From Humibacter ginsenosidimutans (lineage in GTDB: Bacteria; Actinomycetota; Actinomycetes; Actinomycetales; Microbacteriaceae): 64,000 bases of DNA. Shown here in pieces: positions 1 through 64,000 of the stretch (position 1 is its first letter; every line of letters starts with the position of its first letter). A program made the position numbers and the translations under genes. Where the stretch lies: contig NZ_CP042305.1 of assembly GCF_007859675.1 (NCBI RefSeq), positions 868,001-932,000 of the forward strand, read 5' to 3'. The notes beneath the pieces were generated by a model. The model made no database searches and was not told the origin of the DNA. It was given only the letters and a program-made list of their open reading frames with translations.

Positions 1-829
1 TGTGATGCGGTGCCTCGAAGGGCGGTCGTGTCACGAGGCCTCGAACGGGCTCACCTGTCAGAGAACGAATCGAGGTCGCCTCCAGCGAGGCATCCACCCC
101 CAGCTCGGGCAGCAGACCGGGAAGCCGCTCGGCCAGCATGGTCTTGCCTGCACCAGGCGGGCCCAGCATGAGCAGATGGTGGCCGCCCGCCGCAGCGACG
201 ACGAGGGTCTCGACGGCCTCGTCGTTGCCCACCACCTCGGCCAGATCGTGAAGCGGTTCGTCGTTCTGGTCGGGCTGCGGTCCTGCGACCCATGGGTCGA
301 CGGGGACGGGATCGAGATCTGCGCCGTGTCGAATGGCCGCGTCGCGCAACGACGTGACGGGAACGATCTGCACCCCGGGCACGAGCCTGGCCTCTTCGGC
401 GTTCGCAGCCGGCACCATGACGCGCTCGAAGCCCGCTTTCGCCGCCCCGATCACGGCGGGCAGCACGCCTGGCGTCGGCCGAACCCGACCGTCGAGACCG
501 AGTTCGCCCAGATGCACCATGGATGCCACGGACTCGGACGGCACGTCGCCCGCCGCCGCGAGGGACGCCAAGGCGATCGCGAGGTCGAACCCGCTTCCAT
601 GCTTCGGCAGTGCAGCCGGCGACAGGCTCACGGTGAGCTTGTGCGAGGTGAGCGGCAGACCGGAGTTCACGGCTGCCGCGCGCACGCGGCCGCGCGACTC
701 GCCGAGAGCGGCATCCGGGAGCCCGATCACCGAGAACGCGGGGAGTCCCGACGAGATGTCGGCCTCGACATCGACGACGCTGGGCGTGATGCCCACCAGC
801 GCGATGCCCGTCGTCCGTGCCACGGGCAT
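1..829 (-). CDS. comM: ComM/YifB-family Mg-chelatase-like AAA+ ATPase, N-terminal part (cut by window edge)
   Basis: Only the first 276 codons are inside the window; the 3' end lies beyond base 1. The N-terminal half shows the RuvA-S5-like ChlI domain of this family (start MPVARTTGIALVGI, then SSGLPAFSVIGLPDAAL and a conserved HGSGFDLAIALASL). It is followed by the AAA+ Walker A motif GPPGAGKTML at about residues 229-238. ComM of this family is known as a helicase-like ATPase that helps integrate transforming DNA; other members are of uncertain role. The ATG shares one base with the yraN stop (TGATG), implying translational coupling. yraN-comM is a common actinobacterial pair usually followed by dprA, which would lie outside the window. 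Confidence 0.9.
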   Translation of the reverse strand, partial: MPVARTTGIALVGITPSVVDVEADISSGLPAFSVIGLPDAALGESRGRVRAAAVNSGLPLTSHKLTVSLSPAALPKHGSGFDLAIALASLAAAGDVPSESVASMVHLGELGLDGRVRPTPGVLPAVIGAAKAGFERVMVPAANAEEARLVPGVQIVPVTSLRDAAIRHGADLDPVPVDPWVAGPQPDQNDEPLHDLAEVVGNDEAVETLVVAAAGGHHLLMLGPPGAGKTMLAERLPGLLPELGVDASLEATSIRSLTGEPVRGLVTRPPFEAPHH

Positions 830-1194
830 CAGCAGACCCCGACCAGGTGCTCGATGATCACGTCGCGATCGGGGGTTCCGCGCGGCGCGAGCACGGCGAC
901 GGCATCGATGCGCAACGATCTCGGCACGGTCTGCGCGTCATCGCACCAGGCCACCGCCAGCCTGCGAAGGCGTGCCGCCTTGGCCGCCGTGATGGCGTCG
1001 AAGGGATGGCCGTACGCGATCGACGAGCGCGTCTTGACCTCTACGACGGCCACCACGCCGTGTCGCTCGACGACGATGTCGATCTCGCCGTGCGCGCATC
1101 TCCAGTTGCGCGCCAGGATGCGGTAGCCCTGCCGCTTCAGGTAGTCGGCCGCGAGTTGCTCGCCGCGCCGCCCCAGTTCGTCTTTGCTCGCCAT
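829..1194 (-). CDS. yraN: YraN / UPF0102 family nuclease-fold protein
   Basis: A 121-aa protein matching the UPF0102 family in length and motifs. It begins MASKDELGRRGEQLAADYL, then has the restriction-endonuclease-like core: RNWRC, GEIDIV with its acidic residue, and VVEVKTR (the E-x-K active-site pattern) in the first half. A catalytic role is inferred from the fold; the cellular function is not settled. It lies directly before comM with a one-base stop/start overlap. The upstream 166 bp to the DUF2469 gene contain no gene and no clear signal. Confidence 0.88.
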   Translation of the reverse strand: MASKDELGRRGEQLAADYLKRQGYRILARNWRCAHGEIDIVVERHGVVAVVEVKTRSSIAYGHPFDAITAAKAARLRRLAVAWCDDAQTVPRSLRIDAVAVLAPRGTPDRDVIIEHLVGVC

Positions 1195-1360
1195 GTGGTG
1201 CCTCCCCCGCCAGGGTGGCGGAAGGCATCCACGCTCAGAGCGCCGCGAGAGGCCGGTGGGGACAGAACGCAGAAATCGGCGTCTGTTCCCGCCGAGCTGT
1301 GAAGAGTCGGCATGCGCCGCGGACCGTGCAGGCGAGGCTGAAGCTGCGACGAATCAGACG

Positions 1361-1684
1361 TCACTCGTCGAGCGCGAGCTCCTTCGGAAGCTCGAACTCC
1401 TTGGTCGAGAGCTCCTCGATGTTGACGTCTTTGAACGTGAGCACCCGCACCGACTTCACGAACCGGTCGGCCCGGTACACGTCCCACACCCACACGTCGT
1501 GCATCGTGATCTCGAAGTAGAAGTCGTTGGCCGTGTCGCGGCGCACGAACTCCACCTCGTTGGCCAGGTAGAAGCGCCGCTCCGTCTCGATCACGTACTT
1601 GAACTGCGAGACGATGTCGCGATATTCGCGGTACAGCGCCAGCTCGACCTCACGGTCGTAATCGTCGAACTCGTCTTCGTCCAT
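1361..1684 (-). CDS. DUF2469 family protein
   Basis: A 107-aa acidic protein starting MDEDEFDDYDREVELAL, which is the characteristic DUF2469 N terminus; an in-frame upstream extension to 1717 looks non-native, so I chose the ATG at 1684. Conserved blocks FKYVIETERRFYLAN, DFYFEI and VWVWDVYR are clear. The family is almost confined to Actinobacteria and sits beside rnhB, as here (10 bp after the rnhB stop). Function is unknown; I do not assign one. Confidence 0.85.
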   Translation of the reverse strand: MDEDEFDDYDREVELALYREYRDIVSQFKYVIETERRFYLANEVEFVRRDTANDFYFEITMHDVWVWDVYRADRFVKSVRVLTFKDVNIEELSTKEFELPKELALDE

Positions 1685-1694
1685 CGCCGAGAGT

Positions 1695-2507
1695 CTACGC
1701 TGTGGCGCCGGCCGCACCGCCCGCTGCGACGCCGTGCACCGGAGTGTTCGCGGGCGGCGGATCGACCTCCAGACCGTCGAGCGTCAACGCAGGCTGATGC
1801 CGTTCTGCGTGCAGCCAGGACAGCCTGTGCAGTTCGCTCGGCCCGAGCCTGTTGAGTGCCTCGAAGTGCTCGCTGCTGGAGTATCCCTTGTTGCTGCGCC
1901 ACGCGTAGCCGGGGAACACGGCGTCCTGCTCGATCATGATTCGATCGCGGTGCACCTTGGCGATGACGGATGCCGCGGCCACCGACGCGCACGACCGGTC
2001 GGCCTTGATGCGCGGCACCACGGGCATCCTCTGCGGAAGCGCCTTGCTCAGGTAGTCGTGGTTGCCATCGAGGATGATCGTGCCGTCGAGCGGCGCGCCC
2101 GCCTGCTGCAGCGCCCGGAACGCCCTGGCGCCGGCCATGCCGAGACACGCCATGATGCCGTACGCGTCGATCTCCTGCGCCGAGGCCAGGCCGACGGCAT
2201 GGTGACGCACCCAACGGATGCACCGCGGCGCGAGCTCCTCACGCACGGCTTCGGCGAGCAGCTTGGAGTCCCGCAAGCCGCGCGGCCAGCGTCCCACCTC
2301 TGCGTCGACGACGACCATGCCCACCGCCACGGGGCCTGCGAGCGCTCCGCGGCCGACTTCGTCGCATCCGATCACGGTCAGACTGCCGGCAGCGAAGAGC
2401 TCGGCCTCGAAGCGATAGTTCGGTGCGTTCGACGCGCGCTTGACCGCAGGCTTGCGAACTGCCTTCGTGGCTCGTCTGGCGGGCTCGTGGACGGTCTGAT
2501 CTGTCAC
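1695..2507 (-). CDS. rnhB: Ribonuclease HII
   Basis: Cleaves RNA in RNA:DNA hybrids and starts removal of misincorporated ribonucleotides. The active-site signature IGCDEVGRGALAGPV supplies the Asp-Glu pair. Further acidic and conserved positions follow in TIILDGNHDYL and DRSCASVAAASVIAKVHRD. The start is uncertain: the frame is open to an ATG at 2579, which would overlap lepB by 35 bp, but the family homology starts only at NYRFEAELF. I chose the only other in-frame start, GTG at 2507, giving 270 aa. The C-terminal ~30 residues are Ala/Gly/Pro-rich and poorly conserved. It lies in the lepB-rnhB-DUF2469 order usual for the group. Confidence 0.88.
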   Translation of the reverse strand: MTDQTVHEPARRATKAVRKPAVKRASNAPNYRFEAELFAAGSLTVIGCDEVGRGALAGPVAVGMVVVDAEVGRWPRGLRDSKLLAEAVREELAPRCIRWVRHHAVGLASAQEIDAYGIMACLGMAGARAFRALQQAGAPLDGTIILDGNHDYLSKALPQRMPVVPRIKADRSCASVAAASVIAKVHRDRIMIEQDAVFPGYAWRSNKGYSSSEHFEALNRLGPSELHRLSWLHAERHQPALTLDGLEVDPPPANTPVHGVAAGGAAGATA

Positions 2508-2544
2508 GCCTTCGACGATAGAACGTGTGCGCCGTGGCGCCGGG

Positions 2545-3282
2545 CTACTGCTTGTCGTCGTCCGCTCCGCGGAACACATCGGGGTAGTTCGACAACCAGC
2601 TCCAGTGGCTGATCGGCCAGGTGATCAGGATGGCGCGGCCCACCACGTCTTTCTCGGGCACGAACCCCTTGCCCGGCAGATTCTGATTGCGCGAGGAGTC
2701 CTGCGAGTCCCAGCGATTGTCACCCATCACCCAGAGCTCACCCTTGGGCACGGTGACGCTGAAGTGGAGGGATGCCGCCTCCTGCTCGCCCGGAGGCAGC
2801 TTGATGTAGGGCTCGACGAGCGGAGATCCGTTGACGCTCATCTGCCCGAGTGCGTTGCAGCACGACACCTTGTCGCCCGGCAGGCCGATCACGCGCTTGA
2901 CCAGGTGATCATCGCTGTCGGGGGCCGCGAGACCGACCAGCGACAGCGCCCACTCGATCGGGTTCGTGTTCGACTTCTCGGTCGACGGCGGAAGCCAGCC
3001 GCCCGGGTCGGTGAACACCACGACATCGCCGCGATGGATCGGCATGAGGTTCGGCTCGAGCTCGTTCACCAGGATCAGATCGTTGACTCGGAGCGTGTCT
3101 TCCATCGACGACGACGGGATGTAGAACGAGCGGACGAGGAACGTCTTGATCAGGAATGAGACCAGAATCGCGACGAGGAAGATGATGACGAGATCGCGGA
3201 TGAAGAGCTTGACGCTGCGCTGCTTGGTCTTCTTCTCCGATGCGGAGCGAGCCGAGCGGGAGGGCAGAGGTTCGTCTGTCAT
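2545..3282 (-). CDS. lepB: Signal peptidase I
   Basis: Membrane-bound serine protease that removes signal peptides from exported proteins. A basic N terminus (KKTKQRSVKLFIRD) leads into one transmembrane helix (LVIIFLVAILVSFLIKTFLV), then the SipS-type catalytic Ser motif SFYIPSSSMEDTL and the catalytic Lys block DDHLVKRVIGLPGDKV. Box E (GELWVMGDNRWDSQDSS) is intact. I chose MTDEPLPSRS (ATG 3282) rather than the upstream ATG/GTG extension to 3315, because it fits the family length (245 aa) and leaves room for a leader after rplS. It is the only obvious signal peptidase in the window and would serve the many exported proteins encoded here. Confidence 0.92.
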   Translation of the reverse strand: MTDEPLPSRSARSASEKKTKQRSVKLFIRDLVIIFLVAILVSFLIKTFLVRSFYIPSSSMEDTLRVNDLILVNELEPNLMPIHRGDVVVFTDPGGWLPPSTEKSNTNPIEWALSLVGLAAPDSDDHLVKRVIGLPGDKVSCCNALGQMSVNGSPLVEPYIKLPPGEQEAASLHFSVTVPKGELWVMGDNRWDSQDSSRNQNLPGKGFVPEKDVVGRAILITWPISHWSWLSNYPDVFRGADDDKQ

Positions 3283-3365
3283 GTGTTCTTGAGATCCCGC
3301 AATCCGTTGCCGCAACTGTGGAGCACTCCGCGATGGAGGAGCAGAGAAACCGCGCCGTCAACGAA

Positions 3366-3403
3366 CTGAGCTCCCGCCCCAGTGTAGGGGATCGGGAGCT
3401 CAG
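3366..3403 (-). terminator. Strong hairpin downstream of rplS
   Basis: On the minus strand an 11-bp perfect stem (CTGAGCTCCCG with CGGGAGCTCAG) encloses a 2-nt bulge and an inner CCCC/GGGG stem with a 6-nt loop. It is followed by TTCGTT. It starts 33 nt after the rplS stop and precedes lepB, so it most likely ends rplS transcription or attenuates read-through into lepB. The U-tract is short, as is common in high-GC Actinobacteria. Confidence 0.7.
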
Positions 3404-3436
3404 GATCTGCCGCGAACACGCGGGTGCGGATGCCTC

Positions 3437-3784
3437 TCAGGCGTCGCGCTTCTCCTTGATCTTGGCCTTCTTGCCACGCAGCTCGCGCAGGTAGTAGAGC
3501 TTGGCGCGACGCACGTCACCGCGGGTGACGACCTCGATGTGGTCGATGACCGGCGAGTGCACCGGGAACGTGCGCTCGACGCCGACCTGGAAGCTCACCT
3601 TGCGCACGGTGAACGTCTCGCGGACGCCCTCACCGCTGCGGGCGATGACGACGCCCTGGAAGACCTGGATACGGGAGCGGTTGCCTTCAGTGATGTTGAC
3701 GTGCACCTTGACGGTGTCACCGGGGCGGAACTCCGGGATGTCAGAACGCAGCGAGGCCGCGTCGACGGCGTCGAGGATGTGCAT
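3437..3784 (-). CDS. rplS: 50S ribosomal protein L19
   Basis: A 115-aa protein with the L19 signature: [49 protein letters not shown] and the C-terminal KAKLYYL-like block [19 protein letters not shown]. It binds 23S rRNA at the 30S-50S interface. The ATG at 3784 ([12 protein letters not shown]) is preceded by AGAGAGCGA and matches the family length; the frame stays open upstream to 3958 without homology. A strong terminator hairpin follows. trmD, usually its immediate neighbour, is here separated from it by a small membrane-protein gene. Confidence 0.96.
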
Positions 3785-4003
3785 GATTATTCGCTCTCTG
3801 CGCCCGCCACCGGTCGAACGCGGATCAAGTGGATGAAGTATGGATGTCGTGCCGCTCGCCGCTGTCTGAACGACAGCGCGCAGTGCGTGGCTCCCCGGAG
3901 GCAGAGCACGTGCCGCGGCACGGTCTTCTATTCTGCCACGAAGCGTGGAGGCATCCAAAACGCCGACGGACCGGTGCCGACGTGCTTCGCGTGCACGGCG
4001 GCG

Positions 4004-4498
4004 TCAGCGGCCGGTCTCGTGCACGATGATCACGTCGCCGTCGTCGGGCGGCGGCCGGTAGCCATGCGCCTGGCGCTGACCGGGGGCGGTGTCGGGACGC
4101 ACGGATGCCTGCGCGGCCGCGCCCGACATCCTCTGCCGCCATTCGCCGAGCAGCTCCCACACCGTGAGCCAGAAGGTCGCGAGGCCGAACAGCACGGTGG
4201 CCACACCGAACGCGACACCCGTCGGGCCGAAGCAGCCGAGCCCGATGACGGCGAGATGGAACGCGACGGTGGCGACGGCATCCCACCAGCCCACAGCGCG
4301 TTCCTCGCGCACGCCCGGCCGCAGCCGAGTGAGCCCTGCCAGCACCCCGAGGAAGACGAAAAGCACCCCGGCGCCCAGGAACAGCAGGAAGAACCCGGCG
4401 GCACCGGCGCCGAAGATGCCCCAGCCGATCAGCAGCCACAGCGGAAGCACCGGAATGGCGATGAGCTGCCATCTCAGCAAAGCCCTGCGGAGCATCAT
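4004..4498 (-). CDS. Small multi-pass membrane protein, function unknown
   Basis: About 164 aa with clear hydrophobic helices: ALLRWQLIAIPVLPLWLLIG, AGFFLLFLGAGVLFVFLGVL, AVATVAFHLAVIGLGC and VAFGVATVLFGLATFWLTVW. A hydrophilic C-terminal tail of about 40 residues ends in DDGDVIIVHETGR. I chose the double ATG at 4498/4495 (MMLRRALLRW); an upstream ATG at 4528 would add ten residues. The coding pattern (GC-rich third positions on this strand, hydrophobicity) supports a real gene between trmD and rplS. No family recognised. Confidence 0.7.
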   Translation of the reverse strand: MMLRRALLRWQLIAIPVLPLWLLIGWGIFGAGAAGFFLLFLGAGVLFVFLGVLAGLTRLRPGVREERAVGWWDAVATVAFHLAVIGLGCFGPTGVAFGVATVLFGLATFWLTVWELLGEWRQRMSGAAAQASVRPDTAPGQRQAHGYRPPPDDGDVIIVHETGR

Positions 4499-4597
4499 GC
4501 CGCCAGAGTAGGCGCGCGGCATGCGCATCGGCTGGGATTCACGCCGCGTTCGCCCAGGGCGTCACTCCGGCGGCGGTCCCTGCGATCGAACGTGCGC

Positions 4598-5290
4598 TCA
4601 GTCTTCGGCGAGCAGGTCGGGACGCACCCGGCGTGTGCGCTCGAACTGCTGCTCACGGCGCCACTTCGCGATCTCGCCGTGGTTTCCGCTGAGCAGCACG
4701 GGCGGCACGTCGAGCCCTCGCCACTGCGGCGGCTTCGTGTACGAGGGGTATTCGAGCAACCCGTCTTCGTGCGACTCCTCGACGAGGCTCTGCGGGTTGC
4801 CGACCACGCCGGGGATGAGCCGCACGATCGCCTCGATCATGGCCATCACGGCCACCTCTCCCCCGTTCAGCACATAGTCGCCCAGGCTCACCAGGCGCAC
4901 TCGTGCACGGCTCGCCGTGTGTTCGAACACGCGCTGATCGATGCCCTCGTAGCGACCGCAGCCGAACACGAGGTGACGCTCCTGCGACAGATGCCTGGCC
5001 GTCGACTGCGTGAAGACCTCGCCGGCGGGCGACGGGAAGATCACCACGGGATCGTCCGCGGGCGGCGCGAGCGCGGCATCCAGCGCCTCGCCCCAGGGCT
5101 CTGGTTTCATCACCATGCCGGCGCCGCCGCCGTACGGAGTGTCGTCGACGGTGCGGTGCCTGTCGTGCGTGTAGTCGCGCAGGTCGCTCACCCGAAGGTC
5201 GACGATGCCGTTCTGTCGCGCCTTGCCGAGCAGCGAGACGTCGAGCGCGTCGAAGATCGCGGGAAAGATCGTCACGATGTCGATGCGCAC
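4598..5290 (-). CDS. trmD: tRNA (guanine-37-N1)-methyltransferase
   Basis: Methylates G37 of tRNAs reading CNN codons using SAM, preventing frameshifts. The knotted SPOUT-type motifs are intact: start [43 protein letters not shown] and [14 protein letters not shown]. Length (230 aa) is typical. Its start lies only 41 bp after the stop of the AidB-like gene; normally rimM would be its upstream partner, so its expression may depend on that inserted gene or on a promoter in the short gap. Confidence 0.95.
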
Positions 5291-5303
5291 ACCGTGAGTT
5301 TAG

Positions 5304-5326
5304 GGCGTGCTGTGCCGTCGCACGCC
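5304..5326 (-). terminator. Short hairpin between aidB-like gene and trmD
   Basis: A 7-bp perfect GGCGTGC/GCACGCC stem with a 9-nt loop in the 41-bp gap. No U-tract follows. It could attenuate read-through from the upstream dehydrogenase gene into trmD; weak evidence only. Confidence 0.35.
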
Positions 5327-5331
5327 GGTGC

Positions 5332-6969
5332 TCAGACGCGCGAGAGGATGCTCGCCGCCTTCGTTCCCGCCGGGAGCGTGCCGTAGAGCGCGCCCCTGTC
5401 CTGGCCGAGACGCGCTGCGCAGAACGCATCCGCGACGGCGTCGGGAGCGCCCGTGAGCAGGACGGCGGCCTGCAGCGCGAGCGCGAGATCCTCCGTGAGC
5501 CGGCGGGCGTCGAAGGCGACCTCGTCGGGGTCCTTGCCCGACGCGGCGGCCAGACGGGTGTCGATCGAGCGCAGCAGCTCCGCGAGACGGCGGTCGGTGG
5601 GTGCTGCCGACGCGAGCTCGTCACGCACGGCGGCCACGGCATCCTGCTCACGGCCGATCACGCGAAGGATGTCGAGCGCGATCACATTGCCGGAGCCCTC
5701 CCAGACCGCCATCACGGGTTGTTCGCGGTACCGACGCGCCAGCGGGTAGTCCTCGGTGTAGCCGTTGCCGCCCAGGCATTCGAGCGCCTCGTAGGCATGG
5801 CCGGGGCCGCGCTTGCAGATCCAGTACTTGGCGACCGCTGTCGCGAGGCGGCGATAGGCGACCTCCGCATCCGACGCGTCCTCGTCGTGCGCCCGTGCGA
5901 GTCGGAGTGCCAACGCGGTGGCCGCCTCCGACTCGAGCGCCAGATCGGCGACCACGTTGCGCATCAGCGGCTGGTCGATGAGCGTGCGCCCGAACGCCGC
6001 ACGATGGCACACGTGCCACGCCGCCTCGGCGACGGCCTGGCGCATGCCCGCCGCGCTGCCGAGCACGCAGTCCAGGCGGGTGCGTGCGACCATGTCGATG
6101 ATCGTGCGGATGCCGCGCCCTGGCTCCCCCACCGCGTAGCCGACGGTCGCGTCGAACTCCACCTCGCTCGAGGCGTTGGACCGGTTGCCGAGCTTGTCCT
6201 TGAGCCTCTGGATGCGGAAGACGTTGCGCGAGCCGTCGCCCAGCACTCGCGGCACCAGGAAGCAGCCGATGCCGGCGTCGGTCTGCGCGAGCACGAGGAA
6301 CGCGTCGCTCATCGGCGCCGAGCAGAACCATTTGTGGCCCGTGATGCGCCAGGCATCCCCGGCCGCGACGGCGCGCGTCGTGTTGGCCCGCACGTCGCTG
6401 CCGCCCTGCTTCTCCGTCATCGCCATGCCGAAGAGCGCGCCCGGCTTGCCTTGGGCCAGCCGGGGGTCGTAGGCGCGGCTGAGCAGGCGGGGCATCCACT
6501 CGGCCGCCAGCTCGGGCTGCCGACGCAGCGCGGGCACGGCAGCGTGCGTCATCGAGATGGGGCACGCGTGCCCGGCCTCCACCTGGGCGAAGAGCATGAA
6601 CGCCGCCGCGCGGGCGACGTTCGCGCCCGGCTTGGGGTCGGCCCACGCCGACGTGTGGGCGCCCGCCGCGACGGCCGCGCCGATCACCCGGTGGTACGAG
6701 TCGTCGTAGTCCACTTCATCGACGCGGTTGCCGTGCCGATCGAAGGCCCGCAGCACGGGCTCGCGCACGTTGGCGAGCACGGCATCCCGTTGGAATGATG
6801 CGGTGCCCACATGCTCGCCGATGGCGGACAGCTCGTCGAACGCCCAGGCCGCGTCGAAGCGCGCCACGTTCTCCACGAGCGCCGCGTTGGTCGTGAACTC
6901 GTTCAAGTCGACACGGTCAGGAGCCTGGTTGGCCACCTCGTGCGTGCGGTGCGGGGTCGGGGTCGTCAT
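5332..6969 (-). CDS. AidB-type acyl-CoA dehydrogenase family protein
   Basis: A 545-aa flavoprotein of the acyl-CoA dehydrogenase fold. The AidB-subfamily N terminus is visible (HRTHEVANQAPDRVDLNEFT). It is followed by ACAD motifs GMAMTEKQGGSDVRAN and ITGHKWFCSAPMSDAFLVLA, then a C-terminal flavin/substrate block (ALECLGGNGYTEDYPLARRYR, PVMAVWEGSGNV). E. coli AidB is part of the adaptive response to alkylation and binds DNA; whether this protein does so cannot be seen. The ATG at 6969 (MTTPTPHRTHEV) is preferred over the open frame to 7008. It is inserted between rimM and trmD, breaking their usual linkage. Two GGGGTAC direct repeats (minus strand 7065-7059 and 7050-7044) lie upstream and could be operator halves. 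Confidence 0.85.
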   Translation of the reverse strand: MTTPTPHRTHEVANQAPDRVDLNEFTTNAALVENVARFDAAWAFDELSAIGEHVGTASFQRDAVLANVREPVLRAFDRHGNRVDEVDYDDSYHRVIGAAVAAGAHTSAWADPKPGANVARAAAFMLFAQVEAGHACPISMTHAAVPALRRQPELAAEWMPRLLSRAYDPRLAQGKPGALFGMAMTEKQGGSDVRANTTRAVAAGDAWRITGHKWFCSAPMSDAFLVLAQTDAGIGCFLVPRVLGDGSRNVFRIQRLKDKLGNRSNASSEVEFDATVGYAVGEPGRGIRTIIDMVARTRLDCVLGSAAGMRQAVAEAAWHVCHRAAFGRTLIDQPLMRNVVADLALESEAATALALRLARAHDEDASDAEVAYRRLATAVAKYWICKRGPGHAYEALECLGGNGYTEDYPLARRYREQPVMAVWEGSGNVIALDILRVIGREQDAVAAVRDELASAAPTDRRLAELLRSIDTRLAAASGKDPDEVAFDARRLTEDLALALQAAVLLTGAPDAVADAFCAARLGQDRGALYGTLPAGTKAASILSRV

Positions 6970-7121
6970 CGGGTCGCGTTCCCTCCAGCCGCTTCGTCGC
7001 GGCTGCATCCATCCTCACGCAGGAGGACGTCGGGTTGCACGTTGTACCCCGCTGAGACGTACCCCTGTTGTCCGCTCAAATGCTGACTTTCGCGGCCTTC
7101 GAGATGCCGCCATAGTTGAGA

Positions 7122-7220
7122 GTGCTGCGGAGCTCATCGAGCTTCACGGGGGAACGTGAAGCAGCACTGGGGAGCTTGAGCCAGGGCGACATTCGGGTTG
7201 TCGCCCTGGCTCAGCGTTAT
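7122..7220 (+). ncRNA. Candidate structured small RNA, free-standing on the plus strand
   Basis: The 293-bp gap between the aidB-like gene and rimM carries three nested or adjacent perfect stems on the plus strand: AGTGCTGC(7122)/GCAGCACT(7161), GCTTCACG(7141)/CGTGAAGC(7155) with a GGGGAA loop, and a 14-bp hairpin at 7177-7213 followed by a T-rich stretch. No plus-strand gene lies downstream, so a riboswitch is unlikely. A possible -10 (CATAGT, 7112-7117) precedes it, with no good -35. Alternatively the structures belong to the minus-strand rimM 3' UTR. No Rfam family recognised. Confidence 0.4.
7177..7213. terminator. 14-bp perfect hairpin, candidate bidirectional terminator
   Basis: A perfect stem (core GAGCCAGGGCGAC with GTCGCCCTGGCTC plus a flanking T-A pair) around a 9-nt loop. 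On the plus strand it is followed by AGCGTTATTT, on the minus strand by no T-run. It lies 50 nt after the rimM stop, so it could end rimM transcription as well as a plus-strand transcript. Confidence 0.65.
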
Positions 7221-7262
7221 TTCCGGCCCTGATCCGCGCGCGGCCGGCGCCACGCGTGAGAG

Positions 7263-7892
7263 CTACTCCGCCTCGGGGGCGTCAGCGGATTCGGCGGAGG
7301 ATGCCTCGCCCGCCTCATCGGGTGCGTCACCCTCGTCATCGTCCGGGATGTCTTCGAACAGCCCGGGAGGCGGCGTGACGGTGACCGTTCCCGCCTTCAG
7401 GTCCACCTCCGGCACGATCGCGGAGACGAACGGCACGAGCACCTCGCCGTGGCCGGTCTTCACCGCGAGCAGGTCTTGTGCAGGCAGGTGATCGACGCGA
7501 GCGACGGTGCCGACCTCGAGGCCGTCGCGCAGCACGCGCAGGCCGATGAGCTGGTGGTCGTACCAGGCATCCTCTTCGACCGCATCGTCCTGGTCGACCC
7601 AGAGGATGGCCTTGATCAGGCTCTCGGCCTCAGTGCGGTCGGCGACGCCCTCGAAGAACCCGACGGGGTGCCCGTTGTACCAGCGCATCTCCGTGAGTGT
7701 GATGGACTTTCCGTGCCACTTCGAGCCGGTCGGAACCTGCAGGGAGAACTCCGCACCCGGCACGAAGCGATGCTCCGGGTCATCGGTGTAGAGCTCGAGT
7801 TTGATGGCGCCCTTGAGACCGTGCGCCTTGGTCAGTCTGCCGACGCGAAGCTGCTGCTTCGGCTGACTCGGCTCGGTGCTGTTGTCGCTCAC
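7263..7892 (-). CDS. rimM: Ribosome maturation factor RimM
   Basis: Assembly factor for the 30S head (binds S19/16S rRNA). N-terminal RimM domain: LRVGRLTKAHGLKGAIKLEL and the following beta-barrel. The C-terminal PRC-barrel begins near EEDAWYDHQLIGLRVL and ends at LVPFVSAIVPEVDL. A 35-residue acidic tail (DDDEGDAPDEAGEASS) is a lineage extension. It is 2 bp after the KH-domain gene; the normal downstream partner trmD has been separated by the aidB-like insertion. Confidence 0.94.
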   Translation of the reverse strand: MSDNSTEPSQPKQQLRVGRLTKAHGLKGAIKLELYTDDPEHRFVPGAEFSLQVPTGSKWHGKSITLTEMRWYNGHPVGFFEGVADRTEAESLIKAILWVDQDDAVEEDAWYDHQLIGLRVLRDGLEVGTVARVDHLPAQDLLAVKTGHGEVLVPFVSAIVPEVDLKAGTVTVTPPPGLFEDIPDDDEGDAPDEAGEASSAESADAPEAE

Positions 7893-7894
7893 CG

Positions 7895-8122
7895 TCAGTC
7901 GACGAGATCGACACGGACGCGCTTGCCATCGGCAAGCGCGTTCACGACGGTGCGCAGCGCCTTGGCGGTACGGCCGGAACGGCCGATCACCCGGCCGAGG
8001 TCCTCGGGGTTCACGCGAACCTCGAGGACCTCGCCGCGAGCGGATTCCTTCGCCACGACGCGGACATCGTCGGGATGATCGACGATGCCCTCGACCAGGT
8101 GCTGCAGAGCAGGAGCGAGCAA
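7895..8122 (-). CDS. khpA: KH-domain RNA-binding protein (KhpA/YlqC type)
   Basis: A 75-aa single KH domain with the GxxG loop in GRVIGRSGRTAKALR and a hydrophobic N-terminal helix (LLAPALQHLVEGIV). Small KH proteins between rpsP and rimM are the KhpA family, which bind small RNAs and mRNAs with KhpB partners and affect division in Gram-positive bacteria. It sits 4 bp after rpsP and 2 bp before rimM, clearly co-transcribed. Confidence 0.9.
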   Translation of the reverse strand: MLAPALQHLVEGIVDHPDDVRVVAKESARGEVLEVRVNPEDLGRVIGRSGRTAKALRTVVNALADGKRVRVDLVD

Positions 8123-8126
8123 GGTA

Positions 8127-8540
8127 TTACGCCTCGGTGCTCTCGTCGGCGGCGACCTCGGCCTCCGGCTCGGCCTTCGGGGCCGGCTTCTCGGACTTGG
8201 GCTTGAGCACCGGCTTCTTCTTCTCGTCTGCGACGAACGCGACCTTGGCCTCGCGGGTCTTGACGGTGCTCACGGCGTTCTTGTCGCCCTTGAACTTGCC
8301 CCAGTCGCCCGTGAGCTTCAGGATGGCGAGCACCTGCTCGGTCGGCTGGGCGCCGACGCCGAGCCAGTACTGTGCACGCTCGGAGTCGACCTCGATGAAC
8401 GAGGGCTCCTCGGTGGGGTGGTACTTGCCGATCTCCTCGATCACGCGACCGTCGCGCTTGGTGCGCGAGTCGGCGACGACGATGCGGTAGTACGGGGCGC
8501 GGATCTTTCCGAGCCGCTTGAGGCGGATCTTGACAGCCAC
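8127..8540 (-). CDS. rpsP: 30S ribosomal protein S16
   Basis: Start is GTG at 8540 ([21 protein letters not shown]), with GGAG four bases upstream; the frame remains open to 8633 without homology. S16 core motifs [21 protein letters not shown] and [14 protein letters not shown] are present. A 55-residue Lys/Ala/Glu-rich C-terminal extension after [11 protein letters not shown] is typical of Actinobacteria. First gene of the rpsP-khpA-rimM unit; the 200-bp upstream region to ffh must carry its promoter, but I see no convincing -35/-10 pair. Confidence 0.95.
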
Positions 8541-8740
8541 AATTCTCCAGTGTGTTTGAGATGTTTCGCGCGAACTGACTGCCGAGGGCGTGGGGCACAC
8601 GCGGCAGGAGGTCTGATGGATGAGATCGACCACGGAAGATAGAGGGTCGTTCCGTGATTACTCGACTGACCATTCTTGCAGATCCGGGGCCCGAACGATA
8701 AATCGCAGGGGTTCGGATCCGGTCAGTACTTCGGTCCGGG

Positions 8741-10297
8741 CTAACCCCGACCGAAGAGCTTCTGCACCTGGGCAAGCTCATCGGCGCTGGGGGTCTTCTG
8801 TCCGCCGAGACCGAAGCCGGAGCCACCGGCATCCGAACCGCCCGGCTTGACGCCCGCTGCCAGAGCGGCGTTCTCGGCCGCGCGCTTGGCGGGGTTGCCC
8901 GAACGCGACGACTTGCCCTTCTTCTGCTGCTGCTTGCGGCCCCCATAAGAAGCCCCGGGAATCGGACCCATGCCCGGCACGTTGGGAACGCCACCCTTCG
9001 CCACGGTCTTCATCATCTTGGAGGCCTGCTCGAAGCGCTGGATGAGCTGGTTCACATCGGTGACCGTCATGCCGGAACCCTTGGCGATGCGCAGTCTGCG
9101 CGAGCCGTTGAGCAGCTTGTGGTTCTGCCGTTCCCCCGGCGTCATCGACTGGATGATCGCCTCGGTGCGCACGACCTCGCCCTCATCGAACTGGTCGAGC
9201 TGCTGGCGCATCTGGCCCGCGCCCGGCAGCATGCCGATCATCTTCTTGATCGAGCCCATGTTCTTGAGCTGCTGCATCTGCTTCAAGAAGTCGTCGAGAG
9301 TGAAACTGTCGGTCGCGAACTTCTCGGCGACCTTGCGCGCCTCGTCTTCATCGAACGCCTGCTGCGCCTGCTCGATGAGGGTGAGCACGTCACCGAGATC
9401 GAGGATGCGGCTGGCCATGCGGTCGGGGTGGAACGGCTCGAAATCGTCGAGCCCCTCACCGGTGGACGCGAAGATGATCGGCCGGCCCGTGACGGAGGCG
9501 ATCGACAGCGCGGCGCCGCCACGGGCGTCGCCGTCGAGCTTGGTCAGCACGACGCCGGTGAAGTCGACGCCCTCCTGGAACGCCTTGGCCGTGTTGACCG
9601 CGTCTTGACCGATCATCGCGTCGATGACGAACAGCACCTCGTCGGGGTTCGTCGCCTTGCGGATGTCGGAGGCCTGCTTCATCAGCTCGGCATCGATGCC
9701 CAGGCGGCCGGCTGTGTCGATCACCACGACGTCGTACTGCTGGCGCTCTGCCTGCTTGACGGCATCCTTGGCCACCTTGACGGGGTTTCCCACACCGTTG
9801 CCCGGCTCCGGGGCGAACACCGGAACGCCGGCCTGCTCCCCCACCACCTGCAGCTGCGTCACCGCGTTCGGACGCTGCAGGTCGGCGGCGACCAGCATCG
9901 GGGTGTGGCCGTCTTTCTTCAGCCACTTCGCCAGCTTGCCTGCGAGAGTCGTCTTTCCTGCGCCCTGAAGGCCGGCGAGCATGATCACCGTGGGCGGGTT
10001 CTTGGCGAACTCGAGGCGACGCTGCTGGCCGCCGAGGATGCCGATGAGCTCCTCGTTGACGATCTGCACCACCTGCTGCGCGGGGTTCAGCGCCTGGTTG
10101 ACCTCGTCGCTGAGGGCGCGCTCGCGCACGGTGGCGGTGAACTGCTTGACGACGTCGAGGGAGACGTCCGCATCGAGCAGCGCACGCCGGATCTCGCGGA
10201 CGGTGCCGTCGACATCGGAGGCGGAGAGCTTGCCCTTGGTGCGGAGGTTCTTGAAGGTCTCGGTGAGCCGGTCGGAGAGGGAGCCGAAGGTTGCCAT
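8741..10297 (-). CDS. ffh: Signal recognition particle protein Ffh
   Basis: GTPase subunit of SRP that recognises signal sequences on nascent chains. 518 aa from ATG 10297 (MATFGSLSDRLTETFKNL). N domain, then G domain with GLQGAGKTTLAGKLA, DTAGRLGIDAELM, TKLDGDARGGAALS and GEGLDDFEPFHPDRM. The Met-rich M domain includes GSIKKMIGMLPGAGQM and SRRLRIAKGSGMTVTDVN. The C-terminal tail is Gly/Lys/Gln-rich. It partners with FtsY encoded just upstream; a DUF2004-like gene lies between. Confidence 0.96.
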   Translation of the reverse strand: MATFGSLSDRLTETFKNLRTKGKLSASDVDGTVREIRRALLDADVSLDVVKQFTATVRERALSDEVNQALNPAQQVVQIVNEELIGILGGQQRRLEFAKNPPTVIMLAGLQGAGKTTLAGKLAKWLKKDGHTPMLVAADLQRPNAVTQLQVVGEQAGVPVFAPEPGNGVGNPVKVAKDAVKQAERQQYDVVVIDTAGRLGIDAELMKQASDIRKATNPDEVLFVIDAMIGQDAVNTAKAFQEGVDFTGVVLTKLDGDARGGAALSIASVTGRPIIFASTGEGLDDFEPFHPDRMASRILDLGDVLTLIEQAQQAFDEDEARKVAEKFATDSFTLDDFLKQMQQLKNMGSIKKMIGMLPGAGQMRQQLDQFDEGEVVRTEAIIQSMTPGERQNHKLLNGSRRLRIAKGSGMTVTDVNQLIQRFEQASKMMKTVAKGGVPNVPGMGPIPGASYGGRKQQQKKGKSSRSGNPAKRAAENAALAAGVKPGGSDAGGSGFGLGGQKTPSADELAQVQKLFGRG

Positions 10298-10362
10298 GGT
10301 GGGGTCAATGGTACTGGAGAGCGCTGACCGAACCCCCACAGCGAAAGGAGGCGGGAGACGCC

Positions 10363-10863
10363 CTATTCGCCGTCATCGACCGCCACGACATCGCCGCGGT
10401 CGTCGAAGCTCACCTGGAGCACGGCATCGGTCTCATCGGGGTCGATCGAGTAGGTGAAGACGGCGAACGGATCGTCGTCGTCGGTGCGGTCGGGCCGCAG
10501 CGCGACGCGCAGCAGCTGAAGCGAGCGCAGCACGTCCATCGCGATGTCGCCCGAGTTGTGCACGAGCAGGTCGAGCAGCGACTCCCCCATGTCGTCGACG
10601 CGCTGATCGATGTACTGCGTGGTGACCGACTCGCGCTGGCTCAGCTCGGCGATGAGCGCGTCTCTGGCACGAGCATCCAAGCCCTCGAGCGAGCGGATGA
10701 CGGACGCCGCGGAATCCAGGCCGCTCGCCGACACCGCCGCGGCGTCGGGTGCACTCAACTCGACGTCGACAGCCTGCTCGCCGACCTCCACGGTCTCGGA
10801 CCAGTACAGGCCGCCCGACGAATCGTCGTCGACCACCCCGAAGAAATCGTGTTCGATCGCCAC
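10363..10863 (-). CDS. DUF2004-like protein between ftsY and ffh
   Basis: A 166-aa acidic protein starting at GTG 10863 (VAIEHDFFGVVDDDSSG), with GGAGG four bases upstream; the frame is open far upstream but only antisense-like sequence is encoded there. It contains YWSETVEVGEQAVDVELSAPD, LEGLDARARDALIAELSQRES and a C-terminal FAVFTYSIDPDETDAVLQVSFDDRG. This matches my memory of DUF2004-type proteins in this position in related actinomycetes, but the family assignment is by recognition only. Function unknown; 29 bp after ftsY, so probably co-transcribed. Confidence 0.75.
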   Translation of the reverse strand: MAIEHDFFGVVDDDSSGGLYWSETVEVGEQAVDVELSAPDAAAVSASGLDSAASVIRSLEGLDARARDALIAELSQRESVTTQYIDQRVDDMGESLLDLLVHNSGDIAMDVLRSLQLLRVALRPDRTDDDDPFAVFTYSIDPDETDAVLQVSFDDRGDVVAVDDGE

Positions 10864-10892
10864 GTCGCCTCCTCGTCGTCGATGCCCGGCGG

Positions 10893-11765
10893 TCAGCCGA
10901 CCAGCTGCTGGGCGAACACGTGCGGAGTGAATCCGGTGAGGTCGCCGACGCCCTCGCCCTGCCCTACCAGTTTGATCGGCAGTCCGGTGCGCTCCTGCAC
11001 GGAGAGCACGAAGCCGCCCTTGGCCGAGCCGTCGAGCTTGGTGAGCACGAGTCCCGTGACCCCGGCGTGCTCGATGAACGCCTGCGCCTGAGCGAGTCCG
11101 TTCTGGCCGGTCGTCGCGTCGAGCACGAGCAGGACCTCGGCGATCGGCGCCTGCTTCTCCACCACGCGCTTGATCTTCGACAGCTCGTCCATCAGGCCGC
11201 CCTTGGTGTGCAGACGACCCGCCGTGTCGATGATGACGATCTCGGTGCCGGTGTTCTTCGCGTACTCGACGGTCTGGAAGGCCACGGATGCCGGGTCTTG
11301 ACGTTCCTGCTGCGGCCGCACGATCTCGGCGCCCGCCCGCTGCGCCCACGTGGCCAGTTGTTCGACCGCGGCTGCGCGGAAGGTGTCCGCCGCGCCCACC
11401 ACCACGGAGCGGTCGTAGCCGCGCAGGAACCTCGCGAACTTGCCGATCGTGGTCGTCTTGCCCACGCCGTTCACGCCGACCACGAGCACCACGGCGGGAC
11501 GCTCGGAGAGGTGCAGCGTGGGGTCGAAGCGGGCGAGGCGCTCCTCGATGGTCTCGCGGAGCATCCTCTGCAGGTCGGCGGGGTCGGTGGTGCGGTACTT
11601 GTCGACCTTCGCGCGCAGCTCCTCGACGATCGCCTCCGTGACGGCGGGACCGAAGTCGGCGGTGATCAGCGCGGTCTCGAGGTCGTCCCACGTCTGCTCG
11701 TCGATCGTGGGCTTGACGAACATGCCGCGCAGCGCGCCGGCAAGCGACCAGGAGCGTTCTGCCAT
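10893..11765 (-). CDS. ftsY: Signal recognition particle receptor FtsY
   Basis: Membrane-associated GTPase docking SRP-ribosome complexes. 290 aa from ATG 11765 (MAERSWSLAGALRGMFVK). It has the NG domain only: VVGVNGVGKTTTIGKFA, AADTFRAAAVEQL, DTAGRLHTKGGLM and TKLDGSAKGGFVLS. The long acidic A domain of proteobacterial FtsY is absent; targeting probably relies on the short amphipathic N terminus. Gene order smc... ftsY-(DUF2004)-ffh is the actinobacterial pattern, although here two plus-strand genes separate smc from ftsY. Confidence 0.95.
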   Translation of the reverse strand: MAERSWSLAGALRGMFVKPTIDEQTWDDLETALITADFGPAVTEAIVEELRAKVDKYRTTDPADLQRMLRETIEERLARFDPTLHLSERPAVVLVVGVNGVGKTTTIGKFARFLRGYDRSVVVGAADTFRAAAVEQLATWAQRAGAEIVRPQQERQDPASVAFQTVEYAKNTGTEIVIIDTAGRLHTKGGLMDELSKIKRVVEKQAPIAEVLLVLDATTGQNGLAQAQAFIEHAGVTGLVLTKLDGSAKGGFVLSVQERTGLPIKLVGQGEGVGDLTGFTPHVFAQQLVG

Positions 11766-11860
11766 GCCGACAAGCCTAAGGGCGAGCACGGGAAGAACGC
11801 GCCCCTGCTGATCCGGCCGGCACGATCGTGCGACGATGAGCTGTCGAGGGGGGCCAACAC

Positions 11861-12268
11861 ATGACCGCATGGCTCGGCGTCGTGTCACGAACCCACGTTC
11901 TTCGTGCTGTGCGGCTGGGCGTCGCGCAGTTCAACCACGGCAAGCGTGCGCCGGTCGCCCGGCTTCGACACGGCGACACCGTGATCTACTACTCCCCGCG
12001 CACCGACTATCCGGACGGCGTTCAGCTGAGGGCGTTCACGGCGATCGGCACGGTCGTCGATGACGAGCCCTGGCAGGCAGACGAGGGCGACTTTCGCCCG
12101 TGGCGACGTCGCATCGACTATCGGGATGCGACAGAGGCACCCATCGCGAACCTGGCCGGCCGGCTCGACCTCACCCAGGCGGCGAACTGGGGCTCTGCAC
12201 TGCGACGGGGGCACGTGGTCCTCACCGACCACGACGCAGCCGTCATCGAGCAGGAGATGTGCGGCTGA
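11861..12268 (+). CDS. EVE domain protein (UPF0310-like)
   Basis: A 135-aa single-domain protein: MTAWLGVVSRTHVLRAVRLG, then RHGDTVIYYSPRTDYPDG and AFTAIGTVVDDEPWQ, matching EVE/PUA-like domains. Those domains bind modified bases in RNA or DNA. A Trp-rich pocket region (GDFRPWRRRIDY) follows. Isolated plus-strand gene divergent from ftsY with a 95-bp shared upstream region. The nucleic-acid ligand cannot be told from sequence. Confidence 0.82.
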   Translation: MTAWLGVVSRTHVLRAVRLGVAQFNHGKRAPVARLRHGDTVIYYSPRTDYPDGVQLRAFTAIGTVVDDEPWQADEGDFRPWRRRIDYRDATEAPIANLAGRLDLTQAANWGSALRRGHVVLTDHDAAVIEQEMCG

Positions 12269-12308
12269 TCCGGGCCGAGTGTCGGATGTCTGCCGTACGG
12301 TCCCACCC

Positions 12309-13670
12309 ATGGTCTCGTCATCCGAACTCCGTTCGCTTCGTGCCCGGCTCCGCGGCAGGCTCGTGCTTCCCGAAGACGACGGGTATCGCGACGCGGCGCG
12401 CGCCTGGAATCTCGCCGTCGAGCAACGACCGGCCGCGGTGGTCTACCCCGCCGACGTTCCCGATGTCCAGGAGCTGGTGCGTGCGGCCGCGTCGACCGGT
12501 CTGAGCGTCCTGACTCAGCCGAACGGCCACTCGGCGGCCCTGCCGTTGGACGACGTGATCCTCGTGCGACCCGTCGCGTTCGACGAGGTCGCCGTGGACA
12601 CCGACCGACGGATCGCCCGGGTGGGGGCAGGGGCCAACTGGGGGCGCGTCCTCGCCGCGCTCGACGCGACCGGACTCATCGCCCTGGCCGGCAGCAATCC
12701 CGAGGTCAACGCCGTCGCCTATTCGCTGGCCGGCGGGCACTCGCTGTTCGCTCGCGCCCACGGGCTTCAGTCGCCGACGCTCACCGCCGTCGAGCTGGTT
12801 GATGCCTCCGGCGAGTTCGTGCGCGTCACCGAGCAGAGCGACCAGCGCCTCATGTGGGCGCTGCGCGGCGCGGGCGGGCTCTTCGGCGTGGTCACCGCGA
12901 TCGAGTTCTCGCTGTTCGACGGCGGCGAGCTGTACGGCGGCAAGCTGGTCTTCCCGCCCGAGGCGGCACAGCGTCTGCTGACCACGGTCTTCGACGTGGC
13001 TCGCGCTCAGCCGACGCTCGGGCTGTCGTTCGGCATCGTGAACTTTCCGAACGCACCCGTGGTGCCGGAGTCGTTGCGCGGCAAGACTCTCGCGTCGGTG
13101 GACGTTCTGCACATCGGCGGCGCGGAGACCGGTGCGCCGCTGCTGGAGCCTCTGCGTGCGGCCGGCACCGTGCTGTCCGACACGATGCAGGTCTTCGGCA
13201 TCGGCTCGCTCAGCAGCGTCGCCGCCGAGCCGACGGCGCCGATGCCGTATCAGGACTGGGGAAGGGCCTCGAACGGGTATGACTCCGACTCGGCGGAGTC
13301 GCTCGTGGCGGCATTCGGTGAAGCGAGTGCACTCGGACTCTCGCGGCTCGAGGTGCGCCCGTTCGGCGGAGCGCTGCTCGGCGGGGATGCCGAGCACGCG
13401 ATCGCGGCGCGAATCGATGCCGCCTCCTACGTCGGGGCGAGCGCCATGGCGCCCGACGCCGAGGCCGTCTCGCGCGCGCGATCGTCGTTCGCCCCGCTCG
13501 ACACCGCTCTGGCGGCGACGCCGGCGACGGGAAACGTGCCGACCTTCTTGTCGAACGGCTCCTCGCTCGCCGATTCGTTCGCACCGGCGGCGCTCGAGCG
13601 GTTGCGCGCCTTGAAGACCGAGCACGACCCGCAGAACGTCATTCGGGGGGCACGGCCGCTCTCGAGCTGA
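12309..13670 (+). CDS. FAD-binding oxidoreductase (PCMH/berberine-bridge-like)
   Basis: A 453-aa flavoenzyme starting MVSSSELRSLRARLRG. The PCMH-type FAD domain has VVYPADVPDVQELVRAA, the covalent-His-like position in TQPNGHSAALPLDD, VGAGANWGRVLAAL and WALRGAGGLFGVVTAIEFS. The Gly-rich block is LAGGHSLFARAHGL without the Cys used for bicovalent FAD, so at most monocovalent attachment is expected. The C terminus ends DPQNVIRGARPL, echoing the BBE motif. Substrate unknown. Two-gene plus-strand island with the EVE gene (40 bp apart). Confidence 0.82.
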   Translation: MVSSSELRSLRARLRGRLVLPEDDGYRDAARAWNLAVEQRPAAVVYPADVPDVQELVRAAASTGLSVLTQPNGHSAALPLDDVILVRPVAFDEVAVDTDRRIARVGAGANWGRVLAALDATGLIALAGSNPEVNAVAYSLAGGHSLFARAHGLQSPTLTAVELVDASGEFVRVTEQSDQRLMWALRGAGGLFGVVTAIEFSLFDGGELYGGKLVFPPEAAQRLLTTVFDVARAQPTLGLSFGIVNFPNAPVVPESLRGKTLASVDVLHIGGAETGAPLLEPLRAAGTVLSDTMQVFGIGSLSSVAAEPTAPMPYQDWGRASNGYDSDSAESLVAAFGEASALGLSRLEVRPFGGALLGGDAEHAIAARIDAASYVGASAMAPDAEAVSRARSSFAPLDTALAATPATGNVPTFLSNGSSLADSFAPAALERLRALKTEHDPQNVIRGARPLSS

Positions 13671-13677
13671 GAGCGGC
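13655..13677. terminator. Hairpin between convergent FAD-oxidase and smc genes
   Basis: A 9-bp perfect stem GCCGCTCTC/GAGAGCGGC with a 5-nt loop spanning the stop codon of the FAD-oxidase gene, 22 bp from the smc stop. Placed to end transcription from both sides; no T-run. Confidence 0.45.
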
Positions 13678-13698
13678 TCGGGTCGCGCACACGCGTGA

Positions 13699-16600
13699 TC
13701 AGGCGGATGCGCGCTCGGCGGATCCGCCTGCTGGAGCGCCCACGACCTCTCGCGATGCCCGTGTGTCGGCATCCCGGTCGGCCACGCGCTGACCGACGAC
13801 GGCGGAGACGCCGTCCTGGCGCATCGAGACGCCGTACAGCGCGTCGGCGATCTCCATGGTGCGCTTCTGGTGCGTGATGACGATGAGCTGGCTGTCGGCA
13901 CGCAGGTCTTCGAACGTGGTGAGCAGGCGTCCGAGGTTCGCGTCGTCGAGGGCGGCCTCCACCTCGTCCATGATGTAGAACGGGCTCGGCCTGGCCTTGA
14001 AGATCGCCATGAGGAACGCGACGGCCGCGAGCGATCGCTCGCCTCCGGAGAGCAGCGAGAGGCGCTCGATCTTCTTGCCCGCCGGACGCACCGACACCTC
14101 GATGCCGGTCGTGAGCAGGTCGTCGGGATCGGTGAGCATGATGCTGCCGCTGCCCCCGGGGAACAGCACCGGGAACACCTCGGCGAACGTGCGCCTGGTG
14201 TCCTCGAATGCGTCGGCGAAGATGCCCTGCATGCGCTCGTCGATGTCGGCGATGATCGTCAGCAGGTCTTTGCGCGTGTTCGTGAGGTCGGTCAGCTGCT
14301 CGGTGAGGAACTTGTGGCGCTGTTCGAGTGCGGCGAACTCTTCCAGCGCAAGCGGATTGACTCGACCGAGGCGCGACATCTTGCGCTCGGCATCCTGCAG
14401 GCGCTTCTCCTGTTCTGCCCGCACGAACGGCCGGCCCTCGCCGTCCTCCACCTCGGCTGGCAGCATCACCTCGGGCCCGTACTCGGCCACGAGCACGTCC
14501 TCGACGAGACCGAGCTCGTTCCCGGCCCGCTCGAGCAGCCCGGAGAGGTGCAGCTTCTTCTCGTAGATCTGCAGCTCGAGCCCGTGCACGCTCTCGCTCA
14601 CCGCCTGCAAGCGGTCTCGAAGGGTCGCCTCGTCACGGCGCAACGCGACGATCTCCTCGTTCTGCTCCGCCCTGGCCGCCTCGGCCGCGGAGAGCTCCGT
14701 GCGCGCCTGGCTCACCGAACGATCGACGGAGTCGAGAACGCGGGGCAACGCTGCGATCACGCTCTCGGCCGCCTCCACCTGGTGGCGCCTGATCACCTCG
14801 CGACGTGCGGTCTCGGCGGCCGCCGCACGCTCGGTCTCCTGACGTTTCAGCAGAGATGCCGTGCGCGATTCCTCCGCACGCACCCGTTCGCGCGCGGTCT
14901 CCGCCGCCAGTCTCGCCTGCACCTCGACCTCACGGCAGGCGTCGAGTTCGCCCGACACCGCATCGCGCTCGCTGACATCGAGGATGGGGCGGGGCTTGGA
15001 CGCGTGCGTCTCGTGAGCCCGTTTCGCCGCCGAGGCGGCCTGCTCCGCCTCCTCGACCTTGGCGCGCGACTCGACGATGCCGCGCTCGATGCGCTCGGCC
15101 TCGGCGTTCGCCGCCTCCAGCTGCGCGGTCAGTCGACTCGTCTTCTCGGATTGCTCCGCAAGCTGCGCGTCGTACGACCGCAGCTGCGTGAGCGCCGCGG
15201 AGGACTGCTGCTTCGCCGCCTGCAGCGCCTCTCGTCGAGCATCGTGCTCGGCCTTCGCCACCCCGATGGCCGTCTCGAGCTCGGTGAGGCGTTCGGCCGC
15301 GGCATCCCGCTCGGCCAGCAGCTCGATGCGACCGGCTCCCGTGCCGGAGCCGCCGCGGAGCGTGTACTTCGACAGCACCTCGCCCGCGCGGGTGACGAGC
15401 ACCGAGTCGCCGCCTGCGAATGACGGCCACAACTCGTGCGCCTGATCGAGGTCGTCGACGACGAGCACGTGCCGCAGCAGCTCCCGGATGCTCGGGGTCG
15501 CGTCAATCAGCAACTCCTCGGCGACCCTCGCGTTCCTCGGCTTGTTCGCGATCGCGACCAGAGCGGAGCTCGCCTGACGGCCCTCGATGACGAGCTCGAT
15601 CGAGCCCAAGTCTTCGTGTGACGCGTACCGGGCCGCCGCGACGGCGGCGTCGCGGTCGGCCACGATGACGGCATCGGCGAGGGTTCCCAGCACGGCGGCG
15701 ATCGCGGCTTCGAAGCCCGGCTCCACCTTGATCAGGTCTGCCACCCGGCCGTGGACGCCGGAGCGCCCGGCAGCGATGAGAGCAGCGGAACCGTCCCTGG
15801 CCTCCAGTGCCCGGCCGAGCGCCTTCGCCTGTCCCGACAGCGCGTCACGCTCGCGCTCCAGCGTGCGCAACTCGTCTCGGAGGCGTTCGATCTCGGCCTC
15901 GGATTCGAACACCGACGCCTGTGCCAGCTCGTATGCCTCGGCCAGCTCCGTCTGCGCGTCGGGCCCGAGCGGTGAATCGCCTGCACTGTCGGCGAGTGCC
16001 TCCTCTGCGGCGGTGCGCCGCTGCTCGGCGGCCTCCAGCTGGTTCTGCTGTCGCAGCAGCTCGCCGCGTACCGCGGCCAGTCGTTGCGCGGCGGCATCGC
16101 CCTGCCCCGCGAGCTTGGTGAGCTCGAGGTCGTGCTGGGAGACGAGGGCACTCTGCGCCGCGATCTGCTCGTCGACGGAGTCGAGGCGGGCACGCGCGGA
16201 ACGCGTGGCCGCCTGCGCAGTGGTGACAGCGGCATCCGCATCGCCGACGCCCTCGCGCAGCTGTGCTGCCTCCGCCTTGGAGGCCTCGATCATGTCCGGC
16301 GTGACGGTGCGCGCCGATTCCGAGAGCTGCGCCTGCGACCCGAGCAGCGCGAGGCGTTGATTGGCGAGGGTGAAAAGCGACCGGAGGCGTTCCTGCACCG
16401 ACTCGAGAGCGAATGCCGTGCGCCGAGCGCCGTCGACGGCATCCCCGACCTGCTCCTGCTCGATGCGGGCGATGCGCAGCTGCTTCTGCTCGAGCTGCTC
16501 CTGCAGCACGATGCGTTCGCTGTGCCGCTGCGTCTCGTCTTTGGAGAAGTCGTCGAGCGCGGCGCGCAGCCCGACGACGTTGTCGGCGAGCAGGCGCGCC

Positions 16601-17277
16601 TTCGCGTCGCGTACCACGGCGGCGATGGTCTGCGCCTCGCGCGCCACCTCGGCCTGCGCGCCGAGCGGCTTGAGCTGACGCCGGATCTCCCCCGCCAGAT
16701 CGCTGAGCCTGGTGAGGTTGGTCTGCATCGCCTCCAGCTTGCGCAGGGTCTTCTCCTTGCGCCTGCGGTGTTTGAGGATGCCTGCCGCCTCTTCGATGAA
16801 GCCGCGCCGGTCGTCGGGGCTCGCGTGCAGCACGGCATCCAGCTGACCCTGCCCGACGATGACGTGCATCTCCCGGCCGAGACCGGAGTCACTGAGCAGC
16901 TCCTGCACGTCGAGCAGGCGGCACTGCTTGCCGTTGATGGCGTACTCGCTTCCGCCGTTGCGGAACAGCGTGCGGCTGATCGTCACCTCGGAGTACTCGA
17001 TCGGCAGGGCGCCGTCGGCGTTGTCGATGGTGAGCGTGACCTCGGCGCGACCGAGCGGTCCCCTCGTCGAGGTGCCGGCGAAGATGACGTCTTCCATCTT
17101 GCCGCCACGCAGGGTCTTCACGCCCTGCTCCCCCATCACCCATGCGAGCGCGTCGACGACGTTGGACTTGCCAGAGCCGTTCGGGCCCACGATGCAGGTG
17201 ACACCCGGTTCGAAGGCGAACGTGGTCGGCTGGGCGAAGGACTTGAAGCCCTTGAGCGTCAAGCTCTTCAGATGCAA
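13699..17277 (-). CDS. smc: Chromosome segregation protein SMC
   Basis: A 1192-aa condensin ATPase. TTG start at 17277 gives LHLKSLTLKGFKSFAQPT, the canonical SMC N terminus; upstream frame to 17442 is non-homologous. Walker A GPNGSGKSNVVDAL follows directly. Two long Glu/Ala/Arg-rich coiled-coil arms flank a hinge starting around GVHGRVADLIKVEPGFEAA and including ILIGEDR-like VIVADRDAAVAAA. C-terminal signature LSGGERSLAAVAFLMAIF and Walker B FYIMDEVEAALDDANLGR close the head. It acts with ScpAB at replication origins. The last ~35 residues (AVVGQRVADRDADTRAS...) are a low-complexity tail. Confidence 0.96.
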   Translation of the reverse strand: MHLKSLTLKGFKSFAQPTTFAFEPGVTCIVGPNGSGKSNVVDALAWVMGEQGVKTLRGGKMEDVIFAGTSTRGPLGRAEVTLTIDNADGALPIEYSEVTISRTLFRNGGSEYAINGKQCRLLDVQELLSDSGLGREMHVIVGQGQLDAVLHASPDDRRGFIEEAAGILKHRRRKEKTLRKLEAMQTNLTRLSDLAGEIRRQLKPLGAQAEVAREAQTIAAVVRDAKARLLADNVVGLRAALDDFSKDETQRHSERIVLQEQLEQKQLRIARIEQEQVGDAVDGARRTAFALESVQERLRSLFTLANQRLALLGSQAQLSESARTVTPDMIEASKAEAAQLREGVGDADAAVTTAQAATRSARARLDSVDEQIAAQSALVSQHDLELTKLAGQGDAAAQRLAAVRGELLRQQNQLEAAEQRRTAAEEALADSAGDSPLGPDAQTELAEAYELAQASVFESEAEIERLRDELRTLERERDALSGQAKALGRALEARDGSAALIAAGRSGVHGRVADLIKVEPGFEAAIAAVLGTLADAVIVADRDAAVAAARYASHEDLGSIELVIEGRQASSALVAIANKPRNARVAEELLIDATPSIRELLRHVLVVDDLDQAHELWPSFAGGDSVLVTRAGEVLSKYTLRGGSGTGAGRIELLAERDAAAERLTELETAIGVAKAEHDARREALQAAKQQSSAALTQLRSYDAQLAEQSEKTSRLTAQLEAANAEAERIERGIVESRAKVEEAEQAASAAKRAHETHASKPRPILDVSERDAVSGELDACREVEVQARLAAETARERVRAEESRTASLLKRQETERAAAAETARREVIRRHQVEAAESVIAALPRVLDSVDRSVSQARTELSAAEAARAEQNEEIVALRRDEATLRDRLQAVSESVHGLELQIYEKKLHLSGLLERAGNELGLVEDVLVAEYGPEVMLPAEVEDGEGRPFVRAEQEKRLQDAERKMSRLGRVNPLALEEFAALEQRHKFLTEQLTDLTNTRKDLLTIIADIDERMQGIFADAFEDTRRTFAEVFPVLFPGGSGSIMLTDPDDLLTTGIEVSVRPAGKKIERLSLLSGGERSLAAVAFLMAIFKARPSPFYIMDEVEAALDDANLGRLLTTFEDLRADSQLIVITHQKRTMEIADALYGVSMRQDGVSAVVGQRVADRDADTRASREVVGAPAGGSAERASA

Positions 17278-17459
17278 CCGGTTTCCCCCTCGCGTACCGC
17301 CGCCTTCCCGCGCGCCGCCCGGCGAGAAGCCGTCTCTACGGTACCCGACCGGCGGCGCCGCGCCCGGCAGGCGAGCCGATCGCACACGTTCGGAGACACG
17401 AACGCGTTCAGGTGCGCGAGCATGGAACGAACCGCGCTGCACGACGAGAGGGGACGCCC

Positions 17460-18542
17460 ATGCAGCTGACGATCGACCGGGTCGTCGTTCCCGAGAGCAT
17501 GGCCGACGACGGCGGCGACTTCGCGGCGTTCGTCGACGTGGGCAACGACTGCGCGCTGCACCTCTGGAACAACGACGACTTCGTCTACGACCCCGCCGAC
17601 CAGCTCGCCTGGTTCCGCCCCAGCCCTTTTCGGCTGAGGATGCTCTATCTCGGGCGTCTCGACGCCGATCCGGTCGGAAGGCTGCTGGTCACGGTTCCGG
17701 TCGACGAAGACGCCACAACGGCCGAGATCGAGGTGAACGTCATTCCGGCCGCACGACGACACGGGATCGGTGCGGCCTTGCTCGCGAGGGGCGAAGAGCT
17801 GGTGGCGGAGGCCGGACGCGTGGACGTCTCGGCGTTCACGCAGCACGTGCTCGCGGGCATCCCGCATGACACGCGAACGCTGATGCCGATCACGGGACCG
17901 AGCGGAGTTCCCGCCGACGACGACGCGACGTTCATGGTCGGCAAGGGCTACGCGCTCGGCCAGGTCGAGATCGTCAGCCGCCTCGGAGTGCCGTTGCCCG
18001 CCGAGTTGCGCGAGCGACTGGACCACGACGTCGATGCACACGCGCACGGATATCGCATCGCGACGTGGTGGCAGCGCTGTCCCGATGAGCTCATCGACGG
18101 GTACGCCGCCGCCCGTGCCCGCATGGTGCTGGATGTTCCGCACGACGGCATCGCTCTCGACTCCGAGCACTGGGATGCCGCCAGAGTGCGCGACGAGGAG
18201 CAGCGCCATCTCGACTCGGGCGAGCCCGCCCTCGTGGCGGCCGCCGTGCACGAGGCGACCGGCGCAGTGGTGGCGTACACGATCCTGCTCGTCGCACAGG
18301 GATCGACGAAGGTCGAGCAGTGGGACACGCTCGTGGTCGCCGGGCACCGCGGTCACCGGCTCGGGCTCGCCGTGAAGCTCGCGAACATCGATGCGCTGGC
18401 ACGCATCGCGCCCGGAGTGGATCGGATCCTCACCTGGAACGCCGGCGAGAACGCGCCGATGCGCGCGATCAACGAGGCCATGGGGTTCGTGCCGTACGCG
18501 CTCGACGGCAACTGGCAGAAGCGGCTGGAGGACCCGGCATAG
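17460..18542 (+). CDS. Double GNAT-domain N-acetyltransferase
   Basis: A 360-aa protein from ATG 17460, with GAGAGGGG six bases upstream. Two GNAT folds: the first has the acetyl-CoA loop VIPAARRHGIGAALLARGEEL (about residues 98-118). The second has WDTLVVAGHRGHRLGLAVKLANI and a C-terminal NEAMGFVPYALDGNWQK. The layout resembles two-domain acetyltransferases such as the mycothiol synthase MshD, but I see no basis to assign that substrate. Divergent from smc; 9 bp before the oxidoreductase gene, so likely an operon pair. Confidence 0.8.
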   Translation: MQLTIDRVVVPESMADDGGDFAAFVDVGNDCALHLWNNDDFVYDPADQLAWFRPSPFRLRMLYLGRLDADPVGRLLVTVPVDEDATTAEIEVNVIPAARRHGIGAALLARGEELVAEAGRVDVSAFTQHVLAGIPHDTRTLMPITGPSGVPADDDATFMVGKGYALGQVEIVSRLGVPLPAELRERLDHDVDAHAHGYRIATWWQRCPDELIDGYAAARARMVLDVPHDGIALDSEHWDAARVRDEEQRHLDSGEPALVAAAVHEATGAVVAYTILLVAQGSTKVEQWDTLVVAGHRGHRLGLAVKLANIDALARIAPGVDRILTWNAGENAPMRAINEAMGFVPYALDGNWQKRLEDPA

Positions 18543-18551
18543 CCTGAACGC

Positions 18552-19541
18552 ATGCCACGGGACACGATGCGCGCCGCCGTGATCCACGAGCTCGGCGCGG
18601 CCGACACGATCCACGTCGAGCGCGTACCGGTGCCGACGCCGGGACGCGGTGAGGTGCTGGTGCGCGTGACGGCGACCGCCGTCAACCACGTCGACACCTT
18701 CGTGCGCAGCGGTGTGTACCGCACGCCGATCAGCTTTCCGTTCGTCATCGGGCGCGACCTCGTCGGAACTGTCGAGGGGCTCGGCGACGAGGTCGATCAC
18801 CTCCAGCTCGGGGACGCCGTCTGGTGCACGAGCCTGGGCCACGGCGGGCGCCAGGGCGCGGCGTCCGCGTTCGCGATCGTCTCCCCCGACCGGCTCTACC
18901 CCGTGCCTCAGCAGGTGGATCCGATCGAGCTCGTCGCCCTCGCGCACCCGGCGAGCACCGCCTGGCTCGCGTTGTTCGAGCACGGAGCGCTCACGGCGTC
19001 GCACACCGTCGTCGTCGAGGGCGGCGCGGGAAATGTCGGGGCCTGTGCCATCGCCCTCGCCCTCGCCGCGGGTGCCGTCGTCGTCGCGACGGCGGGCGCG
19101 CGATCGTTGGATGCCCTGCGCGCGGCGGGCGCGCAAGCCCTCGACTACCGATCTCCGCGCCTTCGCGCCGAGCTTCGCGCGAGCCTGCCCAACGGCGCCG
19201 ACCTCTGGCTCGACACGTCGGGCACGCTCGCCTTGACGGAGACGGTCCCGCTGCTGGCGGAACGGGGCCGGGTCGTGCTGGTCGCGGGGGCGGCGCGCGA
19301 AGACACGCTGCGGTTCGGCGACCTCTACATGCACGACCGTGCCGTGGACGGGTTCGCGATCAGCAACGCCACTGTCGACGAGTTGTCACGGGCCGCTCGC
19401 GCGGTGGGCGAAGCGCTGGCGAACGGCATCCTGCGGGCTCCGGACATCCAGCGCCTGCCGCTCGAGCGTGCGGCCGAGGCCCACGCCGCCCTGGAAGCAG
19501 GGAAGGTCCGCGGCACGCGGATCGTGCTCGTCACCGGCTGA
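18552..19541 (+). CDS. Medium-chain quinone oxidoreductase / zinc-type alcohol dehydrogenase family protein
   Basis: A 329-aa MDR-superfamily NADPH oxidoreductase. GroES-like N domain (MRAAVIHELGAADTIHVERV, VNHVDTFVRSGVY, FVIGRDLVGTVEGLG) and Rossmann domain with VEGGAGNVGACAIALALAAGA. The zinc-binding cysteines of alcohol dehydrogenases are absent, which fits the zinc-free quinone reductase (QOR) group. The first ATG (MPRDTMRAAV) is taken; an internal ATG five codons on is also possible. Substrate unknown. Confidence 0.82.
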   Translation: MPRDTMRAAVIHELGAADTIHVERVPVPTPGRGEVLVRVTATAVNHVDTFVRSGVYRTPISFPFVIGRDLVGTVEGLGDEVDHLQLGDAVWCTSLGHGGRQGAASAFAIVSPDRLYPVPQQVDPIELVALAHPASTAWLALFEHGALTASHTVVVEGGAGNVGACAIALALAAGAVVVATAGARSLDALRAAGAQALDYRSPRLRAELRASLPNGADLWLDTSGTLALTETVPLLAERGRVVLVAGAAREDTLRFGDLYMHDRAVDGFAISNATVDELSRAARAVGEALANGILRAPDIQRLPLERAAEAHAALEAGKVRGTRIVLVTG

Positions 19542-19605
19542 GCGGCTCACGGCGACGCGCTGCGACGTGTGGCCCCCACCAGACCCGGCCGACGAGTATC
19601 GACGC

Positions 19606-20352
19606 TCAGGCCCCCGTCGAAGCCGATGGGGCCGGCGTGCTCGTGGAGGACGTCTTCGGCGTCTTCGGGGTTGACAGACGGCTTACACACGTGTCGAGAC
19701 GCGTCTTCTCCTTGTCGGCCGCGGCCTTGACACGGTCGCCGTAGCCGCCGGACTCGGCCTTCGACACGATCGCCTTCACATCGTTGATCCTGGCGTCGCC
19801 ACTGGCGGCTCTGGCGGCCTTCAGGTCTGTGCGCAACGCGGAGGGCAGCCTGTCCCAGGCCTCCCTGACCCCGGCGATCGTCTTCTTGTCCTTCGCGGCG
19901 GCCTCCACCGCCGACCCGTATCCGCCGGACTGGGCCTTCTTCAGCACGCTCTGGTAGGCGTCGTGTCTCGCGGTCTTCGACGACTCGTGCCGTGCGGCCG
20001 CCAGGTCCTTGCGCATCGCGTCGGGCAGACGGTCGTAGTCGCGCTTGAGACGGAAGACATCGGCGCCGCACATGCGGCCCTTGTCCGTGCCCGAACTGCT
20101 CGATGCGGCGAGCATCGACACGGCGGCCGCCTGGTGGGTGGATGTCGTCGGTGCGCTCGGGGGCAGCGCCGCGGCCGCGACGCCACCGATCAGCGCCGCG
20201 GCCGTCGCGATCCCCGCCACGGCCAGCGCCATGCGGTCTCGACCCGCCATCCGCCTGCGAAGCGCGCTGCCGGGCTCCCCGGCACCGGCCGTCCCGGTCG
20301 CAGTTCCGGCGATCTGCCGGCGCCCCGACGCGTTGTCGTCACTCTTGTGCAT
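19606..20352 (-). CDS. Exported or membrane-anchored protein with two 60-residue repeats
   Basis: A 248-aa protein of no recognised family. A basic N-terminal segment precedes one hydrophobic helix (about 41-62, MALAVAGIATAAALIGGV). It is followed by two tandem units at exact 60-residue spacing: one from YDRLPDAMRKDLAAAR (106) and one from WDRLPSALRTDLKAAR (166), each ending with a K-A-[QE]-SGGYG block. Cys95 and Cys222 bracket the repeats and could form a disulfide. The tail is Thr/Ser/Pro-rich. I chose MHKSDDNASG (ATG 20352) with GGGAATGAG-like purines upstream. It is divergent from the two-component system at 20.5 kb and may be its target. Confidence 0.75.
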   Translation of the reverse strand: MHKSDDNASGRRQIAGTATGTAGAGEPGSALRRRMAGRDRMALAVAGIATAAALIGGVAAAALPPSAPTTSTHQAAAVSMLAASSSSGTDKGRMCGADVFRLKRDYDRLPDAMRKDLAAARHESSKTARHDAYQSVLKKAQSGGYGSAVEAAAKDKKTIAGVREAWDRLPSALRTDLKAARAASGDARINDVKAIVSKAESGGYGDRVKAAADKEKTRLDTCVSRLSTPKTPKTSSTSTPAPSASTGA

Positions 20353-20530
20353 CTCATTCCCTTCTCGATGTCCGTCATCCGACCGGCCGAATTCCTCGAA
20401 AGGCGCAGTCGCGACACTGATGAGCGTGGCAAGTCGATGTGCGGCATTCGTGGGGCGAGTGTTCGAGGAATGTAAGCGTTGCCTGAGAGGCCGACTCCCC
20501 CGGTCTCGCGCCCCAAGGGAAGTGACTTGA

Positions 20531-21283
20531 ATGGAGGGCATGGACACGCCAGCCGGCCTCGTGATCGTGGTCGAAGACGAGCGCGCGATCGCCGACCTCG
20601 AGAGGCTCTATCTCACCCGCGCCGGCTTCGGCGTCGATGTGGTCGCCGACGGCACCTCGGCGCTGTCGGCCATCCGCACACGACGCCCGGTCGCCGTGGT
20701 GCTCGACGTGGGTCTGCCCGGCGTCGACGGCGTCGAACTGTGTCGGCGGCTCCGCGCCGAGGACGACTGGACGCCGATCATGTTCGTGTCGGCGCGCGAC
20801 GACGAGATCGAACGTCTGGTGGCCCTCGAGCTCGGTGGGGACGACTACCTGACCAAGCCGTTCTCGCCTCGCGAGTTGGTCACCAGGCTCAAGGTGCTGC
20901 TGCGCCGCACCTCCGGCGGGCCTCTGCGTCACGACGTGCGGCTGGGGCCGCTCGTGCTCGACCAGCACACCAGGTCCGCCACGCTCGACGGGCTGCCGCT
21001 CACGCTCACCGCGACGGAGTTCGACCTGCTGTCGTACTTCGCCAGATCTCCTGGCCGCGTCTTCACGCGCGAGCAGCTGCTCGCCTCGGTGTGGGGGCAC
21101 GCCGACTACGCGTCAGGACGCACGGTCGACGTGCACATCGCCCAGCTGAGGGCGAAGCTGGGAGCCGGATCGGGCATCCGCACCGTGCGCGGCGTCGGAT
21201 ATGCGATCGACGCACCGACTGTTGCCGCCGGCAGCGCGACGGGATCGGCGACGCTGACCGACCCGGGCGAACCGATCGGCTGA
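20531..21283 (+). CDS. OmpR/PhoB-family response regulator
   Basis: A 250-aa two-domain regulator. Receiver: acidic pocket VVEDERA, phospho-acceptor Asp59 in VAVVLDVGLPGVDG, and Lys in GGDDYLTKPFSPREL. The DNA-binding winged helix has LTLTATEFDLLSYFARSPGRVFTREQLL, SGRTVDVHIAQLRAKLG and IRTVRGVGYAI. A second in-frame ATG nine bases on has GGAGGG just upstream and could be the true start. It is one base from the histidine-kinase ATG, so the pair is translationally coupled. The stimulus is not visible. Confidence 0.93.
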   Translation: MEGMDTPAGLVIVVEDERAIADLERLYLTRAGFGVDVVADGTSALSAIRTRRPVAVVLDVGLPGVDGVELCRRLRAEDDWTPIMFVSARDDEIERLVALELGGDDYLTKPFSPRELVTRLKVLLRRTSGGPLRHDVRLGPLVLDQHTRSATLDGLPLTLTATEFDLLSYFARSPGRVFTREQLLASVWGHADYASGRTVDVHIAQLRAKLGAGSGIRTVRGVGYAIDAPTVAAGSATGSATLTDPGEPIG

Positions 21284-21284
21284 G

Positions 21285-22697
21285 ATGCGCCTCTTCCCCA
21301 GGACTCTCGCCGGACGGATCGTCTTCACCACGGTGGCCGTGGCACTCGTCGCCACCTTCGTGGCCGGCGCCGTCTCGTTCGGACTCGTGAGGGCGGCATC
21401 GCTCGGCGATGCCAGATCCGAGGTCTCCTCCCTCGCCGACGAACTCGCCGCGCTGCCGGATGCCGAGCTCCAACAGCGCGCTGAGAACCAGCCGTCCGGC
21501 GCGGGCGAGCCGAAGGTCGCCGTGATCAATCCCGACGGCACCGTGTCGGGATCGATCGGTGTGGTGCTGCGTCCCAAGGTGCGGCGGCTGCTCGCAGCAG
21601 GCACGACGGTGTCGACGACGATCAAGCTCGATGGGCGGCCGTTTCTCGTCGAGGCGCGCCAGGCCGCCGACGGCGGGACGGTCGTCGTCGCGCGCACGGT
21701 CACGTCGGTTGACGCAGCGGTGTCGAGAGTCGCCGGGCAGCTGCTGATCGCGCTGGCGATCGGGCTGGCGGTGGCGATCGGTGCGGGCATCCTTCTGGCC
21801 ACCGTGGTCTCACGGCCGCTGTCCCGTACCGCAGCCGCCGCGCGCAGACTCGCCAGAGGCGACCGCAACGTCGACCTCCCGCGGTCGGCCACCGCCGAGG
21901 TCTCCGACGTCGTCAACGCCCTCGACGAACTCGACGATGCCCTGGCCGTCAGCGAGGCGCGGCAGCGCGAGTTTCTGCTGTCGATCTCGCACGACCTGCG
22001 CACCCCGCTCACCGCTCTGCGCGGGTATGCAGAAGCGCTCAGCGATGGCGTCGTCGGCGAGGGCGACACGCGCGAGGTCGGCAGCACCATGCTTGCCGAG
22101 ACGCGCAGGCTGGACAGATTCGTCACGGACCTCCTCGAGCTGGCGCGACTGGAGGCACACGACTTCACCGCCGAGCTCGCCCCTGTCGATCTCGCGATGG
22201 TCGTCGCGGACGCCGCCGCCGCATGGCGCGCCGTCGCGGCCGGTGCCGGCGTGGAGCTGCGTACGGAAGCCCCGCCCGTGCTGATGGTCGAGACGGATGC
22301 CCACCGTCTGCGCCAGATCGTCGACGGCCTGCTCGAGAACGCGCTTAGGGCGACGCCGCTCGGCGGCGTCGTCGCCATCGCCGCGCGGCCCCGAGGACTC
22401 GACGACGCCCCCTCCCGCGCGACGCTGACCGTCAGCGACAGCGGCCCTGGCCTCACGGCAGAGGACCGAAGTGCAGCGTTCACGCGCGGCGCACTGCACG
22501 AGAAATATCGGCAGACCCGCTCCGTCGGCACCGGTCTCGGACTCTCGATCGCCCAGCGTCTGGCGACCCGGCTCGGTTGCCGGCTGCGCGCCCTCGACAC
22601 CGCCGGAACGCCGTGGGGAGCGTCGTTCGCGGTCGAGTTGCCGGAGACCGACGGTGCGTCGGGCCCCTCTCAGGCGCGCCCGCCTCGCACGCGCTGA
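21285..22697 (+). CDS. Two-component sensor histidine kinase
   Basis: A 470-aa membrane kinase. First transmembrane helix at about 11-33, a ~110-residue extracytoplasmic sensor region, second helix at about 147-171 ([22 protein letters not shown]), then HAMP ([18 protein letters not shown]). The HisKA phospho-acceptor is His236 in [17 protein letters not shown]. The HATPase domain follows: [15 protein letters not shown] (N box), [12 protein letters not shown] (G1) and [13 protein letters not shown] (G2). Its last 28 bp overlap the end of mutM on the other strand. It forms a pair with the upstream response regulator. Confidence 0.92.
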
Positions 22698-23641
22698 CAG
22701 CGAGGGCAGTAGTGCGATGACCGGTTCATGAACGACGCCCGCACGATAGGGGTGCCGCAGCGCGGACACGCCTCACCCGTACGCCCGTAGGCGTTGAGGC
22801 TGTGCGCGAAGTAGCCCGACGCTCCGTTGACATTGACATATTGGGCGTCGAAGCTCGTGCCGCCCTCCGCGAGTGCCTTCTGAAGAACAGCGCGCACCTC
22901 GGCGAGCAGCTCGTTCGCCTTGCGTCGCGACAGCGTCGTCGTCGGTTGATCGAAATGGATGCGGGATGCCCACAACGCCTCGTCCGCGTAGATGTTGCCG
23001 ATGCCGCTGACCAGGGTCTGATCGAGCAGCGCTCGTTTCACCGTGGTGCGACGCCTCTGCAGTGCGACCAGAAAGCCGTCGTCATCGAACGCCGGATCGA
23101 GCGGATCGCGCGCGATGTGCGCCACCTGCGATGGCACGCTCGACAGCTCGGAGCCGAAGCCGCCTGCACGGCCGTCGGGCGTGGGCGTCAGGCGGTCGAC
23201 AGCGAGCGAACCGAACGTGCGCTGATCGACGAAGTGCACGGCCAACTCGCCGTGCACCGGATGTTCGAGCGTCATCCGCACCCGTGCGTGCCCCTCCGGG
23301 GGTGTCCCCGCCTCTCGCAGCAGCACCTGGCCGCTCATGCCGAGGTGGAGCAGCAGCGCATCGGCGGGTGCGACGACGGGCTCGCGTTCGAGCACGACGC
23401 CACCTGTCCCGGTGAGCGCGGCGGCGGGATGCCGTGGCTCGAGCGGCACCCACAGGAACTTTCCGCGGCGGGCGGCGCCGAGCATCCGCGACCCCGTGAG
23501 CAGTTCGTCCAGGTCGCCCCGTGCACGGTCGTGACGCGTGATTCCGCGCTCGTCGAGCACCTCGACCGAGGTGATCAGTGCGCCGCTGACGGCCGGCTCG
23601 AGCCCGGCGCGCACCACCTCAACCTCGGGAAGCTCTGGCAC
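22670..23641 (-). CDS. mutM: Formamidopyrimidine-DNA glycosylase (Fpg/MutM)
   Basis: Removes 8-oxoguanine and FaPy lesions and nicks the abasic site. GTG start gives the essential N terminus [15 protein letters not shown] (catalytic Pro2, Glu3). A beta-hairpin Lys is present in ARRGKFLWV. The H2TH region includes [20 protein letters not shown]. The C-terminal zinc finger is complete: [13 protein letters not shown] with a distal CPRC. 323 aa. It overlaps the rnc stop region by 23 bp and is the last gene of the coaD-to-mutM run; its 3' end overlaps the convergent histidine-kinase gene. Confidence 0.95.
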
Positions 23642-24404
23642 GGCTCCCTCGTTCGTTGACGGTCGACCAGGCCTGCAGGGCCGCGGCCATCTCGGCGTTC
23701 TTCTTGCTGCTGCCCTCGCCGCTGGCGCTCACGAGTCCGTCGACCGTCACGGTCGCGTGGAACGTCTTGTTGTGGTCGGGTCCACTGTCGGTCACCTCGT
23801 ACCGCGGCGGCGCCGATGAATGCCGTGCGGCCAGCTCCTGCAGGCTCGTCTTGGGGTCGAGCGCTGCGCCGAACCGGTCGGGATCGTCGAGAAGCGGCTC
23901 GATGAGGCGGAGCACGAGCGCGGTCGCGACCTCGCCACCGGCATCCAGGTAGACGGCACCGATGATGGCTTCGACCGTGTCGGCGAGAATCGACGACTTG
24001 TCGGCTCCGCCGCTCTGCGATTCGCCCCGGCCGAGCAGCAGAAAGCGGCCGAGACCGATGGTGCGGGCCACCTCGGCCAGCGCGACGCTGCTGACGAGCG
24101 ATGCTCGGCGCTTGGCCAGGCCGCCCTCGTCGGTGCGCGGGTTCTCCCGGTAGAGCTTGACCGTGACGGCCTGCCCCAGAATCGAGTCGCCCAAGAACTC
24201 CAGGCGTTCGTTGTTCGGGATGCCGCCGTGCTCGTAGGCGTATGACCGGTGCGTGAGCGCGAGCGTGAGCAGGGTCGGGTCGACCTGCACACCGAGCAGC
24301 TCCTGCAGCTCGTCCAGATTCGTCGATTCGCCGGAGGCACGACTCAGGCGCGCATCGTTGTCGATGCGCGCCTGCTTGTCGTGACGCCGTTCGGCGTTCG
24401 GCAT
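23619..24404 (-). CDS. rnc: Ribonuclease III
   Basis: Cleaves double-stranded RNA in rRNA and mRNA processing. Endonuclease domain: [18 protein letters not shown] (catalytic Glu/Asp) and [19 protein letters not shown] (second acidic set). A dsRNA-binding domain follows from [20 protein letters not shown], ending in [13 protein letters not shown]. 261 aa. The ATG at 24404 is four bases after the rpmF stop; no other in-frame start exists before the catalytic domain. Codons 11-20 form a 13-bp perfect hairpin in the mRNA, reported separately. Confidence 0.95.
24345..24374. repeat. 13-bp perfect inverted repeat inside the 5' end of rnc
   Basis: CAGGCGCGCATCG and its exact complement separated by only 4 nt. 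In the rnc mRNA it folds into a very GC-rich stem with an ACAA tetraloop, encoding the symmetrical peptide [10 protein letters not shown], about 30 nt after the start codon. RNase III genes elsewhere are autoregulated through cleavage of an mRNA stem, so this may be functional. Confidence 0.7.
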
Positions 24405-24408
24405 CGGA

Positions 24409-24612
24409 CTAGACGTCGGCGACCTTGCGGCCCTTGTACTCCAGGAACAGCGGGGTACCGGCCGAGTCCTCGACGACCTTCGCGTGGTGCGGGAGGCTGT
24501 AGGTCACCTTGCCGTTCTCGACGGTCTTGACGAGGTTGGGGACCTCCGCCTTCCACTGCGAGCGACGGGCGTGGGTGTTGGCGCGCGACTTCTTCCGCTT
24601 GGGAACGGCCAT
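24409..24612 (-). CDS. rpmF: 50S ribosomal protein L32
   Basis: A 67-aa basic protein starting MAVPKRKKSRANTHARRSQW, the standard L32 N terminus. It has no cysteine, so it is the zinc-independent form. ATG 24612 is 4 bp after the DUF177 stop and the stop is 4 bp before rnc, giving a tight DUF177-rpmF-rnc-mutM unit as in many bacteria. Confidence 0.96.
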   Translation of the reverse strand: MAVPKRKKSRANTHARRSQWKAEVPNLVKTVENGKVTYSLPHHAKVVEDSAGTPLFLEYKGRKVADV

Positions 24613-24616
24613 GTCT

Positions 24617-25192
24617 CTACTCTTCTCTGTCTGGGGCGCCGGCCAGATCTGATGTGTTCTGGTCGGCCGAGTCATCGGAAGCGGGGAATTCCGCGAGCGC
24701 AGCCCATCGAGGATCGATCGTCTGCGTGGTTTCGCGGTCCGGCAGATCGGCCAACCGCTCACCGGTCTCTGGGTCGAGACCAGGGCAATCCGGTCGGCAC
24801 ACCGGCTGGAACGGCAGTGACAGCACCACCGCATCCCTGACAAGAGGTTCAAGATCCACGTGGTCGTCGTGAACCTCAAAGTCGAAAGCTTCCCCAGAAG
24901 GATACGCGAAAAGCTCCTGGAAGTCGATTTGGACGGGCAGCGCGATGTCGGTGAGGCACCGGCCGCAGACGCCTGTGGCCTCCGTCGTCGCCTCGCCGGA
25001 GACGAGGATCCCCTCGTGCACCGATTCGAGGCGCACATCGAGGTCGATCGTCTCGCCCTCGGCGACGCTCACGAGCCCCTCACCCAGCTTTTCCGGCGAC
25101 ACCACGGCGATGGATTCTTCGCGCATCTCGCCGGGGCGGTGCACGAGATCGCGCACGCCGAGGGAATACGGATTTCGGGCTGCAGCAGACAC
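24617..25192 (-). CDS. DUF177 (YceD-type) protein
   Basis: A 191-aa protein starting at GTG 25192 (VSAAARNPYSLGVRDLVHRPG). The frame is open to 25906 through antisense sequence, but homology and gene spacing fit the GTG. A Cys pair in GVCGRCLTDIALPV and a second in PVCRPDCPGLDPETG are typical of the family and may bind zinc. YceD/DUF177 is nearly always next to rpmF and is linked to large-subunit rRNA metabolism (in plants it aids 23S rRNA processing); its bacterial role is less clear. 11 bp after tgpA. Confidence 0.9.
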   Translation of the reverse strand: MSAAARNPYSLGVRDLVHRPGEMREESIAVVSPEKLGEGLVSVAEGETIDLDVRLESVHEGILVSGEATTEATGVCGRCLTDIALPVQIDFQELFAYPSGEAFDFEVHDDHVDLEPLVRDAVVLSLPFQPVCRPDCPGLDPETGERLADLPDRETTQTIDPRWAALAEFPASDDSADQNTSDLAGAPDREE

Positions 25193-25203
25193 AGTCCGCC
25201 AGT

Positions 25204-27546
25204 TTACCGGGCCGCTCCCACCGGTGCCTGGCGTGCGCGTCCCTCGACGAGCGAGACGGGCACGAGGGTGGCGCGCATCCGACGGGCGAACCCTGCACTG
25301 GCTCCGAGCGCCGCCAATACCGTGACCACATCGTCGGCGAGCACGGGGTCGGTCCACCCGAACTCCGGCGGACCGAACCTCTCGCGTTCGACGCTCTCCA
25401 CGAGCTCGGCAAGGGCGAGGGATGCCGCCTCCACCGTCTCGGATTCGACCTGGGTGCTCTGCCACGTCTCGCGCAATCGTCGGGCGAACGCACGTGGTGT
25501 CTCGGTGAGAGGCGCGGCGAGACCGAGGTCCAGTGCCGTCGCCCTCACCTCGTTCCAGGCCGAGGACGCGCCGCCCTCGCCCTGACGCAGCTTCGACAAC
25601 CGGACGGAGCGCTGTCTGCGCCTGATCACGGCGGGCGCGAAGAGCAGCGCGAGGATCACGATCACGACGGCCGCAGCGGCACTGGTCGTCGAGAAGTCGC
25701 CGGCCGACGTCGGCATGTCTCCCGTGCCGCCGACCGCCTGGTCGGTCGGCAGTCGCTTCTGGGCGCCGTTCGCCGCCCCCGGAGTGGCTGTGCCCGTTGC
25801 ACTCGGAGTCACCACCGTCGACGTGTCGTAGTCGGGGACGGTGCCGCGCCCCACCGTGGGCTCGAACGGCACCCAGCCGATGCCCGGAAAGTACAGTTCC
25901 GGCCACGCGTGCAGGTCGTCGGAGGTGACCTCGTAGTGGGCCGTGTCACCCGTCACGCTGGTCTGCGTTCCCGGCAGATACCCGATCGCGATGCGGGCGG
26001 GGATGTTGAGCTCGCGCGCCATGAACACCATCGCTGCGGCGAAGTGCACGCAGTAGCCGGACTTCTTCTTCAGGAAGGTCGCGATCGTCCCCGGCGTGTC
26101 GCCGTCGTAGCCCCCGTTCTTCGGCGCGTTCAACGAGTACGTGAACTGCCCGTCGTGGAAGTACGACTGCAGTGCCACCGCCTTGTCGTACGCGGTCGCC
26201 GCCCCTTCCGTGACCCGCAGCGCCGTCGTGCGGATGATCGACGGCGTGTCGGAGGGCAGCTGGAGGTCGTAGTCGACCGATGACGGGTAGTCCTCGCCGG
26301 CGGCGCGCAGCTGCTGGGCCGTCGGCTCGAGCCCGCGGCTCGTCACCGTGTAGTGCTGATCGGTGGTCACGCTGGTGAGACCGGAGATGGTGAGGTCGCC
26401 CTGTTCCCAGCCCCAGGTTCCGTCGAGCCCCGAGACCTTCTCCGCCGGGTACGGCGCGGGCAGCCACCTGCTCGTCATGTTGCCGACATCGATCTTCGTG
26501 ACGGCCTTCTTCGACTTCACGTGCTTGCTCAGCCCCGGAGCGCTGCCGATCGACGCGCTGCGGCTGAAGAAGGTGGACTGCGTGTGGCGGTGCTGCCACA
26601 CCGAGCCGTTGATCACATCGAGCGTCGTCATCTGCAGGTAGGCCGGTGTGGACGCCGTGGTCGAGTAGTCGATGACCGTCACCGGATTCGGCCTCCGCAG
26701 GTCTGCCCCCAGGTCGATCAGCGGGCTCACGCCCTCACCGAAGATCACCCCCGACGCCGGGATCGCCTGCCTGCCCACCTGTTGGAAACCCGGTGCCGTC
26801 GTGCCGATCACGAGAGCGACGACGATCGCTGCCGCTCCGATGGCCAGCGCGGCCGCCGGTTCGCCGCCCGTGCCACGTCGGCCTCGTACGTCCACGCGGA
26901 GCAGGAGCAGGTACGCGATGAGGCAGAGCACGAGGGCGAGGGGCGAGATGCCACCGCCCAGCAGAGCGGCCGGCGCGATGAGGGCGACGCAGACCACGAT
27001 GCCCACCAGCGCGGGCCGGTCGAGCACGATCGCGAGCAGGTCGCACACCCACGCGATCAGGCCGCCGGCCGCGACCAGCAGAAAGAGGAACTCCGGCAGC
27101 GGGTCGGCGGGGACCGACTGCGTATAGGCCGACACCTGCGACCGCGCGATGAGCTGCCCGAATTCGACGAGCGTCGTCGGCGTGGGGATGAAGCCGAGCA
27201 CCGCGGTCTGCGGGGCGAACAAGGCCGTGACCAGCAGGAGCAGGGCGACGAACGACAGCACGGGCGCGAGGGCGACGGGAAGGAGCATCCTCGCCAGCGC
27301 GGCGACACCGAGCACGACGAGGCACGCCAGGAGAAGTTCGTTCCACCAGGCCGCGCCCGAGACGAGTCCGGTCATGGCCACGGTGAGGGCCGCCATGACG
27401 GCGAGAAGCGCCACGCTCCGCCACAGGTCGGCGGCGCCCCCTCGGCCGACCGTCACCGGCTCGCGATCGCCGCGTCGGCCCGAAGTCCCGCCGTCGCTGC
27501 CCCGGATGCCGCGCCCTGCGCCGAGCGGCACAGCACGATCAGACAT
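25204..27546 (-). CDS. TgpA-type transglutaminase-like membrane protein with intact catalytic residues
   Basis: A 780-aa protein. Residues 40-250 hold several transmembrane helices, including WRSVALLAVMAALTVAMTGL and APVLSFVALLLLVTALFAP. A large extracytoplasmic region follows, with the transglutaminase core at about 470-570: catalytic Cys499 (SGYCVHFAAAM), His546 (DDLHAWPELYF) and an acidic third residue in GWVPFEPT. Another helix at about 625-645 leads to a cytoplasmic DUF4129-like tail. TgpA of Pseudomonas is an essential periplasmic transglutaminase; the substrate here is unknown. It overlaps the DUF58 gene by 8 bp. It is the only one of the three paralogues in the window that keeps Cys and His. 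Confidence 0.9.
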   Translation of the reverse strand: MSDRAVPLGAGRGIRGSDGGTSGRRGDREPVTVGRGGAADLWRSVALLAVMAALTVAMTGLVSGAAWWNELLLACLVVLGVAALARMLLPVALAPVLSFVALLLLVTALFAPQTAVLGFIPTPTTLVEFGQLIARSQVSAYTQSVPADPLPEFLFLLVAAGGLIAWVCDLLAIVLDRPALVGIVVCVALIAPAALLGGGISPLALVLCLIAYLLLLRVDVRGRRGTGGEPAAALAIGAAAIVVALVIGTTAPGFQQVGRQAIPASGVIFGEGVSPLIDLGADLRRPNPVTVIDYSTTASTPAYLQMTTLDVINGSVWQHRHTQSTFFSRSASIGSAPGLSKHVKSKKAVTKIDVGNMTSRWLPAPYPAEKVSGLDGTWGWEQGDLTISGLTSVTTDQHYTVTSRGLEPTAQQLRAAGEDYPSSVDYDLQLPSDTPSIIRTTALRVTEGAATAYDKAVALQSYFHDGQFTYSLNAPKNGGYDGDTPGTIATFLKKKSGYCVHFAAAMVFMARELNIPARIAIGYLPGTQTSVTGDTAHYEVTSDDLHAWPELYFPGIGWVPFEPTVGRGTVPDYDTSTVVTPSATGTATPGAANGAQKRLPTDQAVGGTGDMPTSAGDFSTTSAAAAVVIVILALLFAPAVIRRRQRSVRLSKLRQGEGGASSAWNEVRATALDLGLAAPLTETPRAFARRLRETWQSTQVESETVEAASLALAELVESVERERFGPPEFGWTDPVLADDVVTVLAALGASAGFARRMRATLVPVSLVEGRARQAPVGAAR

Positions 27547-28870
27547 GGTGCGTCACCTGCGATCGGATGCCCGCCTTGCGCCACGCGGACTCCGGCGACT
27601 CGCCCGCCGCCACGTCGACGCAGGTGATGCCGTAGCGCTCGAGGCGCTCGCGCAGCTCCGGGCGGCGGGCGACGAGGAAGGCGACGAGCGGATCGCACAG
27701 CGGACGCAGCCCAGCGAGCCCGGCGAGCTCATCGTCGTCGCCGTCGACGATCACGAGGAACACCGGCACCGCCTGCGGGTTGCGACGCAGCGCCGCTGAA
27801 AGCACGCTCACCGCGTCGGTGCTGTCCCGTGGCAGTTGCTGCAGCGCCGCGAGCGAGGTGAGCAGCGAGTGCCCTCCACCAGGCGGGTCGTAGGCCGACA
27901 CGGGGAGCCCGGCGAGTCCCGCTCTGCCGATGCCAGGTCGACCGGAGAGCTGCAGCGGCGCCGTCTCGGCGATGCCCAGCACATAGCCCTGATCGATGAG
28001 GTGCGCGCCGATGGATGCCGCGAGCTCGACGGCGGTCTCGAACCGCTCGTTCACGCGCTCTCGTCCCTGATGGTGCGAGACGGGACGGCCGAGATCGGTG
28101 TCGAGCAGCATCCATGTCTCCGGATTGCTGCGCGGCTCCTCCTGCCGGACCATGAGCTTGTCGTGCCTGGCCGTCGCGCGCCAGTGCACCCTGCGCATGG
28201 GGTCTCCTGGGCGGTACTCCCGTGCGATCAGCTCGTCGGCGTTCGGGATGCTGTGCTTCACGAGCTCGTGCTCGTAGCCTTCGCTGCGGGACACGTCGAA
28301 CTCCCCGGCACCGAGGTCGGCGGCGCGGGGCACCACGATCAGCGGCTTCGCCGTGCCGACCGCGTAGACGCAGCGCATGAGTCCGAAGGGATCCGTGCGC
28401 TCCAGCAGCACCGGGCCCACCCGATAGACGCCGCGCCCGCTGGTGGTGACGGTGTGCTGCACGACGACGGTGTCGGAGCGATCGCGGCTCGCACGTGCGT
28501 GCTCGCCGAGCGTCCGCAGCGGCGCGAAGCCGGGGCCGAGCAGGCCGGGAGGACAGGCATCCCGCCAGCGCACCCCCGGTGCACGACGGTTGGACTCGTT
28601 GCGCAGAGTCAGCGTGACCCTGGCCGTGTCGCCGGCGGAGACCACGTCGGACTCGAATGTTCTGGTCACCGAGATCCACGGTCTGTCGACGGTGATCGCA
28701 ATGGCCGCAGCCAGTGGGAGAAGAAGCAGAACCAGACCCAGCACGAGCAGGTCGACCCTGCCGAACCAGGCGGCACCGAACATGGCGATCACACCCGCGA
28801 CGCCGAGCCCGACGCCGCGCCATGTCGGTCTGGGCCGCTGCGCTGCGGTCCCGACCCGCCGGCCGGTCAT
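27539..28870 (-). CDS. DUF58 protein (module A)
   Basis: A 443-aa protein with two N-terminal helices (GLGVAGVIAMFGAAWF, LLVLGLVLLLLPLAAAIAI) and a beta-rich region. The DUF58 signature follows at REYRPGDPMRRVHWRATARHD with KLMVRQEEP. A vWA-like C-terminal half (WMLLDTDLGRP) is present. DUF58 proteins are standard partners of MoxR ATPases and TgpA-like proteins, with a presumed role in assembling or activating membrane or surface proteins. Ten bp after moxR, 8 bp overlap with tgpA. Confidence 0.9.
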   Translation of the reverse strand: MTGRRVGTAAQRPRPTWRGVGLGVAGVIAMFGAAWFGRVDLLVLGLVLLLLPLAAAIAITVDRPWISVTRTFESDVVSAGDTARVTLTLRNESNRRAPGVRWRDACPPGLLGPGFAPLRTLGEHARASRDRSDTVVVQHTVTTSGRGVYRVGPVLLERTDPFGLMRCVYAVGTAKPLIVVPRAADLGAGEFDVSRSEGYEHELVKHSIPNADELIAREYRPGDPMRRVHWRATARHDKLMVRQEEPRSNPETWMLLDTDLGRPVSHHQGRERVNERFETAVELAASIGAHLIDQGYVLGIAETAPLQLSGRPGIGRAGLAGLPVSAYDPPGGGHSLLTSLAALQQLPRDSTDAVSVLSAALRRNPQAVPVFLVIVDGDDDELAGLAGLRPLCDPLVAFLVARRPELRERLERYGITCVDVAAGESPESAWRKAGIRSQVTHHV

Positions 28871-28879
28871 GCCGCCAGG

Positions 28880-29911
28880 CTACTTCGGTTGCCCGGTGGG
28901 CACCGGGGTGCCGGCGACCACTCTCGTGACGACGTCGGCGAGCACCGCTGCACGTTCGTGGTGCTGCCCCATCGCCCTGCTCGTCGGCAGCAACCGGTGG
29001 GCGAGCACGGACACGGCCAGCGCATCCACGTCGTCGGGAAGCACGAAGTCCCTGCCCTCGAGGGCGGCGCGCGCCTTGGCCGCGCGCACGAGCTGAAGCG
29101 TGGCCCGGGGGCTCGCTCCGAGGCGCAGATCCGGATCGTCACGGGTCCCCCTGGCGATCGCCACCGCGTACTGCTTGAGGGCGTCCGAGGCGAAGACCCT
29201 GCGGGCGAGCGTCATCATGTCGCGCAGCCGGTCGCTGGTGACCACGGCGCCGATGCGGGACAGCGGGCTCGAGGTGTCGCGCCCCGTCAGCATGTCGATC
29301 TCGGCGCCCTCGTCGGGATAGCCCATCGCGATGCGCGCCATGAACCTGTCGCGCTGCGCCTCCGGCAGCTCGTAGGTGCCCTCCATCTCGACCGGGTTCT
29401 GCGTGGCGATGACGATGAACGGGTCGGGCAGCGGATAGGTCGAGCCGTCGACCGTGACGTGCCGTTCCTCCATCGACTCCAACAGGGCCGACTGCGTCTT
29501 CGGGCTCGCCCTGTTGATCTCGTCGCCGATGACGATGTTGGAGAACACCGCGCCCGGCTTGAACTCGAAGCGGCGCTCCGGCTGGTTGTAGACCGACACG
29601 CCCGTCACGTCGGAGGGAAGCAGGTCGGGGGTGAACTGGATGCGACTCACGCTGCAGTCGACGGACTTGGCCAGCGCCTTGGCGAGCATGGTCTTGCCGA
29701 CGCCAGGGACATCCTCGATGAGCAGGTGTCCTTCGGCGAGCAGCACCGTCAGCGCGACCCGCACGGCGTCGTGCTTGCCGTCGATGACCGACTCCACGTT
29801 GCGCTCGATCTGCTCCGCCTCGTCGCGAAGCTCGTCGGCGGTGATGGTCGGCTCGGACTCGGATGCCTCTGCCGCGGCGTCCGTCGGGTGTTTCGTCGGC
29901 AGTGCGTTCAT
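28880..29911 (-). CDS. MoxR-family AAA+ ATPase (module A)
   Basis: A 343-aa chaperone-like ATPase. A ~25-residue acidic, probably disordered N terminus precedes the AAA+ core. Walker A is [16 protein letters not shown] (69-76), then [15 protein letters not shown], Walker [17 protein letters not shown], sensor [16 protein letters not shown] and the C-terminal lid [18 protein letters not shown]. Its stop overlaps the coaD... run: the ATG of this gene shares ATGA with the coaD stop. More divergent from the two MoxR proteins at 48 and 57 kb than those are from each other. Confidence 0.93.
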
Positions 29912-30390
29912 AACTCCTGCAGATAGTCGTAGACGGCGCGAGGCACGTACGGGCTGACGTCGCCGCCCAGCGCGGCGACCTGACGAACCAACGACGACGA
30001 CACGTGAGCATTCGCCGGGTTGGGGAGCATGAAGACGGTCTCGACACCGGCGAGATCGCGGTTCACGATCGCCATCGGCGTCTCATAGGCCACATCGACC
30101 TGCGAGCGGATTCCCTTGACCAGGGCGTTCGCGCCGACATCGGTGCAGTAGTCGACGAGCAGGCCGACGCTCCACGCCGCCACGACGATGTTGCCGGGCA
30201 GGCGCTCGTCGGCGATGGACCGTTCGATCAGCGAGACGCGCTGCGCGATCGGCAGCATGGCCGACTTGTCGGGGTTGTGCACGACGAGCACGTGGATCTC
30301 GTCGAACAGGCGCGCGGAACGCGCGATCACATCGAGGTGGCCAAGGGTGACCGGATCGAAGGAACCAGGGACGACGGCGATCCTGCTCAT
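29908..30390 (-). CDS. coaD: Phosphopantetheine adenylyltransferase
   Basis: Converts 4'-phosphopantetheine and ATP to dephospho-CoA, the penultimate CoA step. 160 aa, typical. Nucleotidyl-transferase motif [19 protein letters not shown] at the N terminus, substrate loop [19 protein letters not shown], and the C-terminal [24 protein letters not shown] overlap with the moxR start makes it the first gene of an eight-gene minus-strand run ending at mutM. The 153 bp upstream, between it and the recG stop, show no gene. Confidence 0.96.
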
Positions 30391-30543
30391 AGGCCTCCAG
30401 AATAGCGGGACGGGGTTACCCGATCGTTATCGTCGGTCGACGACTTACAGCGGATGCTCGGCATGCGCATCGCGCACACGGGCGCCGATCGCGAGCGAAC
30501 GCCCGCTCCGTCATCGCACGTACGGTGGCGCCCTGCACGCCCG

Positions 30544-32757
30544 TCATGCACGGGCGAGGAAGTCTCGCGTGCGGTCCGTCAGGCGGTCCGCGATGGCGGC
30601 GGACAGCGCCGGATGGTCGGCGAGGTGCGGGTCGCTCTCGAGCACCGCCGCGGCATCAGCACGCGCCCGCTCGATGATCGCGCCGTCGCGCGCGACGCGC
30701 AGCAGCCGCAACGACGACCTGCCGCCCGACTGATCGCTGCCCAGCACGTCACCCTCGCGGCGCAGCTCGAGATCGGCCTCGGCCAGGGCGAAGCCGTCGA
30801 GCGTGGCCGCCACGGCGTCGACCCGCTCCCTGGCCAGACTGCCGTTCTCGGCGTTCGTCACGAAGAGGCAGAGACCGGGCACGCTCCCCCGGCCGACGCG
30901 TCCGCGCAGCTGATGCAGCTGCGAGACGCCGAACCGGTCGGCGTCGAGCACGATCATCGCCGATGCGTTGGGCACGTCGACGCCGACCTCGATCACCGTC
31001 GTCGCGACGATGAGGTCGAGGGCGCCGGCGGCGAACGCGCGCATGACGGCATCCTTGTCGTCGGCGCTCATGCGGCCGTGCAGGGCCGCGACTCGCACAC
31101 CCTGCAGCACCGGGTTGTCGCGCACCGCCTCGATCGTCTGCTCGACGGTCGCGACAGGGGTCAGCGGTCGCGAATCGTCGGCCGCCTCGTCGATCGGGTT
31201 CTCGGTCTCGCCCTCCTCCGGTTCCTTCGGCGTGATCGCCGGACACACGACGAACACCTGGTGCCCGGCGGCGATCTCCTCCGCCGCGCGTTCCCAGATG
31301 CGGTTCTGCCAACGCGGATGCTCCGCCAGAGGCACCACGAAGCTCTCGATCTTCTGGCGCCCTGTCGGCAGCTGCGCGATGGTCGACACGTCGAGGTCGC
31401 CGAACACGGTCATCGCGACGGTGCGCGGGATGGGCGTCGCGGTGAGCACGAGCTGATGCGGGGGCGTCGCGGCCTTGCTGCGGAGAACATCCCGCTGCTC
31501 GACTCCGAACCGGTGCTGCTCGTCGACCACGACAAGGCCGAGGTCGAAGAACGAGACGTTCTCGTTCAGCAGGGCGTGCGTGCCGACGACGATCTGGGCC
31601 TGACCGCTGACGGCGCGAAGAAGCGCCTTCTTGCGCTCCGCGGCCGTCAGGCGTCCGGTGATCAGCGTCGGCATGAGCTCGGCCGCGAGATCGGGGCCCA
31701 GCGCGGCCGCGATCGAACGCAGATGCTGAGAGGCGAGCACCTCGGTGGGCGCGAGGAACGCGGACTGTCCGCCGTTGTCGGCGACCTGCAGCATCGCGCG
31801 CAGCGCGACCACCGTCTTGCCGCTGCCCACCTCGCCCTGCACGAGCCGGTTCATCGGCACGGCCTGGGCCAGGTCGTGCTCGACCTGCTCACCCACGGCA
31901 CGCTGATCTGCCGTGAGGTCGAAGGGCAGGTGCGCATCGAAGCGGGCTGCGTACCCGTCGGCCACGGGCATCCGTGCCGTCGCCGCCGTCTCGCGCAGCC
32001 GCTCGCGCTCCAGCAGCAGAGCGGACTGCAGCACGAACGCCTCCTGGTAGCGCAGCGTGTCGCGGGCGCGCCGCCAGTCGGTGTCGGTCGCCGGCGTGTG
32101 GATTCCGCGCAGAGCGGCATCCAACGGCTCCAGCCCGTGTTCGCGCGCCACCGCCTCGGGCACGGGATCGTCGACATGGCCGAGCTTGGGCAGCACCTCT
32201 TCACGGACGACCTTGGCGATCTTCCAACTCGCGAGCGTGGACGTCGCCGGGTAGATGGGGATCGGCTTGCTCTGCCACGATTCGACGTCGGGAGCGGATG
32301 CCTCGTCGAACAACTCGTAGTCGGGATGCGTGAGCTGCAGCGTGCCCTTGTATCGGTTGACCTTGCCCGCGAAGATGCCGCGTCTGCCGGGGATGAGCTC
32401 GTTCGCCCGCCACGCCTGGTTGAAGAACGTGAGCGTGAGCACACCCGTGCCGTCGGAGATGGCCGCCTCGACGATGGATCCGTGCCGCTGCCGCATCGCC
32501 CGCTTGTCGCAGCGCAGCACCTCGGCGACGATCGTCACGTCGTCGCCCGGCGGCAACTCGGCGAGCGCCGTCAGCTCACCGCGCTGCGCATACCGCCGCG
32601 GATAGTGCGCGAGCAGGTCGCCGACGGTGCGGTGACCGAACGCCCGCGTGAACACTCCCGCCTGTCGCTCGCCGAGTGCGGCCCGCAACGGCGTCGCCAG
32701 AGCGAGCGTCGTCGGCGCGGTCGTCTGCGCAGCGGTCTCGGGCGGCGGTGCTGGCAT
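30544..32757 (-). CDS. recG: ATP-dependent DNA helicase RecG
   Basis: A 737-aa branch-migration helicase that reverses stalled forks. N-terminal wedge/OB domain (YPRRYAQRGELTALAELP, GRRGIFAGKVNRYKG). Helicase motifs: QGEVGSGKTVVALRAML, ALAPTEVLA-like FLAPTEVLASQH, VVVDEQHRFGVEQR (DEQH), LTATPIPRTVAMT, VGVDVPNASAMIV and LRGRVGRGSVPGLCLF. ATG 32757 is divergent from rsmD. A 4-kb open frame on the opposite strand is a GC-skew artefact. Confidence 0.96.
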   Translation of the reverse strand: MPAPPPETAAQTTAPTTLALATPLRAALGERQAGVFTRAFGHRTVGDLLAHYPRRYAQRGELTALAELPPGDDVTIVAEVLRCDKRAMRQRHGSIVEAAISDGTGVLTLTFFNQAWRANELIPGRRGIFAGKVNRYKGTLQLTHPDYELFDEASAPDVESWQSKPIPIYPATSTLASWKIAKVVREEVLPKLGHVDDPVPEAVAREHGLEPLDAALRGIHTPATDTDWRRARDTLRYQEAFVLQSALLLERERLRETAATARMPVADGYAARFDAHLPFDLTADQRAVGEQVEHDLAQAVPMNRLVQGEVGSGKTVVALRAMLQVADNGGQSAFLAPTEVLASQHLRSIAAALGPDLAAELMPTLITGRLTAAERKKALLRAVSGQAQIVVGTHALLNENVSFFDLGLVVVDEQHRFGVEQRDVLRSKAATPPHQLVLTATPIPRTVAMTVFGDLDVSTIAQLPTGRQKIESFVVPLAEHPRWQNRIWERAAEEIAAGHQVFVVCPAITPKEPEEGETENPIDEAADDSRPLTPVATVEQTIEAVRDNPVLQGVRVAALHGRMSADDKDAVMRAFAAGALDLIVATTVIEVGVDVPNASAMIVLDADRFGVSQLHQLRGRVGRGSVPGLCLFVTNAENGSLARERVDAVAATLDGFALAEADLELRREGDVLGSDQSGGRSSLRLLRVARDGAIIERARADAAAVLESDPHLADHPALSAAIADRLTDRTRDFLARA

Positions 32758-32830
32758 GCGACAAGGCTACGGGCATCCACCGACGCGCGGTCGAGTGCGC
32801 GACGGCATCGACACCCCGTAGCCTCGAGAC

Positions 32831-33412
32831 GTGACACGCATCGTCGCCGGATTCGCCGGCTCCCTGGCGCTCGCCGTTCCCAAGGCGGGAACGCGCCCCA
32901 CCAGCGACCGGGTGCGAGAGGCGATGTTCTCCTCGTTGGAGGCGATGGACGCCCTGCGAGAGGCCCGCGTGCTCGACCTGTACGCGGGCTCCGGCGCACT
33001 CGCGCTCGAGGCCGTGAGCCGCGGGGCATCCTCTGCGGTGCTCGTCGAGCAGAACGCGCAGGCGGCGAGCGTGTGCAGGGCGAACGCGTCGGCGGTGCTC
33101 AAGGCCGCAGAGAAGTCGCAGACAGACGTGCGGCCGCGCATCGAGGTGCGACAGAGCACGGTGCGTTCGTACCTCGCCCAGGCCGGCGGCGGCGGCTTCG
33201 CGCTCGCGTTCCTCGATCCGCCGTACGACGTCTCCGACGACGAGCTGACCGGCGTGCTCGCGGCGCTGCATCCGCTGCTCACGGCGGACGCCGTCGTGGT
33301 CGTCGAGCGCAGCGCCCGCTCGCCCGAGCCGTCATGGCCGACCGGGCTCGAAGCGTTCCGCGCCAAGACGTACGGCGAGACCGCCGTGTGGTTCGCTCAG
33401 CCGGCGGAGTAG
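32831..33412 (+). CDS. rsmD: 16S rRNA (guanine-966-N2)-methyltransferase RsmD
   Basis: A 193-aa SAM-dependent methyltransferase. GTG start (MTRIVAGFAGSLALAVPKAG), RPTSDRVREAMFSSL, SAM motif LDLYAGSGALALEAVSRGA and catalytic DPPY motif in AFLDPPYDVSDDE. Adjacent to recG and coaD as in many Actinobacteria. Its 3' end overlaps the thiL stop on the other strand by 16 bp. Confidence 0.94.
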   Translation: MTRIVAGFAGSLALAVPKAGTRPTSDRVREAMFSSLEAMDALREARVLDLYAGSGALALEAVSRGASSAVLVEQNAQAASVCRANASAVLKAAEKSQTDVRPRIEVRQSTVRSYLAQAGGGGFALAFLDPPYDVSDDELTGVLAALHPLLTADAVVVVERSARSPEPSWPTGLEAFRAKTYGETAVWFAQPAE

Positions 33413-34443
33413 GGATCCCATCCCGCTGCACCCGCGTAGGGACGCCCGTCCACGCTCACCCTTCCGCTCGTCGATTCGACGTGCGCGAGGTCCCTCGGCG
33501 TCGAGCGACCCCAGCCCCTCGGCGAGCACTCTGCCGATCGGCCGGAACGCCTCCGGCAGCGCCGTCTGCGGGGGAAGCAGGCCAGCAGAGCGTGGTCCTC
33601 TCCCCCGGCCAGCGCGAACGCCGCATCCGGCCCGAGCGCCGACGAGTCGAACTCGATGCGCACCCCGGATGCCTCGGCGATCCGAGCCGCGTCGAGGGCC
33701 AGCCCGTCGCTGACGTCGAGCATCGCGGTCGCCCCCGCCACGGCGGCGACCGGTCCCGCCGCGATCGGCGGCATGGGACGGCGCTGCACGGCGACCTCGG
33801 GAACGCGGGCGACGACCTCGGCCGCACGCACGGCATCCGGTCGGCCGTCGTCGTCGACCGCGTCGGAGAACAACGCGTTCAGGCCCTGCGCGGCCAGTCC
33901 CATGGTGCCGGCGATGGCGACCACATCGCCCGCGCGGGCACCCGAACGCAGCACCGGATGCCTGCCCTCCAGATCGCCGAACGCCGTCACCGCGAGCGTG
34001 AAGGCCCGCGAAACGGACAGGTCGCCGCCCACGACACCGCAGCCGGGTGCGAGCGCAGCGCAGGCGATGCGGAGACCGTCGGCGATCTGCTCGAGCACCG
34101 CGACGGGGGTGGCAGCAGGTGCCGCGATCGCGACCACCAGCGCTGTCGGCCGCGCCCCCATCGCGGCGACGTCGGCGAGGTTCGTCGCCGCGGCCTTCCA
34201 GCCGACGTCTTCTGGAGACGACCAGGCCCAGCGGAAGTCGGGGCCCTCGATCATCATGTCCGTGGTGACCACGTATCGTCCGTCCGGCGCGGCGACCACG
34301 GCGGCGTCATCGCCGGGTCCCACGAGCGCGGCGGAGGCGTTCGGCAGGCGCGGGAAGATGCGGCGCAGAGCGGCGACCTCGCCGACGACGGCCAGGGTGT
34401 CGGCATCCTCGGTCTCGTGTTCGCCACCGGCCGTTCGCGTCAT
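33397..34443 (-). CDS. thiL: Thiamine-monophosphate kinase (with a locally frameshifted C-terminal segment)
   Basis: Phosphorylates thiamine monophosphate to the cofactor TPP. N-terminal ATP/Mg motifs VGPGDDAAVV and VTTDMMIEGPDFRW, then LADVAAMGARPTALVVA, GGDLSVSRAF and LDVSDGLALDAARIAE. From about residue 285 the predicted sequence becomes an odd Arg-rich stretch (FPRRRRCRRRSGRSAEC), then returns to a normal ThiL tail (VSVDGRPYAGAAGWDPY). Reading +1 between 33570-33574 (a run of five) and 33492-33494 (a run of three) restores FPPQTALPEAFRPIGRVLAE. Two compensating one-base indels are therefore likely. ATG 34443 chosen over GTG 34452. Confidence 0.85.
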   Translation of the reverse strand: MTRTAGGEHETEDADTLAVVGEVAALRRIFPRLPNASAALVGPGDDAAVVAAPDGRYVVTTDMMIEGPDFRWAWSSPEDVGWKAAATNLADVAAMGARPTALVVAIAAPAATPVAVLEQIADGLRIACAALAPGCGVVGGDLSVSRAFTLAVTAFGDLEGRHPVLRSGARAGDVVAIAGTMGLAAQGLNALFSDAVDDDGRPDAVRAAEVVARVPEVAVQRRPMPPIAAGPVAAVAGATAMLDVSDGLALDAARIAEASGVRIEFDSSALGPDAAFALAGGEDHALLACFPRRRRCRRRSGRSAECSPRGWGRSTPRDLAHVESTSGRVSVDGRPYAGAAGWDPYSAG

Positions 34444-34512
34444 GCCCCTCACGTTAGGGCATGGGCAGGCGGGGTCTGCGTGCGCTCAGCGTCATGCCCT
34501 AGCCTGAAGACG

Positions 34513-35040
34513 ATGTCTCACCGCCCCCGTCGCCTGCTCACCGTGTTCGCCGTGGGCGCGGCCGCACTCCTTCTCACGGCATGCACGCCGACCGTCGCGC
34601 TCGACCCCGCCGCAGGAGCGAACAATCCGCGCTGCGCGGACGTGATCGTGCATCTTCCCGACACCGTCGCAGGCAAGGCGAAGCGGGAGACCAACGCGCA
34701 GGCGACCGCAGCGTGGGGCGATCCCGCCGTCGTGCTTCTGCGGTGCGGGGTGACCCCGATCGGCCCCACCACGAAGCCGTGCATCACCGTGAACGGCATC
34801 GACTGGGTGCTCGAGAACAACCCGATCGACACCGATCTGCGCTACATCACCTTCGGCAGGGTGCCGGCCACCGAGATCGTGATCGCGCACGGCAAGGGCG
34901 GTGTCACGGATGCCTCCGTGCTGCCCGATCTCGCCGACGCGATCAGCTTCATTCCGCAGAAGAAGCAGCAGAAGTGCCTGTCGACGGCCGATGTCACGAG
35001 CCCGACCGTGACGCCGACACCGCTGCCGTCGTCCAAATAG
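34513..35040 (+). CDS. DUF3515 family lipoprotein
   Basis: A 175-aa exported protein. The signal peptide has a twin-Arg-like start (MSHRPRRLLTVFAVGAA) and a lipobox LLLTAC at residues 19-24, so Cys24 should be lipidated. The DUF3515 domain includes CADVIVHLPDTVAGKAKRET, VLLRCGVTPIGPT and NGIDWVLENNP. Found next to ddl/thiL in Actinobacteria; function unknown. It is divergent from thiL (69 bp apart) and convergent with ddl, with a palindromic element between. Confidence 0.88.
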   Translation: MSHRPRRLLTVFAVGAAALLLTACTPTVALDPAAGANNPRCADVIVHLPDTVAGKAKRETNAQATAAWGDPAVVLLRCGVTPIGPTTKPCITVNGIDWVLENNPIDTDLRYITFGRVPATEIVIAHGKGGVTDASVLPDLADAISFIPQKKQQKCLSTADVTSPTVTPTPLPSSK

Positions 35041-35080
35041 CTGCCCGGCCCGCACGCCGCTGCCGTGCCCGCGGTGGTTT

Positions 35081-35135
35081 CAGGTCGCGATTTGTGCCCT
35101 TCTGACCGGGGAGAACGGGCACAAATTGCGACCTG
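35081..35135. repeat. 19-bp near-perfect palindromic element (REP-like)
   Basis: CAGGTCGCGATTTGTGCCC and GGGCACAAATTGCGACCTG pair over 19 bp with a single G-T wobble, around a 17-nt loop, in the 157-bp gap between convergent DUF3515 and ddl genes. It is more AT-rich than its surroundings. It may act as a bidirectional terminator, but its form suggests a dispersed intergenic palindrome. No second copy seen in this window. Confidence 0.6.
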
Positions 35136-35197
35136 AGCCAAGAACGCACCCGTGATCGAGGACGCCGCGGACGAGGACTCAGTCGCGCTGCAACGAC

Positions 35198-36286
35198 TCA
35201 GCCACGCTCCAGCGCGAGCTCGATCAGCTCGTCGATCAGAGCCGGGTAGCTGAATCCGGATGCCTGCCACACCTTCGGGAACATCGAGATCGGCGTGAAG
35301 CCCGGCATCGTGTTGATCTCGTTGATCACCCAGCCGTGATCGGTCAGAAAGAAGTCCACCCGTGCGAGGCCCGCGCAGTCGATCGACTCGAAGGCGCGCA
35401 CCGCGATGGACTGCATCTCGGCGAGCTGCTCGTCGGTGAGATCGGCCGGGCAGACCAGGTCGATGCCGGGCGCGTCGAGGTATTTCGCGTCGAAGTCGTA
35501 GAAGCCTTCGCCGGAGACGACGATCTCGCCGGCGACGGATGCCCTCGGCCGCTCCCCCGCACGCGCGCCCAGCACGCCGATCTCCACCTCGCGTCCGACG
35601 ACGGCGGACTCGATGAGCGCCTTGCCGTCCTCGGCGAACGCGACGTCGAGGGCGCCCGACAGGCCCTCGGCCGAGGTGATCTTCGTCACACCGACGCTGG
35701 AGCCCGCCCTGGCGGGCTTCACGAACAGGGGCGAGCCCAGGCCGCGCAGGCGGTCGGCGACAGCATCCTGGCTCTGCTCCCAGTCGTCTCGGGTGACGGT
35801 GATCCACGGCGCCACCTGGATGCCGGCGGCCTGGAGCACGACCTTGGTGAAGTGCTTGTCCATGCCGAGCGCGCTGCCCAGCACGCCCGACCCGACGTAG
35901 GGGATGCCGGCGAGCTCGAGCAGGCCCTGAATGGTGCCGTCCTCGCCCCAGAGCCCGTGCAGGATCGGGAACACGACATCCACCTCACCGAGCGATGTGA
36001 CCACGCCGTCGCGCTCGACGGTGAGCTCGCGGGAGCGCGTCGACTCCGGCCAGCGCACGCGGCTGCCGTCGTCGCGCACCTCGGGGAGGGCATCCGGATT
36101 CAGCGCGAAGGCCGCCGGATCGTCGCGCTCGAGCACGAAGGCGCCGTCGCGGGTGATGCCCACCGGAATGACGTCATAGCGCTCGCGGTCAAGCGCCCCG
36201 AGGACCCCGCCCGCCGTGGCGCAGCTGATCGAATGCTCGCTCGAACGCCCGCCGAAAAGCAGCACGAGGACGCGCTTGTGAGTCAT
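35198..36286 (-). CDS. ddl: D-alanine--D-alanine ligase
   Basis: Makes the D-Ala-D-Ala dipeptide for peptidoglycan. 362 aa from ATG 36286 (MTHKRVLVLLFGGRSSEHS), with AAAGGA seven bases upstream. ATP-grasp features: HGLWGEDGTIQGLLELAG, GMDKHFTKVVLQAAGI, FVKPARAGSSVGVTKI and NEINTMPGFTPISMFPKV. It has the Tyr-type loop (GFYDFDAKYL) of DD-ligases rather than the Phe-type of D-Ala-D-Lac enzymes. Its first 98 bp overlap the gpsA 3' end in another frame. Confidence 0.95.
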   Translation of the reverse strand: MTHKRVLVLLFGGRSSEHSISCATAGGVLGALDRERYDVIPVGITRDGAFVLERDDPAAFALNPDALPEVRDDGSRVRWPESTRSRELTVERDGVVTSLGEVDVVFPILHGLWGEDGTIQGLLELAGIPYVGSGVLGSALGMDKHFTKVVLQAAGIQVAPWITVTRDDWEQSQDAVADRLRGLGSPLFVKPARAGSSVGVTKITSAEGLSGALDVAFAEDGKALIESAVVGREVEIGVLGARAGERPRASVAGEIVVSGEGFYDFDAKYLDAPGIDLVCPADLTDEQLAEMQSIAVRAFESIDCAGLARVDFFLTDHGWVINEINTMPGFTPISMFPKVWQASGFSYPALIDELIELALERG

Positions 36287-37313
36287 CCGTAGTCCTTTCG
36301 CCGCGAGGCGTGTCGTCGGTGGTGAGGTGGGGGGCGAGATCCGCCGGTGCCAGCGTACCGGCAAGCACCTGCCCCACCTGGTCGACGATGGGCATCTCCA
36401 CGCCCTTCGACTTCGCGAGTGCGAGAATCGGGGCGACGGATGCCAGCCCTTCCGCGGTCTGGTTCATCTGCTTCACCACCTCGGCGAAGGCGTAGCCCTG
36501 ACCGAGCAGGCGGCCGGCGGTGTTGTTGCGCGACAGCGGCGACTGACACGTCGCGATCAGGTCGCCGAGTCCCGCAAGCCCTGCGAGGGTCTCGCGCTCG
36601 GCACCGTGCGCGACGGCGAAGTCGGTCATCTCCACGAGCCCGCGGGTGATGATCGACGCCTTCGTGTTCTCGCCGTATCCCACGCCGTCGACGATGCCGA
36701 TCGCCACCGCGATGAGGTTCTTCAGCACGCCGCCGAACTCGGTGCCGATGACGTCGGTGTTCACGAACGAACGGAAGTACGGGTTGCGGGCCGCCAGCGC
36801 CACCTCGTGCGCCGTCTCCATGCTCACCGAGGAGACCACGGCGGCCGTCGGCTGCTTCTTCGCGATCTCCAGTGCGAGGTTCGGACCGGATGCCACGGCG
36901 ATGCGCGTCGGATCGATCGGCAGCACCTCGGCGATCACCTCGCTCATGCGCAGCCCCGTGCCCTTCTCGACACCCTTCATGAGGCTGACGACCGGGATGT
37001 CCGGCGGCAGCAAGGGCTCGAGGTCGATCAGATTGTCGCGCAGGGTCTGGCTCGGCACGCAGAGGAACAACTGGTCGATGTTCGTGAGCGCCATCGCGAG
37101 ATCGGAGGTCGCCGTCAGGTTGCGGGGCAGGTTGATGCCGGGAAGGTACTGGCTGTTGCGTCGGGCCTCTCGGATCTCGCGCGCCATCTCGGGACGCCTC
37201 GCCCACAGCGTCACGTCCGAGCCGCCGTCGGCGAGCACCTTCGCGAACGTCGTTCCCCAACTCCCCGCGCCGAGCACGGTCACGCGCCTGGCCGGCGCCG
37301 GTCTAGCCCTCAA
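36189..37313 (-). CDS. gpsA: NAD(P)-dependent glycerol-3-phosphate dehydrogenase, with extended C terminus
   Basis: Makes sn-glycerol-3-phosphate for phospholipids. 374 aa from a likely TTG at 37313 (then RARPAPARRVTVLGAGSWGTTF), overlapping the plsC stop by 11 bp; GTG 37283 is an alternative. Motifs: VLGAGSWGTTFAKVLADGG, ASGPNLALEIAKKQP, EFGGVLKNLIAVAIGI and AGLGDLIATCQSPLSRN. The catalytic Lys is in the LKN block. The family normally ends near LAPHLTTDD; here about 40 more residues run through the ddl start. In the +2 frame a TGA overlaps the ddl ATG (ATGA), hinting at a lost stop. Confidence 0.92.
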   Translation of the reverse strand: MRARPAPARRVTVLGAGSWGTTFAKVLADGGSDVTLWARRPEMAREIREARRNSQYLPGINLPRNLTATSDLAMALTNIDQLFLCVPSQTLRDNLIDLEPLLPPDIPVVSLMKGVEKGTGLRMSEVIAEVLPIDPTRIAVASGPNLALEIAKKQPTAAVVSSVSMETAHEVALAARNPYFRSFVNTDVIGTEFGGVLKNLIAVAIGIVDGVGYGENTKASIITRGLVEMTDFAVAHGAERETLAGLAGLGDLIATCQSPLSRNNTAGRLLGQGYAFAEVVKQMNQTAEGLASVAPILALAKSKGVEMPIVDQVGQVLAGTLAPADLAPHLTTDDTPRGERTTDDSQARPRAAFRRAFERAFDQLRHGGRGPRGA

Positions 37314-38118
37314 AACGTCCCGTTTCCGTCTGCGAATGCGCCGCCGGATCCCAGCGCTTCTCCGGCGCCTTCTCGTCGCGCAGGATCTCGAGCTCGTGCG
37401 TGATGGCATCCATGATCGCCTCGGTGGCGCCCGAGATGACGCTCGCCGTGCGCGGCTTGCCCAGGAACTCCGAGAGGTCGACGGGCTCGCCGATCGAGAA
37501 TGTGACGGTCTTGCGGGGAAAGAGGCTGATCTTCTTCGAGTACCGGCCCATGATGGCCTGCGTTCCCCAGTGCGCGACCGGGATGACGGGGATGCCGTAG
37601 TCGAGCGCGAGCCGCGCCGCGCCCGTCTTGCCGCGCATGGGCCACAGGTCGGGGTCGCGGGTGAGCGTGCCCTCCGGGTACACGACCACGACGTTGCCGT
37701 TGTCGACGATGTGCTGCGCCTGCGCGACCGGGGCTCCTCGGCCGCCGTGGCTGCGACTGACCGGCACCTGTCCGGACTTGGACAGGAACCAGCCGACGAC
37801 GGGCACCTTGAACAGGCTCTCCTTCGCCAGGAAGTGCGGGGCACGACCGCGCCGCCAGATCATGGAGCCGACGACGAGCGGATCGATCTCGCTGTAGTGA
37901 TTGGGCGCGATGACGTAGGCGCCCTCCAACGGCAGGTTCTCCCGGCCGCGCACCTTGAACTTCGCGATCGTGCCGATCAGCGGTACCACCACCCCCGCCA
38001 TCGGCCAGAAGACGCTGGGGCGGAAGGTCTCTTTCACGAAACGGCGGCGCTTGGCCGGAGGCTTCGCGGTGTCACGTGCATCGATGGCGGCATCCGGTTC
38101 GTCGGGTGAGTTCGGCAC
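37303..38118 (-). CDS. plsC: 1-acyl-sn-glycerol-3-phosphate acyltransferase
   Basis: A 271-aa membrane acyltransferase that makes phosphatidic acid. Catalytic H-X4-D motif is NHYSEID (APNHYSEIDPLVVG), followed by FLAKESLFKVPVVGWFL and the substrate motif VVVYPEGTLTRDPD, then IPVIPVAHWGTQ. GTG start at 38118; no strong ribosome-binding site. Adjacent to gpsA, which provides its pathway's glycerol-3-phosphate, so the pair couples backbone synthesis and acylation. A basic cytosolic N terminus (PPAKRRRFVKETF) precedes one hydrophobic segment. Confidence 0.92.
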   Translation of the reverse strand: MPNSPDEPDAAIDARDTAKPPAKRRRFVKETFRPSVFWPMAGVVVPLIGTIAKFKVRGRENLPLEGAYVIAPNHYSEIDPLVVGSMIWRRGRAPHFLAKESLFKVPVVGWFLSKSGQVPVSRSHGGRGAPVAQAQHIVDNGNVVVVYPEGTLTRDPDLWPMRGKTGAARLALDYGIPVIPVAHWGTQAIMGRYSKKISLFPRKTVTFSIGEPVDLSEFLGKPRTASVISGATEAIMDAITHELEILRDEKAPEKRWDPAAHSQTETGRFEG

Positions 38119-38188
38119 CAGCCCATTATCCGTCAGGTCTCATGCGCCGCCGGGGATGCGGCATCCAGGAGCCGAGGCCGCGATGAGA

Positions 38189-38281
38189 CGAGATTGCGCA
38201 CTTCACGCTCCGAAAGGGCACTTTCGGCAGCGGAAAGACGCACTCTCGGCGGTGAAAAGGCACACCCTCGGCGAAATCTCG
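38189..38281. repeat. Structured intergenic element with imperfect 22-bp tandem repeats
   Basis: Between plsC and murA. An outer inverted repeat CGAGATT (38189-38195)/AATCTCG (38275-38281) encloses a perfect CCGAAAG/CTTTCGG hairpin (38210-38227). Three imperfect units at 22-bp spacing start at 38219, 38241 and 38263 with the pattern GCACTxTCGGC. Coding potential is absent. It lies 27 bp after the murA stop, so it could be part of the murA 3' UTR, a terminator or a dispersed repeat. Confidence 0.5.
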
Positions 38282-38307
38282 CGGGTCGGCGAGGTCTCGC
38301 GGGGTTG

Positions 38308-39678
38308 TCAGTTCTCGAGCACGAAGTCGGCGCCGAGCTGCTGCAGCTTGCTGATGAAGTTCTCGTAGCCGCGGCTGATGATGCCCACGTTGCTCACGGT
38401 GGACCTGCCGTTGGCGGTGAGTGCCGCGATCAGGTGGCTGAAGCCGCCGCGCAGGTCGGGCACCTCGACGTCGGCCGCGTGCAGCACCGTCGGGCCCGCG
38501 ATGACCGCGGAGTGGTTGAAGTTGCGCTGCCCGAACCGGCACGGATGCCCGCCGAGGCACTCCTTGTGGATCTCGATCGTCGCACCCATGTCGACGAGGG
38601 CATCCACGAAACCGAAGCGCTGCTCGTACACCGTCTCGTGCACGATCGAGACGCCCTTCGCCTTGGTGAGGGCGATCACGAGCGGCTGCTGCCAGTCGGT
38701 CATGAAGCCGGGGTGCACATCCGTCTCGATCACCACGGGCTTCAGGTCGCCACCGGGGTGATAGAAGCGGATGCCGTCGTCGGCGATGTCGAAGGCGCCG
38801 CCGACCTTGCGGAACACGTTGAGGAACGTCAGCATCTCGGCCTGACGCGCACCGCCGACGAAGATGTCGCCCTCGGTCGCCAGAGCAGCCGCAGCCCAGC
38901 TGGCGGCCTCGTTGCGGTCGAACAGCGCCGTGTGGCTGTAGCCGGTGAGGCGCTGCACACCCTCGATGCGGATGACGCGGTCGGTGTCGACCGTGATGAT
39001 CGCGCCCATCTTCTGCAGGATGTTGACGAGATCCATGATCTCGGGCTCGATGGCCGCGCCCCGCAGCTCGGTGATGCCGTCGGACTTCACCGCGGTGAGC
39101 AGCACCTGCTCGGTCGCGCCGACGCTCGGGTACGGAAGCTCCACCTTCGCGCCGTGCAGGCCGTTGGGAGCCGTCATGCGGATGCCGCTGGGCAGCTTCT
39201 CGACGACGGCACCGAAGCGACGCAACACCTCGAGGTGGAAGTCGATCGGACGATCGCCGATGCGGCATCCGCCGAGGTCGGGGATGAACGCCTCGCCGAG
39301 CGCGTGCAGCAACGGCCCGCAGAACAGGATCGGGATGCGACTCGATCCGGCGTGCGCGTCGATGTCGGCCATGTGGGCGCTCTCGACACCGGTCGGGTCG
39401 AGCAGCAGCACGCCCTCCTCGGGGCCGTCGGTGACCTTGACGCCGTGGATGTCGAGCAGACCGCGCACGACCCGCACATCGCTGATGTCGGGCACGTCGC
39501 GCAGCTCGCTCGGGCCATCGGCCAGCAGGGCGGCGACCATCGCCTTGGTGACGAGGTTCTTCGCCCCCTTCAACTGGATGCGCCCGCGAAGGGGACGCCC
39601 ACCGTTGATGGTGATCTTTTCAGCGGTCAGCCCCACTCGGGCCCCCGCCGCTTGCGCATCCTGAAGAAGAGAGTTCAC
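38308..39678 (-). CDS. murA: UDP-N-acetylglucosamine 1-carboxyvinyltransferase
   Basis: First committed step of peptidoglycan synthesis. 456 aa from GTG 39678, which overlaps the leuD stop by one base (TAGTG); the frame is open to 39711. UDP-GlcNAc-binding Lys-Asn is in IQLKGAKNLVTK (Lys40, Asn41) and the fosfomycin-target Cys is Cys138 in DLGGCRIGDRPIDFH. Further motifs: PYPSVGATEQVLL, ALATEGDIFVGG and RGGFSHLIAAL. Grouping with gpsA, plsC and ddl places envelope-precursor genes together. Confidence 0.95.
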   Translation of the reverse strand: MNSLLQDAQAAGARVGLTAEKITINGGRPLRGRIQLKGAKNLVTKAMVAALLADGPSELRDVPDISDVRVVRGLLDIHGVKVTDGPEEGVLLLDPTGVESAHMADIDAHAGSSRIPILFCGPLLHALGEAFIPDLGGCRIGDRPIDFHLEVLRRFGAVVEKLPSGIRMTAPNGLHGAKVELPYPSVGATEQVLLTAVKSDGITELRGAAIEPEIMDLVNILQKMGAIITVDTDRVIRIEGVQRLTGYSHTALFDRNEAASWAAAALATEGDIFVGGARQAEMLTFLNVFRKVGGAFDIADDGIRFYHPGGDLKPVVIETDVHPGFMTDWQQPLVIALTKAKGVSIVHETVYEQRFGFVDALVDMGATIEIHKECLGGHPCRFGQRNFNHSAVIAGPTVLHAADVEVPDLRGGFSHLIAALTANGRSTVSNVGIISRGYENFISKLQQLGADFVLEN

Positions 39679-40277
39679 TAAGCCTTCACCGGTAATGTCT
39701 TGGGCCGCCACGACTCGCGGCGGGCTTCGAATTCTGTGATCTGCGCTTCATCACGCAAGGTGAGGCCGATGTCGTCGAGCCCCTCCAGCAACCGCCACCT
39801 AGTGTAATCGTCGATGTCGAAGTCGACGGTCACCTCACCCAGCGTGGCCTTACGCTCAACCAGATCGACAGTCGCCTCTATTCCCGGGTTCGCCTCGATG
39901 GCTGCCCACAGCCTCTCCAGGTCGGCCTCGGAGATGGTGCCGGTGAGCAGGCCCTGCTTGCCGGAGTTGCCGCGGAAGATGTCGCCGAAACGCGGGCTCA
40001 GCACGGCCGTGAAACCGTAGTCGCGCAGCGCCCACACCGCGTGCTCCCTAGAGGATCCGGTGCCGAAGTCGGGGCCTGCGATGAGGATCTTGCCGTTTCT
40101 GTACGGCTCCTGGTTCAGCACGAACTCGGGGTCCTGGCGCCACGCAGAGAACAGCGCGTCGTCGAATCCGGTCTTCGTGACCCGCTTCAGGAAGACGGCG
40201 GGGATGATCTGGTCGGTGTCGACGTTCGACCGCTTCAGCGGAACCGCGACACCCGTCAGGGTCGAGATCTTCTCCAT
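39678..40277 (-). CDS. leuD: 3-isopropylmalate dehydratase small subunit
   Basis: Swivel-domain subunit that with LeuC isomerises 2- to 3-isopropylmalate in leucine synthesis. 199 aa from ATG 40277 ([20 protein letters not shown]). Conserved [31 protein letters not shown] and [15 protein letters not shown] are present. Two bp after leuC, with a one-base overlap with murA. Confidence 0.95.
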
Positions 40278-40279
40278 GA

Positions 40280-41773
40280 TCAGGCGCTCACCTTCTGCTC
40301 GTCGCGTGCGTCGGCGTTGTCGAGATCCCACGGGCTCGAGAGCGTGCCCCGGATGGCCGTGGCCGCCGCGACCACGGGCGACACCAGGTGGGTGCGGCCG
40401 CCCTTGCCCTGGCGACCCTCGAAGTTGCGGTTGCTGGTGGATGCGCAGCGCTCCCCCGGCGCCAGCTGGTCGGGGTTCATGCCGAGGCACATGGAGCATC
40501 CCGCGAAGCGCCACTCGGCTCCGAATTCCTCCACGATCTTGTCGATGCCCTCCGCCTCGGCCTCCAGGCGCACCCGCGCCGAGCCGGGGACGACCATGAC
40601 CCGAACGCCGTCGGCCTTCTTCTTGCCCTTGATGATGGACGCGAAGGCGCGCAGGTCTTCGATGCGGGAGTTGGTGCAGGAGCCCATGAAGACGGCATCC
40701 ACGTGGATGTCCTTCAGCGGCGTGCCCGCCTGCAGGTCCATGTACTGCAGGGCGCGTTCGGCAGCGGCCTGGGCGTTCGGGTCCTCGAAGCTCGCCGGCT
40801 CCGGCACGACGTCGCTCAGCGAGACGCCCTGGCCCGGGTTGGTGCCCCAGGTGACGAACGGCTCCAGCGCGTCGGCGTCGATGTTCACCTCGGCGTCGAA
40901 CCGGGCGCCCTCGTCGGTGGGCAGCGTGTTCCAGTACTCGATGGCGGCATCCCAGTCCTCGCCCTCCGGCGCGTGGGGGCGGCCCTTCAGGTACGCGAAG
41001 GTGGTCTCGTCGGGGGCGACCATGCCGGCGCGTGCGCCCGCCTCGATCGACATGTTGCAGATGGTCATACGGCCCTCCATGGAGAGGGCGCGGATGGCGC
41101 TGCCGCGGTACTCGAGCACGTAGCCCTGGCCGCCGCCGGTGCCGATCTCGGCGATGACCGCCAGGATGATGTCCTTCGCCGTGACCCCGGGACGCAGGGC
41201 GCCCTCGACGTTGATCGCCATGGTCTTGAACGGCTTCAGCGGCAGGGTCTGCGTGGCCAGCACATGCTCGACCTCGCTCGTGCCGATGCCGAACGCCATG
41301 GCGCCGAACGCGCCGTGCGTCGAGGTGTGCGAGTCGCCGCACACCACCGTGATGCCCGGCATCGTCAGACCCAGCTGCGGGCCCACGACGTGCACGATGC
41401 CCTGCTCGACGTCGCCCAGCGAGTGCAGGCGCACGCCGAACTCGGCGCAGTTCGTGCGCAGCGTTTCGATCTGCGTGCGGCTCGTGAGGTCGGCGATGGG
41501 CTTGTCGATGCCGATCGTAGGCGTGTTGTGGTCCTCGGTGGCGATGGTGAGGTCGGGACGGCGGACGGGCCGCCCCTCTGCACGCAGGCCGTCGAACGCC
41601 TGCGGGCTCGTCACCTCGTGCACCAGGTGCAGGTCGATGTAGATCAGGTCGGGGCTGCCGTCGTCGCCCTTGACGACGAGGTGGTCGTCCCACACCTTCT
41701 CGGCCAGCGTGCGGGGGCGCTTCACGTCGGCGACGGCGTCGTCGCGACGCACTGCATCGGATGCGGTGCTCAT
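40280..41773 (-). CDS. leuC: 3-isopropylmalate dehydratase large subunit
   Basis: Aconitase-family catalytic subunit with a [4Fe-4S] cluster. 497 aa from ATG 41773 with AAGGAGAG upstream. Cluster ligands: Cys in [14 protein letters not shown] and the Cys pair in [14 protein letters not shown]. Substrate motifs [23 protein letters not shown] and [17 protein letters not shown] are intact. First gene of leuC-leuD-murA; the 204-bp upstream region carries a possible operator. Confidence 0.95.
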
Positions 41774-41916
41774 GGTTGTCGATCTCTCCTTGCGTGTGTG
41801 TGCGGGAGCTGCTCCCGTCTGTTCAGCCACGAAAGAACCCCGCGACGAGTGAGGCCTGAAGGATTAGGACTCGCCGCGGCGGCTAAGGAGAAGGGAGACG
41901 AACGCCACGATTTCAG

Positions 41917-41935
41917 GGTACCACTGTGGGATACC
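41917..41935 (-). promoter_or_regulatory. Candidate operator upstream of leuC
   Basis: On the minus strand GGTATCCCACAGTGGTACC is an interrupted palindrome: GGTA-TC-CCAC-A-GTGG-TACC (two 8-bp half sites with a 2-nt bulge). TACCCT next to it could be a -10 box. It lies about 145 bp before the leuC ATG. leuCD in Actinobacteria is commonly controlled by an IclR-type regulator (LtbR/NdgR); I infer such a site but cannot confirm the motif. Confidence 0.35.
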
Positions 41936-41977
41936 AATATTCGAACCCGTACGGATGCCCGCTCGACGGCGTGCGCT

Positions 41978-42565
41978 TCACCCCGCGAACGCCACGAGGC
42001 AGAGCGCGGCGAGGCCGGCAATCGTCACGGCGCACGCGCCAGCCAGCCAGGCGAGCGCGACGAAGCCCGTGCGCCGGGACGCGCGGCGCACCGAGGGCAG
42101 GCCCGGGGCATCCGCCCGTGTCGCCCGCTCGCCGCCGACGGCCCCGACCGGCGTGCGCGGCGGAGCAGGAATGGGGCGGGGCCGGTACGCCTGCACCGCG
42201 TCGACTCCGACTCCGGTCGCCGCGTTCGCCGACGGAGCGATTCGGTCGGGCAGCGCCACCCGCATCGCGCGGGTCGCGGCGGCCGCCGTCGACGACCGCG
42301 TCAACGCTTCGGCCGCGGCGCGGCCGGGCCGCACCACCGTCGCGTCGCTCGCCACCCCGCGCACGACTGTCTCGTCACCGAGGTCGGCACGCATCACGGT
42401 CTCGTCGTCCCCCGTGGGGAGCCCGGCCGGAGCAGCGACGCCGGGGCCGGCATCCACCGCGGCCTCGACTGCGTGCTCGGCGCGCGGACGCCGAACGACC
42501 ACGGTGCGGTCGTCGTCGAATCGAGGCACCACGATCGTGTCGTCGACCTCACGGGCCTCGTTCAT
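41978..42565 (-). CDS. Tail-anchored protein with repeated Asp-x-Thr-Val motifs
   Basis: A 195-aa protein of no recognised family, ATG 42565 in an ATGA overlap with the FHA gene. The first 80 residues carry five similar motifs: DDTIVV (Thr10), DRTVVV (Thr21), DETVM (Thr56), DETVV (Thr66) and DATVV (Thr76). The middle is Pro/Ala/Arg-rich and one C-terminal helix (about 172-192) anchors it with a minimal tail. The Thr motifs resemble kinase phospho-acceptor/FHA-docking sites; this is inference. Last gene of the 22-kb locus. Confidence 0.75.
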   Translation of the reverse strand: MNEAREVDDTIVVPRFDDDRTVVVRRPRAEHAVEAAVDAGPGVAAPAGLPTGDDETVMRADLGDETVVRGVASDATVVRPGRAAAEALTRSSTAAAATRAMRVALPDRIAPSANAATGVGVDAVQAYRPRPIPAPPRTPVGAVGGERATRADAPGLPSVRRASRRTGFVALAWLAGACAVTIAGLAALCLVAFAG

Positions 42566-43875
42566 CCGATCACCCGCTTCAACACGACGCCCAGCTCCCC
42601 CAGCAGCACACGTGCGCCCACCCGTGCCGGTGTTCCCGGATCCACGGGATGCTCGACCCCTGCTTCGTCGACGAGCACGGTTCCATTGGTGGAGGCGAGG
42701 TCGGCGACCGTCCATTCGTCGCCGTCGAGCAGAAAGAAGGCGTGCTGCTTCGACAGCGTCTTGGTGTCGTCCTCGAGAGCCAGGTATTGCACGCCGCGCT
42801 CGTCGCCTTCCGGGCGCCGTCCCACGACCACACGGCCGCCAGTGAGCTCGTGCGCGGCACCGAAATCAGTCGTGAGGTGCCACCGCGGCCTGCGCCGGAC
42901 CACGACAATGGTCTCGTCGTCGTCCGGCCGCTCGATCAGCGGCGCGGAACGCGGGATCACCACCGTTCCGGTGTCCGTCGGCGGCTCGGCCGGCACGCTG
43001 AGAGGCGGAGCCGTCCTGGGTGCCGTCTCGTCGAGCTCGTCGGAAGGCTCGACGATCACCGCGGTCGCCGCGGGAGACAGCGGCTTCGGCGCCCACGGCC
43101 GCTGCGCATCGGGTGCCACGGACGTCCACTGCTGCTGCGTCACCGGGGGTCCTGGCGTCCACGGCTGCTGCGGCTCGGGTGGCACCCACGGCCGCAACTC
43201 CGGCTGCTGCGCCTCCGGCGGCTGCCACTGCGGTCGCTGCACCGTCCCCCAGCGATCGGCCGCCGGGCTCCGCCCGTACGCGGGCGTCGTCACCAGCGGC
43301 GGCGGCTCCCAGGCAGGTGCTGGCCGCGGGGATCGGGCCGCGAGCCCGCTCGATGGCGACGGACCGCCCGGTGGGACAGGAGGGGGCTGAGTGCCCTGCA
43401 CGGCAGCCTGCGTCGGGCGAGTGTCGAAGGGTGACTTCGCCACGGCATCCGGTGCGACGGAGTTCGGCGCGAACGACGGCGAGACATCCGTTGAACGACT
43501 CCAGGCCAGAACGCTCGCCCACACCGGCGGGAGGAACACGGCGAGCACCGTCATGCCCGCTCCGCGCGAGAACGCGCGGTTGACCCTGTGCACGGCGAGG
43601 ATCAGCAGGCACACACCGAACAGGTCGGCAAGGGGAACGAAGAGCAGCACGACCAGCCAGGGCGAGATGCGCCCCAGGCGCAGGATCTCCGCGACGTTCA
43701 GCACGGGCACCCACGCCCGCCACCGGTCGACCCCGCTTCTGAAGAACACCCGCGAGAGCGCCGCCGCGAGCCAGACGTAAGAGCCGACAGTGACGACGAG
43801 GGTCACTGCCCCCAGCACGATCGCCGGCATCGCCGACTGCGACACGGCCGCCACAGACTCTGCCACCGCACTCAT
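42562..43875 (-). CDS. Membrane protein with N-terminal helices and C-terminal FHA domain
   Basis: A 437-aa protein. Three to four N-terminal helices (MPAIVLGAVTLVVTVGSYVW, SPWLVVLLFVPLADLFGVC, GAGMTVLAVFLPPVWASVLA) in the first 125 residues resemble DUF5684-type small membrane domains. A ~180-residue Pro/Gln/Trp-rich linker follows, then the FHA domain (about 340-437): VVVGRRPEG, LSKQHAFFLLDG and LASTNGTVLVDE, with the phospho-Thr-binding Arg, Ser and Asn. Just before it are TGTVVIPRS and DDDETIVVVRR, possible phospho-sites. ATGA overlaps on both sides couple it to the transglutaminase-like and motif-repeat genes. Confidence 0.85.
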   Translation of the reverse strand: MSAVAESVAAVSQSAMPAIVLGAVTLVVTVGSYVWLAAALSRVFFRSGVDRWRAWVPVLNVAEILRLGRISPWLVVLLFVPLADLFGVCLLILAVHRVNRAFSRGAGMTVLAVFLPPVWASVLAWSRSTDVSPSFAPNSVAPDAVAKSPFDTRPTQAAVQGTQPPPVPPGGPSPSSGLAARSPRPAPAWEPPPLVTTPAYGRSPAADRWGTVQRPQWQPPEAQQPELRPWVPPEPQQPWTPGPPVTQQQWTSVAPDAQRPWAPKPLSPAATAVIVEPSDELDETAPRTAPPLSVPAEPPTDTGTVVIPRSAPLIERPDDDETIVVVRRRPRWHLTTDFGAAHELTGGRVVVGRRPEGDERGVQYLALEDDTKTLSKQHAFFLLDGDEWTVADLASTNGTVLVDEAGVEHPVDPGTPARVGARVLLGELGVVLKRVIG

Positions 43876-46478
43876 ACCGTGCTGTTCTCCTGTCGTGTCG
43901 TGCGCCGTCGCGGTTCGGGATGCCGGTTCTGCCCAGAGTCGGATTTCCCGCCGCGAGCGTAGCGCGACTCGTCATCTCTCAGCATCTCGATGATCGGCAG
44001 CACCAGGGAGCGCGGCCGCAGCGCCACGACGAACCGCTTCCAGCGACCTTGGGAAGCCGCAACACGCTCCCGCTCCTCCGCCACGAGGTCCCATGCGACG
44101 CGCGCGTCATCGCCCGTCGGCGGATGCTGAGCGAACACCGCTGCATCGACCAGCTCGGCGAGTGAACGGGCCGGCGCGGAGTGGACGGTACGGGCCTGCG
44201 CCACGCGGGTGGCGCCGGTGACGGGGATGCCGGCATCCGCCCACAGGTCTCGTACCTCTGCCCAGGCCCCGACGAGGGCGACCTCTGGCACATTCGCGAA
44301 GCGGCGCCGTCGCCGTCGCGAGCGCTTCAAGGCCAGCAACGTGATGAGCGGGAGCGCGAGGAGCACGAGAAGCGCCAGGCCCTCTCCGACGACGCGCGCC
44401 ACGGCGATCAGCGCCGCCAGCGATTGCGACGACCGGTCGGTGGCCGCCGCCTGGGAGCTCGAGCCGTCGTGCTGGCTCTGCGGGGGCGCCGCGACGCCGG
44501 CGTGCAGCTGCTCCGGCGCCGTCGGGTACTTGGGATATTGCTCGCCGAGCCGCACGAGCACGGGCGAGCTGCGGTACTGGGGCTCCACGTCGAACGTGGT
44601 CCACTGCGATGCGGACGGCGCCTTCACCTGGATCCAGGCGGCCAGGTCGCTGCCCGTGCACTCCGACCGGCAGGCGGGCACGCCGCTGCCGGCCAGAGAC
44701 GTCAGCCGCACGCCGACGACCACGCGCGACTGGTAGCCGTACGCGCGCGCGAGCAGGGCCCCCGCGGCGGCGAACTGCTCGTCGTCGCCGACCCCCGCGA
44801 CGAGCGCGCCTGCCGTGGCGTCGGCGCCGACGACGCGCTGCTGGTCGACGAGCTGCTTGAACAGAGCCTCCACCCGGGCCGTCGAGTGCCCGGCGTAGCT
44901 GGCTTGGAACGAGTACGACGACGACTTCTTCAGCGCGCCCACCCACGAGGATGCCTGGGCATCGTCGTCGACCGAGTGGCTGAGGTATCCCCGAGCCCGA
45001 AGCCTGCCGATCAACGTGGCGAAACCCGCGGCCGTGCGCGGCTGCTTCTGCGCCTTCACCCATGCCGCCAACTGCGGATAGTCGTTCAGGTCGATTCCAC
45101 TTGTTGCGCCGGGCGCGCCGAGCGACGGGTTGCTGTCCGCCGGCACGTCGACCGTGTAGCCATCGCCCGCGACAAGTCCGCGCCCGGTGGCGCCACCGGC
45201 GATCTCGATCGCGGCTCCGCTCGTGCGATCGAGATAGAAGCCCGCCGCCAGTTCCGACGCACGGCTGCCCGAGAACGCGGGAGCCGAGGCGAGCCCCGCC
45301 GGCATCGGGGTCCAGATGCCGAGGTCGTGCTCGATGGAGAACGTCACCCGATGCGCGTTCGACGGCGACGTGCCGCCCGGCAGTCTCGTGAAGCTGACGG
45401 CCTGGCCTCCGGAGCCCTGGGCACCGGAGGCCGGGGCACCGGAGCCGACGGTGAAGACCTGGCCGTCGAAGGCATCCAGCACCGCGAGCGGCACGCGGTC
45501 GATGCCCTTCGTGTCGCCCGAGATGCGGAACAACGGCGTCGAGTAGGCGGACTTCTCGAACGACGCCCGATAGGTCGTGAGCGGGCTGGTCTGAGAGCTG
45601 GCCACGAGCGTGGGCTCCGCTCCGGTGCGCAGCGTGGTGCGCGGCGTCGCCCCGAAGGCGACGGGCACCGCCGCAACGCCCGCGATGAGCGCGACGACGA
45701 CCAGTCCGGCGCCCAGCACACCACGTCGCAGGGCCGCGCCGGCAGAGCCGCGCTGCACGTGCACCGTCGTCGTGGAGCGGGCGAGGGAGAGCGCAGCCCT
45801 GCGCTGCAGCCTGGCGCGCGTGAGGAGCCAGAGCATCGAGACGGCGACGAGCAGCACTCCGAGCAGCACCTCGCGCGGAGCGGTGATCTCGACGCCCGCG
45901 AGCACGACGGACGAGCCGGGATCCGTCGCCGCGAAGGCGATTCCGAAGACCCCGAAGAGCAACACGATGAGCACGGCCCATGCCGCGGAACGCGATGGCG
46001 TCAGCGCGATGCCCACCGCTGCGACGGTGCCGATCAGCGCCATCGCGAAGAACGGCACGAGCACCGCCTGATACGAGCCGACGGGGAGATCGAGCGTGAG
46101 CAGCTGTCGCCAGCCGAGCACGACGCCGACGACTCCGTCGCGAACGCCGCCGAGGATCCCCTGCGGCGACGACAGAGCCGACGGAACGGCCAGCGGCACA
46201 ACGCCGACCAGGTAGACGCCGGCCGTCAGAAGCACGGTGACGAGCACATGCCAGCGGAGGAGGCGCGCCAGCACGGCGATCGCCGCGCCCAGCACGCCGC
46301 ACACGCAGGCGATCACGGCGAGGCGCCACGTGTCGAAGATGGGCCAGGCCATCGCCGTCGCGAGGCCGAGACCGACCAGCACGTAGCCGACCGCCAGCAC
46401 GGCCTGGCCCACGCTCGTGGTCGCGGGCGCGCGGAGCGGGCGACGCCCACGCCCTGTGGATGCGGCCGTCCCGCTCAT
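43872..46478 (-). CDS. Transglutaminase-like membrane protein lacking catalytic Cys/His (module B)
   Basis: An 868-aa protein from ATG 46478. Residues 25-240 hold about seven helices, including AVLAVGYVLVGLGLATAMAW and YQAVLVPFFAMALIGTVAAV. An extracytoplasmic region of ~430 residues contains the transglutaminase-like fold at about 540-640. The Cys position is Asp566 (GVGDDEQFAAAGALLAR) and the His position is Ala613 (SDLAAWIQV); the third-residue block reads TFDVEPQ. A further helix (LALLVLLALPLITLLAL) and an Arg-rich cytoplasmic tail follow. I infer a non-catalytic, structural or binding role. ATGA overlap with DUF58 B and with the FHA gene. Confidence 0.85.
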   Translation of the reverse strand: MSGTAASTGRGRRPLRAPATTSVGQAVLAVGYVLVGLGLATAMAWPIFDTWRLAVIACVCGVLGAAIAVLARLLRWHVLVTVLLTAGVYLVGVVPLAVPSALSSPQGILGGVRDGVVGVVLGWRQLLTLDLPVGSYQAVLVPFFAMALIGTVAAVGIALTPSRSAAWAVLIVLLFGVFGIAFAATDPGSSVVLAGVEITAPREVLLGVLLVAVSMLWLLTRARLQRRAALSLARSTTTVHVQRGSAGAALRRGVLGAGLVVVALIAGVAAVPVAFGATPRTTLRTGAEPTLVASSQTSPLTTYRASFEKSAYSTPLFRISGDTKGIDRVPLAVLDAFDGQVFTVGSGAPASGAQGSGGQAVSFTRLPGGTSPSNAHRVTFSIEHDLGIWTPMPAGLASAPAFSGSRASELAAGFYLDRTSGAAIEIAGGATGRGLVAGDGYTVDVPADSNPSLGAPGATSGIDLNDYPQLAAWVKAQKQPRTAAGFATLIGRLRARGYLSHSVDDDAQASSWVGALKKSSSYSFQASYAGHSTARVEALFKQLVDQQRVVGADATAGALVAGVGDDEQFAAAGALLARAYGYQSRVVVGVRLTSLAGSGVPACRSECTGSDLAAWIQVKAPSASQWTTFDVEPQYRSSPVLVRLGEQYPKYPTAPEQLHAGVAAPPQSQHDGSSSQAAATDRSSQSLAALIAVARVVGEGLALLVLLALPLITLLALKRSRRRRRRFANVPEVALVGAWAEVRDLWADAGIPVTGATRVAQARTVHSAPARSLAELVDAAVFAQHPPTGDDARVAWDLVAEERERVAASQGRWKRFVVALRPRSLVLPIIEMLRDDESRYARGGKSDSGQNRHPEPRRRTTRQENSTV

Positions 46479-47851
46479 TCGAGGGCTCCTCGCGCGATGA
46501 GCTGGCCGAGATCGTCGAGCCGGCCGAGCGTGAGCACGCGCACGTCGCCGACCCTGCGCATCACCGGATCGGCCCCCGGCTCGCAGCGCACGATGACCAC
46601 CGTGCTCTCCGCGTCGAAGAACGAGCCCGCGGTGCGCAGTCGCTGCACGGGCATGACCGATCCGGAGACGAGGAACACCAGCGACAGGCGATCCGCGGTC
46701 TGCGAGACCAGGCGAGCGACATCCTCCAGGCGCGTCATGCGGAGGGAGCGGTCGATCTCCGAGAAGCCGTCGAGCATGGGGCGGATGCCGTGCGTCGGAA
46801 TCTCGCGCACCGCGATGACGTCGCCGCGGCTGAGCTCCGGCTGCTGCGCGCCCGTCGTCACGATGAGCTCTCGACCGTCTCGGACCGCCTGAAGGGAGAG
46901 GGATGCCGCAGCGCTGACCCCGAGCTCGAACTCGTCGTCGGAGGAGTACTCGCCCTCCGCCTCCGTGCCGATGAGCACGGCGATGCGCGACTGCCTGGTC
47001 TCCTCGTACTGCCGCACCATGAGCTTGCCGGTCTTGGCCGTCGACTTCCAGTGCACGTGATTGCGTGCGTCGCCCGGCACGTAGTCGCGGATGGCGTGGA
47101 ACGCGAGATCGGCGTTGACGATGTTGCTGCTCGGCAGCCCCTCGAGATCGTGCAGCAGCCCGGACCCCGTCGACGGGATGTAGGCGGTGACGGGATGCAC
47201 GTGGATGGTCTGGATCTGCGGCCACACCACCTCGCGACGCAGCGCGCCCACCGGGTCGCCCCTGCTCACCGACATGGGCCCGACATCGATGACGCCGCGC
47301 TTCGCCGCGCGGATCGCGATGGTCTCCTCGTGCGTCGCCTGCGGGCGCAGGAACGGCACCCTCGTCTCGACGAGGCCGTCGCCCACCGGGATGTCGACGA
47401 GACCGGGCAATGCGGTGCGCCGTGCTGCATTGACGACCTGCACGGTGCCCGTGACGTCGCTGCCGGCCACCACGGCGTCGCGGTCCACCCGGAACTGCAC
47501 GCGGTACGAGTAGCCGCCGGCGAGGAAGGGGATCGCGGTCAGGAGCAGCACGAGCGAGGCGACGCCGATCATCCATCCGACGCTCCAGCCGAGCACCGCG
47601 CCCGCCGCGATGCCTGCCACGGCGGAGGCCGCGAGCAGCCAGCCGATCGGGGTCACCGTCTCGCCGAGCCAGCCGGCCGCCGCCGCGAGCGCACGCCCGC
47701 CGGTCACGAGCACACGCACCCCGTCACGGCGGGCGGCCGTGCCGCGCGTCGTGCGCGCCATGCTGGTCACCGTCGACGCACGCGTGCGCGTTCCGGTCCC
47801 GGTCGACGTGTACTCCAACCGCGAGTACGCGTCGTGATCACTCGTCGACAT
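46475..47851 (-). CDS. DUF58 protein (module B)
   Basis: A 458-aa protein from ATG 47851 (MSTSDHDAYSRLEYTS). A Thr/Arg-rich N terminus precedes two helices (PIGWLLAASAVAGIAAGAVL, MIGVASLVLLLTAIPFLAGG). A beta domain, then the DUF58 signature IRDYVPGDARNHVHWKSTAK with KLMVRQYEE, and a vWA-like region (SRIAVLIGTEA) follow. Two bp after moxR B and ATGA-coupled to the pseudo-transglutaminase gene. Expected to act with MoxR in assembly of the neighbouring giant protein. Confidence 0.88.
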   Translation of the reverse strand: MSTSDHDAYSRLEYTSTGTGTRTRASTVTSMARTTRGTAARRDGVRVLVTGGRALAAAAGWLGETVTPIGWLLAASAVAGIAAGAVLGWSVGWMIGVASLVLLLTAIPFLAGGYSYRVQFRVDRDAVVAGSDVTGTVQVVNAARRTALPGLVDIPVGDGLVETRVPFLRPQATHEETIAIRAAKRGVIDVGPMSVSRGDPVGALRREVVWPQIQTIHVHPVTAYIPSTGSGLLHDLEGLPSSNIVNADLAFHAIRDYVPGDARNHVHWKSTAKTGKLMVRQYEETRQSRIAVLIGTEAEGEYSSDDEFELGVSAAASLSLQAVRDGRELIVTTGAQQPELSRGDVIAVREIPTHGIRPMLDGFSEIDRSLRMTRLEDVARLVSQTADRLSLVFLVSGSVMPVQRLRTAGSFFDAESTVVIVRCEPGADPVMRRVGDVRVLTLGRLDDLGQLIARGALE

Positions 47852-47853
47852 GC

Positions 47854-48819
47854 TCAGGCCGTGCCGTTCTCCACCGGTACGGCGACGTCGAGCAGGATCT
47901 GCGCGACGACCTCGGGAGCCGTCACGCCGTCGAACTCGGCGTCGGGCTTGAGCACCAGGCGATGCGCGAGCACGGGCGCGGCCAGATCGCGCACGTCGTC
48001 GGGAGTGACATAGGCCCTGCCGCGGCTCGCCGCCCACACCATGCAGATCTTGGCGAGGGACAGAGCACCGCGCACGCTCACGCCGAGCCGCACCTCCTCG
48101 GCACGCCTGGTCGCCGACACCAGCCGCATCAGATAGTCGAGCACGACCGGCCCCGCGTACACACCGGCGGCCAGCTCGGACATGGTCGCCAGGGCGACGG
48201 GATCGATGATGCCCGGCACGGCTGGCTTGACGGCCATGGCCCCTTGGAGGATGCGCAGCATCGAGGCGTCGTCGGGGTAGCCGAGCGAGGTCTTGATCAT
48301 GAACCGGTCGAGCTGGGCCTCGGGCAGGCGATACGTGCCGGCCTGCTCGACGGGGTTCTGGGTGGCCAGCACCGTGAACGGTCTGCCGACCGAGCGCGTG
48401 ATGCCGTCGACGGTGACCTGGCCCTCTTCCATCACCTCGAGCAGTGCCGACTGCGTCTTCGGGCTGGCGCGGTTGATCTCGTCGGCCAGCACCACGTTCG
48501 CGAACACCGGACCGGCGTGGAACTCGAACTCGCCACGCTTCTGGTCGTACACCGAGATGCCCGTGACATCGCCTGGCAGCAGGTCGGGCGTGAACTGGAT
48601 GCGCGTCGTCGTGCCCGCGATCGTCTGCCCGAGCGCGCGGGCGAGCGCCGTCTTGCCCGTGCCGGGAACATCCTCCAGCAGCACGTGGCCGCCGCTGAGC
48701 ATGGCGGCGAGCACCAGCTCGATCACGCGCCGCTTGCCGAGGATGGCCTGCTCGACGTTGTCGGCCAACCGGCCGAACGTGCTCTGGAACCAGTCGACCT
48801 GTTCCGGGGTGATGGTCAT
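47854..48819 (-). CDS. MoxR-family AAA+ ATPase (module B)
   Basis: A 321-aa ATPase: Walker A EDVPGTGKTALARAL (52-59), [15 protein letters not shown], Walker [17 protein letters not shown] (109-115), sensor TVLATQNPVEQAGTY, arginine-finger block LPEAQLDRFMIKTSLGYP and lid VTPDDVRDLAAPVLAHRL. No extended N terminus, unlike module A. Very similar to the module C ATPase, with identical motif spacing, which points to a tandem duplication. 40 bp after the giant protein gene. Confidence 0.93.
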   Translation of the reverse strand: MTITPEQVDWFQSTFGRLADNVEQAILGKRRVIELVLAAMLSGGHVLLEDVPGTGKTALARALGQTIAGTTTRIQFTPDLLPGDVTGISVYDQKRGEFEFHAGPVFANVVLADEINRASPKTQSALLEVMEEGQVTVDGITRSVGRPFTVLATQNPVEQAGTYRLPEAQLDRFMIKTSLGYPDDASMLRILQGAMAVKPAVPGIIDPVALATMSELAAGVYAGPVVLDYLMRLVSATRRAEEVRLGVSVRGALSLAKICMVWAASRGRAYVTPDDVRDLAAPVLAHRLVLKPDAEFDGVTAPEVVAQILLDVAVPVENGTA

Positions 48820-48859
48820 CGGCGTGTCTCCTCGGGAAGAGCGGCGGCGAACCGCGGGG

Positions 48860-51800
48860 TCATGAGCCGTAGGGGCGGGTCAGGGTGACGGTGCCGAACG
48901 CGGAGTACGCGCCGGTGAACGCCAGCGAATAGGTGACGACGTTGGTCGTGGTGTCGACGGTGATGGTGACGGCCACGTCGCCTGACGACCCGGTCAGGCC
49001 GTCACCGCTCGGTGCGTCGACCGATCCGCTGAACTGCAGGTCGCTGACCATGGGAGTGGTCGTCGGCGTCGTCTGCACCGACACCCAGGCCGTCGTCGGC
49101 GCCCCTGTCGGAGCGATCGTCGCGGCGGAGCCGCAGCTGATGCCGTTCCAGCAGTACGCGACGGTGATGGTTCCCGGCGTGCGGTCCGAGGAGAACAGGT
49201 CGCCGAAGCTCTGCGACGTCTGCCCGGTGGCCGCCGCCGTGTACTGCGTGCTGAAACGGCTGTTCGGCGGCCCGGGCACGCTCGGCGACGGCCCGGAGAT
49301 GTCGTTCCACGACAGGGTGGTCGATGTTCCCGTGCTGGACGTCTTCGGTGTGGTGCCCACCGTGTAGGTGTAGCTGCCGGACACACCGGGCGTGCTCGTC
49401 CAGGTGAACACCGAGACGGGGTTGGATGCCGTCGCCTGGTAGCCGTTGGACACGCACGCCATGCCGCGATACGAGGTGAACTGGTCGAGCCCCGTGAAGA
49501 CCGTGCTCGTCTGCGAGGTCGCTCCCCGAATGGTCGGGCTGCCGTCCTGATCCATGGAGCACGTGGGCGTCGAGTCGCCCGACGCCCACACGGCATAGAT
49601 CACCGACAGGGTCTTCGCGCTGTAATTCGCGTTCGGCTGCACACCGTCGAGCTCGACCGACGTGTTGGAGAGTGCGCGAAGGCTCCCGTCTGAGCTGAAG
49701 CCAGGCGCCCCGGCGATCGTGACGGTCGCGCTCATCGCATCGCCGGTCGCCGCGCCGCCCCACGCACCGTTCGGCGGCTGGTAACGACTCACCGGGATGA
49801 CCGTGATGGTCTGGGTGCCGACGGGCAGACCCTGCCATTCGTAGTTGGTGGTGTCACCGCCCTGCAGCTGAACGGTGGTCTGCGCACCGGAGCTGTCGCG
49901 CAGCAGGAACGAGGCGACGCCGCTGCTCTGCCGCGAACGGATCGAGATGGACGCTGTTCCGGTGTTCGCGGTCACCGGGGTGTCGGGCGTCGCCGTCACC
50001 GACGACACGACCGGAGACTCGTACGACCAGGCCACCACGGGTGTCGTGTCGCCCGACTCGCCGATGGCGTTGACGGCCCGTGCAGTGAAGCTGTGCGGCT
50101 GCCCGTTGGTGAGGCCCGACACGGTGCACGAGTAGGCGCCCGGCACGCTCGGCGCGCACTGCGCCGCGACCGGTTTGCCGTCTTCCTCGATGTCCACGCC
50201 GGTGAGCGAGGGATGCGCCGCCGCCGCGCTGCCGAGATCGACCAGGAAGGTGACGCTGCCGGCGGTGTAGGCAGCCGTCGTGATGGAGTTCGGCACGGCG
50301 GGGTAACCCTGCACGTCGAGAGCGAGAGTTCCCTGGCCCTGCCTGCCCTGGGCATCCACCACCGTGTACGGGACCTGGCAGGTGCCGCCCGCCGGCTTCG
50401 CACTTCGGGGCCAGGTGGCGGTGATGGCATTCGTTCCGGAGAGCGAGAGGCTCGCGACGGAGCAGTTGACGTCGCCGATGCCCGCCAGCTTGAGACCGCC
50501 TCCGGGTTTGCCCGCGAACGGGTCGTACTGGCCCGACTGTCCGATGACGGTGATCGTGCAGCTGGGACCGGAGTTCACGCGGCACGTCTGGCTGAACGTC
50601 GCGCCCCTCGGCGTGTCGGGCGCGGCGATGCCGACGACCAGCGAGATCTGCGCGCTCAGCCCGCCGAACGACGACACGGAGACCGCCACCGTGTCGACGG
50701 CGCCGGAGTGCGCGTCCGCTCTGGCCTCGACCGTGAGCGTGCGCCCCTTCTGCGTCACGATGAAGTCGCTGCCAGGCGAGGACACCGTGTAGTCGAGCGA
50801 CGATTGATCGCCGACGCGTCCGCCGTCCCAGCCCGTCATGTCGGAGTAGAGGTCGATGGTCTGGGTCTGGCCGGGCGGCACCGTGCGGCTGAGCGAAGTC
50901 AGGATCGCCTGCGGCGCCTTCGGGCGCACCGTGAACGGGATGGCGAGCGCCGTCCAGTTCTTCTGGCCTGCGACGCGCACCTGCACCGTGCAGGTGTCGC
51001 TCCACGGAGCATCCCTGCCCGCGCTGTAGCCGATGCGGGTGCCGTCGCGCACCTCGCAGCGCGCGTTCGCGCGTTGCACGGGCAGCTCGCTGCCGCTCTT
51101 CAGCTCGAGTCGGTCGCCCTTGGCGACACCGGCCGCCTTCGCAACATCGACGGTGGTGGTCTGCTCCTCGCCGACGTTGTAAGGATCGAGACCGCTCTTC
51201 AACGCCACCGGCATTTCGTCGAACGCCGGGATGCGCAGAAAGCCGTACGCGACGCGCTTGTGGCCGAACACGTCGGTTCCGGTCAGCGAGAACGGAATCA
51301 GGGCACCGTCCGCGGGCAGCGGCCCTGAGATCCGGTTGCCCTTCGCCGTGTACCTGGATGCCGCAGCGCCGACCACGTTCAGCGTCATCGTCGCGGCATC
51401 ACCCGACGGCCAGACCACCTTGCCGCTGACGACGTCGATGCCGGTGGCGAGCCGAAGCCGGTCGGCGAGCGTCACGACGGTATCGGCCACGACGGGGGTC
51501 TCGGGCGCCGCCTGCTCGGTGACGTCGACCACGATGAGGCCCTGGGCTGTCGAGGTGGTCGCGCTCGAGCGCACGGTGTAGATGTACGACTGCACACCCT
51601 GCACGGCACCGGCACGCAACTTGACGATGCCCTTGCTCAGATCGGTCGCAGGGTCGATGAGTGCCTTCAGCCGCGCGTACTCGCCGTCCGACGACTTCTG
51701 CGGCGCGTTCGGCACGAGCGAGACGAGTCGCAGGGTGCCGCCCGCCGGGTCACTGTCGCTGAGCAGCGGCTGCGCGGTGATCGTCTTGGGCGAGCCCACG

Positions 51801-54800
51801 ACGGCGTGCACGGTGTCGGTGTACGTCACGGGAGTGACATCGGCGTGTGCTGCAGGCAGCACCGCCACCGTGACGGTGCCTGCGGCGTCTTCGCCCTGGG
51901 TGTCGCGCAGCCGGTAGCGGAACTGCAGCTGACCGCCCGTGACGCCCGCGGCCGGCGCCGTGTATTCGATCGCCGTGCCCTCGGCGTTCATCGACGCCGT
52001 CCCCTGCCCGGAGCGCAGCAGGTCGACGCCGGAGAGACTCGTCGTGTCGCCGTCGGGGTCGGCCCCTGAGGTGGGAACCGGGATGCTCACGGTGCTGCCA
52101 GAGACCACGCTGGCGCTGAGTGCCGGCGGCGTCGGCGGGTGGTCCCCTCCTGAGCCGATGACGGTCACCGTGACGATCGAGGAGGCCACGCGCTCCGGGT
52201 CGGAGGCGAGGAACACCGAATAGTGCAGTGTGTAGGTGCCCGCCTTCGTCGGCGCGAGATAGCGCAGCGTCGTTCCGGAGGCGAAGGCGAGCTCGCCGGG
52301 TGCTCCCGACCCCCGCACGCTGGGCGAGAGCTCGATCTGCTCGCCCCGCGGCGCGATGTCGTTCGCCGTCACGGGAATGTCGATCTGGGCTCCCGCTCGC
52401 ACGGTGACGGCATCCGGAACAGGAATCGGTGCGACGCCCGACGAACGCGGGGAGAGGAAGACGGTCACCTGTCCCTGGGCCGTCGTGCCTGCGCCATCGG
52501 TCACGGTGAAGTCGGCGACGCCGACCTCGCCCGGCTGGCCGTCCCCCGTCGAGCCCGACACCCTCAACCGACGCGTTCCGACGACGGAGACCGACAGGCT
52601 GGGCGTGTTCGAGGTGGCGGAGACCACCGACAGCACCCGCGACGACATGGTCTGCACCACATCGAGCACGTCGAGAGTGGTGTCTTGTTTGCTCTGCACG
52701 AATGCGGTCTGCGGCGGGATGGTCAGCGCCTGGGCATGGGCCTCGACCGAGAACCGCATCGTGCCGGTCTGCTGGGCGTGCGTCTGCAGGTCCTGCACCG
52801 TGACCCTGATCGTGTGGTCTCCTGCCGACCCGGCGGACAACGTCAGCGAGTCCGTCGACGGGTCGGCGTCGACGGTCACCTGCCCTTGCCCGCTCGTGGC
52901 GACCGCGCTCAGCAGCCGATAGGATCCCGATCCCCCGCTGATGTGCGGGCCGACATCGACGGTGCGGGTCTGACCGACGCCGGCCAGCGCCGTGAAGGAG
53001 TGCACCTGCAGCGCGGGATTCGCGGCGACCTCGACGTCGAGGGTCTTCTGGCTGACGCCGCCACGGGCATCCGCCACCGTGACCATGACGTGATAGCTCG
53101 CCCCCGCGGCGTTCGGGTCGGTGTGCTGGATGACGACGGTGCCGTCGGGCGCGGGCACCACCGTGATCGGCGCCTTGGCCTCGACCTTGGCCGCCGACTC
53201 GAGAACCATCGGGTCGCCGTCCGGATCGACCCAACCGGTGAGCACCTGCACACGCGTGCTTCCGCCCGGTGCGAGCGAAGCGACGGGCCAGCTCTGCCGA
53301 CACTCCTGCACGCCGCACCAGACAGGCGCGCTGCGCTGAGTCGACGGCATCAGGTTGACGGTGACGGTCGCCGGGGCGGACTTCTCCCGCCCGTCGGTGA
53401 CCGCGTACGAGAAGGTCGCGCTGCCGCTCTGGGCGTGCGCCGTGAAGACCACGCCCTGGTCGTCGTTCGCCAGAGACAGTGTTCCGAACCCCGGGTCGCT
53501 GAGTGCCGTGATCGAACCGGGATCGATCGTGAGCACGTCGTCCTTGTTCGGGTCGTACGCGTTCAGCAGCACGGGCAGGAGCGTCTGCGCGCCGGCGCGC
53601 ACGCCGAAAGTCGACGGCACGGCCACCGGCGGCTCCTCTTGGGGAACCTGCACGACCTGTTCGCTCGTCTGCTGCTCACGAGGCGTGCTCTGCGCAGACC
53701 ACTGCGAACGAGGGATGAGCGTGCCGGAGGGGATCGTCCACAACAGACCCGTCGACGTCTCGTCGAGCACCGCCGTGCTGCCGTTGGAGGCGATCATCGG
53801 CGCGAGCGAGCTCGCCCGCTCGACGACACCGGACGGCACTGTCAATGCTCTCGTGCGCGAACTGGTCGATCCCCACAGGGTTCCGCCGCCCGGGCCGAGC
53901 CAGGCGGCGTAGACCTCTCCGCCGACGACCGTGGGCGGTGCAGGCGTGCCTGATGCCGTCGCGGCGCGCTTCACCGTGCCGGACTCGGTGTCGACGGTGA
54001 TCAGTCCACGACTGTCGGCGAAGTACGCGACGGAACCCGTCGCGACACCGTCCCCCGCGACGGCGCCCGTGGAGAAGGCCGCACGCAGCGGACCGTCGTG
54101 CGACGGCATCCAGACGCGGTGAGCGGACGGCTCGGCGAGCACCCACGAGGTGCCCGCCGCCGTGAGCAGCACCTTGGCGTCGGAGGCCGGAGCCTGTCGA
54201 ACGGCCTGCGCTCCTCCGACGAAGGCGCCGGATGCCGCGTCATAGCGGCGCACGGCGCGCTCCTTCGCCGAGTACAGCAGCACGACTCCGTTCGAGGTGA
54301 TCGTCGCGGCGGTCACCGTATAGCCGCTCTTGGTCGTTCCGGCGGGCGCCTGCACCTGGAACGGCGACGACGCGGCCGAGCCCGAGCGCAGGTTCTGTAC
54401 GAAGACGTGCCCGTCCGCCGTCAGGTAGAGCACCCAGCTGCCGGAGTTCAACACCTGCGCGGTGCCTGCTGGAGACGACTTCGCGTCGTCGCCCGACCCG
54501 CTCGTCGATCCGGTCGACGCCGCTGCCGCCGTGTCACCTGCCGACGAGGTGCTGCCACCCGACGTCTGCAGATCGTGAGGATCGGCCGCGTCGATCGACC
54601 AGGCCTTCTGAAAGCCGTCCGTGTAGACGATGCCCGAGTCGCCGCTCTGCACCACCCCGCTCGGCGACTCGGCGTTGCGCACCGTGTCGAGCTGCCCGAG
54701 CGATGTGTCCACTCGCCCGTACTGTCCCGACGCTCTGGTGACCCACACCGACGTCGACGCCGTTCGCACCTTCTGAGCGTCATACCCCGACGCGAGGAAC

Positions 54801-54889
54801 GCGCCGGCGACGACCGCGACGACCGCGACCACGGCGAGGGATGCCATGACCGCCCCGCTGCGCCCGAGCCGCCGGCCACGCGCCCCCAC
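48860..54889 (-). CDS. Giant exported Ig/cadherin-like and Fn3 repeat protein (module B)
   Basis: 2009 aa from GTG 54889. A basic start and one helix (about 15-34, MASLAVVAVVAVVAGAFLA) act as an uncleaved anchor or signal. Residues ~45-420 are Ser/Thr/Gly-rich repeats that may form a beta-propeller. From ~430 come successive Ig/cadherin-like units with DxDxD-type loops: DPNKDD (~448), DPDGDP (~559), DPDGDT (~946), DSDPAG (~1045). An Fn3-like unit lies at ~1536-1620 (CTVSGLTNGQPHSFTARAVN). Cys pairs appear in the last third. No LPxTG or C-terminal helix. GTG lies one base after the kinase stop in the corrected kinase frame. Likely a surface fibre or adhesin-like protein; function not known. 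Confidence 0.88.
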   Translation of the reverse strand: MGARGRRLGRSGAVMASLAVVAVVAVVAGAFLASGYDAQKVRTASTSVWVTRASGQYGRVDTSLGQLDTVRNAESPSGVVQSGDSGIVYTDGFQKAWSIDAADPHDLQTSGGSTSSAGDTAAAASTGSTSGSGDDAKSSPAGTAQVLNSGSWVLYLTADGHVFVQNLRSGSAASSPFQVQAPAGTTKSGYTVTAATITSNGVVLLYSAKERAVRRYDAASGAFVGGAQAVRQAPASDAKVLLTAAGTSWVLAEPSAHRVWMPSHDGPLRAAFSTGAVAGDGVATGSVAYFADSRGLITVDTESGTVKRAATASGTPAPPTVVGGEVYAAWLGPGGGTLWGSTSSRTRALTVPSGVVERASSLAPMIASNGSTAVLDETSTGLLWTIPSGTLIPRSQWSAQSTPREQQTSEQVVQVPQEEPPVAVPSTFGVRAGAQTLLPVLLNAYDPNKDDVLTIDPGSITALSDPGFGTLSLANDDQGVVFTAHAQSGSATFSYAVTDGREKSAPATVTVNLMPSTQRSAPVWCGVQECRQSWPVASLAPGGSTRVQVLTGWVDPDGDPMVLESAAKVEAKAPITVVPAPDGTVVIQHTDPNAAGASYHVMVTVADARGGVSQKTLDVEVAANPALQVHSFTALAGVGQTRTVDVGPHISGGSGSYRLLSAVATSGQGQVTVDADPSTDSLTLSAGSAGDHTIRVTVQDLQTHAQQTGTMRFSVEAHAQALTIPPQTAFVQSKQDTTLDVLDVVQTMSSRVLSVVSATSNTPSLSVSVVGTRRLRVSGSTGDGQPGEVGVADFTVTDGAGTTAQGQVTVFLSPRSSGVAPIPVPDAVTVRAGAQIDIPVTANDIAPRGEQIELSPSVRGSGAPGELAFASGTTLRYLAPTKAGTYTLHYSVFLASDPERVASSIVTVTVIGSGGDHPPTPPALSASVVSGSTVSIPVPTSGADPDGDTTSLSGVDLLRSGQGTASMNAEGTAIEYTAPAAGVTGGQLQFRYRLRDTQGEDAAGTVTVAVLPAAHADVTPVTYTDTVHAVVGSPKTITAQPLLSDSDPAGGTLRLVSLVPNAPQKSSDGEYARLKALIDPATDLSKGIVKLRAGAVQGVQSYIYTVRSSATTSTAQGLIVVDVTEQAAPETPVVADTVVTLADRLRLATGIDVVSGKVVWPSGDAATMTLNVVGAAASRYTAKGNRISGPLPADGALIPFSLTGTDVFGHKRVAYGFLRIPAFDEMPVALKSGLDPYNVGEEQTTTVDVAKAAGVAKGDRLELKSGSELPVQRANARCEVRDGTRIGYSAGRDAPWSDTCTVQVRVAGQKNWTALAIPFTVRPKAPQAILTSLSRTVPPGQTQTIDLYSDMTGWDGGRVGDQSSLDYTVSSPGSDFIVTQKGRTLTVEARADAHSGAVDTVAVSVSSFGGLSAQISLVVGIAAPDTPRGATFSQTCRVNSGPSCTITVIGQSGQYDPFAGKPGGGLKLAGIGDVNCSVASLSLSGTNAITATWPRSAKPAGGTCQVPYTVVDAQGRQGQGTLALDVQGYPAVPNSITTAAYTAGSVTFLVDLGSAAAAHPSLTGVDIEEDGKPVAAQCAPSVPGAYSCTVSGLTNGQPHSFTARAVNAIGESGDTTPVVAWSYESPVVSSVTATPDTPVTANTGTASISIRSRQSSGVASFLLRDSSGAQTTVQLQGGDTTNYEWQGLPVGTQTITVIPVSRYQPPNGAWGGAATGDAMSATVTIAGAPGFSSDGSLRALSNTSVELDGVQPNANYSAKTLSVIYAVWASGDSTPTCSMDQDGSPTIRGATSQTSTVFTGLDQFTSYRGMACVSNGYQATASNPVSVFTWTSTPGVSGSYTYTVGTTPKTSSTGTSTTLSWNDISGPSPSVPGPPNSRFSTQYTAAATGQTSQSFGDLFSSDRTPGTITVAYCWNGISCGSAATIAPTGAPTTAWVSVQTTPTTTPMVSDLQFSGSVDAPSGDGLTGSSGDVAVTITVDTTTNVVTYSLAFTGAYSAFGTVTLTRPYGS

Positions 54890-54890
54890 C

Positions 54891-56034
54891 TCAGATCACC
54901 CCCGTGGCGACGAGCACGCCGGCCACGATCGCCAGCACCGCCACGACGGATCCGGCGCCGATGAGTCCCGCGACGAGCGGGGGACACCGCTCTCCGCGGG
55001 CGGACGGCGAGACCGTCGCGATCACGACGCTCCCGCGCGGCCTCGTCTACGGCACGCTCGATGCGCCGGTTGCGGCGAGAATCCGTTCGGACGACGGACC
55101 GCACCGGTCCGCGCGCGACGTCGTCGTCGATGCCGACCGAGTCGTGCACGGGCATCCACTCTGCTGCGGCGACCTCGAGAGGGGTCGGCGGCAGCCCGAG
55201 CTCGTACTGCACCCAGCGCAGCTCTTCGGCGAAGGCCTGCGCAGTGGGGAACCGCTTGCCCGGGTTTCTGGACATCGCGCGCGCCAGCGCAGCCTCCAGG
55301 CGTTCAGGCACGTCTTCGCGACGCAGCGGCGTGTAGTGCGCTGCCAGGATCCGAGAGGCCAGGTGATCCCTGGCGTTCGATCCCCGCGTCGTCGCCTCGA
55401 ACGGGCTGCGGGCGGCGAGCATGGTGTACAGGGTGGCAGCGAGGCTCCACACCTCGCTCGGCACCGAGCCGCTCACCTGGCCGGAGATGACCTCGGGCGC
55501 CGACCACGGGATGGACAGCGCGATCGCGTCGGGGTCGTCGGCAGCGGCGGCCGCTCCCGCGATGCCGAAATCGGCGAGCACGGGCATCCCGAGGCTCGTC
55601 ACGAGGATGTTCGAAGGCTTCACGTCTCGGTGCAGAAGTCCAGCGCGATGCACCGTCTCGAGCGCACCGCCGATGCGAACGCCCGTATCGAGCACCTCGG
55701 CGAGCGGCAGCGGCCCTCGGCGATAGCGGGCGCCCATGGTGTCAGGGCAGTACTCCATGATGAAGTACGGGCGGCCGTCTGCGGAGATGCTGGCATCGAA
55801 GATGGTGACGATCGCGGGATGCACGCTCAGCCGGGCGAGGATGTCCGCCTCGGCGTTGAACGTGCGCACCAGCGCGGGCGTGACCAGCCCGCCCGCGAGC
55901 ACCTTCGCCGCGATGCGACGACGGGGAAGGTCCTGGTCGAACAGGTACACGTCGGCGAAGCCGCCCGAGCCGAGCGGGCGCACATAGCTGTAGCCGGGGA
56001 GCACCGGCGGAGGGGCGATCGCCCGTCTGCTCAT
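54891..56034 (-). CDS. Serine/threonine protein kinase with frameshifted transmembrane anchor
   Basis: Starts at ATG 56034 (MSRRAIAPPPVLPGYSYV). Complete Hanks-type kinase domain: GSGGFADVYL, Lys44 in RRRIAAKVLAG, HRDVKPSNIL (Asp137), ADFGIAG (155-161) and APEV. The linker is Arg/Glu-rich. A run of five Gs on the plus strand (54979-54983) appears to hold one extra base. Removing it gives SPLVAGLIGAGSVVAVLAIV..., a single transmembrane helix ending in a TGA at 54893-54891, one base before the giant gene. As written, the frame instead runs on to 54448 as Arg-rich nonsense. Total corrected length 380 aa. It probably phosphorylates Thr motifs bound by the local FHA proteins. The 282-bp gap before it has no gene. 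Confidence 0.85.
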
Positions 56035-56316
56035 CGACGGTCCTTCCCGGTCGGGAGGGCCGTCGTCCGGCAGCGCACCGGGGAACAGAAGGGCAGTCCG
56101 GTGCACATCGCACGCCGATCCATCGCTCCCCCTCGGGTACTTCAACGAACCCGGAGGAGGGTCCTGCTGAACGGGTCACCGTCATCCGAACCGGCAGGCC
56201 GGGGATCGACGCCGGAGACGATCCTAGTGCACCGCGGGGGCCTCCCTGGACAGGCCTGTCGCACGACGCAGCACAGCGCCGACGAGCACCCCTCGCAGCC
56301 TCGCCGAGGCGACCGT

Positions 56317-56808
56317 TCAGGCGGACAGGATCTGGAGTCGGAACTCGCCCAGCTTCACGACGCTTCCGGCGCCGAGGGTGATCGCCGCCCCGGCGGGCAG
56401 CGCGGACTCCGCACCCGACGCATCGAGGAGCGTCACGCCGTTTGTCGAGTGCAGATCGGTGACGCGCACGACATCGCCCTGCGCCTCGAACACCGCATGC
56501 GTCTTGGAGACGCTGCGGGCGGGATCGGCGACGGCGAGCAGTTCTGCGTCCGACCACCGGTCGAACCGCACCGGGTTGCGGCCCACCAGCAGCGCGCCGT
56601 CGATCGGCACACGGGCGCCCGTCGGCAGGGAGAGCAGCCAGACCGGGGTCGCAGGTGTCGGCACGGGTGTCGAGAGCGGCGACGGCGGACGGAACACCGG
56701 CAACGGGGTTCGCGGTGGCACGCGCTCCGTGTGCGTGTCGGTGTCGTGGCGCGGCGGAACGAGGCCAGGAGGCGGCGTGATGAAACCCGACGAGTCCACC
56801 CGTGACAC
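56317..56808 (-). CDS. Soluble FHA-domain protein
   Basis: A 163-aa protein. A ~55-residue Pro/Thr-rich N terminus (PPGLVPPRHDTDTHTERVPP) precedes an FHA domain: ALLVGRNPVRF, RSVSKTHAVFEAQ and LHSTNGVTLLDASG, with the phospho-Thr-binding Arg, Ser and Asn. The GTG at 56808 overlaps a TATAGT -10-like box. If that promoter is used the message would start near the GTG at 56799, giving a leaderless product three residues shorter. It lies between the module C ATPase and the kinase, and could recruit phosphorylated partners. Confidence 0.83.
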   Translation of the reverse strand: MSRVDSSGFITPPPGLVPPRHDTDTHTERVPPRTPLPVFRPPSPLSTPVPTPATPVWLLSLPTGARVPIDGALLVGRNPVRFDRWSDAELLAVADPARSVSKTHAVFEAQGDVVRVTDLHSTNGVTLLDASGAESALPAGAAITLGAGSVVKLGEFRLQILSA

Positions 56809-56812
56809 TATA
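56807..56812 (-). promoter_or_regulatory. Candidate -10 element (TATAGT) at the FHA gene start
   Basis: TATAGT on the minus strand is a near-consensus -10 box, rare in this GC-rich sequence, positioned seven bases before GTG 56799. No good -35 is seen at 16-18 bp. It would give a leaderless transcript and an internal promoter for the kinase-giant protein segment. Confidence 0.35.
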
Positions 56813-56891
56813 CCGACGCCGCTGAACGCCCGGCGCGACGTGCGCGCGGCGCGATGCGGAAGACCGGGTGGTCCGGGTGCTCGGCGTTCGA

Positions 56892-57860
56892 TCAGGCCGC
56901 CCGGTACGTGGGCGGGTTGACCGTCGCGATGGCGCGCGTCACGATGTCTTCCGCGGTGACGCCGGCGAATTCGGCCTCCGGGTCGACGATCACGCGGTGG
57001 GCGAGCACGGGCACGGCGAGCTCGCGCACGTCATCGGGCGTGACGTACGTGCGTCCCGTGCTGATCGCCCAGGTCTTGGCGGCCCGAGCCAACGCCAGAG
57101 CGCCGCGGATGCTCACGCCGAGCGAGGCATCCTTGTCGGCGCGCGTTGCGCTCACGAGTTCGGAGAGGTAACCCATCACCGCGCCGTCGGCGTGCACGTC
57201 GGCGGCCAGCTGCACCATCGTCGTGACCGACTCGGCGGCGATGATGGCCGACACGCTCGCAGCACGTGCGCGGTTCGACGACTCCATCAGCAGCCGCACC
57301 GTTGTCTCGTGATCGGGATAGCCGAGCGAGGTCTTGATCAGGAATCGGTCGAGCTGTGCCTCGGGCAGAGAGTAGGTGCCGGCCTGCTCGACGGGGTTCT
57401 GCGTCGCGATGACGACGAACGGGCTGCCGACGGGGTGCGAGACGCCGTCGACGGTGACGACGCCCTCCTCCATCACCTCGAGCAGGGCCGACTGCGTCTT
57501 CGGCGAGGCGCGGTTGATCTCGTCGGCCAGCACGACCGACGCGAACACCGGGCCGGCGTGGAACTCGAAGCGTCCCGTCGACTGGTCGTAGATGGTGACG
57601 CCGGTCACGTCGGAAGGCAGCAGGTCGGGGGTGAACTGGATGCGCGACTGCGTGCCCTGGATGGTGTTCGCGAGCGCCTTCGCCAATACCGTCTTGCCGG
57701 TGCCAGGCACGTCTTCCAGCAGCACGTGACCACCGGAGAGCAGCGCTGTCACCACCAGCCTGATCGCGTGCTCCTTGCCAAGGATGGCCTTGTCGACGTT
57801 GCCCACGAGCTGTCCGAACGCGCCGGCGAACCAGGTCGCCTGTTCCTGCGTCACTGCCAT
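56892..57860 (-). CDS. MoxR-family AAA+ ATPase (module C)
   Basis: A 322-aa ATPase: Walker [31 protein letters not shown], Walker [51 protein letters not shown] and VTPDDVRELAVPVLAHR. ATG 57860 (MAVTQEQATWFAGAFG). It closely matches the module B ATPase but lies after, not before, its DUF58/transglutaminase-like partners. 182 bp separate it from the upstream transglutaminase-like gene, enough for its own promoter, and 83 bp from the FHA gene. Confidence 0.93.
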   Translation of the reverse strand: MAVTQEQATWFAGAFGQLVGNVDKAILGKEHAIRLVVTALLSGGHVLLEDVPGTGKTVLAKALANTIQGTQSRIQFTPDLLPSDVTGVTIYDQSTGRFEFHAGPVFASVVLADEINRASPKTQSALLEVMEEGVVTVDGVSHPVGSPFVVIATQNPVEQAGTYSLPEAQLDRFLIKTSLGYPDHETTVRLLMESSNRARAASVSAIIAAESVTTMVQLAADVHADGAVMGYLSELVSATRADKDASLGVSIRGALALARAAKTWAISTGRTYVTPDDVRELAVPVLAHRVIVDPEAEFAGVTAEDIVTRAIATVNPPTYRAA

Positions 57861-58042
57861 GATGTCTTCCTTCTCTGTGTTCGACGACGTGCGCTGCGCG
57901 TCATCTGTCCCTGCCTCGGTGCGACGAGCGTGCCTGGGTAGATGGCCACCGTCGAACTCTTCATGCTCGCCGCCGCCACATGGCCGTTGCCACCGCAGTG
58001 GCCCTCCGGCGCCACACCGATCGATTCACTGGACGACATGGC

Positions 58043-60409
58043 CTATCGCCCCGATGCGGGTTGTCCGCCGCGACGGGCGAATCGATACGAGGCGAGCCGC
58101 CGTCGCAGCCATCCCGCCGAGGCCGAGACGGCCTGCAACGTGTGCTCCATCCCTGTCCAGAGACGGTCGCTGCGCTCCTGCGACACCGTGCTGCCGTCGA
58201 AGACCGCGGCATCGGTCTGCACCGCCATCCCCGGCAGCACTCCGTCGTCGAGCTCGATCCCCTGCTCGCGCGATTGTCGCTGCAGGGTGCTCGCGGTCTG
58301 CGACCGTGTCGCGACGGAAGGGATGCTGTAGCCGAGCTCGGCGAAACCGTCGACGAGCTCATCCCACGCACCGGCGGCGCGCCTGTCCTCCGGCCCGGTC
58401 GCGCGCCTGCGCCGTCGTCTGCGCTTGCGCCACGCGACGATGAGCATCGGCAGGAAGACGGCAAGCGCCAGCACGAGTACGACGCCGATCGCGTAGTACG
58501 CCCAGGTCGGGAGCACGAAGGCGTGCTTGCCCGCCGGCGGCTTGCTGTCTTTCGTCTTCACCGGCGTGAGCAGATCGTCCGCCTTCGGTGGCGTGTCAGG
58601 AGGCTGCCGCACTTGCGGCTGCGGCAACAGCTTGGGTCTGACGGTCTGGTCTTTCGGTGCGTCCGTCTTCGTCGGCGTCGGGAAGAACGGCACCCAGCCG
58701 ACGCCCTGGAACGCGACCTCGTCCCACGCCGTGATGTCGTTGCCGGTGAACGTGGTCGTGCCCTTGCCTGCGGCGTGCGACTTGAAGCCCATCACCACGC
58801 GCACCGGGTAGCCGAAATGCCTGGCCATCAGCGCGAAGGCCGTTGCGTACTGCTCCTGGTCGCCCACCATGGGCGTCTTCTGCAGCAGATCGTTCATGCG
58901 ATCGGCGCCCTCGCCGGCGCGTGACGGCACGGGATCGGACGCACGTCCGTGGCTGAGGTAGCCCAGCTTCTTCAACGAGCGCTCGATGTTGCGCAGCTTC
59001 TGGATGGCGCTGCTCGAGCCGCCCGCGTATTGGTTCGCCTTCGTCGCCACCACATCCGGCACGTTGGTCACGCTCGGCATGGTGATCTTCGCCACCGGCA
59101 CGTTCTTCAGCACCTTGTCGCTCGGCACCTTCTGCGCCGTCGCGTCGACGGTGTAGGTGAGGCCGCGGGACACCCCGCTCGTGACCGCGGTCGTGCCCGT
59201 CGCCGCGTTCACGCGCACCGTGTCTCGCGGGTCCGTCGTGCCCGGGTGCGAGTCGAAGTTCAGGGTGTTGACGTAGCCCAGGTTCGGCAGCCACACGTTG
59301 TCGTACCCGAGCACCGTGAACGTCGACGCGCTCGTGGCTCCCGGGGTGAACAGCGAGGGCGAGGGGATGCTGCTGCCCAGCAGCTCGAAGCTGCCCGACC
59401 CGTTGGTCTGCTGATCGGGCCCGGCGACGCTCCAGACGATGCCGTCGTAGCTGTCCATGGTCACCAGGCGCACGAGCGAGCCCTTCGGCAGGTTCGTGGC
59501 CGAGAACAGCTTCGTGGTGCGTAGGTCGCCCGTGTATTTGCGGAACGACGCCAGCGGCGCCGGGTAGTCCAGCGGGTCGAACGGAGGCTGCACGGCGTCG
59601 CGCACCACGAACCTCGAGGCCGCAGACGGTGCCGTCGCCATCCCCAGCGCCGTGCCGCCGACGACGGCGACGAGGGCCACCACAGCAGACCCGGCGATCG
59701 CCTTGCGCGTCAGGCCGCGGTCGACGATCATCGAGCGCTTCGAGCGGCGGATGCGCCAGCCGAGCCAGCACAGCGCGATGACGGCGAAGGCGACGCCGCG
59801 CAGGCCGGCGAGGTAGGCATCCCTTGTGCCCATGAGGATGCTCGCCAGCAGCACCAGCGCCGGCCCGGCCGCGATCACCCCGGCCCGCAGCACGGCACGA
59901 CGCCCGACCGGGGACACGCGCAACGCGACGCTCACGCACGCCAGCGACACCGCCAGCGTCGCGGCGTACGGCACGACGGCGAGGTATGGCGGCGCCTGGA
60001 GCGGTGCGCGAAGGGTCACGGAGTCGGACCAGCCGAACACGACGCCCTTCGCCAGGTCGGCGAGCGACGACAGCGTCGGCAGCACCGAGAAGGCGCCTTC
60101 GCCGGGGAGGGCGACGGCCGTGCCGAAGACGAAGAACGCGACGATGCCGGCCAGCACCGTGACGATGACCGGCAGCCGCACCAGAACACCGAGCGCGGCC
60201 GCTGCCGAGCCGATCACGAGACCGCCGACGGCGGCCACGACGTAGCCGAGTCGTCCGAACGCCGGCGCGAAGCCCATCAGCGCGACCCCCATGAGGGCGG
60301 CGAAGACGGCGAGGTCGACCCACGCCGCCGCCCCGATGCGCTGCACGCCTGCTGTCTCCGCGCGCGTCGTGCGCACGGAGGCTTGCGGTGTCGCGGCCGT
60401 CGCGGTCAT
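58043..60409 (-). CDS. Transglutaminase-like membrane protein lacking catalytic Cys/His (module C)
   Basis: A 788-aa protein from ATG 60409 (MTATAATPQASVRTTR). About seven N-terminal helices up to ~265, for example AAWVDLAVFAALMGVALMGF and LPVIVTVLAGIVAFFVFGTA. The extracytoplasmic transglutaminase-like fold lies at ~490-590. The Cys position is Gln518 (VGDQEQYATAFALMAR) and the His position is Thr560 (NDITAWDEVAF); GWVPFFPTP replaces the acidic third-residue block. A Pro/Lys linker, a C-terminal helix (YYAIGVVLVLALAVFLPML) and an Arg-rich tail follow. Same layout as module B; both appear catalytically dead. ATGA overlap with DUF58 C. Confidence 0.86.
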   Translation of the reverse strand: MTATAATPQASVRTTRAETAGVQRIGAAAWVDLAVFAALMGVALMGFAPAFGRLGYVVAAVGGLVIGSAAAALGVLVRLPVIVTVLAGIVAFFVFGTAVALPGEGAFSVLPTLSSLADLAKGVVFGWSDSVTLRAPLQAPPYLAVVPYAATLAVSLACVSVALRVSPVGRRAVLRAGVIAAGPALVLLASILMGTRDAYLAGLRGVAFAVIALCWLGWRIRRSKRSMIVDRGLTRKAIAGSAVVALVAVVGGTALGMATAPSAASRFVVRDAVQPPFDPLDYPAPLASFRKYTGDLRTTKLFSATNLPKGSLVRLVTMDSYDGIVWSVAGPDQQTNGSGSFELLGSSIPSPSLFTPGATSASTFTVLGYDNVWLPNLGYVNTLNFDSHPGTTDPRDTVRVNAATGTTAVTSGVSRGLTYTVDATAQKVPSDKVLKNVPVAKITMPSVTNVPDVVATKANQYAGGSSSAIQKLRNIERSLKKLGYLSHGRASDPVPSRAGEGADRMNDLLQKTPMVGDQEQYATAFALMARHFGYPVRVVMGFKSHAAGKGTTTFTGNDITAWDEVAFQGVGWVPFFPTPTKTDAPKDQTVRPKLLPQPQVRQPPDTPPKADDLLTPVKTKDSKPPAGKHAFVLPTWAYYAIGVVLVLALAVFLPMLIVAWRKRRRRRRRATGPEDRRAAGAWDELVDGFAELGYSIPSVATRSQTASTLQRQSREQGIELDDGVLPGMAVQTDAAVFDGSTVSQERSDRLWTGMEHTLQAVSASAGWLRRRLASYRFARRGGQPASGR

Positions 60410-61707
60410 CGTCCCGCCTTCTGCAGCAACAGACCCAGCTCGTTCAACCGGGTGACCGTGGCGAGGAAGGCGGTGCCGACCTTGCGCACCGACGGCTCCT
60501 CGTCGATCGCGGCCCGCACGAAGACGACGGGAGTGTCGCTGGGATACAGCATCGACATCGCGTGCAGCTCCTGGTGCGATGCACCGCTGCCGACGACCGC
60601 CACCACGAGGCTGGGAACAGCGAGACGGGCGCCGACCGTCCTGGCGAACTCGCGCAGTGACTCGTATCGCGACTCGATCCGCTCGATGCGGCAGGTGTCG
60701 TCGAGCAGGGTCATCGGGGTGCGCGACCGCAGGGCGGCCTTCTCCCACAGCACATCGAGCTCGGACTCCTCGGAGATCACCTGGATCGCGACCGAGGCGA
60801 GTGCGGAGACCGCCAGCTCGAACTCGTCGTCTGAGGCGTAGAAACGCCGGTCGGCGCTCATCAGCAGCAGCAGCTGGGACCGCCTGGTCTCCTGGTACTG
60901 CCGCACCATGAGCTGTCCTGTGCGCGCCGTGCTGCGCCAGTGCACATTGCGGATGTCGTCGCCCGGTTCGTATGCCCGCAGTGCGTGGAAGGCGAGGTCG
61001 CTGTCCGTGATCACCGACGTGGTCTGGCCCTCGAGGTCGCGCACGAGACCGCGCGCCGTCGCCGCGATGCGCGCCACCCTCGGATGCACGAAGAGCTCGA
61101 CCTGATCGCTCCATCGCGTCGTGCGCCGCAACAGCCCCAACTGGTCGCCGCGCACGCTGATCGCCGGACCGGCGACGATCAGCGCCCGCTTGTGCGTCGG
61201 GATCGCGAAGAGGTTCTCCTCCTCCGCCGCGGGGGCGAGCCTGGGCACGACGAATTCCGCCAGACCCTCGCCCACGGGCAGTTCCATGCGGGTGGGGAGC
61301 ACGGAACGCTGGCCGATGTTGGCGACGACCATGTTGCCCATGGCGCGATCACCGGCGGTGACACGGCGCGGCGTGAGTTCGATGGCGACCCGGTACGTGG
61401 CGCGACCGAACAGGTAGGCGCAGGCGGCGAGCATCCCGAGCGTCAGCGTGAAGCCGAGATAGGCGAACTCCGCCCATCCCAGCACGAACGCCAGAACGAA
61501 GGACACGAGCGCCGAGACGAGCACGATCCAGCCGAAGGTCGTGACCACCCCTGCGGCGCGCGCGACGGCCAGCAGCGGCCTGTCGATCACGCGTCGACCT
61601 GCCCGGATCAGCGCGGCCAGGCCGTCCGAGAGCGCGCGCAACAGCTCGCGCAGGGCGAAGGATGCCTGCGAACGGCGCGGCGCGCCGGTGCCGGTCGTCT
61701 CCGTCAT
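60406..61707 (-). CDS. DUF58 protein (module C)
   Basis: A 433-aa protein from ATG 61707. N-terminal amphipathic/basic segment, two helices (VTTFGWIVLVSALVSFVLAF, FAYLGFTLTLGMLAACAYLF), beta-rich middle, and the DUF58 signature LRAYEPGDDIRNVHWRSTAR with QLMVRQYQETRRS. The vWA-like half includes QLLLLMSADRRF. Closely parallels module B in length and motif order. 76 bp after the giant Fn3 protein gene and ATGA-coupled to the pseudo-transglutaminase gene. Confidence 0.88.
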   Translation of the reverse strand: MTETTGTGAPRRSQASFALRELLRALSDGLAALIRAGRRVIDRPLLAVARAAGVVTTFGWIVLVSALVSFVLAFVLGWAEFAYLGFTLTLGMLAACAYLFGRATYRVAIELTPRRVTAGDRAMGNMVVANIGQRSVLPTRMELPVGEGLAEFVVPRLAPAAEEENLFAIPTHKRALIVAGPAISVRGDQLGLLRRTTRWSDQVELFVHPRVARIAATARGLVRDLEGQTTSVITDSDLAFHALRAYEPGDDIRNVHWRSTARTGQLMVRQYQETRRSQLLLLMSADRRFYASDDEFELAVSALASVAIQVISEESELDVLWEKAALRSRTPMTLLDDTCRIERIESRYESLREFARTVGARLAVPSLVVAVVGSGASHQELHAMSMLYPSDTPVVFVRAAIDEEPSVRKVGTAFLATVTRLNELGLLLQKAGR

Positions 61708-61783
61708 GCGGCCTCGTTCGTCAGGGGGGTCATGGATGTCTTCTCACGCTCTGCTGGGTCGGTCTCGCCACGGTTCGTCACGG

Positions 61784-64000
61784 TCAGAAATGCACCGTCG
61801 CGCTTTGCACCCCGCCGATGATGATGTAGCCCGTCGCGTAGGTGCCGCAGTTCGGCTTGCGCGTCGTGTAGTAGGAGCTCGTGTCGATGTTGCCGCTTCC
61901 GTCGGCCGTCACCACGGGGCTGCTGAGCTGCGAGCCCGAGCAGTAGACCTGCACGGTGTACTGCTGCCCGGGGGTGAAGTGCTGGCCCTTGAGCAGGAAA
62001 TAGTGGCAGGTTCCGCCGTCGGACTGGCAGGTGACCTCGTGAGCGGAGTCCGGTCCGGTCTGCACCGCCGGCGAAGGAGGAGGCGTCGGGTCGATCGTGC
62101 CGTGACCCGTGGCCGAGTCTCCGTCGCCTCCTCCGCCATCGTTGGAGGCGTGCACCGTGAACGAATAGTTGCCGTCGCTCACCGACTTCGTCGTCACCGA
62201 GGTGCTCTTCGTCGTGCCCGAGCCGCCACCGCTGAACGACCAGTGGTAGGTCACGCTGCCGCCACCCGTGTTGGTGACGGCCGGCCAGCTCACGTCGAAC
62301 GTGTTCGGAGCCGTGCCGTTGGCGTGCATCGTGACGCTCTGCACGGCGCTCGGCTTTCCGTACGGGGTGACGGCGGCCGAGGCCGCTGACAGGGTGCTCC
62401 AGCCGTCGGCGTTGTGCGCCTTGACCTTGAACGTGTAGGTCGTGCCGTTGGTCAGCTTGGTGATCGTGTTCGAGCCGACCTGCGCCGGGTAGGTTCCGCC
62501 GTGGTTGTCGTCGATCTCGTACTTGTCGATGGGCTTTCCGTTGTCGGCGGGTGCCTTGATGACCATGCTCGCCTGCCCGCTGCTGGCCTTCACGCTGCTC
62601 GGCGGGTCCATCTGCGCTGGGACGTCGTGGATGATCACCTGGTACTGGCCGATCGTGGCCTTGGTACGCGCCGGGTCCTTGGTGGCGTCTTCGACGTTGA
62701 ATTGGATGTTGATCGTGCCGATCGCCGCGCCGCTGCCCACGCTCACGTTGATCGACGTGTCGGTGTACGTGACATCCACCCCGCTCGGTGCTGACACGGC
62801 TTTGGCGCTCATGATGCGCAGCGGGTGCCCGGGGAACGGGTTCACCCAGGTGGAGTCGCTCGCGGCCTCCGTCCAGTCGAAGCTCTGGCCGCGCTGGATC
62901 TCGTGCGTGTACGGCGGGTTCTTCTGCTGCGCGAGCGGCTTGGTCGAGCTGACCACCTTGACGTTCACCGATCCGTCGATCGAGGTGGTCGGCGAGTTCA
63001 CCTTGAAGTGGATGACCGCTGTGGTCCCCGGCTGCACCCCGAACGGTGCGGACAGTGACAGCGTCGACCCGCTCGGCGCGGCCACGATGCCTCCCGATGC
63101 GCCGCTGAAGTCGGTGTAGGTCAGCTTGGCGAGAATGGCGGGGTTCGGGTGATGGCTCGACGCGCGGAGGTCGACGACGGTGGCCTGCTCCCCCGCCTGG
63201 ATCTGCACGTTCGGCGGGGTGAAGGTGGGGGCGACGTCGGACTGGTCGGGGTTGCCGACGGTGATCGGCAGCACGAGTGACGTGATGCGGTCGTGGCCGG
63301 CACCGGGCTCGCGTCCGTCGTTCACCTTGAACGTGATCGCTGCGGGACCTCGATAGTCCTTCTCGGCGGTGAACTGGAGCGTCTGGCCGTCGACATAGCC
63401 GCCCACCGTCGAGTGCGTCACCGAGACGCCGCTCGCGCCCGTGATCTTCGCCGGGCGCCCGGAGGGCACGCTGATGATGTCGGAGAGCTTCCACGACTTC
63501 GTGCCGTTCATCGACACGATCTGCTGCGGCACCTTCACCACGGGGGGCGGCGTTCCGTCGGATGCCGGCGGCACGATGATGAAGGCCTCGCCGGCCAATC
63601 CCGTCGTCGGGTCGGTCAGCGTGTACGCGACGGCGATGCGTTCGTGCTGCGGCCTGACCGTCACGACGCCGTCCTGACCGACCGTGGCGTACTTCGCGTT
63701 CGGCCCGGTGAGCCCGACCACAAGCTTGTTCACGAGGTCGGACGGGTTCACGGCGTCCTGGTAGACGTTGACCTTGGCGGTCTTCTTGCCCGCCGTCTGG
63801 TCGGACTGCAACACCTGGTCGACCGCCGTCGGATACACCGGTTTGGCGTCCTTCGTCACGATCACCTGCACGTAGGCGCTGTCCTGGCCGCCCTGTCCGT
63901 TGGTGATCGTGTAGCGCAGCGAATAGACGCCCTCCTTCTGCGGCGCCTGCACGAGCACGATCTGGCCGTGAACGGATGCCTTGAGCGCAGGATCCACATC
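61784..64000 (-). CDS. Giant exported Ig/Fn3 repeat protein, C-terminal part (cut by window edge; module C)
   Basis: At least 738 residues; the 5' end lies beyond base 64000. Successive Ig/cadherin-like units (for example VYSLRYTITNGQGGQDSAYV and ITFKVNDGREPGAGHDR), then a clear Fn3 domain from PPSSVKASSGQASMVIKAPA to FKVKAHNADGWSTLSAAS. A second Fn3-like unit (FDVSWPAVTNTGGGSVTYHW) and a short Cys-containing C-terminal domain (CQSDGGTCHYFLLKG, PNCGTYATGYIIIGG) follow. No LPxTG or final helix, as in the module B protein, so anchoring is probably N-terminal. First visible gene of module C. Confidence 0.87.
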   Translation of the reverse strand, partial: DVDPALKASVHGQIVLVQAPQKEGVYSLRYTITNGQGGQDSAYVQVIVTKDAKPVYPTAVDQVLQSDQTAGKKTAKVNVYQDAVNPSDLVNKLVVGLTGPNAKYATVGQDGVVTVRPQHERIAVAYTLTDPTTGLAGEAFIIVPPASDGTPPPVVKVPQQIVSMNGTKSWKLSDIISVPSGRPAKITGASGVSVTHSTVGGYVDGQTLQFTAEKDYRGPAAITFKVNDGREPGAGHDRITSLVLPITVGNPDQSDVAPTFTPPNVQIQAGEQATVVDLRASSHHPNPAILAKLTYTDFSGASGGIVAAPSGSTLSLSAPFGVQPGTTAVIHFKVNSPTTSIDGSVNVKVVSSTKPLAQQKNPPYTHEIQRGQSFDWTEAASDSTWVNPFPGHPLRIMSAKAVSAPSGVDVTYTDTSINVSVGSGAAIGTINIQFNVEDATKDPARTKATIGQYQVIIHDVPAQMDPPSSVKASSGQASMVIKAPADNGKPIDKYEIDDNHGGTYPAQVGSNTITKLTNGTTYTFKVKAHNADGWSTLSAASAAVTPYGKPSAVQSVTMHANGTAPNTFDVSWPAVTNTGGGSVTYHWSFSGGGSGTTKSTSVTTKSVSDGNYSFTVHASNDGGGGDGDSATGHGTIDPTPPPSPAVQTGPDSAHEVTCQSDGGTCHYFLLKGQHFTPGQQYTVQVYCSGSQLSSPVVTADGSGNIDTSSYYTTRKPNCGTYATGYIIIGGVQSATVHF

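Follow-up and report, generated by a model that had tools for sequence, protein, structure and literature searches.

Gene organization of the locus

The window, a stretch of 64,000 nucleotides from Humibacter ginsenosidimutans, carries at positions 41978–64000 twelve consecutive minus-strand genes: THR, FHA2, TG2, DUF58_2, MOXR2, GIANT2, KIN2, FHAx, MOXR1, TG1, DUF58_1 and the C-terminal part of GIANT1. All twelve were named in the original prediction and are present, the names for the most part backed by Pfam, where DUF58, Transglut_core and FHA score over cut-off and AAA_3 reaches 208 bits in both MOXR1 and MOXR2. The genes constitute two anciently separate modules, A and B, placed head to tail, with kinase, giant Ig/Fn3 protein, MoxR, DUF58 and transglutaminase-like (TG) genes of the kind found in the PFNA operon of Bifidobacterium.

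Module A, minus strand, genes in the window:
61784..64000, minus: GIANT1, C-terminal part; the gene, which encodes 1757 aa, runs on to genome position 67057 as counted from the window's start
60406..61707, minus: DUF58_1, 433 aa, with a hydrophobic segment
58043..60409, minus: TG1, membrane protein with a TgpA-like transglutaminase fold; both the catalytic Cys and the His are missing, and Gln518 replaces Cys
56892..57860, minus: MOXR1, AAA+ ATPase, displaced to behind TG1
56317..56808, minus: FHAx, FHA-domain protein that closes module A

Module B, minus strand, 41940..56316, about 14.4 kb:
54890..56034, minus: KIN2, Ser/Thr kinase, TM segment in the second frame
48860..54889, minus: GIANT2, 2009 aa, N-terminal TM, predicted β-propeller (about residues 43–398), Big_9 Ig repeats, borderline Fn3
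47854..48819, minus: MOXR2, by Pfam
46475..47851, minus: DUF58_2, by Pfam
43872..46478, minus: TG2, pseudo-transglutaminase, Asp566 replaces Cys
42562..43875, minus: FHA2, DUF5684 membrane domain and FHA, Thr motifs in the linker
41978..42565, minus: THR, 195 aa, with a C-terminal TM segment and five Thr motifs, in each of which D/E comes shortly before T-[V/I]-[V/M]

At six of the eleven gene junctions the genes overlap or lie no more than 2 bases apart; one of the six, KIN2/GIANT2, is this tight only if KIN2 is read in its second frame. The other five gaps measure 40, 76, 83, 182 and 282 bases. The predicted close coupling is found in module B but not in the part of module A that lies in the window. 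The predicted extent of 22 kb is right as to the genes but not as to the end, since the window cuts the stretch: module A reaches to about 71895 and there includes an FHA-HTH gene, a second kinase, a third FHA protein and a PP2C phosphatase. A scan of 45000–64000 gave no sigma-70-like promoter site and five terminator-like sites, as compared with 3.5 in shuffles; at this GC content the scan is uninformative.

The frames of KIN1 and FHA1, outside the window, are broken at C6 runs. Because two congeners keep longer open frames over both genes, sequencing error or recent decay is the likely cause. The KIN2 frame is lost at a C5 run near 54983, just ahead of the TM segment, and KIN2 is without a counterpart in the congeners for comparison. 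A match to Fn3 in the KIN1 ectodomain is weak and below cut-off (E 0.0067).

Relation to the PFNA operon and distribution

In the available excerpts of the published work, the PFNA operon has the order pkb2-fn3-aaa-atp-duf58-tgm, to which certain species add prpC and fha (PMC8430577, PMC6803598). The gene set for which the original prediction knew no described system is the set of this operon. Modules A and B each contain the five core genes, as homologs, on one strand, the five-gene order is that of module B, and the accessories are shared, with PP2C and FHA in module A and FHA but no PP2C in module B. The locus differs from the PFNA operon in that two modules adjoin, with a third, module C, at 4.16 Mb of the same genome, in a non-bifidobacterium, and in that module A has an FHA-HTH gene and a displaced MoxR, and module B has THR. 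Homologs of THR are few (E ≤0.01 in 4 of 59 genomes, its own included), and among the three outside its own genome only that of G025 (E 7e-5) sits in a B module.

The available text of a 2023 paper confines the PFNA operon to Bifidobacterium (PMC10688814), and the PFNA papers, as excerpted, treat the operon as bifidobacteria-only and call the TG an enzyme. The PFNA type of DUF58 was found in 182 of 297 sampled genomes of the order and in 55 of 95 genera; four to five candidates were scored per genome in these profile searches, so that copy numbers are lower bounds. As the module is found outside Bifidobacterium, the statement of confinement fails, while the kinship with PFNA stands. Profiles from the window's family recover all five core genes in all 11 fetched loci of a family identified by its phosphoketolase as Bifidobacteriaceae, one of the copies being almost identical to B. 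longum 3AI7. What is new is the PFNA-type set beyond Bifidobacterium, across the order; the PFNA operon itself was already known.

Among the matches listed, the module is present in named Leifsonia, Agromyces, Demequina, Cellulomonas, Cryobacterium and others. Members of these genera live mostly in soil, in water, on plants or in ice, and some of the named strains carrying the module are host-associated. The supposed bifidobacterial host-communication operon thereby gains a much wider base, with many non-gut bacteria included.

The synteny in relatives by which the original prediction could be judged is conserved: GIANT-MOXR-DUF58-TG are contiguous in 130 of 141 related loci, and a kinase, or a kinase plus FHA-HTH, lies directly upstream in 116 of them. 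The four genes stand side by side in 56 of the 60 loci picked by DUF58, which were chosen by score and spread and include 20 of 81 matches at E <1e-40 from one search. The predicted unit, in which each giant has its own MoxR, DUF58 and TG, accompanied by kinase and FHA proteins, is therefore conserved far beyond chance.

This contiguity bears on the possibility that MoxR, DUF58 and TG perform general envelope work, such as peptidoglycan or membrane-complex assembly, the giant being a mere neighbour or a structural tether. Three distant loci (L127, L145 and L146) have the trio with no giant at threshold and a fourth (L128) has a giant only as a weak match beside it, so the trio can exist without a giant; a canonical trio is also encoded in the same genome. 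The giant, however, is not only contiguous with the trio but follows the same module clades, and doubling occurs as whole GIANT-MOXR-DUF58-TG cassettes, which makes this explanation rather unlikely.

Modules A and B belong to separate clades

The tree of MoxR plus DUF58, made by a quick method without a mixture model, contains module clades A, B and C, which are mostly recovered in gene-by-gene trees; in the giant tree, with L026 (cut at the contig start), L127 and L146 left out, clade C also takes in L021. Modules A and B fall in separate starred clades of the MoxR and DUF58 tree, and B as a tandem duplicate of A was rejected on this ground. A mobile element as the means by which B was inserted was also rejected, the longest word common to the two junction neighbourhoods being at most 8 bases.

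In all four congeners searched (G057, G739, G740 and G741) module B is absent between FHAx and leuC, and module A is directly followed by leuC; B is absent from this place also in a further relative (L028 of f1/g7). The original prediction of a single 22-kb two-module system, in which A and B form one integrated machine for two fibres with shared signalling, is thus improbable. The modules do lie head to tail on one strand, cross-talk through FHAx and THR is conceivable, and two congeners also have two cassettes at this place. Nevertheless, A and B represent two distinct module types of old standing and C lies elsewhere, B-type modules of other genera are without an A module in the same fetched 20 kb, and B has its own kinase, with the 282-base gap ahead of KIN2.

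The cassette GIANT-MOXR-DUF58-TG is doubled in G739 and G740; it is an evolutionary unit, which can double behind one set of regulators. In module A, the order departs from that of the PFNA operon, as MOXR1 follows TG1. Congeners with a single A module (G741, and G057 from its contig end on) have the usual order, so module A is a derived variant, with G739 as a possible intermediate. The displaced MOXR1 may be what is left of a second, tandem cassette like those of the two congeners after its collapse, a view for which the gene order in G739 and G740 speaks. The nearest relative of MOXR1 is the MoxR of G739, with 85% DNA identity (others 76–84%). Against a collapsed cassette, the 182-base spacer before MOXR1 gives only chance-level matches, and the MoxR of the second G740 cassette is 79% identical to MOXR1 as opposed to 83% for that of the first.

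The giant protein

Pfam detects Big_9 repeats in seven stretches of GIANT1 and four of GIANT2. GIANT1 also contains an N-terminal TM segment, a propeller-like domain by homology to GIANT2 and one Fn3 domain, while whole GIANT2 has no Fn3 match at E 0.01 and a C-terminal fragment of it reaches 24.9 bits, just short of the cut-off of 25. The Ig character of the giants in the original prediction is therefore right for both, and the Fn3 character right for GIANT1 and borderline for GIANT2. The NCBIfam tandem-95 repeat model matches GIANT1 with 118 bits (cut-off 90) and GIANT2 with 64, under cut-off; NCBIfam gave nothing for TG, DUF58, THR and FHA-HTH.

An N-terminal TM segment is present in 119 of 130 giants and a C-terminal one in none of the 130. 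Sortase anchoring was considered and rejected, as only 10 of the 130 have an LPxTG-like motif in the last 80 residues. The propeller of GIANT2 is modelled with a pLDDT of 86.6, and a profile of the giant's propeller finds the designed Pizza propellers (E 5e-11) and a chain of PknD (PDB code 1rwi, E 3.7e-4). The constant part of the giant is accordingly predicted, from the model, to be a membrane-anchored β-propeller, and attention shifts to this neglected part of the protein. In PknD, kinase and propeller are joined in one chain. The extracellular β-propeller of this type of receptor kinase is what the giant shares, but here kinase and propeller are on separate proteins and KIN2 ends at the TM segment.

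The transglutaminase-like protein as a pseudoenzyme

The TG2 sequence comprises a multi-TM N-terminal part, an extracytoplasmic TgpA-like domain, one further long helix and a helical tail. The nearest solved fold to the TG2 model is the periplasmic domain of TgpA from Pseudomonas aeruginosa (PDB codes 6g49 and 6g4h), from which the PFNA-type TG differs by loss of the catalytic residues. The catalytic Cys is found in none of the 62 TG members selected through DUF58, Bifidobacterium included, and the His is kept in 10; the count leaves out at least 80 named loci, because the peptide pattern by which these were found already lacks the Cys. The comparison is provided by the canonical MoxR-DUF58-transglutaminase clusters (MoxR Proper subfamily), which have a homologous trio and one of which is encoded in the window, outside the system:

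25204..29911, minus: canonical MoxR-DUF58-TG cluster (control), TG with Cys499, His and Glu

Unlike the PFNA type, the canonical TG keeps Cys, His and Glu in 29 of 29 relatives, these controls being the copies that scored best among 43 genomes in which a match was found. Among ORFs of at least 250 aa between this cluster and module B there is no giant, kinase or FHA gene. The PFNA-type TG, judged by these residues, is a conserved pseudoenzyme, as predicted originally for TG1 and TG2; the Cys-His-Asp/Glu set of an active transglutaminase or cysteine protease is missing, and the PFNA "transglutaminase" cannot be an ordinary transglutaminase.

The published reading of the operon, by which it serves species-specific host communication, with the kinase and the Fn3 protein sensing immune signals such as TNF-α and the TG acting as transglutaminase or cysteine protease, is very unlikely. 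In the excerpts available, its basis is binding of TNF-α by an FN3 fragment in vitro and induction of the operon by TNF-α, both in B. longum (PMC8430577, PMC10688814), together with positive selection (PMC6803598). It is opposed by the spread of the PFNA DUF58 type in the order and of the module in Leifsonia, Agromyces and others; presence in many non-gut relatives argues against a purely host-immunity role. In addition, the catalytic Cys is replaced by Ser in all 11 Bifidobacteriaceae TG loci examined, and 85 of 122 kinases have fewer than 25 residues beyond the TM segment. In bifidobacteria, an older machine could still have been adapted to host communication.

MoxR, DUF58 and the phosphorylation proteins

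The MoxR P-loop PGxGK[TS] is intact in 139 of 140 proteins. DUF58 is described as vWA-like and called functionally unidentified in the available text of PMC12067865; of 143 DUF58 proteins, 61 retain the metal-site Asp, so that a common MIDAS-type grip on a peptide is not supported, and a comparison of DUF58 with solved structures by sequence gave nothing meaningful.

MoxR and a vWA-like partner, with a propeller present, are also features of the MoxR-vWA ternary conflict systems, in which, as excerpted, domain linkage and P-loop are different (PMC7159879). Both MoxRs pass the Pfam bpMoxR cut-off of 27 bits (39 and 40), and the giant has its predicted β-propeller. Yet the AAA_3 score is far higher, DUF58_1 and DUF58_2 contain no further Pfam domain, so that no propeller is fused to a vWA-like protein, the GXXXTAKS P-loop given as a mark in the available text is missing, no effector domain is found by Pfam and PADLOC reports only generic similarity to kinase, AAA+ and phosphatase. 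A biological-conflict system of this kind is most improbable.

The 122 kinases, taken because an HRD-type motif is present, have DFG behind it in 121 cases. A phospho-Thr-like motif occurs 35 times in FHA linkers, as compared with 0.9 in shuffles, and 26 times in kinase linkers and tails, as compared with 3.2, with no excess in the folded domains of kinases and FHA proteins. The FHA count covers the 111 of 136 proteins that allowed the FHA fold to be located, and the excess is confined to 31 of these 111 linkers and 21 of 122 kinase linkers, related sequences not being independent. Phosphorylation of MoxR by Pkb2 is the experimental link between kinase and MoxR; in the available excerpts it is published for B. 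longum only (PMC8430577), as are co-transcription of the operon and binding of TNF-α by FN3. The labels "kinase-controlled" for the system and "fibres" for the giants, used in the original prediction, may apply.

Proposed mechanism

On the evidence of sequence, it is somewhat probable that kinase, FHA proteins and phosphatase gate the remodelling, by MoxR and DUF58, of a complex in the membrane in which the giant is held by the inactive transglutaminase domain. We infer the following steps of action. The N-terminal segment would keep the giant fixed in the membrane with the β-propeller membrane-proximal, and the Ig/Fn3 repeats would point outward as an adhesive or sensory rod. The private, chaperone-like trio of each module would act on the giant of that module: the multi-pass TG, with its extracytoplasmic fold devoid of catalytic residues, would bind the giant with no cross-linking, and MoxR, with its ATPase motifs intact, and membrane-tethered DUF58 would work on the TG-giant complex from the cytoplasmic side and remodel it, and so decide between assembly, release and retention of the giant. 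Together, PP2C, the FHA proteins and the membrane kinase would switch this remodelling through phospho-Thr marks on the linkers of the kinase, the FHA proteins and THR.

Counted for this mechanism are the gene order, module clades, cassette doubling, pseudoenzyme, predicted folds, motif enrichment and the phosphorylation in B. longum; counted against it are the patchy Thr motifs, the incomplete retention of the DUF58 Asp, the giant-less trios, module B without PP2C and the few THR homologs. The function of MoxR-DUF58-TG is testable here, since the giant, as its likely client, is the product of an adjacent gene and natural multi-copy cases exist (G739, G740 and this genome).

More speculatively, and with doubt outweighing confidence, the module may be a split receptor with a pseudoenzyme clamp. 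The sensor propeller of the kinase would have been given to the giant rod, the non-catalytic TG fold would clamp the propeller across the membrane, and MoxR-DUF58 and the kinase/FHA switch would read and reset the rod, paralogous cassettes providing several independently switched rods per cell. The range of such a split receptor would span much of the actinobacterial order.

Gene organization of modules A and B

The window covers bases 868001–932000 of a 4.18-Mb genome in one contig. All twelve minus-strand genes of the original prediction for 41978–64000 were found; tight coupling, proposed for most of them, is seen at 6 of the 11 junctions in this stretch. Module A comprises nine genes, in transcription order PP2C, FHA1, KIN1, FHA-HTH, GIANT1, DUF58_1, TG1, MOXR1 and FHAx; module B comprises seven, KIN2, GIANT2, MOXR2, DUF58_2, TG2, FHA2 and THR, followed by leuC. 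KIN stands for a Ser/Thr kinase, GIANT for a giant Ig/Fn3 repeat surface protein, MOXR for a MoxR AAA+ ATPase, TG for a transglutaminase-like protein and THR for a small protein with Thr motifs.

Genes of module A beyond or across the window end (window numbering continued)
71895–71080, minus: PP2C, first in transcription order, beyond the window
about 71045–69602, minus: FHA1, beyond the window, frame broken
about 69600–67877, minus: KIN1, beyond the window, frame broken close to the start
67880–67182 (L008:13182–13880), minus: FHA-HTH, beyond the window
67057–61784, minus: GIANT1, crosses the window end

Apparent frame breaks lie in KIN2 near 54983, KIN1 at 69580 and FHA1 at 70484, all in C5 or C6 runs; they look like sequencing error or recent decay, and KIN1 and FHA1 have longer open frames in two congeners.

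FHA-HTH has no Pfam match over the cut-off and lacks the usual FHA core, and its assignment as an FHA-like protein with a helix-turn-helix comes from our inspection of the sequence together with a weak HTH_8 match (E 0.049). It is strongly conserved (89% in congeners, 70% in another genus), adjoins the kinase in loci of several families, and is possibly a phospho-regulated transcription factor.

Similarity to the PFNA operon and distribution

The original prediction named no described system with this full gene set; the order of module B is that of the PFNA operon of Bifidobacterium, pkb2-fn3-aaa-atp-duf58-tgm, as given in the accessible text of PMC8430577 and PMC6803598. According to the same text, the operon is co-transcribed in B. 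longum, where Pkb2 phosphorylates the MoxR protein, and an FN3 fragment binds TNF-alpha. The available part of PMC12067865 draws a comparison between the PFNA operon and the moxR operon of mycobacteria. In titles and abstract openings, with most subscription papers outside reach, no report of the operon outside Bifidobacterium was found. The system is real, strongly conserved and of a known kind, and it is far wider than published; its membership and spread are well supported, while its mechanism we infer.

A search with DUF58_2 (E < 1e-40) matched 52 of 60 genomes sampled from the family, own included, with at least two matches in 26 (a few may be one split gene). At E up to 1e-45, a 15-row DUF58 profile found matches in 182 of 297 order genomes, spread over 55 of 95 genera; in a sample of the phylum it matched 17 of 396 genomes. 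A DUF58 match alone does not equal a module; among 60 loci picked by such a match, 56 have GIANT-MOXR-DUF58-TG contiguous. Of the four exceptions, L127, L145 and L146 score weakly for DUF58 (E > 1e-65), and scores of this kind also occur in 9 of the 182 order genomes. Adding L008 and 80 named loci found through TG among the matches listed (Leifsonia, Microbacterium, Agromyces, Demequina, Cellulomonas, Leucobacter, Cryobacterium, Salinibacterium and others) gives 141 loci. The cassette is contiguous in 130 of these, which bears out the proposal that each giant travels with its own MoxR, DUF58 and TG; 6 of the 11 others end at contig ends. The kinase, or kinase plus FHA-HTH, lies immediately upstream in 116 loci. 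L018 (genome G053) has two consecutive giants ahead of a single MoxR-DUF58-TG set.

One sampled family, f77, is identified as Bifidobacteriaceae because phosphoketolase is present in all four genomes tested and the G596 copy differs little from PDB 8io6 and 3ai7 along its entire length, 3AI7 being the B. longum enzyme by the accessible text of PMC5315409. With profiles from the window's family, all five genes (kinase, giant, MoxR, DUF58, TG) were recovered in each of the 11 f77 loci fetched, and in every one Ser replaces the TG catalytic Cys.

Paralogy of the modules

The genome carries a third module, C (L009, 4158309–4178100, close to the contig end), with the order FHA-PP2C-kinase-giant-MoxR-DUF58-TG-FHA. 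In a MoxR+DUF58 tree (63 rows, quick method), module A groups with L026, L018 and L028, module B with L010, L012, L014, L015, L019 and L112 (the last from another family), and module C with L025, L011, L013, L016, L024 and L027. Among five single-gene trees, B and the f77 group each form a clade in all five, and C in four, with weak support in TG (0.39); A is a clade once a cut row is removed from the giant tree, the kinase tree having only two A rows. Since the module clades recur in combined and single-gene trees, A and B are old types, inherited separately.

The transglutaminase-like protein

At 25204–29911, 12 kb from module B, lies a canonical MoxR-DUF58-transglutaminase cluster whose catalytic residues are intact; it served as control. 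Its TG keeps all three of Cys, His and Glu, and the same is true of 29 of 29 other canonical relatives (own copy excluded). The 62 PFNA-type TGs (the 60 DUF58-picked loci plus own A and B) were picked without regard to TG, and none has the catalytic Cys, in agreement with the predicted pseudo-transglutaminase; the position holds Asp (27), Ser (12), Ala (10), Gln (6), Glu (4), Pro (2) or Gly (1). The catalytic His is present in 10 of the 62, and Asp or Glu occupies the third position in 37. Cys is likewise absent from 144 aligned rows, which count own A twice, include 80 pattern-selected loci and have one row gapped; Glu-Gln follows in nearly all. Judged by these residues, the PFNA-type system appears to have a dead enzyme at its core. 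The TG2 model (47 rows, pLDDT 84.4) predicts a helical membrane part at the N terminus, followed by an extracytoplasmic domain, a single long helix and a helical tail. Among solved structures, it comes closest to the periplasmic domain of TgpA (E 1.4e-6; by profile 7.5e-8).

Cassette changes in congeners

In congener G057, DNA aligned to window 56329, the end of FHAx, is followed after 82 bases by DNA aligned to 41936, before leuC, and module B is missing between them. Module A adjoins leuC also in L028, from another genus, and in the congeners G739, G740 and G741. No B-type DUF58 was found in these four congeners (G741 is 87% complete), the best match having 40% identity versus 50–52% for the nearest B-type relatives.

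G740 (C1:801000–831200) has two GIANT-MOXR-DUF58-TG cassettes, with a single PP2C-FHA-KIN-FHAHTH set before them and FHAx-leuC after them; G739 (C11:708000–737600) is the same but without the first MoxR, and G741 has a single cassette. The tandem regions of G739 and G740 are loci L187–L190. The two giants and one MoxR of G739 suggest that MoxR can be shared between giants and that DUF58 and TG are giant-specific. Because MOXR1 is closest to the G739 MoxR (85%), while for DUF58_1 and TG1 the match is to the first cassette, the displaced MOXR1 may be the remainder of a second cassette. The second MoxR of G740 resembles MOXR1 less than the first does, and no remnant of lost second-cassette genes was seen near MOXR1. 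Cassette shuffling marks the history of the locus.

Immediately upstream of leuC, a short reading frame (41826–41920) with three Leu codons in a row looks like a leucine leader or attenuator; similar short frames occur in L026 and L028.
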